Below, piece by piece: positions 1 to 27,049 of a stretch of 27,049 bases of DNA. Position numbers and translations under genes: made by a program. The notes below the pieces were generated by a model. The model searched no databases, was not told where the DNA came from, and was given only the letters and a program-made list of their open reading frames with translations. Numbering within the stretch: position 1 is the stretch's first letter; every line of letters begins with the position of its first letter. Source of the stretch: Boothiomyces macroporosus (lineage: Eukaryota > Chytridiomycota > Chytridiomycetes > Rhizophydiales > Terramycetaceae); assembly GCA_027604185.1 (NCBI GenBank), contig JADGKB010000152.1, forward strand, positions 1 through 27,049, in the 5' to 3' direction.

Positions 1-1494
1 TCGCTCTGAAGGGGTCTGCCCTTCCTTTGCCCAATTATGGGTGGGATTTAAAGGAGAGAAATTATACATGTCAGCAATTTTTTGTTGTACATTGTTAAAT
101 TTGTTCAACTTTGAAACCCCCCAATAGATATTGTAGGCCGTCAAGAAAGTCACGATAGTCAGACCAATAAAACTTCCGGGATAATCGTTTGAAAAATCCT
201 TTTGAATATTCACCACTATTTCTCCCAGCACTATAACAATAAGTAACCCATGTCTCTCGGTAAAGTGTTCAATATCTAGCTTTAAAATAAAGTTACTAAG
301 CCCAAATCGAATATTTGATGAATTGAGCAGAGACCCAACGGCAACACTGATAGGGGTCTTGAAAGTATCAAATATAATTCCCAACCCCCAGAATATTCTT
401 CTGTATTGATATCTTTGATAAGTGTCATCCGCAGGATAGAAAAACTCAACAAAATATGGCCACATTAGCAGTACTTCGGTAATCCCCTTTATAGTAATAT
501 GCTTTCGAAACGTTCCAAGGGAGATAAAAGAAAAAAAGAACATGTACAAGTTCATGAAAACTGCAGTTCCTACATATGCTCCGATCAGCCAGTTTGCAGT
601 ATTAATCTTTGGATCTAGACTAAAGGCATTCTGGATTGATATTGTCATGATGATAATACAGCAGGTATTGATGAATGAAAAGACTTTTTTCAATATATCT
701 TCCTGATACACCATGTTATTGAATGATGTGACCATTCTCCAATGTGAGAATATCGGATTCAGCAAGAGGAGGAGATTTAGAAATGAATCCCAGGTGTAGT
801 TTCCAGTAATGACATTACCCGCCTTTGAAATTGCACCTAAATTACTCTAAACATTACCAACATAAATGAGATCGACAAATAGCTCCACCCACGCAACATG
901 CATGTGCTCGTTTTCTCTGTGAAGCACTCCATTTTTGAAATATTGACGAATAACTGGAGGCACATAGAGCCCTTCCCTCTTTTTAATTTCTATAATTTCT
1001 AGCTTTTTAATAGCCCCAAAAGTAGTTGAAGTAACATGCATCGTCTCTTCAGAGGTATCAGTGATACTTAAAATTTCCTCTGAATCAAAATCAATCTCTG
1101 TGCGATCCAAAGTATCATCCCCAAAGGTTATTTCTGACCCAGCAGAGCTAGGGTTTTCAACCACTGGGGCACAGTTTTCCCGCAGAAAGTCTAATTCCTC
1201 CAGCTGTTTCGCTTCGCAGGTTTGTAACTTTGAAATACAATTTTCCAGTTGAATCTCATCCACTTGCCCTGTGGCTATCCGTCCCTGCAAAGTTTTAATT
1301 TTTGACTGTATGTTTGCAATACTTGCTTCGATTGCTTGAAAGTGCTCTGGAGACCCAAGCACCAAGTAATTGTCATCCAGCTGCTCGTCCTCTGTCTGCA
1401 CAATATGAATTACCTCCCCGTTCAGTTTAAATTTCGTTCGGAGAATACAGCTGGTGCATTTTTCTTTATCCATGGAGAAAAAGAATTGGGCCAA
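1..1494 (-). CDS. LtrA-like multi-pass membrane protein (3' part outside window)
   Basis: Exons 858-1494 and 1-836 are joined across a 21-nt GT-AG intron at 837-857; the frame then stays open to the window edge (at least 491 aa, C-terminus missing). The join restores the family start of the membrane domain, ELFVDLIYVGAISKAGNVI, and exon 2 carries the hallmark HFTERHGLLIVIVLGE. Several hydrophobic helices follow. The first ~190 residues are soluble, with a heptad-like stretch (about residues 55-105) and an acidic Ser/Thr-rich region. LtrA (low temperature requirement A) proteins are multi-pass membrane proteins found in bacteria and many fungi; their biochemical role is unresolved. The start at 1494 is the first ATG of the open frame; MDKEK, seven codons later, is an alternative. 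Family assignment is firm; function is not known. Confidence 0.85.
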
Positions 1495-1591
1495 ATGGAG
1501 AGAATTTTGAGTGGCAACACAAAGGGTAAAATTTGGAACAAACTCAAGGACCGAAAATATCGGGAAAATTGGCGGAATATTATTGGTACAT

Positions 1592-1597
1592 TTTATT
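1592..1597 (-). terminator. poly(A) signal AATAAA containing the CCDC124 stop codon
   Basis: On the minus strand AAATAAAAT spans the TAA stop (1593-1595) of the CCDC124-like gene. The hexamer is canonical; use as a cleavage signal is inferred. Confidence 0.5.
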
Positions 1598-2281
1598 TGT
1601 TTCTGAATCTTTCCAATTCGGCTTCGCGGGCGGTTGAAATGAACTCCTTGGCATCACTCTTCTTTGTATCGTATTCCAAGTGGGCTTGGTTCATTGGATT
1701 ATCTGGCGATTTCTGCCACTCTTTGAACAGCAGTTCCTTAAGCTGCGTCAATCTTAGGCTAGGGTTTTCCGCCTTTGTCAAACTGCTATTACCTTGAGTT
1801 CTGGCAATCTTCTTTCTTCAAAGGCTGCATATGCTGCCTTTTGCCTTCTCTCTGGGTGGCGGTCTAGCTTGACATTTGATCCATCCTTGACAGTTAAATC
1901 CAGCAGGTCCAAGGCACTGTCAATTCCAGATGCACCATAAGAGTCATCCTTTTCGACGGTTTCTCGAATTTTAAACGTCTTTGTTGGAATCAGTTTCTCC
2001 TTTGTAGTTGGCTTCTTTTTTGACAGCTCTGCCTCTTCCGCTTTAAGTATCGCTTCTCTTTCCGCCTTTTTGCGAGCTGCTTCAGCCTGGTGTTAATATT
2101 CATCTACTTTTTTTTGTTCTTCATCTTCCTTCTTTGCGTTTGACTTTGATCCCTTTTTCCAGTCCTCGTCCTCTTGGGCAGCTTTGGCAGCCTGAGCCTT
2201 TGCATTCTTGGCGTTCGCTGATGCCTCCTTTCTGGCATTTCCGGCCTCCTTTTTTGCGTTCACCACTTGTTTCTTTCCCAT
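1593..2281 (-). CDS. CCDC124/Lso2-type ribosome-associated protein
   Basis: Three exons, 2108-2281, 1793-2086 and 1593-1772, give 215 aa after removal of 21-nt (2087-2107) and 20-nt (1773-1792) introns. The N-terminus (MGKKQVVNAKKEAGNARKE, then a Lys/Ala/Glu-rich helix with W41) resembles yeast Lso2. The C-terminus (ERRLPELKAENPSLRLTQL, then a KEWQKSPDNPMNQ motif) matches human CCDC124. The second splice falls between ELK and AENPS and restores this signature. Family members bind the ribosomal A site/intersubunit region and act in hibernation and recycling of idle ribosomes. The start at 2281 is preferred over ATG 2293 because MGKK aligns with homologues. The first 21-nt intron holds an in-frame TAA. 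The stop codon lies within AATAAA. Confidence 0.9.
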
Positions 2282-2317
2282 TCTGATTTGCAAAAAAATC
2301 GCACACGCTCAATTTGG
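2282..2317. promoter_or_regulatory. 36-bp divergent intergenic region (bidirectional promoter)
   Basis: Only 36 bp separate the start codons of the CCDC124-like gene (-, ATG at 2281) and SIN1 (+, ATG at 2318). It is A/T-rich with an A7 run at about 2292-2298 and no clear TATA box. Transcription of both genes must start within this stretch or inside the neighbouring gene. Confidence 0.5.
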
Positions 2318-4331
2318 ATGGCATTCATCAGAGACCAAGATTTCCACGTAAAATACACTAATAAAAGATATTTGAGCTCAGATTAGCAGCTCACGAATTG
2401 AAGGACGAGCTCGCTCAAAGTATCATTCCAAAATATCCCTCAACAGACAAGTACTATTACCTATCTCTAATTTTACCACATATTCAGTCGGGGAAGAGTG
2501 GGTTCAGAAAGCACCTCTACAAAATCCCGGAATTAAAGGTATCGGATTATTAATACAGATCTTTAATACTGGCAACGTCGCAGAAGTAACACCGGTAGCC
2601 AAAAAAATCGCCAGACGGGCATCTCTATCAGAAGTATCGGAGAGCAAGGAAGATGATTTAGGTTCACAAGGATTCAAAAGACGACAGCGAGCCTTGTCTT
2701 CCAGGGAATACTTGGGTACTTCGCGTGACAATATCGCTTCAGCATCACTAATGAACGGACCAGAGTTTAAAACAAATTCATCGCAGATATTTTCCAAATC
2801 CGTTCAAGAAATCAATAGGCAAGTATTAAATAACCTAGTAAAACAGAGATAGTAAAGGTTGAAAAAGAAGAGGAACCGTTTCGTGAAAAGTACTCTGAAT
2901 CGGAGGATTCTGATCAGATTATACAGGTGGAAAATTCTCAAGCGACTTCAACTGCTACGAGAGATTCGGAAACCGCAAGTCATAAAGTAGATGAACTGCC
3001 TGTGATTGAGGAAAAGCCGTTTGTAGAATACAAAATAGAAAAACTGCCTATAAGTACAGTAAAGCCTATTAGTTCCAAATTATCGGCGATGATGGACAAG
3101 AAAGCGCAGAGGGACAACCCTCTTGCCAAGGCATATGCTGGATTTGTAATTACAGACTGACATTTAGAGTGGAAAGATGGATCCAAATGCAGTAAAACTA
3201 AAGCTATATTTACCTTTTGCTGAGCAATCGGACAGACCAATGTTTATTGCTGTTAAAGGCGATGCCCAAGTCAGCGAAGTTATAGGATACTGTCTACTAG
3301 AGTATTTAAATGAAAAAAGAGTCCCGGCGATTCCTGATGAAATGAGAAAAGTAGAGCAGTGGTCTTTGAGAATAGTGGATGATGGGATCGTGGATGATGA
3401 TTTTCCAGGTAACTATAACTTATAAAAGCTCTGGAGCCAAATAGAAAGATTCAGAAATACGCTTTTGATCAGTTTGCGCTATGTCCATTAGGATCACTAA
3501 AAGGTAGATTTCACTAACCCAGAAAAACAAAACAGTCTGACAGAAAGTGCATCGAATCACGGAAATCTGGATGATGCAGCAGGGGATGGCGGAGCTATAT
3601 CTCCTTCTACACCTTCAGTTTTCCTCAAAGTGCATTTATATTCTACTTTAGAAGTAAAGCAAACCACTATAATGCAAATGCCCACCGATATTACAATGCA
3701 AGAAGTATTCAACAGGATATGCGTTAAAAGAAAATACGACCCTAAAGATTATATTCTGAAAATGGCAGACACAAAGACAGACGTTCCTTTGGAAAAAACT
3801 TTGCAGCAAATGGATGCGATAGAGTTCTGTGTGTTGAAGCGATCTAGTGGAGGAGGTTATTGAAATCTAACTGTAGCGGGTGATATCTTTTTGCGACCAC
3901 CTGATGAAGAAGAAAGCAAAGAAGAGGAAAAACTGGTATTCACTTCGGAAGATTACCGAACCATGTACAAGGTAAGAGAAAACTTACAAAGCAATATCCT
4001 ATAGTAGTAAAGAATTTGATGAGCCGCCAAGAAAGGACATTTACCATTGATGGTGAATATATTAATCTCGATAGCACAGAAGCAAAAACATTCTTTGAAC
4101 GAGGAAAACATGCAGTACTTTCTCCATTAATCATAGGTATCCTACCACATTTCCGATATTATTTCCTGCTCGCATTCAAAAAAATCAAACTCATGCGCAT
4201 TCAAACTATCTCTCTCGCGTCCCACTGATGTAAAGATTTACGACTGTGAAGCGGCAACTCCTCAAATGGCTCATGAAATTGCAGGAAGGATCAACTATAT
4301 CGTAGAAATGTATACGAAAACCAAGAAATAA
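2318..4331 (+). CDS. SIN1/AVO1, TORC2 subunit (CRIM, RBD-like and PH domains)
   Basis: Ten exons (2318-2347, 2368-2538, 2559-2818, 2839-3145, 3168-3408, 3429-3503, 3523-3855, 3877-3971, 3992-4114, 4137-4331) sum to 1830 nt, a 609-aa protein. All nine introns are 19-22 nt. The CRIM domain (about residues 248-375) reads NPLAKAYAGF/SGKMDPNAVK across one splice and DDDFP/ALEPNRKI across the next. An RBD-like domain lies at about 394-473. The C-terminal PH domain (about 500-609) includes RTFTIDGEYI, SYHISDIISC and VKIYDCEA. SIN1 holds TORC2 together and presents AGC kinases through CRIM; the PH domain binds phosphoinositides. The third intron is GC-AG. AATAAA overlaps the stop. The start is the only ATG giving an open first exon before the first splice. 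Confidence 0.93.
2819..2838 (+). other. 20-nt GC-AG intron in SIN1
   Basis: The junction AG/GCAAGT is the classic GC-type donor context, and the acceptor is CCTAG. Removal joins AAT AG to T AAA (Asn-Ser-Lys) and keeps the frame to the next exon. A GT-AG alternative inside it (16 nt, from 2823) would run straight into TAA, so the GC donor is required. Confidence 0.75.
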
Positions 4332-4332
4332 A
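4327..4332 (+). terminator. poly(A) signal AATAAA containing the SIN1 stop codon
   Basis: AATAAA spans the TAA stop at 4329-4331. Only 48 bp remain before the next gene's start codon on the same strand, which leaves little room for a separate 3' UTR and promoter. Confidence 0.5.
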
Positions 4333-4379
4333 TTATTGTAATTTGACCATTGTTGATTTACGTCAGATTTTTCTCTTAC

Positions 4380-6058
4380 ATGGACCAGCCAATAGAAGAG
4401 ACAACTATACCTTTTGTTGCACCAAATGATCATAAAATTGAAAGCGATATTCCCGAAAATATTGTTCAGGAGGATCCACGTTTGACTGACATGTCAAATG
4501 TTGTGACTGCAAATGTCAATATGGAAACAGAGATAGTCGAGGAAATTCAAAGGAATTCGACGACAACTGGCAGTATCAACGACTCTGAGCCCCCTGCTAC
4601 TACCCAAACCATCGACCTTTCGAATGCGGCTGTAAAACATTTCTCCTTACCAAATCTACAAAATGTAACTGTTACAGAAGAAGAAAGACCGGTTCTGATA
4701 GACTATATTAGACCAGACTTTGAGCAACCAGAGGTAACATTTCAATCGCAGTACATTCAACAACAAAGTTTTATTTCCAATCCACAATTACACTATGACG
4801 AGTTCAGTCTTAATTCAGAGCAAAGTCCTACACCAAATGCTAACACAACTGTGATGTCTGAAAATGTAGATTCTAGTATTGCTGACCAGATGAAGACAGT
4901 TAGTTTGGAACCACACCATCCAGTTTCAGCAGAGACCATTCGATACAGCTCTCTGGGCGGTAAAATCAATCTATTGGGATTGCTTAAAGAAGCTGAACAA
5001 ATTACTAGGGAAAAAGCACAAGAAATTGTTAATGCACGGGAGCAAGAAACACCGCATCCTACTGATGCTCAATCAGAGATGTACGAAATACAGACAGTGG
5101 TAACGCTGTCAGTAATAGGAAACCCAGCAACAAGTACCATGGGAAAAGAAGCTTCAAGGCTTCCAAAATGGAGCAAGAATTTAAAAATCAATACACCGCC
5201 TCCAGGTCCTAGTCTGATCCCAATAGTAAAAAACAGGACTGAATTAATTGCAAAGGCAATGGAGAAAAGCAAGATAAAGTCAAAATTGGACAGGTTCAAC
5301 AAAAAAGCAAAGCTGCTTCGACTCGTTACTAATCAAACAAGCACCAAGAACATGCTGCTAACAAACAAAGGATTGTTTTCTGAAGGTAACTGTTAAATAA
5401 CGCAGTCTTGATTAAAAATCCAAAGTCAGATGCGGAAAAGAACATGAAGGTTTGGTTCAGAGAGGAGCAGTCTCAATTTGCAGGATTTTTTCTACCTCAG
5501 CTAGAATCTAGACCGATATCTAGACAAGTACTAAGTAAATATCACAAGGACCATTCAGCAGACCGTCCGCCGGATAAAAACTTTTCATTCTATTCACAGC
5601 CATTGCCCAGGTTTCGAGGTCCGTCGTTTTGGCCAAAGGAGGAAACAGATGCAGGCAAAAGGCATAAACTGTTGAATGAAATAAAAATCCAGAGAGAAAT
5701 CGGAACAGAAGTAAACGAATCGGGGTTCCCAGTGCTAACTACCAGCCAAAACAGGAGGCTTAAAACTGCCGAAGTTTTGTCTGCTCTTGATCACATAGGC
5801 CCAAATAGACATCATATTCACCAACTTGAAAAGGAAAAGATAGTGCTTCCCGCATTAGAAGATATCCGATTGGAAGAAATTAAAGATACTGGCTTTCATA
5901 TGAATTCTATCCACTTGGAAAAGCGAAGGGTAAACTCCCGGGCAACAAGCAGAAACCCTTCAAGGTATAGTAATCGTATACAAACTGCTTCAGTTCGAGT
6001 CCCAACGAGTATGGCTGATTATGGTAATCGCTTGATCTCCAAAGAGCTCGAATTGTAG
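4380..6058 (+). CDS. uncharacterised 552-aa, largely disordered protein
   Basis: Two exons, 4380-5385 and 5406-6058, are joined across a 20-nt intron (5386-5405, GTAACT..CGCAG) and code for 552 aa. I recognise no domain. The first ~230 residues are acidic and rich in Ser/Thr/Asn/Gln, apparently disordered. Around 210-240 is a short helical segment (GGKINLLGLLKEAEQITREK). The middle is Lys/Arg-rich and contains a proline run (TPPPGPS). The C-terminal half is basic, with aromatic/proline patches (FSFYSQPLPRFRGPSFWPKE). There is no signal peptide or membrane segment. It lies 48 bp after SIN1 and 46 bp before another unknown gene on the same strand. The ATG at 4380 is the first in frame; translation as one protein is well supported by the clean splice, function is not. 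Confidence 0.8.
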
Positions 6059-6062
6059 AGTT

Positions 6063-6068
6063 AATAAA
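6063..6068 (+). terminator. poly(A) signal AATAAA, 4 nt after stop
   Basis: The hexamer sits four bases beyond the TAG stop of the 552-aa gene (6056-6058) and 36 bp before the next start codon. Confidence 0.4.
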
Positions 6069-6104
6069 TTTAATTGTAAATATTCTTTCGCGTTCAAATT
6101 TCTC

Positions 6105-6614
6105 ATGGGGCTCACACATCAGTTCTTTAACGATGAGCAGGTATATCTTGCCTAAACCAGATTACTGATGAATTCTTGGCGATTACGAAAACCGCACTGT
6201 CAAATATCAGAAAACATAAGGTAAGTTTCTGTTGATTCAGCCCAACACAGGAATGAAAGATATTTACCAGATTATTCACGATAATACAGATACATTTAGT
6301 ATTCCAAACTAATCGTAGGAAAGCTGATTGAATATTTAGCTAGAGATAATCAGAATTACGAGCCGCATAGTTTACACAATTTCTTGTCGTATGAGCAGGA
6401 ATCGGAGCCGATAATGCAACATGAAGATCCAGAAGAAATAAGATCTTACTCGCCGCCTTCTTCTTTTCCATCTGGTCGGAGGAATGGTGTTCAACTGGAT
6501 CCAAACACATTCCTGATGATTCCACAGAGTTACAACGAGCTTATAAGCCAAAATCTTCCAAGAATGAGCACTACTAGAGTTCAAAGACAGAGTAGAGTAT
6601 CAGAAAATAGATAA
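6105..6614 (+). CDS. uncharacterised 149-aa protein, four exons
   Basis: Exons 6105-6140, 6161-6220, 6241-6298 and 6319-6614 total 450 nt; the three introns are each 20 nt (6141-6160, 6221-6240, 6299-6318) with GT-AG ends. The first ~75 residues look helical (ITDEFLAITKTALSNIRK, then KDIYQIIHDNTDTFRKLIEY). The rest is polar and Ser/Pro/Arg-rich and probably disordered. No known family was recognised. The gene is convergent with TMEM231, whose stop codon lies 18 bp away. Support rests on three consecutive clean splices that keep one frame and on ATG 6105 as the first start. Confidence 0.75.
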
Positions 6615-6632
6615 TATATTAATTCTTTACAA

Positions 6633-7587
6633 TCAGTATTTAATTGGTGGTCCCAAGGATTTCGGCTTTGGCGCTATGCCTACAATGGTAGACACTACGT
6701 GTTGTCTGATTATACCATCATATAACCAATATAGAATGGCACCAGTGAATATAAAAGTGGTCAAGTATTGAATCCAGCCATTCCTCAGTACTTCCATCAA
6801 ACCAGGCCGGTACTGGACGGTCCAAGTTGGGATTTTCACTTTTATACTTATCGTCAGCGGTTCGTTATTCGCAGGTCCGTTCCACAACACGGTAGAGTCA
6901 TATTTTGTAAAAGCTACATTAGCAATATCTACTTGATCTTTGATTATAATTTGATATTAACGACTGCCAAGTTGGCTGTGATACTGAATCAACAATTGCG
7001 TAATCTAAACCATCAGTCATCCAGTCATGTTGAACTAGGCTCAAGTATCCATCAGCGTATACTGAACTTGCTGGTATTGGTGACGAATAATCAACATACA
7101 CCAAGGCTTGGGAGGTGAATCTGAATCTAGACTATAGTTAGGCGAATGTTACAGAGAGAGATATTTGAATTGGAAAGGCCAGCCTGATATGATTGATCGA
7201 TTCCGCTGGCAAAAGCGGCACAGAGAGGTTAAACCAAATCGTTTCTGGTTTACCATCTGAATTTTCATCAACATTCCATGCCTATATTAGTAAAGGCTAC
7301 TTTGAAACTAACAACTCTATTGCTGATTGCAAAATACTGTCCACCGCTTGTTCCTTCAAATAAAGTAAATGGATTATTCAAGGATAGTACTTTGGGTTGC
7401 TCTTGGAAGACGTTCTGCTTTATCCAAAACGCTATGATTAATATTGTTTACATCCAGAGTAAGATACTGCAAATGGAATCAGAAATAATCCGATTATGAA
7501 ACCTAAATATACTAATGTAGCTATTGAAAATAGTTGGGTCGAGTATGTCCGGTACGAACTTGGTGTAGCATAAATCTTTAACAACAT
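6633..7587 (-). CDS. TMEM231-like ciliary transition-zone membrane protein
   Basis: Five exons (7452-7587, 7301-7431, 7153-7281, 6933-7131, 6633-6913) give 291 aa after removing introns of 20, 19, 21 and 19 nt (7432-7451, 7282-7300, 7132-7152, 6914-6932). Features match TMEM231: a short cytosolic start (MLLKIYATPSSYRTYST), TM1 at about 20-42, a lumenal region with DENSDGKPETIWFNLSVPL, and near the end VQYRPGLMEVLRNGWIQYLT leading into TM2 at about 247-265. TMEM231 is a subunit of the MKS/B9 complex of the transition zone and helps gate the cilium. Its presence argues for a flagellated life stage. Human TMEM231 is of similar size. The 21-nt intron contains an in-frame TAA. Confidence is high because the conserved motifs are restored across every junction. 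Confidence 0.88.
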
Positions 7588-7697
7588 TTTGTTTACTTTT
7601 TACGCGTTTGGTCGAAACGAGGTTGTGGAGAGTTCTGCCAGTCATCACCAGATATCGAAAACTAAACTATAATTTATGAAACAGTGCAAGACGTGTA

Positions 7698-7703
7698 TTT
7701 ATT
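7698..7703 (-). terminator. poly(A) signal AATAAA containing the ATPase stop codon
   Basis: On the minus strand AGAAAATAAATA spans the TAA stop (7699-7701) of the HerA-like gene. Confidence 0.5.
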
Positions 7704-9408
7704 TTCTATCTCTACCACCATCCATAGTAAGGCGTCTTCGAATAGATACAGGAACAACATACGATGAAATGTCGGGAAGTACATGGTGCCATTTGGCGTA
7801 AAACAGGAGCGCCTGCCCGGTTTCCAAGTCCATAATCGTTTTGTATTCTTCCTTTTCCATGTGAATCTTTGTCTGCAAATAAGTAAACCAGTCATAAGCA
7901 ATAAATCGGTGAACTAGGTATAAAGTTGACAGGTCCAAGATTTCTGCAGGGATAGTTTTTGGAGATTGTGAGCTAATGACTATTCTAAGACCATGGTGTC
8001 TCATTTGGCGAACAGAAGTAATGATGCTAGCTGAGAGCGGTGATGTACTTGCGTCAAGGTACTTGTGTGCTTCATCGAAAACTACCAATTTTGGTCCAGC
8101 TCTATTAAGGAACATGGCCAATAATACTTGGAAAATCCCATTTGCTTCATTAGCAGACATCATTGGATCAGTTAGATCGACTACTACCAATGATGGCTCA
8201 CTAAACAATTGTTTAAGATCCATCTTTGGCAAGTCCCTGTTTTCTGCTGATTCTTGCAAAAGAGATTCCAGCAACGACATTCGAAGGGATAAAGGACTGC
8301 TTTGCTTATCAGTGAGATTCATTTCTTCCCCAATAATGCTTTTGAACTTTTGGAAATCAGGGATATTTCCTTGTTTTTGCAACCTGCGCAGCATTGTCAA
8401 AATTGAAGCCATGTAAAGCGGAATGTCATCACCAATATCCACCCGCATTATTGCTTTGATTTGGGATGCATTCAAATCTTTCCACTTGAAAAGTAATGGA
8501 TACACAGTGCAGTTTGGAATTCGGTCATAATATGCCTTTCGTTGAAGGTAAAATGAAGGACTAACCAAGATTGTCATACGAGACACTGGTGAAATGTTTG
8601 ATGGGATTCCAGGCCGACGGGACGTTAAAGTGACTGCTTCACACATATTTGCCACATCTTGGTCGTAGTGGAACACCAGAGTGGCCGGAGACGCTTGGTT
8701 ATGCACATATTCTGGTACATTGAGCATACAATTTTCAATTATAGTGGCGACAGAGTGTGACTTACCCGCACCTTGCACACCCACAGCGACCAAGCAAAAT
8801 GGTGATCCAGTATTGAGAAAGATATTTTCACTGCCTTCAGTTTGACCAAGAAACCCGTAATTCGTGGCAGTTTTCCTTTGCTCATTAGTCAAAAGTGACA
8901 TTGAGTTATTTCGCACATAGTTTTGGAAAGGCTGGGGGGTGAGCAATTCTCCAATAGATTTTGGAGTCCCATCATGCACCTCTTCGTCGATACATAACCG
9001 ACTGAGATCGATGGATTCGTAAACCGCTTCATTTGTTGACTTTGTGGAATCTGTTTCTATGGGTTTGGTTGAATCTCGAGTGATAGAGTTCTTGACTACA
9101 GTCACTTTCTGTGGGTTGCTGGATGCACCAGAATTCAATTCTGGCTTTCCCAGCTTTGCTTTTCCAAAATCGAATTTTAAAATTTCAACTGTATAAGGAT
9201 TTGGGTGCAGTGGCTGTGGTTTATAGCCCATAGATCCTAGTGGTTTGAATGCCTTCCAGTTTGGATTCAACTGAGTGGAACAGATAGTATGAAGACCTGA
9301 TGTGGACGGCAAATGCTTTGTTTCTGTAATGTGCTGTTTGCATTGTGCCAAATTTGAAAAGGTCTGCAAACAGCCAGGGCAAAAGTAGTTGATGCTCTGG
9401 TTGTTCAT
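7699..9408 (-). CDS. HerA/FtsK-like P-loop ATPase with N-terminal C2H2 zinc finger
   Basis: A single uninterrupted frame of 569 aa. Residues 10-32 form a C2H2 finger (CPGC, then HITETKH). The ATPase core has Walker A GVQGAGKSHS (about 210-219), Walker B LVVFDEAHKYLD (about 441-452), then SVRQMRHHGLRIVISSQSP, the arrangement of HerA/FtsK-superfamily motors in which a Gln-containing strand follows Walker B. Family members in prokaryotes are DNA translocases; the eukaryotic fungal versions are uncharacterised, so a DNA-linked role is inference. The gene has no intron, unlike most neighbours, which would fit acquisition by transfer or retroposition. The stop lies within AATAAA. The start at 9408 puts the zinc finger right at the N-terminus. 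Confidence 0.8.
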   Translation of the reverse strand: MNNQSINYFCPGCLQTFSNLAQCKQHITETKHLPSTSGLHTICSTQLNPNWKAFKPLGSMGYKPQPLHPNPYTVEILKFDFGKAKLGKPELNSGASSNPQKVTVVKNSITRDSTKPIETDSTKSTNEAVYESIDLSRLCIDEEVHDGTPKSIGELLTPQPFQNYVRNNSMSLLTNEQRKTATNYGFLGQTEGSENIFLNTGSPFCLVAVGVQGAGKSHSVATIIENCMLNVPEYVHNQASPATLVFHYDQDVANMCEAVTLTSRRPGIPSNISPVSRMTILVSPSFYLQRKAYYDRIPNCTVYPLLFKWKDLNASQIKAIMRVDIGDDIPLYMASILTMLRRLQKQGNIPDFQKFKSIIGEEMNLTDKQSSPLSLRMSLLESLLQESAENRDLPKMDLKQLFSEPSLVVVDLTDPMMSANEANGIFQVLLAMFLNRAGPKLVVFDEAHKYLDASTSPLSASIITSVRQMRHHGLRIVISSQSPKTIPAEILDLSTLYLVHRFIAYDWFTYLQTKIHMEKEEYKTIMDLETGQALLFYAKWHHVLPDISSYVVPVSIRRRLTMDGGRDRK

Positions 9409-9914
9409 TGTTTTTTTGTGCTATTCCTGAGGGTGGAAATTTATCAAACAATTTTTTTGATTATCTGCATCAAAGGTACATGCTTCATTGCCTTTATATG
9501 CGCTTTACAATTATTCCACTTTGTAAAGGTTTCCAAGCACTTGGACAAATGGATTTGCTCATGTGTTTACGTGTCAGTTACAAAGAAACTGTAGCATAAA
9601 TCCATGCTAAACTCAGTATTAGTAGATCCACATAAATGCTGATAGAAAAGTTCTGAAATCCTCCAAGCTGGATTGCGGCGATAGGATTAATTGAAATCTG
9701 TTTTAATCGTGTATCACAGTGTCTGTCAATGCACCTTCACCTCCAACAACATACCAAATAAATCCATCCAATTTACTAGTTCATTGTCAGCACTCGCACA
9801 TTATAAATTCTATGCTTACACCACACTTCGCGACCCAACATCCACAATCAAAACTTTTTTCATTGAGGTTCATGAAATTATCTGAAAGCGGTGCGTTTAA
9901 AATGTTTCACAAAA
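9409..9914. other. 506-bp divergent intergenic region
   Basis: This is the longest gene-free stretch in the window, between two divergent starts (ATPase, -; TMEM198-like, +). I see no conserved coding frame and no tRNA-like signature. A TATAAA lies at 9802-9807, about 108 nt before the TMEM198-like ATG. A 10-mer at 9717-9726 (CAGTGTCTGT) recurs upstream of the second SH3 gene. Short open frames here lack coding character. Confidence 0.5.
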
Positions 9915-10691
9915 ATGTTGCTCTTGCTCTTGCTAGCCTGTATAAACGCACTAGTATACCCACGGTACAGCATTGCCCTATCAACGCCATCGCAATACTC
10001 TCCTATAATTAAAGACTCTGTTCCATTCCTTGCCAACTTTGCATTCACAACAAAATCAATTTACAACCTGGTTGGCGCAGTATTATTCATCGCTATTGGA
10101 TTATTCTTGTTGTTTTACGGATACGAAACTTTTGAAGTGATGTTGTTTCTTGTTGGTGGAATGATATTTGCCCTAATAGCGTTTATTGTCTTGAATACAA
10201 TGCAGTACCGTCAAGTCATTGCATTTGATAATCCTGACATGTGGTACTTTATTATATTGCTGATATCAGCGGTTGTTGGGGGGCTGGTTATTCTATGTAC
10301 TTGGAATATTGGTGCATATTGCGTTGGATTGCTGCTGGGTTACATCGTTAGCTCTGCCATACTGCAATTCCCTCAATTTCCATTGACTGATATGGTTTAT
10401 AGGGCTATATTTATTGGTGCCGTGTGCATTTTCTTTATACTCATCACAATCAAATTACAAACTGTAGTACTAATAATTGGGACAAGTTTCATTGGATCAT
10501 TCACATTTGTTATGGGATTAGATTACTTTATCAACAGTGGTTTTGGGTTGTGGTTGTACAGATCGATAGACTTGCACCAAGTTGGGGAACTATCGCAGAT
10601 GGGATATTATTTGTTCATTGCAGTAGGTGTACTCGGATTGATTGGCAGTATATATCAGTACAGGAAAAAGGAAGTCCAGAAAGTAGAATGA
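9915..10691 (+). CDS. TMEM198-like (DUF4203-type) multi-pass membrane protein
   Basis: A single exon of 258 aa. The start at 9915 gives a typical signal peptide (MLLLLLLACINA). After a ~30-residue extracellular segment come about seven hydrophobic helices rich in Gly and Leu/Ile/Val, e.g. NLVGAVLFIAIGLFLLFYGY, then VMLFLVGGMIFALIAFIVL, with a repeated small-residue pattern (YCVGLLLGYIVSS), and a basic tail (YRKKEVQKVE). This matches the TMEM198/DUF4203 fold of fungal and animal membrane proteins. The animal protein is linked to Wnt signalling; the fungal role is unknown. The gene is intronless. Its stop is 15 bp from the convergent EF-hand gene's stop, so the 3' UTRs must overlap. Confidence 0.75.
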   Translation: MLLLLLLACINALVYPRYSIALSTPSQYSPIIKDSVPFLANFAFTTKSIYNLVGAVLFIAIGLFLLFYGYETFEVMLFLVGGMIFALIAFIVLNTMQYRQVIAFDNPDMWYFIILLISAVVGGLVILCTWNIGAYCVGLLLGYIVSSAILQFPQFPLTDMVYRAIFIGAVCIFFILITIKLQTVVLIIGTSFIGSFTFVMGLDYFINSGFGLWLYRSIDLHQVGELSQMGYYLFIAVGVLGLIGSIYQYRKKEVQKVE

Positions 10692-10697
10692 ATATAT

Positions 10698-10703
10698 TTT
10701 ATT
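10698..10703 (-). terminator. poly(A) signal AATAAA, 3 nt after EF-hand stop
   Basis: The minus-strand hexamer lies inside the 15-bp gap between the convergent EF-hand and TMEM198-like stop codons. Confidence 0.4.
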
Positions 10704-10706
10704 ATG

Positions 10707-11594
10707 TTACATTTCGTCCTTTTGCATGGATAGAGGGGCAATTGACCCTATGCGAAGCAGCCAACCAATATAGTCATTAAAACTAACGTACGGCTGCATA
10801 TTATTCCCTTTGATCTGTTGAATCGCGTAATCTAAAGTAGCGCCTTCACTAAAGAACGCATTCCATTTGGACATGTCATTAAACATGGCTTCAAATTCTT
10901 TGCCATTCAAATGCCCTTTAAGTCCATGATCAAAGTACTAGGATTAGTGAGATTATACTTGAAAGTAATCTGTTGCTCGAAGGATTGCATTTTGCTGCTC
11001 TTGAGACAACTGCAGTCGCTGAAACCTATTGTCGGATTCCCACCAGGATAAGAATTCAGGATATGTGATTTCGCCATCTCTATCCTTGTCTAAACTGGCA
11101 ATAGCAAGTGAAGCTTCCTCGCTAGACATGAAATATCCCAGTGAATAGACTAGTCCCTTGAATTCGGCGGCAGATATGGTGTGCGAGTTGTTCTTGTCGT
11201 GCGAATCAAACATTTCCTTTGAAGAAGGAGAATTCTTGTGTCCTGTAATCTTTCTTCTAAGTATTATCGATGGTTTTGATTCAATGCTCTTTTCAAATGT
11301 TGGATCCATGTTAAAGTAAGTCAGGTTGTGAAGTGACGATATCCTGTTTGGAATGTACGGCTCTGCAATTCTATCCGCATGAACAGGAGTCACTTTTTGC
11401 AACACCAGAGCCTCTTCGTACTTGTGCAAGTGAGGACATTCCTTTGGTATAATGTCTTTTTCAAGCTCCTTTACTAGCAGGTCGATTGCCTGTTTAACTT
11501 GCGACGACTGCAACGGTGTGGGGATGCTGCATAGCGATTCCACTGCTAAATCGATCAGATGTGATGTTTTGATTTCTTTATTCTCTGATATCAT
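10707..11594 (-). CDS. EF-hand calcium-binding protein
   Basis: Exons 10959-11594 and 10707-10937 are joined across a 21-nt intron (10938-10958) with an in-frame TAA; the product is 288 aa. Two good EF-hand loops occur: DKNNSHTISAAE and DKDRDGEITYPE, the second fully canonical (D-x-D-x-D-G..E). A third, degenerate loop (DHGLKGHLNGKE) starts just after the splice, so the intron join restores a third hand. The N-terminal ~120 residues are helical and unrecognised. An in-frame ATG at 11681 would add 29 residues, but it overlaps a separate membrane-protein frame, so 11594 is preferred. The protein is likely a soluble Ca2+ sensor; partners are unknown. Confidence 0.8.
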
Positions 11595-11602
11595 TTTAAC
11601 AA

Positions 11603-11788
11603 TTAAGCAAAATCTTTTCCAAAATATATTTTTGGGGTTGGGCTGAGTAGCGCATTGCCTTTGTTTTTGGGTTTCATCCACCGAAAGGGGATTAGAACCA
11701 ATAGGAATAGAGAAAATAAATTGAAAGGAATTGGGAGATGTTCAAAATAATCCGAGTATTGCGGATCTAATAAGTATGCCGAAATCAT
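11603..11788 (-). CDS. possible 61-aa single-pass membrane protein
   Basis: An ATG-started frame encodes 61 aa with one clear hydrophobic helix (PIPFNLFSLFLLVLIPFRW), a Tyr/Asp-rich N-terminus and a basic tail (MKPKNKG). It ends 8 bp before the preferred ATG of the EF-hand gene on the same strand. No homologue is recognised. It could be a real microprotein, an upstream ORF in the EF-hand transcript, or a 5' part of that gene: a 23-nt GT..AG segment inside it would join the two frames, but it lacks a branch-like motif. Confidence 0.35.
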   Translation of the reverse strand: MISAYLLDPQYSDYFEHLPIPFNLFSLFLLVLIPFRWMKPKNKGNALLSPTPKIYFGKDFA

Positions 11789-11894
11789 CGGTGGTGTGGT
11801 ATCTACTAGTTTTACTGGTAATACAAAAAAGTTTCACCTGATCGCAGTGTAATTAAAGGAATGAAAAGTGCATTGGAAATTTTTGACTTTTTCA

Positions 11895-13541
11895 ATGTCA
11901 TTTGGCTACGCTCTCGATAGAATCAGTCACATCTTTCATCCGGATGTGGAAATAACACCGCTACCATCAGGTATCACTATGAAGGAGGTTGAAATTCCTA
12001 TGCGGGATGGACAGCAGTTGAAAGCGAATCTGTTCTTGCCTGAAAATCCCGAAAAGCATTCTGTGGTGATATGTGCTCATCCGTACAGCAAGGATATACT
12101 CCCAAAGAAAGGCTTCCTTATGAATACGCTACCAATACAGTATCGGGTTATTAGGATGAGTGGAAAAGTATCATTTTCTGAAGGAACTAGTTGGGAAGCG
12201 CCGGATCCTGCATTTTGGGTGCCAAACGGATACGCAGTTATCAATATTGACTTGAGAGGATTCTTTAGATCAACGGATGCTGCAAAAGAAAAGCCGAGCA
12301 TTATTTCTGATCAAGAAGCTGAAGATTACTATGATGCAATTCAATGGGCAGCCGTGCAGCCATGGAGCGATGGAAATGTTGGTCTATGTGGAGTTTCTTA
12401 TCTTTGTATTTCACAGTATAAAGTAGCAGTGTTGGGCCCTCCAAACTTGAAAGCTATTATTCCCTGGGAAGGGTTCAGCGATCTATATAAAGATGCAGCA
12501 CGACCTGGCGGAATCAAAGACCAAGGGTTTATGAAACTCTGGGGCGAATCTCAGGCTGATGTTCATAAAGAACCGTTATATGAAGCAATGACAACGAACG
12601 AACTTCGAAACGAATTTTACATTTCCAAAGTATGCAATTTCAAAAAGATTACTGTTCCAGCTTTAGTATGCATGTCTTACTCTGACCACGGACTACATAC
12701 TCAAGGCTCCCTTAGATTCTTTCGGGAAATCAGTTCAAAGCAAAAGTGGTTGTACACGCACAGAGATGGGAAGTGGACGAGGTTTTATAGCGAAGAAGCA
12801 AAAGCCCTCCAACTAAAGTTTTTCAATCATTTTTTGAAAGGTAAAGATAACGGAATGGAATCTGTGCCAAAAGTTCACATTGAAGTAAATGACACTGCCC
12901 ATCAATTCAAAGTATTGGAGTTCCAAGATCCAGTGTATCCAGTGGCATCTACGAAATGGAGCAAGCTGTTTTTGACGGGGAATGGTCTTGTAGCGGCTCC
13001 ATCTGATGATATTGTAAAGAAGCATGTCTTGAATGAAACTGCATTGTTCAATCATCGATTTACAAATGATACAATTGTATCTGGACCAATGAAGCTGCAA
13101 CTATTTGTATCATCTGAAACCCTGAAAGATATGAACTTGTTTGCTTTCGTCAAGAAATACGATGCCAATGGGACACTTGTTCCTTTCGAAGGAAGTTTAG
13201 GATACGGATTGGACGTTGTTACCAAAGGCTGGCAAAGGGTGGCAGTTCGTAAAGAATACCCAAGCTACACTGAAGAATGGGATTGCGATAAACCATTTGA
13301 TGAGATCCAGTTACTCTCTCCAAATGAAATTGTTAAGGTTACAATATCCCTTCTTCCATCTTGCACTTTATTCAAGACTGGAGAGACTATGGAGTTGGGG
13401 GTTCAAGGAAAGTGGATGAATCCAGTTGGAAAACTGGCAGTAATTTGCGACTTTGAGCCAACAAAGGAAAGCGGGTACTATTCGATTCATGCAACTCATG
13501 GGGATGAACATTCCTTTCTTTTTTACGGAACTTTGGAATAA
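11895..13541 (+). CDS. CocE/NonD-type alpha/beta hydrolase (peptidase S15-like)
   Basis: A single exon of 548 aa. The N-terminal catalytic domain has EIPMRDGQQLKANLFLP, VINIDLRGFFRST and nucleophile motif GLCGVSYLC with Ser168. Asp264 (CMSYSDHGLHTQGS) and His289 (THRDGKW) fit the other triad positions of the cocaine esterase/X-Pro dipeptidyl-peptidase family. The C-terminal third (from about residue 360) matches the family's jelly-roll domain. Expected chemistry is ester or amide hydrolysis; the natural substrate cannot be told from sequence. The first ATG of the frame at 11895 is used. The family is mainly bacterial and the gene is intronless, so past transfer is possible. The TAA stop lies within AATAAA. 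Confidence 0.85.
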   Translation: MSFGYALDRISHIFHPDVEITPLPSGITMKEVEIPMRDGQQLKANLFLPENPEKHSVVICAHPYSKDILPKKGFLMNTLPIQYRVIRMSGKVSFSEGTSWEAPDPAFWVPNGYAVINIDLRGFFRSTDAAKEKPSIISDQEAEDYYDAIQWAAVQPWSDGNVGLCGVSYLCISQYKVAVLGPPNLKAIIPWEGFSDLYKDAARPGGIKDQGFMKLWGESQADVHKEPLYEAMTTNELRNEFYISKVCNFKKITVPALVCMSYSDHGLHTQGSLRFFREISSKQKWLYTHRDGKWTRFYSEEAKALQLKFFNHFLKGKDNGMESVPKVHIEVNDTAHQFKVLEFQDPVYPVASTKWSKLFLTGNGLVAAPSDDIVKKHVLNETALFNHRFTNDTIVSGPMKLQLFVSSETLKDMNLFAFVKKYDANGTLVPFEGSLGYGLDVVTKGWQRVAVRKEYPSYTEEWDCDKPFDEIQLLSPNEIVKVTISLLPSCTLFKTGETMELGVQGKWMNPVGKLAVICDFEPTKESGYYSIHATHGDEHSFLFYGTLE

Positions 13542-13542
13542 A
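13537..13542 (+). terminator. poly(A) signal AATAAA containing the hydrolase stop codon
   Basis: GGAATAAAAA spans the TAA stop (13539-13541) of the CocE-type gene. Confidence 0.5.
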
Positions 13543-13625
13543 AAATCTTTCAATTCGGTGTTTTCTCTGCTGGGAAAAGTTGGTCGAGTGAGTCACATCC
13601 AAAATATAAAGATTATAGTATTCCA

Positions 13626-14204
13626 ATGGGTAAAAAAGTACGAGAAAAGACTGTGGAAGGCGGTCTAAACCACCTCAAGCAGCTTCATCCAACAGACAAG
13701 TATCTAATCTTGGGCGATTCGCACACAGAGCGACTGCAATGGCGATTCCCACAATTCGCACCAAACTTTACTTGGCTATGCGGAGTTGGGGGTGATACTA
13801 TATCTCAGCTAGCTTACAGAATAAAGAATGACAACAATACCGGCTACGTTCAGTCAGAAATTAGCAACAGGTTCCAAGTGATTGTTGTTCTTGTGGGTAC
13901 AAATAACTGCCATGGAGAACTGAAACTGCCTCAAGTAGCCAAGATGGTCAATCAAGTGCAAGATATTGTCGATATTTTAAAAGAGAGATGGCCAGAGAGC
14001 AAATTGGTGGTATTGCCGATACCGCCTTATACAGACAGTGCTCGCATGTATAACCAAGCCTTATTGGAACTAGGTATGTCCCAATATGATTGGAATGATA
14101 TAGATCCTGAAACGGATTTTGAAGATCACGTTCATCTGAATGAAAACGGATACAGGAAATTCCTTTCCATACTAAGCAAATGCGGAATACCATCAAATAT
14201 ATAA
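13626..14204 (+). CDS. SGNH/GDSL-family hydrolase
   Basis: An intronless 192-aa protein with all SGNH blocks: block I LILGDSHTERL (nucleophile Ser32), block II GGDT (Gly56 area), block III GTNN (Asn93), and block V DFEDHVHLNENGYRKF (Asp167, His170). Spacing and size resemble PAF-acetylhydrolase Ib alpha-like and other small cytosolic esterases. No signal peptide is seen, so it probably acts in the cytosol on acyl esters of unknown type. It starts 84 bp after the CocE-type gene on the same strand and its stop lies 27 bp from that of the convergent CHIP gene. Confidence 0.88.
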   Translation: MGKKVREKTVEGGLNHLKQLHPTDKYLILGDSHTERLQWRFPQFAPNFTWLCGVGGDTISQLAYRIKNDNNTGYVQSEISNRFQVIVVLVGTNNCHGELKLPQVAKMVNQVQDIVDILKERWPESKLVVLPIPPYTDSARMYNQALLELGMSQYDWNDIDPETDFEDHVHLNENGYRKFLSILSKCGIPSNI

Positions 14205-14231
14205 TTGTAATGTAGTAAATTCTATTGACAA

Positions 14232-15081
14232 TTAATGATCCACAGCCCAACCGTTTTTGCTTAAAAATTCATCAATAGTTGCTAAATCAGTTAAAGTTAC
14301 CTTTCAAAGCATAATTTGGAATCAGCATACTTTCATCAAGATATTGTCTGGTGATTGGATCAAACTTGCCAATATTTTGAAGATGCTGAAGAATTTCAAC
14401 TCTATCAAAGCTCATACCACTGGGAGTTACAACTGGATCCACCATAATTTCAAAATGGATCTGAATTAGCAGAATTTACCATTCCAAAGAAGCTTTCTGG
14501 TACATGTCTCTTTTGTCCTTCCTTGGAGTTTGCTAATAACAAGTCCAAATCTTGGAATTTCTTTTGTTTATCTTCTGTATCAGGATCTTGCTCAATTAGG
14601 TTATGGAAATATTTAAATGTTTCGGATTCATTTAGTCTGCGTTCGATATCCTCTTGCTCCCATTTCTTCTTTAGGGCATTTCTAATAGAAGCGGTAATTG
14701 ATAATCCCATGCTGGTATATATATTGTCTTTGATTGCCAGGTCATAGGCTTCATTAGTTGAGGGTACCTTTTTGTAAATATCCTAATGCTTGTTTGGCCC
14801 TCTTTGGGTTGCTAATTAGCAATGCCTCTGCATACTAAATCAAGAACAGTTACATAATAATAAGCTTTAACTGAATTCTGATCCAATTCAAGAGTACGCT
14901 GACAGTCACTGATGCACTGTTCATAATTATCAAACTTGAAATGAGCAATAGCCCGATTCGAGAAATATTTTGGTTCCGTTGGATTATGAATGATTGCGGT
15001 AGTGTATTCCTTTATCGCCTCTTCATAATTACCAGCAGCAAAGTGCTCGTTTCCTTTTTGCTTGTGTAGTTCCGCAGACAT
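14232..15081 (-). CDS. CHIP/STUB1-type co-chaperone E3 ubiquitin ligase (TPR + U-box)
   Basis: Five exons (14854-15081, 14768-14834, 14480-14748, 14301-14460, 14232-14281) encode 257 aa; all four introns are exactly 19 nt (14835-14853, 14749-14767, 14461-14479, 14282-14300). Residues 1-115 are TPRs (KQKGNEHFAAGNYEEAIKEY, then NRAIAHFKFDNYEQCISDC). A charged helical linker (NALKKKWEQEDIERRL) follows. Residues about 190-257 are a U-box: FEIMVDPVVTPSGMSFDR, FDPITRQYL, LIPNYALK, and the C-terminal NGWAVDH. CHIP binds Hsp70/Hsp90 C-terminal EEVD tails and ubiquitinates their clients. About 290 bp upstream on this strand (15082-15373) show no convincing gene and serve as promoter plus the 3' end of the next gene. 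Confidence 0.95.
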
Positions 15082-15369
15082 TTTTGCAAATTAAATTCTT
15101 CCGCACAGCGATTATGAGTGATTACACCAATGGCAATCGGTTGCTTTGTGATCCTGCAATCTAAGGGGTTTGAAATTGCTGTTAAGAATTGGCTTTTGAG
15201 ACGGGAAGGACGAATTAAAGCAGTGCGATCAATACCTCTAAATGAATAATCGAACGAGTGATTCAGAATGATTTCATTCGCAAAACCAATTCCTGACAAT
15301 ACGTCAAATCAGGTTATCCCCAGACTTCAGCTCAAAAACAAATCGCTTCCTGACTAACTTACGAATAAC

Positions 15370-15375
15370 TTTATT
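15370..15375 (-). terminator. poly(A) signal AATAAA overlapping the 63-aa gene's stop
   Basis: Minus-strand ATTTAATAAAG: the hexamer starts at the second base of the TAA stop (15374-15376). Confidence 0.4.
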
Positions 15376-15584
15376 AAATGGCTCCAAATCGACTCGACTC
15401 CCGGCTCTTTTTATTCCATGCATAGTTCTAGTTAGCAAATGCTTACCTGGCACAACCCAAACGCAAACAGCCCCATGTAAATAAACGCTGCTACGTAACA
15501 CGCTTTAGCGATAGCCATTGGATCCTTAGGCGGGTGCTTTCCAGTAACAAACTTTTCTACTTCGTTGTGATATAATCCCCCCAT
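15374..15584 (-). CDS. uncharacterised 63-aa single-pass membrane protein
   Basis: Exons 15447-15584 and 15374-15427 are joined across a 19-nt intron (15428-15446, donor GTAAGC, CTAAC before the acceptor TAG). The product begins MGGLYHNEVEKF, has one hydrophobic helix (about 28-45, YVAAFIYMGLFAFGL) and ends with a polar basic tail (NKKSRESSRF). Size and topology resemble small mitochondrial or ER membrane subunits, but no family was recognised. Support comes from the well-formed intron, the in-frame ATG and an AATAAA overlapping the stop. A competing frame at 15304-15501 crosses the same DNA without splicing. Confidence 0.55.
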
Positions 15585-15976
15585 AAAGAGCTATATTAAT
15601 AAAACGTACTAGAAATAGACTTCCGAATGCGCTTATTATTGTTAGCTGGAGTGCGCTCCCTTGTGAGACGAGAGTTATTTTGGCCAATGCAGACATTTAC
15701 AGATTTGAGGAAAATTCAAATCACGAGAATAAAAGAATTCGTTTGAATAGAATGCTAGATTCAAAGCGCGCTATTAGCAGCCGCACAACCAAACTTAATA
15801 CAAAGATGGCTGCTTTAACCCTATTGCGGAAGAAGAAAAGATCAGCAGCTGATATCAACTGGATCTTGAGTAGATATTGAAAAAAGTCAGTTGAAGCGGT
15901 GCTGATAGAGTTGTAATGCCATTGCAACTTGGAACACTCTACCAACGAACGCGATTTGCAGTGTAGTTGGACATAA
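15585..15976. other. 392-bp region without a confidently assigned gene
   Basis: It lies between the start of the 63-aa membrane protein and the stop of the mitochondrial carrier (both -). On the plus strand a frame at 15680-15880 has Lys/Arg-rich content (LLRKKKRSAADINW), but it lacks an early ATG. A second frame from ATG 15627 (MRLLLLAGVRSLVRRELFW, like a mitochondrial presequence) stops after 37 codons. A small plus-strand gene could exist here; I could not build a consistent model. Confidence 0.3.
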
Positions 15977-16870
15977 TTATATATTATTAATAACTAATTC
16001 ATAAACAGTAAATGTAGCAGCTGAAGACGGAATAGTGCGCATTAAGCTAGGCTTGTACCCTCTTGTAAATGCACCTATCCCGCCTTGCTTGTATAAATCT
16101 ACGATATTTTTCCACAATGAAGTAGATACATCCGATCTTTGCTGTATTCTTGCCTTTACAACATCAATTGGATAGCAAGCAGTCCAATAGCACACACCAG
16201 CAAAGGATCCAGACAACATGTAATCAAAAATACTTAAATCGCCGTTCTTTCCCAGCTGTCTTTTAGCTATTTCAAATCCGGTATAGTAAGCCGCGTTGGC
16301 AGGGAATTCTTTAATCAGCGTGATATCCAGCCCACGATATAATCCTTTTACACCAAATTCTCGCAGCAATTGCTGAACGACCTGTGTGGGGGTTAGATGA
16401 TTACCGACTGTTCTGGATGCCTGCAGCCTGATTTTCACCATTTCTATTGGACTCGCCACAAATGCAGACACCATTCCTGCACAACCACCAGATATATATA
16501 TTTCACTCAATTCCAATTCATTCTTTTCAAACAAACCTTTAAACCAAGCATTTGATGTGAATAAAACTGCGTTAATGATAAATACCTGAATTTACAAATG
16601 CTACTCCTAATATCGGTGCAGTCATTCCTTTATACAGACCACAGAATCCTTCGTGCTTTACCGTCTGAATTAAGCAATCTAAAGGCGAGTGAAATGCTGT
16701 CGATACCTGCATTCTTGTCTGAAATTAGCTTAAATCACCTTGACCGTATCAAACGGATGCCCAGCAGTTACTTGGGCCACGCCAGAGCATGCACCCGCTA
16801 TAAACTGCTCAAGCGAAGGTAAAGGTATATGTTTTTTCAATTCTTCCAAATCAAATGTCTGATATTTCAT
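15977..16870 (-). CDS. mitochondrial carrier (SLC25 family), basic amino acid/acylcarnitine-like
   Basis: Three exons (16739-16870, 16586-16718, 15977-16566) encode 284 aa; introns are 20 nt (16719-16738) and 19 nt (16567-16585). The three carrier repeats are all present: HPFDTVKTRMQ, SPIEMVKIRLQ and YPIDVVKARIQ, each followed by a GLYRG-type second motif (GLYKGMTAP, GLYRGLD, FTRGYKP). The first signature is split by the intron exactly between K and T, so splicing rebuilds it. The GLYKGMTAPILGVAFVNSVLF stretch resembles the ornithine/basic amino acid and carnitine/acylcarnitine carriers; the exact substrate is not assignable by eye. Length is usual for the family. Location: mitochondrial inner membrane. 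Confidence 0.92.
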
Positions 16871-17370
16871 TTAAGAGGCAAAAGAATTTTTCTGGCTTTC
16901 GAAGCTTTTGGAAAAAAAATGTTAACGTAGATGGAACAATGTTCCAGCTATTACTGGTTGGTAGGCGACACCCCCGTATTCATTCCAAATATCGGCTATA
17001 TTGGATGCGATTTGAATGGTTATCAGTTCTTGCATTGTTCCTGGTGTCCTATGAGTCACTTGAAGCTATAGTTTAGTCTTTCTATGTAAGAAACCGTTGC
17101 TTAAAAGTCATTTTAAGGAATTGCGGTGTCAAATATCTCGCTTTGAAAGCGGATCCTTTGTGCCACCCCAATGATTTTCCTTCTTGTATTCAGCAACCGG
17201 CTGACCAATGGCATCCGGCAGAGATAGATGCTACTATTGATTGGTAAATTTCTCGTTGTTTTCTTGTGATACCTTGAATTTCCTTTTTGGGAACGGCATT
17301 TTCTGAGACCCAGAGAGCCTAGGAATATAAGTGCGCCAAAGAAGCACTTTCTCAAAAAGACATAGACTAC
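16871..17370. other. 500-bp divergent region between carrier and SH3 array
   Basis: It separates the carrier start (-) from the first SH3 gene (+). One plus frame (16855-17076, 73 codons) overlaps the carrier's start and has no recognisable content. A minus-strand pair of frames (MPFPKRKFK at 17299, and a segment ending KENHWGGTKDPLSKRDI at 17129) looks protein-like, but joining them needs a 42-nt intron, unlike all others here. No RNA gene was seen. Confidence 0.35.
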
Positions 17371-18727
17371 ATGATTGCTTTACTAGCACTCGTTTCAACA
17401 ACTCATTCGAAATGTATCTCAATTCAGAATACAAAATATTGCCCTGAATACAAGAACTACATGATGTATGTTCCAGACAGTTCTTCAGAAACTACTTATT
17501 TCACAGACTTTGCAGGATTCGAAGCCTATATTCAGAAAAGAGTAGCTTTTGACATGGGAGCTATTTGCCCTACTTGGCAGACTGTCGGCAACGACCCTAT
17601 TCCCTTTTCAACTTCGTTTGCGTGCGGTTATGTTGCTGCAGTTTCTTCGCAATGCAACAACGGACAGCCGCCAGCTCCGCTACTTTGCAAAGACACTGTC
17701 GACACTACATTAAACTACTTGCAAAGCCAATATCTTGTCCCGAAAAAGTGCAACCTGGATGCTTACAAAAAATCATATGCCAATTACATTGATTTCCAAA
17801 ACCAAGCTGCTACCAACAACTGTAAGAGAGTTTTTGGACCAGAAGCTGATCTGAAAAACTATCCTTGTGGTGAGTAATGTTAATGTTAGGATTTTCCGGA
17901 CCAAATGCCCAGCAATTGAAAACCACTTTTTGTAATGCAAACGGAAACAAACCACTTTGCTGTGCTGCAAACCCATCATTGAGCGTTGGAACCCCTGCTG
18001 CAGACTTTGGTGGTGCAAACGCTCCTGGAGCAGCGGCACCAACTGCAACTAGCTCTGGCACCAATGGGACTGTTCCTCAAGTCACTACTTCGCTAACCCC
18101 TACTGAGCCTGTAATGAACAATGCTCCTCCAGTAGCTGTTGCTACTACCCAAAAACCATCCGCTTCTCCTTCTGCAGCAGATTCTAATTCTGGAGCCAGT
18201 TCTTCAACTGTGAATCCATTGATTATCGGTGCAAGTGCTTTTGGTGCTGCTCTAGTTGCTATCCTCATTTGCTCACTGATCTTTATGGGCCGTAAAAAGG
18301 CACCAGACAGTCCTATTCAACAGCCAAGCAATTTGCCAAAAGAAGCACCTCAAGAAGAAACTCTTGAGGCTATATACGAATACACGGCAAATCTTTTTGA
18401 TGAACTTACATTAAGTAAATCTATTGTTAACAATAGCTGTTGGAGACCATATTGTAATTAAGGAAAGATTTGATGACGGCTGGGGTAAATATCTATTTAA
18501 CTTTAGCTCTCGGGTATAACGTCAACACACAAAAAGATGGAACTTTCCCAATTGCTTGTGTTGCTCCAATTGGAAGCAATAACAGAATGACCATGATGAC
18601 TGAATCGCAGTATGGAGACCAATCTCAGTATGGCGATCAACCACGATATGCAGATCCAAGAGAGAGCATGTTCTCAAAGAGAACGTCTTCTATATACGCA
18701 GATAGTCAAGGTTATCAAATTCAATAA
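17371..18727 (+). CDS. secreted-ectodomain, single-pass TM, SH3 protein (paralogue A)
   Basis: Exons 17371-17869, 17890-18414, 18437-18484 and 18507-18727 encode 430 aa; introns are 20, 22 and 22 nt, all phase 1. A short signal peptide (MIALLALVSTTHSKC) precedes a ~190-residue Cys-rich ectodomain (CPEYKNY, ICPTWQ, FACGY, LLCKDTVDTTLNYLQ, YPCGFSGPNAQ, PLCC). A Ser/Thr/Pro/Ala linker, probably O-glycosylated, leads to a TM helix (about 277-300) and RKK stop-transfer. The SH3 domain (about 325-380) reads AIYEYTANLFDELTL, VGDHIVIKERFDDGW and DGTFPIACV, parts joined by the two 22-nt introns. The tail holds repeated SQYGDQ and a RESMFSKRTSSIYA motif shared with paralogue C. The layout suggests a cell-surface sensor or adhesion protein with a cytosolic adaptor domain, like fungal Sho1/Fus1-type proteins; that role is inferred. 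Confidence 0.88.
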
Positions 18728-18728
18728 A
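18723..18728 (+). terminator. poly(A) signal AATAAA containing the paralogue A stop codon
   Basis: TCAATAAATG spans the TAA stop (18725-18727). Confidence 0.5.
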
Positions 18729-18996
18729 TGTATTACTGTTAATTACTTTTCTTTATTTAGCCTGACGTGAAATGAGGTAGTGCAGTGTCTGTACCATTGG
18801 AAATTGGATATCAATGGGTTAGAACGGGACGGAGGCGACAGGATTCAATAGGAGTTGCATACCCCTTGCCAATCATCTCAATACTGCGATTCAGTTTATC
18901 CACACTTCATTCTACTTTGTGAAAATCATGCGGTAACACAAATGAGTACACTGACTGTTTGAAAAAAAGAACTTGGAATTCTTGCCCACAATTCTT

Positions 18997-20235
18997 ATGA
19001 TTTTCGCTCAATTAATATTGGCAGTGGTTGATTGCAAATGTATTTCACTCCAAAACTCGAAATCGTGTCCGCAGTACAAGGATTATGCGGTTAATATACC
19101 AATGAATTCAACTGAAAAAATTCACTTTACGAATCTGGCTGGATTTGATGCGTATGTATCCACTAAACAGATTTTCAACATGGAAAGTATTTGCCCTACT
19201 TGGCCGTCGATTGGGAATGATCCAATACCGTATCCAGTGTCATTTTCTTGTGCATATTACATTTCAGTCAGTCCAACATGCAATTCGCATCCACTTTCGC
19301 CTTCACTATGTCAGCAAACTATTGCTACTACGCTGATGTATCTCCAAACCCAGTATTTGATTCCAAAGCAATGTAATATGCAGGAATACAATCATCTGTT
19401 TGGGCAATTTCAGACGTTCCTTCAAGCAGCACCAACTACGAATTGCGTGGTTGCATTCTCAAATGAATTGAGTGAGCCTTGTGGTAAGTTTTGTTAAGTT
19501 AGGTTTACCAAATGCGCAGTTGAAAGATAGTTTTTGTAACCAGGTAAATAACCAGCTAGTGTGCTGTTCAAATGCAATAATGAAACCAAAACCGCTTTGG
19601 GGTGGGAATCCCAAGTCTAGCACACCAGTCCCTGTTCCAACAGGAAATCCTGCACCAGCAGCTTCCTCGAGTTTGTCGTTCAATACATTAAACAATATCC
19701 TGATTACATCTGGTAGCCCCAGTGTAACAGACATTGTAGGAGTAGCTAACTCGCCCACAGGAACACAAATAGTGGTTCAAACTGCAAATATTGTTAATGT
19801 GGCTGGTGTACCAACTGAGATCGTCTTGACTGCTGCTCCAGACATCACAGACGCCAAAAACCCGAATGCCCTACCCACTGCACATGTATCTGTGCCTTCT
19901 TCTTCCACAGTCCGTCCATTGATGATTGGGTTTGGAGTCGTTGGACTATGCTTTCTGGTGGTGCTATCTGTAATTTACGGAATAATCATTCATCAAAGAA
20001 CAGATCATCCTATAAAGCCAAACGTGCAAATCCCAAAAGAAATTCTCCAAGTCCTCTATGAATATATTCCTACCATGGATGATGAGCTCTGTCTTTGTAA
20101 ATATTTTCTAACACAGCAATTGGAGATTTTGTAGAGATCGAGGTGAAATATGACGATGGCTGGGCAAGGGGACTTAATAGGACTACAAAGAAAGTGGGGG
20201 TATTTCCTCTTGGGGCTTGCGATCGTCCATTCTAA
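18997..20235 (+). CDS. secreted-ectodomain, single-pass TM, SH3 protein (paralogue B, short tail)
   Basis: Exons 18997-19483, 19503-20096 and 20117-20235 encode 399 aa; introns are 19 nt (19484-19502) and 20 nt (20097-20116). The start at 18997 gives a signal peptide (MIFAQLILAVVDC). The ectodomain keeps the shared cysteine framework (CISLQNSKSCPQYKDY, ICPTWPS, FSCAYY, LCQQTIATTLMYLQ, EPCG, VCC). The linker is longer and rich in Thr/Val/Asn. The TM helix is at about 301-325. The SH3 (about 346-397) is divergent: LYEYIPTMDDELCL, IGDFVEIEVKYDDGWARG, VGVFPLGAC. The protein ends there (CDRPF) and lacks the Ser/Tyr/Arg tail of A and C. It also lacks the intron at DDGW present in both others. Confidence 0.86.
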
Positions 20236-20597
20236 TTTATCGTATAAATTATTTATTCTATTGACATGTAGTGTCATTGTAAATTTTACTGAAGCTCGTT
20301 AGCAATAGCGATTGGTTAGTACAGTGTTTGAACACAGAGTTCCATGGAATTGACGCCTACATTTGTGTAATGCCGTCAGCCCCAACTTTGAACTTTGATT
20401 CCGTCTCCCCAGAAGCCCATTTATGCAACGCTTAAAGTAATCAATGCAGTCATGTCCATTTGCTTTGCCTTATTGTTCTCCTCATCAATCGGGAACCTAT
20501 AGACAATGAACGTAAATGGCTCGTTGACCGTTTCATGTTTGCGGCGTGGTGGTACAAGCCATTGAATTCAACAAACCAACTTTACAATTTTCATAGA
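20236..20597. other. 362-bp intergenic region before paralogue C
   Basis: It lies between paralogues B and C. I see no conserved coding frame and no tRNA-like element. A CAGTGTTTGA at 20322-20331 resembles a 10-mer found upstream of B (18783-18792). It presumably holds B's 3' UTR and C's promoter. An in-frame GTG/ATG-poor extension upstream of C from 20460 does not look like a signal peptide and was not used. Confidence 0.45.
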
Positions 20598-21945
20598 ATG
20601 CTTTCACTACTCTTTATACTTGATGTGAATGCGCAGCAATGCTTCCCGTTGAAAGGAACAAAGGCATGCCCGGAACTAGATTGTAAACGATACTCTAACA
20701 ATAGCATATTCGCTGCTCATGCCTCACTTCAACTTGTATAGTGACGTTAAAACCTTTGATGCTTATGTATTGGGCAGCTCGGTGTTTAACATGAATTCAG
20801 CAGTGTGCCCAAAATGGCCAGTCGTTGGAACTCAGCCAGTTTCGTATGCAACTTCATTTGCTTGCGGATATGCAATGTTCAACAGTTATCAACCATGTAA
20901 CTCTGGATTACCACCTCCACCAGCATTGTGCCAAGATACTGTTAATACAGCGCTCGGATATTTGCAAAATACTGTATTTCCAGAAAAAGGATGTTCTCTC
21001 ACCCAATTCAACATGCCAAATTATTTCCAGTCCTATTCCACATTCCAAGCTGGAGCGCCTTCATCAGGCTGTATTAGAGCATTTGGACCTGATGCAAAAG
21101 CTCCTTGTGGGTTCACTGGCGCTAATGCCCAAACCTTGGCGACCGCTTACTGTAACGAGCAAAAGAATGCGCCGTTATGTTGCAATCCAAATTCACCGTT
21201 GACTATTCAAGCAAATGCAGCTACTGTAGCTTCATCAGCGCCTACTGCTGCACCAGCAGCTGGTTCAGATAACGCTGCTTCAGGAAATAGCACTGGTGTT
21301 ACTGGAGCAGGAGTAAACGGAGCTGCAGTAGTAACCCCGCAAGCTAGTGCAACTTCCTCTGCTCAAACTTCCACAGCTGCTAGCAGCAGTGTCCTTTCAC
21401 CTCTCGTTATTGGAGGTGCCGCTTTTGGTTTGGCTTTGATTGCAGTATTTGGTGCAATGTTATTTATTGCTTCTAGAAAAAAGAGCTCAACCGCTCCAAA
21501 ATCATCAAAGGCAGCAAGTGTCCCAGCAGCAGCACCAATTGGTGGTGGTGAGCCAGAAGAAGAGACTTTAGAATGTGTTTTCGAATATCAAGCCAATTTG
21601 TTTGATGAGCTAACCCTTGAAGTTGGTGATCATGTTGTAATTAGAGAAAAGTTTGACGATGGATGGGGTAAGTGATGGTTAATCATAGGTATTGGATTCA
21701 ACCTAAATTCTCAAAAAGAAGGGACATTCCCGTTGGCATGTGTTGGCCCAATTGGAAGTTATGACCCAAATAGAATGACCATGGCAACTGATTCACAATA
21801 CGCAACTGATTCCATGTATCAGCAATATCCTAATCAGCCGCGTTATGAAGAGGGTAGACCAGAAAGTATGTACTCCAAGAGAACTTCCTCAATCTACGGA
21901 GCAAATCAACATCAGCAAGGTTACCCAAATTATCAAAATTATTGA
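20598..21945 (+). CDS. secreted-ectodomain, single-pass TM, SH3 protein (paralogue C)
   Basis: Exons 20598-20682, 20705-21667 and 21689-21945 encode 434 aa; introns are 22 nt (20683-20704) and 21 nt (21668-21688). The start at 20598 gives a signal peptide (MLSLLFILDVNAQQC). The ectodomain follows the array's cysteine pattern (KACPELD, VCPKWP, FACGYA, LCQDTVNTALGYLQ, APCGFTGANAQ, PLCC). A long Ala/Ser/Thr linker leads to a TM helix at about 261-285 and RKK. The SH3 (about 316-372) reads VFEYQANLFDELTLEVGDH, VIREKFDDGWG and EGTFPLACV, the best-preserved SH3 of the three. The tail has Tyr/Gln repeats and RPESMYSKRTSSIYG. Introns at PCG and in the SH3 ELTL segment, present in A and B, are absent here. 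Confidence 0.9.
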
Positions 21946-21950
21946 ATAAA
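21945..21950 (+). terminator. poly(A) signal AATAAA touching the paralogue C stop
   Basis: ATTGAATAAA: the hexamer starts on the last base of the TGA stop (21943-21945), inside the 8-bp gap to the convergent SBDS stop. Confidence 0.5.
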
Positions 21951-21953
21951 TCT

Positions 21954-22717
21954 TTATAAATCCGAAATATCATTCAATCCTAACACTTCCACGACTCCTT
22001 TTCCCTTTGATTCTTTGGAAACTAGTTCGTTGAGAATTTTGAAATTTCCTGGATCAATAATCCCCTCCATTTCATAGTCCTCTCCCATCTCTTCTTGCTC
22101 AATGGACACCAGCAGCTCTTTAATCTTTTCCTTGATCTTTTTAGCTTCCTTTGATCCCATGAACACTCTGACCTTCATTTGCACTGAATCAAAACAAAAC
22201 TACCTCTGGCAATCGGAATCACACCAGACTCTTGGATCATTCTAATCCCATCCAAAGCGGACTGTTTCACATTCTTGTTGACATTAATATTAAAGTGAAT
22301 ATCCTGCAAGATTTTCTCAATCATTGTGGCAGTATACGGCCGCTTCGTAGTCGGATTAATAGTCTTTTCCGCAATAGTATTCGCAACATCCTTTTGTAAA
22401 CTTTCCAACTGTTGATTCCGTTCCTTTTCCCCGACTTGCAACTCTCCCTTTTCCAATATCTGAATTATGATTTCTTTCAAATCCGTAGTCCCAAAGCATT
22501 TATTGAGCTCGTCTTTCGAAGCTACTTGGCCCTTACTGACGTTTAAATATACCTGCTCAATTTGTAGAACGTTGTCTAAATCCTTTTCCAGTTTGTTTCG
22601 GTATTCGAGGACTTTGTTTTTGTAGCAAGCAATTTCAAAGCGCTTGCCGCCTTTCTTTAGTTTTACTACCGAAACATTTGTTAGTTTAATTGACGCTAGC
22701 GGTTGTGAAATTCTCAT
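21954..22717 (-). CDS. SBDS/Sdo1 ribosome maturation factor
   Basis: Exons 22204-22717 and 21954-22183 are joined across a 20-nt intron (22184-22203) to give 247 aa, the usual family length. The N-terminal domain carries IKLTNVSVVKLKKGGKRFEI, ACYKNKV, EKDLDNVLQ, VYLNVSKGQVASKDEL and KEIIIQILEKGELQV. The middle has NPTTKRPYTATMIEKILQDI, and the C-terminal domain GIIDPGNFKILNELVSKESK. SBDS works with the GTPase EFL1 to release eIF6 (Tif6) from late 60S subunits. The start at 22717 (MRISQPLASIKLT) aligns with homologues; an in-frame ATG at 22741 would add eight residues. Confidence 0.95.
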
Positions 22718-22792
22718 AAGAAAAAAAATCGAGTCACTCATAATACATTTTAGGATTTCAAAAGGTGTTTAGCATTAGAAATGATCCATGAG

Positions 22793-22798
22793 TTTATT
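22793..22798 (-). terminator. poly(A) signal AATAAA containing the rhodanese-gene stop
   Basis: Minus-strand AAGAAATAAACT spans the TAA stop (22794-22796). Confidence 0.5.
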
Positions 22799-24261
22799 TC
22801 TTTTTCGCTTTTCGGTTTTGATGTCCGGTTTCCTGGAGATGTTTAAAGAGAGCGTTTCTGCTCTTGAATACTTCGCTACAGACACCGCATTCCGGTTTAA
22901 GCTTCACCGCTTGCTTATCATGGAGCTTCTTTTCTCTATTGCTCAGCTGTGGCTTTATATCTTGCTCTTTGCACAAGTGGCATACTGTCTCCTTTTCCTT
23001 GTTTTGAGCTTGGCAGTCATCACAGATTAGCAATGGAACCTGGATTAATTCTAGTTACTCTGCACCCAGGACACCGTTTGTTTCCTCTATACTTGTCCCA
23101 TGGTTTATCGCATGATAGGCAATTTGATGTAATTTCACTCCTCTTTGCTCCATGAGCGAATCGCTTATCAAAAGTATAGTTCTTGCCAATCCAGTGACTA
23201 GATTAATAAAAAGTACCCTCCGTCTTCATTAAAGTGCTCTAGGTATCTATGAATTCCACCTTGCATTTGGTATATATTGTCCAACCCTTTTTCGCGCAAC
23301 AGTGCAGAGGCACGCTCACATCTAATACCGCCCGTGCAAAACATCATGATTTGTTTTCCTTCTAGATTTGGCTTCATTTTATCTACCCACTCTGGAAACT
23401 CTGTTGATACCCTCATTTTAGGATCAATATATTCTGCTCCGCCTGGAGGAGGATTGAATCTACCTGCCATTAATAGTAGTTACCTATAACTGCTTCATAG
23501 GTATTCCTAACGTCAATAATAACTGTGTTTGGCTCCTCCATCTTTTTATGATATTCAATTGCATTCAAATGCACTCCTCCATTCTTTAGCGAAGGCTGTT
23601 TTTCAGCCAATCCATAGTTTACAATTTCAGTCACTGGAAATACTTTAAGAGCAGGGAACGCCTGCCCTTTAGGTAAATCATCGGTCAGTTTAAAATCAGT
23701 CTGAGCAAAGATTTTAGGTTTCCACTCTCTCATTGCTTGACAGAATAGCCTGACTTGGTTAGAAGGACCCGTCATTGTGCCGTTAAAGCCTTCCCGAGCG
23801 ATACGCAATCTTCCAGTCATTTCATACTGTTTTCCAGTTTCTTCAGCCCATTTTAGGGCTTCTTGATGCTCTTCAGGAGTCCATTCCGGTTCAACATAAG
23901 CATAAAATAATAACAGTGTGATACCAGATTGATATGCAAGTTTAGTAACTGATAGCGGAGCAAGTGATTGGAGAGGATGGCCATCAAACGTAGTTGTAAA
24001 CAAGTGAAGGTTTTCTCTTGTTGGTTCAATTGGTGGTGGCACCGCTTTACCATTTTCAATGCGCTTATCGTCAGACAATGGAGTCTCTTTAGATTCTGTA
24101 GGTTCAGTTTCCTTCTTTTCTTTTTTTAGTTGCTTCAATTCCTTTTCCAGTTGCTTAATCTTCAATTCATATTTCTTTACTTTTTCCGTCTTGTTTTTCT
24201 GAATGTATTTTTCAAGCTTTTCCTTCAATTTCTTCAATTCCTTTTTAAGCTCCTTTTTCAT
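22794..24261 (-). CDS. TrhO/TSTD2-type rhodanese with C-terminal C2H2 zinc finger
   Basis: Exons 23484-24261, 23217-23463, 23059-23197 and 22794-23039 encode 469 aa; introns are 20, 19 and 19 nt. The first ~70 residues are a Lys/Glu coiled coil. An acylphosphatase-like domain (LLLFYAYVEP, RIAREGFNGTMTG) precedes the rhodanese domain (TVIIDVRNTYEAVIGRFNPP) with the loop CTGGIRCERAS, catalytic Cys302 and Cys308. The family's Cys-rich tail follows: WIGKNYTFDKRF, CLSCDKPWDKYRGNKRC, PGC, then CDDC and CHLC. The last ~35 residues add a C2H2 finger (CGVCSEVFKSRNALFKHLQ, then ETGH) and a basic end. Bacterial TrhO makes 5-hydroxyuridine at tRNA position 34; the eukaryotic role is unsettled. The start at 24261 avoids an unlikely upstream stretch. 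The stop lies in AATAAA. Confidence 0.9.
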
Positions 24262-24369
24262 TCTAAAAAAAATTATGGAACTGTTCTTTTCATATCCAGT
24301 CACGTGACAACTGTTTATCACATGTTTTCTTGGTTTTTTAAAAAAAGGAATTTAAGAGTGAAAATAAGG

Positions 24370-26231
24370 ATGGCAGATCAATCCAAGCAAGACAGACAGG
24401 ACGCCAATTCGGCAGATTATGTAGCGGTGGAAACTCTGGAATGCGATATCGACCAAATCATGGATGATTATGAGTTCAATGGAGATGAATCCGAACCTTC
24501 TACAGAAATTGAAGACCAGGAGGAGCTGATTAATGCTGAGGAGATTGCAGAGGTAGAGGATGATTACTTTATGCGCAATCAAGAAAGAAAGAGCTTTCAC
24601 AGCCATAATACCAGCTCCAATAGCTTGGTCAAAAATTCCACTTTGCCCAGTTTAATTAGCGATACCAAATCATACGCTTCCAGCCAGTCTTTCAAATTAC
24701 AGTATGCACATAGCCACATTGACTCTCATAAAGACCTAATGAACCTTGTGGATAGACTTGATAGTATGAAAGCACCGGTGGAAGAAATCCCATCAGAATA
24801 CGATGGATTATGTAAAGTGATGCAGCTGATTGCTCCTTATATTGAGCTGGCTGAGTATCATCATCTGCGTTTGTCATTCAACAACAAGTTACCATTAACT
24901 CATCATCAACTATTGGAAATTTACAGAAAGTCACCCAAACCAACTCTTTTACAATCAATGATTACGTTGGATCCAACAGTTGCAAACTACGAATACATTT
25001 TATCTCAAAAGCACTACTATCAGTTGTTGCTACTGACTCCTCAAATGCCTCTGGATTACAAAACATCATTACTGATAACTATGGTTAAAGGGCCCCGAAA
25101 GCTGGCTGATTATGACGCTTGTTATTTGATGTTGTTGGCGAATGATTTGGAAAGCAATAGAATGACATTTAATGACAGAATCAATATTTCCCTGATCACA
25201 GTTTCAGAGAGAATAGATAAACGAAAAAGTATTGTCTCTATTAGCGATCGCTTTGAATTATTGCGTCATAGAGATGCTGCCAGACTTGAATCAGTTCCTG
25301 AAGTAAAAGGAGAAAACAAAACTATTGGCGATTTGATTAGGTCAGGTACTGGGGTTTTTACTAGAACAGGGACAGGCATGTTTAATAGAAACCTTAGACC
25401 AAAGTCCGTCGTCGATACTGCTAGTAGTTTGGTAGATTCTAGACCTAGCACACCAGTAGAAAACCGCTCGAATTCTAAAATAGATGATCTTGAAACCAAT
25501 GGAGACACCATTATGGACCAAATAATCAACACTTATGAAAAACCTAGGTCTCGGGTGGATAAAATGAATGTTCAGATCCTTTGTGAAATATTCAAGCTGG
25601 TTGCTAGTCGTAATGACGTCAACCTAATCAAACGACTTTTGAAAGACGATCGTATCACAGCCAACATCTTAAATGATGTGTTCAAGCACTGCTGCGTGGA
25701 AGGAAGACATCTAGCCGTTAGGTAATTCCATTTTTACAATAGGCTGTTGAGAACAGATATTAGAATAGATCCAGGAATGGAAAATAATTATTGCATTAAA
25801 ATTGCAGTTGAAAAGGGATATTTGAGGATTGTGTCACTTCTTATTCAGGATCCACGTGTAGATGCAACAGTAGATAGCAATTGGTGTATACGCAAAGCAG
25901 CTGAACTCAATTACGCTGAAATTGTGGAATGCCTCCTTCTCAACTGTAATCCATTAGAAGATGGTCATACCCAATCTGCACTAAAGTACTCATTACTAAC
26001 AATAGATGGTGCATTCAAAATGACAACGATACAATCTTTGAAATAATGAAAGATAGAATACCTATTGGCGTGGATGTCGTAACTTTAACTGTTCAGTTCC
26101 ATAGCCCGTATGTTCTTCGTCGTTTGATTGGGCAAGTATCCCTGACCAGAAAAGAATACAAGAACTTGAAAGTGCGTGCAAGCACAGATATCATTCCAAT
26201 TTTAAAAAAGATGGTCAAGAGGTGGTTTTAA
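24370..26231 (+). CDS. ankyrin-repeat protein with acidic N-terminus
   Basis: Exons 24370-25721, 25743-25985 and 26006-26231 encode 606 aa; introns are 21 nt (25722-25742, in-frame TAA) and 20 nt (25986-26005). Residues 1-75 are very acidic. The middle (about 130-290) is predicted helical with no family I recognise. A Ser/Thr/Arg-rich stretch (about 285-390) follows. From about residue 400 there are degenerate ankyrin repeats: LVASRNDVNLIKRLLKDDRI, CIKIAVEKGYLRIVSLLIQD, CIRKAAELNYAEIVECLLL. Such repeats with DPRVD-type loops are common in chytrid genomes as expanded families of unknown role. The start at 24370 (MADQSK) is the first ATG after an A-rich leader; it lies 108 bp from the divergent rhodanese start. 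Confidence 0.82.
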
Positions 26232-26246
26232 TAGAATAATTGTGTC

Positions 26247-26252
26247 AATAAA
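26247..26252 (+). terminator. poly(A) signal AATAAA after the ankyrin gene
   Basis: The hexamer lies 16 nt beyond the stop (26229-26231), within the 70-bp convergent gap to the PAS gene's stop. Confidence 0.4.
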
Positions 26253-26301
26253 TACCTAGAGGTTTAGATTCTCGATCAAATTTTAAATGTAATTTATATT
26301 C

Positions 26302-27049
26302 TTATTCTTCTGGAGTACAAGTTCCATACCACCCTACAAGCTCTTGAATATCATTCAGAATTGGTGTTCCTTTCGTTACAAACGATGCAAAAGTACCATT
26401 ACCACATTTCAGCCTTCTCTTTACAACAAAAGTCTTTTTAGTACGATTTCCTTCCGCAAACGCGTTAAAGCTAGCATTATAATCTTCAGGATGTACTACT
26501 TCTTTATCAAAGACGTTCAGCATTGCTCCGGGAGGTGCGCCAACATACTTTGTGAATCTAGAGTTGCAGTATAGAACATTTCCTTGTGGGTCAACCTTCC
26601 AGATCATCTGAGGTAAGCTTTCTGGTAAGAGAACCATTTCTTGAGCCGTTTGCTCTGCATCGTTGATATCCTTACATAGTCCATAGAAAGATATAACCTT
26701 TCCGTTTGTATCGATGATTGGAGACCCACTGCAGTGAAACCATCTAAATTTACCATCTTTTCCTTTCAATCTGAATTTAAAGTCCAGAACGGATTTCTTT
26801 GCTTTCGTCCTTTCAAAAGCTTCTTGGACCATCGAATAATCCTTTTCATAGCACAACTAGATCTTAATTGAAAGTTACCTTTTCAGAGTACATCATTGTT
26901 TTTGTAACTTTGAAATCTATACCAGTGTGGTTAAGGAAGTTGATGTTGCTATAATAAATTTCTCCATTTGGATCTGATTTCCAGATGAATACAGGAAGCT
27001 TTTCTTGCAGGGTATTTAGTTCTGCTTCCAGTAAAACGGCATCGTCTAT
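26302..27049 (-). CDS. PAS-domain repeat protein (5' part outside window)
   Basis: Exons 26879-27049 (open to the window edge) and 26302-26856 are joined across a 22-nt phase-0 intron (26857-26878) and give the last 241 residues. Two PAS/PAC units are visible. The first reads LPVFIWKSDPNGEIYYSN and ends with the PAC motif GKFRWFHCSGSPIID, VISFYGLCKDI. The second reads LPQMIWKVDPQGNVLYCNSR, FTKYVGAP, VVHPEDYNASFNAF, GTFASFVTKGTPI, LVGWYGTCTPEE-stop. The intron falls in the first unit just before YEKDYSMVQEAF and restores it. No histidine kinase, receiver or cyclase domain follows, so any effector domain must be N-terminal. It is probably a cytosolic sensor; the ligand is unknown. Confidence 0.85.

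Follow-up and report, generated by a model that had tools for sequence, protein, structure and literature searches.

The genome of Boothiomyces macroporosus, a culturable chytrid of a free-living genus, appears to be populated mainly by introns of 19-23 nt, accompanied by a second, rarer class of roughly 39-55 nt that carries an element complementary to U2 snRNA. We consider it quite probable that both are U2-type introns handled by the major spliceosome in two layouts, one tiny and one of 39-55 nt with extended U2 pairing. Under this explanation the segments would be removed by the major spliceosome of B. macroporosus, the tiny introns would be recognized through proximity, with a branch helix unable to extend because, as we propose, the 5' splice site sits directly upstream, and the longer introns would need stronger U1/U6 pairing plus an extended U2-branch helix, so that intermediate lengths would suit neither geometry. 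Splicing was inferred throughout from reading frames, motifs, and homology, that is, from DNA and protein sequence.

In the window, a contig of 27,049 nt (JADGKB010000152.1), a gene model that allowed only 17-24 nt per intron proposed 49 candidates, from which 6 were discarded and 43 kept, all of 19-22 nt and distributed across 17 genes (Table 1; 13 of 19 nt, 17 of 20 nt, 7 of 21 nt, and 6 of 22 nt). A preliminary description of this DNA had counted 42 introns in 17 genes between positions 837 and 26878; the genes, the span, and its 17, 7, and 6 introns of 20, 21, and 22 nt are recovered here, with the 19-nt introns raised from 12 to 13. Five of the discarded candidates (276-296, 4734-4751, 5970-5993, 6024-6044, and 26079-26096) have lengths divisible by three and lack frame evidence, and may still be introns, while removal of the sixth (21816-21837) breaks a C-terminal stretch common to a paralogue. 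As the same description had held, excising the retained segments restores reading frames and conserved domains, and the Pfam matches listed in Table 1 span the junctions. In addition, the spliced TrhO protein matched UPF0176_N/Rhodanese, and the spliced SBDS protein matched three SBDS domains and is identical to the NCBI protein annotated on the same contig. The spliced product of the gene at 6105-6614 gave no Pfam match, and its three introns therefore draw their support from frame and motif. An unrestricted gene model drew some longer introns in the contig, which we judged to be errors.

Table 1. The 43 introns of the window, all called by the gene model limited to 17-24 nt ("model"); fractions give the matched span over the length of the Pfam domain.
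Gene and feature	Length (nt)	Position	Strand	Support
LtrA-like	21	837..857	-	LtrA Pfam match, spliced protein
CCDC124, AAAG 3' end	20	1773..1792	-	Ccdc124 domain 7-82/82
CCDC124	21	2087..2107	-	model
SIN1	20	2348..2367	+	model
SIN1	20	2539..2558	+	model
SIN1, branch motif weak	20	2838..2857	+	frame restoration only
SIN1, adjoins CRIM domain	22	3146..3167	+	model, Pfam
SIN1, within CRIM domain	20	3409..3428	+	CRIM 2-138/139
SIN1, CRIM domain end	19	3504..3522	+	model, Pfam
SIN1	21	3856..3876	+	model
SIN1	20	3972..3991	+	SIN1_PH 2-105/105
SIN1, within SIN1_PH domain	22	4115..4136	+	model, Pfam
Unnamed, 4380-6058	20	5386..5405	+	model
Unnamed, 6105-6614	20	6141..6160	+	frame and motif only
Unnamed, 6105-6614	20	6221..6240	+	frame and motif only
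Unnamed, 6105-6614	20	6299..6318	+	frame and motif only
TMEM231	19	6914..6932	-	TM231 3-300/301
TMEM231	21	7132..7152	-	model, Pfam
TMEM231	19	7282..7300	-	model, Pfam
TMEM231	20	7432..7451	-	model, Pfam
EF-hand-like, 10707-11594 (named from sequence reading)	21	10938..10958	-	model
CHIP/STUB1	19	14282..14300	-	U-box 1-73/73
CHIP, within U-box	19	14461..14479	-	model, Pfam
CHIP	19	14749..14767	-	model
CHIP	19	14835..14853	-	model
15374-15696, close to stop	19	15428..15446	-	frame and motif only; least certain
15374-15696	19	15591..15609	-	model
SLC25 carrier	19	16567..16585	-	three Mito_carr stretches
SLC25, GTG donor, within PFDTVKTRMQ motif	20	16719..16738	-	model, Pfam
SH3 membrane protein 1, GTG donor	20	17870..17889	+	model
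SH3 membrane protein 1, within SH3 domain	22	18415..18436	+	SH3_1 Pfam match
SH3 membrane protein 1, within SH3 domain	22	18485..18506	+	SH3_1 Pfam match
SH3 paralogue 2	19	19484..19502	+	model
SH3 paralogue 2	20	20097..20116	+	model
SH3 paralogue 3	22	20683..20704	+	model
SH3 paralogue 3	21	21668..21688	+	model
SBDS	20	22184..22203	-	spliced protein = NCBI HK103_001812
TrhO/UPF0176	19	23040..23058	-	Rhodanese_C 2-66/66
TrhO	19	23198..23216	-	model
TrhO, within Rhodanese domain	20	23464..23483	-	model, Pfam
24370-26231	21	25722..25742	+	model
24370-26231	20	25986..26005	+	model
PAS-domain, within PAS fold	22	26857..26878	-	PAS 2-113/113

The preliminary description had proposed a genome-wide length histogram as a check; a 227-kb sample and a genome-wide pattern search give the same picture, and the tight distribution it reported holds beyond the contig. 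In the 227-kb sample, a gene model whose length prior was flat predicted 368 introns, of which 276 measure 19-23 nt, with a peak at 20 nt (64, 119, 66, 24, and 3 introns of 19, 20, 21, 22, and 23 nt). When GT..AG was the sole requirement and lengths were flat from 10 to 300 nt, 117 of 281 predicted introns measured 19-22 nt, as opposed to 14 of 283 and 16 of 273 with the decoy signals TG..GA and GA..TG, neither of which produced a peak; the 19-22-nt peak is thus far above chance. Because the decoys show a similar length tail, we judged most of the 92 predictions of the 227-kb model outside 18-23 nt to be modelling errors. The genome-wide pattern GTAAGTN{0,30}CTAACN{1,6}AG returned 112 matches, and 85 of the 100 matches listed are 18-23 nt long, with a peak at 19-20 nt. 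Reversed-pattern controls were low for two patterns (41 versus 369 forward matches, and 4 versus 23 for the GTAA plus GRAYRG pattern) and exceeded the forward count for three (295 versus 112 for the pattern just given, 270 versus 23, and 221 versus 64), perhaps since coding sequence avoids motifs with a TAA or TAG; for these three, length profiles and frame validation were therefore used instead. The bulk of the introns thus falls below 25 nt with a narrow spread, as in the ultrashort-intron lineages (nucleomorph, heterotrichs, and mikrocytids). By rough inference, introns of 19-23 nt make up about 99% of the total, and extrapolation to the 15.2-Mb genome gives some 18,000 tiny introns.

A common layout underlies these introns: a GTA donor, a linker of 4-5 nt past the first six bases, a YTRAY branch, 1-2 nt, and YAG. 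GT-AG ends were required by the gene model, and the YTRAY-like branch appeared in introns predicted by a model in which no branch motif was used. Among the 276 introns of 19-23 nt, the branch A lies at +14 to +16 in 250, and the distance from the branch A to the intron end is 5-6 nt in 230. U12-type introns have an RTATCCTT donor and a TTCCTTRAY branch motif; the donor and branch logos match neither, and we rejected a minor-spliceosome identity. By their sequence, the tiny introns look like ordinary U2-type GT-AG introns. That the segments are instead assembly errors, translationally bypassed frameshifts, or an artefact of gene prediction is barely credible given this consistent GTA...YTRAY...YAG anatomy, the absence of a peak with decoy signals, the Pfam continuity across junctions, and the agreement with annotated proteins, which includes not only SBDS but also Isy1, four of whose intron junctions agree with the annotated protein of a sister species. 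Moreover, the genome encodes U1, U2 (two loci), and U6 snRNAs with their pairing motifs intact, the U1 match scoring 68.8 bits, just below the 69.5 cut-off.

The spacings from 5' splice site to branch and from branch to 3' splice site vary independently (2x2 Fisher p 0.21), showing that two separate short rulers, one from the 5' splice site to the branch A and one from the branch A to the AG, set the narrow length range. The suggestion in the preliminary description of a spliceosome that measures a fixed length is therefore set aside, since the total is the sum of two independent spacings and a second length class exists. Its statement that no introns are longer holds for those resolved in the contig and fails genome-wide.

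This second class, which very roughly accounts for 1% of introns, starts near 39 nt and reaches 55 nt or more, and few candidates fall at 26-38 nt; the introns of B. macroporosus thus do not essentially all belong to one length class, as is reported for those of mikrocytids. None of 10 candidates at 26-38 nt passed automatic frame validation, whereas 35 of the 53 at 39-55 nt did (Fisher p 1e-4, with the boundary picked after inspection), and under the first boundary 0 of 13 at 25-40 nt versus 35 of 51 at 41-55 nt (p 5e-6). The 35 validated introns were selected with GTAAGT and YTAAY fixed, and in all 10 of the 10 proteins tested from this set the Pfam match is continuous across the junction. 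The edges of the gap are fuzzy: the automatically rejected L047 (25 nt) and L052 (39 nt) look real by eye, and L087 (32 nt), likewise rejected, is a borderline candidate. A 33-nt pattern match (L095) is in frame, but a standard 21-nt alternative shares its acceptor, and frame validation failed to support either the 37-nt or the 40-nt outlier of the GTAA plus GRAYRG pattern, 15 of whose 23 matches lie within the examined loci. The examined matches comprise 12 of the 14 GTAAGTN{0,30}CTAACN{1,6}AG matches of 36-46 nt, one of the other two being a duplicate, and 3 of the 23 matches to the pattern whose reversed control gave 270. Second-class donors read GTAAG and are stronger than those of tiny introns: +5G occurs in 17 of the 23 GTAA plus GRAYRG matches, a set with these motifs fixed and validated in part, compared with 41 among the 159 GTAA donors of tiny introns (p 1e-5). 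These observations suggest that the spliceosome accepts two distinct intron layouts, with little in between.

Second-class introns also carry a GAAYRG element complementary to nucleotides 41-46 of U2 snRNA (CUGUUC), which adjoin the branch-pairing GUAGUA, and this complementarity indicates a potential pairing between the two. CUGUUC was the top-scoring of all U2 hexamers against the 35 second-class introns, with full pairing in 18 of 35 versus a shuffle mean of 0.5 and maximum of 3; in 8 of these introns no more than 4 of the 6 positions pair, and scores are also obtained with UCUGUU, a U2 hexamer that overlaps CUGUUC, and with UUGUUC, a similar hexamer of U1. The GAAYRG-YTAAY distance is 0-4 nt, mostly 1-2, where a continuous U2 helix would need 3. 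It is quite unlikely, in our view, that the extra sequence is looped out by a hairpin lying between 5' splice site and branch, which would bring back an effective 14-nt distance and leave a single ruler. The 35 second-class interiors do fold more stably than shuffles (sum -126.2 versus -95.1 +/- 9.4 kcal/mol, p 0.003), an excess that is real but modest, 20 non-validated candidates show no extra stability (Z -0.2), and some stems, such as those of L080 and L060, are striking; yet once folded, the introns have the same effective distance as their shuffles (median 24 versus 23), several validated second-class introns lack any fold, and in an initial set of 16 a single intron had p <0.05.

Selection for compactness might alternatively have shrunk introns to a physical minimum by a single mechanism, with the 39-55-nt introns as unshrunk leftovers and the gap an accident. 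Gene density is indeed high (126 predicted genes and ~182 kb coding within 227 kb), the second class is rare, and the gap edges are fuzzy, but leftovers should fill 26-38 nt, where none of 10 candidates was validated automatically, and would need neither a U2-complementary element nor stronger +5G donors; we regard this explanation as unlikely. Returning to the two layouts, we tentatively hypothesize, at slightly short of an even chance, that a single major spliceosome adopts either of two geometries that exclude each other, with lengths of ~26-38 nt forbidden because neither geometry would be reachable; the two probably real candidates at the edges of the gap slightly lower the odds of this hypothesis. 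In this hypothesis the 5' splice site of tiny introns would fill the place of the extended U2-branch helix, the dedicated U2-complementary element would build that helix in long introns, and a change in Isy1 would be permissive and convergent with that of Stentor. The N-terminus of Isy1 is usually conserved, and in other eukaryotes it touches the intron within the active site. It is diverged in both Boothiomyces sequences, although the exact first exon of Isy1 is uncertain here, and, speculatively, this divergence may assist the spliceosome in holding a lariat loop of 14 nt. Given the 5-6 nt between branch and AG, loss of Slu7 and Prp18 was expected and was refuted, both being found in the genome. 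Likewise, the expected Stentor-like loss of the Cwc25 plug was refuted by the N-terminal MGGGDLNLKKSWHP kept in L029, whose start codon was assigned by analogy with the known plug.

Handling a 19-nt intron poses a puzzle for a megadalton spliceosome, and our literature search turned up as hosts of tiny introns a relic nucleus, giant ciliates, and reduced parasites. A culturable chytrid would bring tiny-intron splicing within reach of testing, and the two-class gap together with the U2-complementary element leads to sharp predictions on how close the branch can lie to the 5' splice site, as well as on what the extended U2 helix and Isy1 contribute. More generally, gene prediction that imposes a lower limit on intron length would misannotate genomes of this kind.

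Introns of such length are already known in other eukaryotes, and our literature search found no fungus with introns centred near 20 nt. The likeness to Bigelowiella nucleomorph and Stentor introns drawn in the preliminary description is borne out. According to PMC10245619, chlorarachniophyte (Bigelowiella) nucleomorph introns are numerous and 18-21 nt long, nearly the range seen here, although they reside in the severely reduced relic nucleus of an endosymbiont rather than in a 15.2-Mb chytrid genome with a second intron class. The same paper describes the parasitic mikrocytids, with a reduced spliceosome and nuclear introns of very uniform length (16-17 nt), though 224 are predicted there compared with the ~18,000 tiny introns extrapolated for B. 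macroporosus. Heterotrich ciliate (Stentor) introns measure 15-16 nt and, as PMC9505925 indicates, share with B. macroporosus a branch A at a fixed place, ~5 nt from the end, and an Isy1 N-terminus that is not conserved. There are also differences: in Stentor the branch A is at position 10 or 11 rather than 14-16, the branch consensus is weak rather than a clear YTRAY, Slu7 and Prp18 are undetected, and the Cwc25 GGG plug is missing, whereas B. macroporosus has all three proteins and the plug. Cryptococcus neoformans, like B. macroporosus, is a fungus rich in short introns, but its introns average 56 nt, with a small population below 40 nt reported as poorly spliced in PMC11913375, in contrast to a bulk of 19-23 nt. 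Finally, in the yeast spliceosome, as described in PMC8357632, U2 nucleotides adjoining the branch-pairing site can pair with the intron upstream of the branch; the tiny introns of B. macroporosus leave no room for such extended pairing, and whereas in yeast it varies with intron sequence, in B. macroporosus it would correspond to a motif that recurs in a single class of introns.

Boothiomyces macroporosus is a free-living saprotrophic chytrid (order Rhizophydiales, family Terramycetaceae) with an assembly of 15.2 Mb in 216 contigs. Our gene model was self-trained and covered both strands, codon usage, and GT..AG introns under a flat length prior; it was first run on the window, the 3-kb U6 locus, and 20 stretches of 10 kb drawn from contigs C1-C20. 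With GT and AG alone as splice information, predicted introns peaked at 19-22 nt (15, 37, 29, and 7 of 254). In a later round with learned donor, branch, and acceptor signals, and length still flat over 14-200 nt, 276 of the 368 introns predicted in 227,049 bases measured 19-23 nt (64, 119, 66, 24, and 3); of the other 92, two measured 16-17 nt and the rest were thinly scattered over 24-200 nt. Decoy signals placed 14/283 (TG..GA) and 16/273 (GA..TG) introns at 19-22 nt, compared with 117/281 for GT..AG. The narrow distribution noticed in the window extends beyond it, with a peak at 20 nt and not well above 22 nt. By extrapolation from 276 introns in 227 kb, the 15.2-Mb genome may carry some 18,000 of these tiny introns.

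Within the window, 43 tiny introns were kept and 6 of 49 candidates discarded; they lie in 17 genes, and the preliminary description had 42 in 17 genes. Pfam matches run continuously through the junctions of the spliced proteins. The spliced SBDS protein is identical to the NCBI hypothetical protein HK103_001812 of B. macroporosus. Since the 20-nt intron is already left out of that protein, at least this intron is spliced in the public annotation. The annotated Terramyces SBDS (P0004) lacks 12 residues exactly where this intron sits, as if a predictor had picked a false intron of greater length. Terramyces may share the tiny introns and have them misannotated.

Tiny introns have a donor of GT followed by A (93%) and A (61%), with no preference for G at +5 (21%) and T at +6 in 53% (276 introns), and a YTRAY branch motif. 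The branch A lies at +14 in 106, +15 in 119, and +16 in 25 of the 276, and 5 (122/276) or 6 (108/276) nucleotides from the intron end. Statistically, each spacing varies independently of the other; total length is therefore set by adding two short rulers, and the proposal that the spliceosome measures one fixed length is not supported. A whole-genome scan for GTAAGTN{0,30}CTAACN{1,6}AG, made independently of the gene model, gave 112 matches; among the 100 listed, a few of which overlap or are duplicates, 85 measured 18-23 nt, one 26 nt, and 14 36-46 nt. The class and its anatomy are evident in the genome sequence itself, and from them we infer that the segments are excised from RNA.

The 36-46-nt matches led us to test longer introns. 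Candidates were 64 matches (62 distinct) of GTAAGTN{8,38}YTAAYN{2,3}YAG and three from the scan pattern, giving 65 distinct segments of 24-55 nt, all judged, whatever their length, by an identical procedure on coding frame at both sides. The single 24-nt candidate passed automatic validation, as did 0/13 at 25-40 nt and 35/51 at 41-55 nt. Two rejected candidates look real on inspection, both having failed solely on account of a short or low-scoring flanking exon: a 25-nt segment (locus L047) reading into what we take to be a ribosomal-protein-S10-like C-terminus, and a 39-nt segment (L052) reading into a presumed alpha/beta-hydrolase-like motif. A 32-nt candidate (L087), also rejected, could be neither accepted nor dismissed by eye. 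As the former two are probably genuine, the gap is better set at 26-38 nt; with this boundary, picked after inspection, 0/10 were validated inside the gap versus 35/53 at 39-55 nt (p = 1e-4). The claim that no intron exceeds 22 nt thus fails genome-wide, and the sequence holds a second class beyond a sparse zone. In the 10 validated second-class cases (of the 35) checked with Pfam, the domain match spans the junction every time (DnaJ, tRNA-synt_1b, Ras, DNA_photolyase, adh_short, POB3_N, Ldh_1_N, Cse1, GTP_EFTU, and peroxidase), and a validated 46-nt intron within the Isy1 gene agrees with the annotated protein of a sister species. As a rough estimate, corrected for donor usage rather than counted, the class would make up about 1% of introns. 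At two loci on contig C148 (L089, L090), one translation resembles a mitochondrial NADH dehydrogenase; the contig may be mitochondrial, in which case its pattern matches would be chance.

Validated long introns carry a GAAYRG-like sequence immediately upstream of YTAAY. We scanned all hexamers of B. macroporosus U2, U1, and U6 against the 10 nt that precede the branch motif, requiring full antiparallel Watson-Crick or G-U pairing, with 200 shuffles as control. The top-scoring hexamer was CUGUUC (U2 41-46), one nucleotide from the branch-pairing GUAGUA (34-39), in 18/35 introns (shuffle mean 0.5, maximum 3) and, at five or more of six pairs, in 27/35 (6.4, maximum 12). A similar hexamer in U1, UUGUUC, matched 18 introns (1.8, maximum 6). 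Where introns depart from GAAYRG, the changes are chiefly A to G opposite U and C to U opposite G, as expected from pairing. The element mostly stands 1-2 nt from YTAAY; a continuous U2 helix would call for a spacer of 3. With GTAA as the sole donor constraint, plus GRAYRG and the branch, we obtained 23 matches versus 4 in a reversed control, 20 of them 40-54 nt and the others 33, 37, and 62 nt. The 33-nt match is in frame, yet a 21-nt intron of the standard kind could use its acceptor as well, and examination of the 37-nt and 40-nt loci yielded no validation. Donors are stronger in this class, with +5 G in 17/23 matches compared with 41 of the 159 tiny introns whose donor is GTAA (p = 1e-5). 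Validated second-class interiors (L034 to L093) also fold more stably than shuffles; folding brings donor and branch no closer. The element is complementary to U2 as sequence and would be expected to pair with it inside the spliceosome, and one spliceosome might accept two geometries, tiny and longer. In yeast, an extended U2-branch helix whose pairing varies by intron is described in PMC8357632.

Several further features are collected below. The first of the three tandem paralogues matched an SH3 domain, and the other two show one by eye, an arrangement we take to be Sho1-like. The matched segments that recur identically within one contig, and the gene region with the same model on C49 and C100, reflect either recent duplications or assembly redundancy. 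LtrA and UPF0176/TrhO rhodanese families are described mainly from bacteria; as both genes bear tiny introns, these would have been gained afterwards if the genes were acquired.

Coordinates of features in the window and elsewhere in the assembly
Feature	Contig	Position	Remark
Window	C152	1-27,049	
LtrA gene	C152	1-1473	carries tiny intron(s)
Three tandem paralogues	C152	17371-21949	secreted or membrane protein
SBDS intron	C152	22184-22203	20 nt
UPF0176/TrhO rhodanese gene	C152	22794-24261	carries tiny introns
Identical matched segments	C2	269581/312177	
Identical matched segments	C3	193597/215214	
Identical matched segments	C90	30164/32235	
Identical matched segments	C175	2832/12979	
Same gene model (L029, L030)	C49, C100		

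The genome encodes U6 carrying ACAGAGA, two U2 loci carrying GUAGUA, and a U1 whose 5' end is AUACUUACCUG. Both U2 loci (L022, L023) score above the Rfam cut-off; their branch-pairing regions are identical, and they differ a short way downstream. Slu7 (Pfam match 1-253/253) and Prp18 (3-142/143) are present. B. macroporosus and Boothiomyces sp. JEL0838 either lack the Isy1 N-terminus (consensus MARNEEKAQSMLYRFREAQ) or have it replaced, the Boothiomyces first exon being uncertain; in Globomyces sp. JEL0801 it is altered (MANNQKEKQKSVVHRFRE). Among the 13 other homologues in our alignment (15 of the 120 listed), 12 keep MARN and that of Batrachochytrium salamandrivorans starts later.

Among the titles and abstract openings covered by a literature search, none describes a fungus whose introns centre on about 20 nt, nor did a paper on tiny introns in chytrids turn up, which is weak evidence as subscription papers and preprints lay mostly outside the search. 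The closest fungal case found was Cryptococcus neoformans, whose introns, according to PMC11913375, average 56 nt, with a small population below 40 nt poorly spliced, compared with 19-23 nt here. In Stentor, PMC9505925 reports Slu7 and Prp18 as undetected, whereas both are encoded in B. macroporosus, which also has the Cwc25 glycine plug missing from Stentor. The Stentor Isy1 N-terminus is likewise reported as non-conserved in that paper, with avoidance of a steric clash proposed as the reason, and the parallel with Boothiomyces is suggestive.
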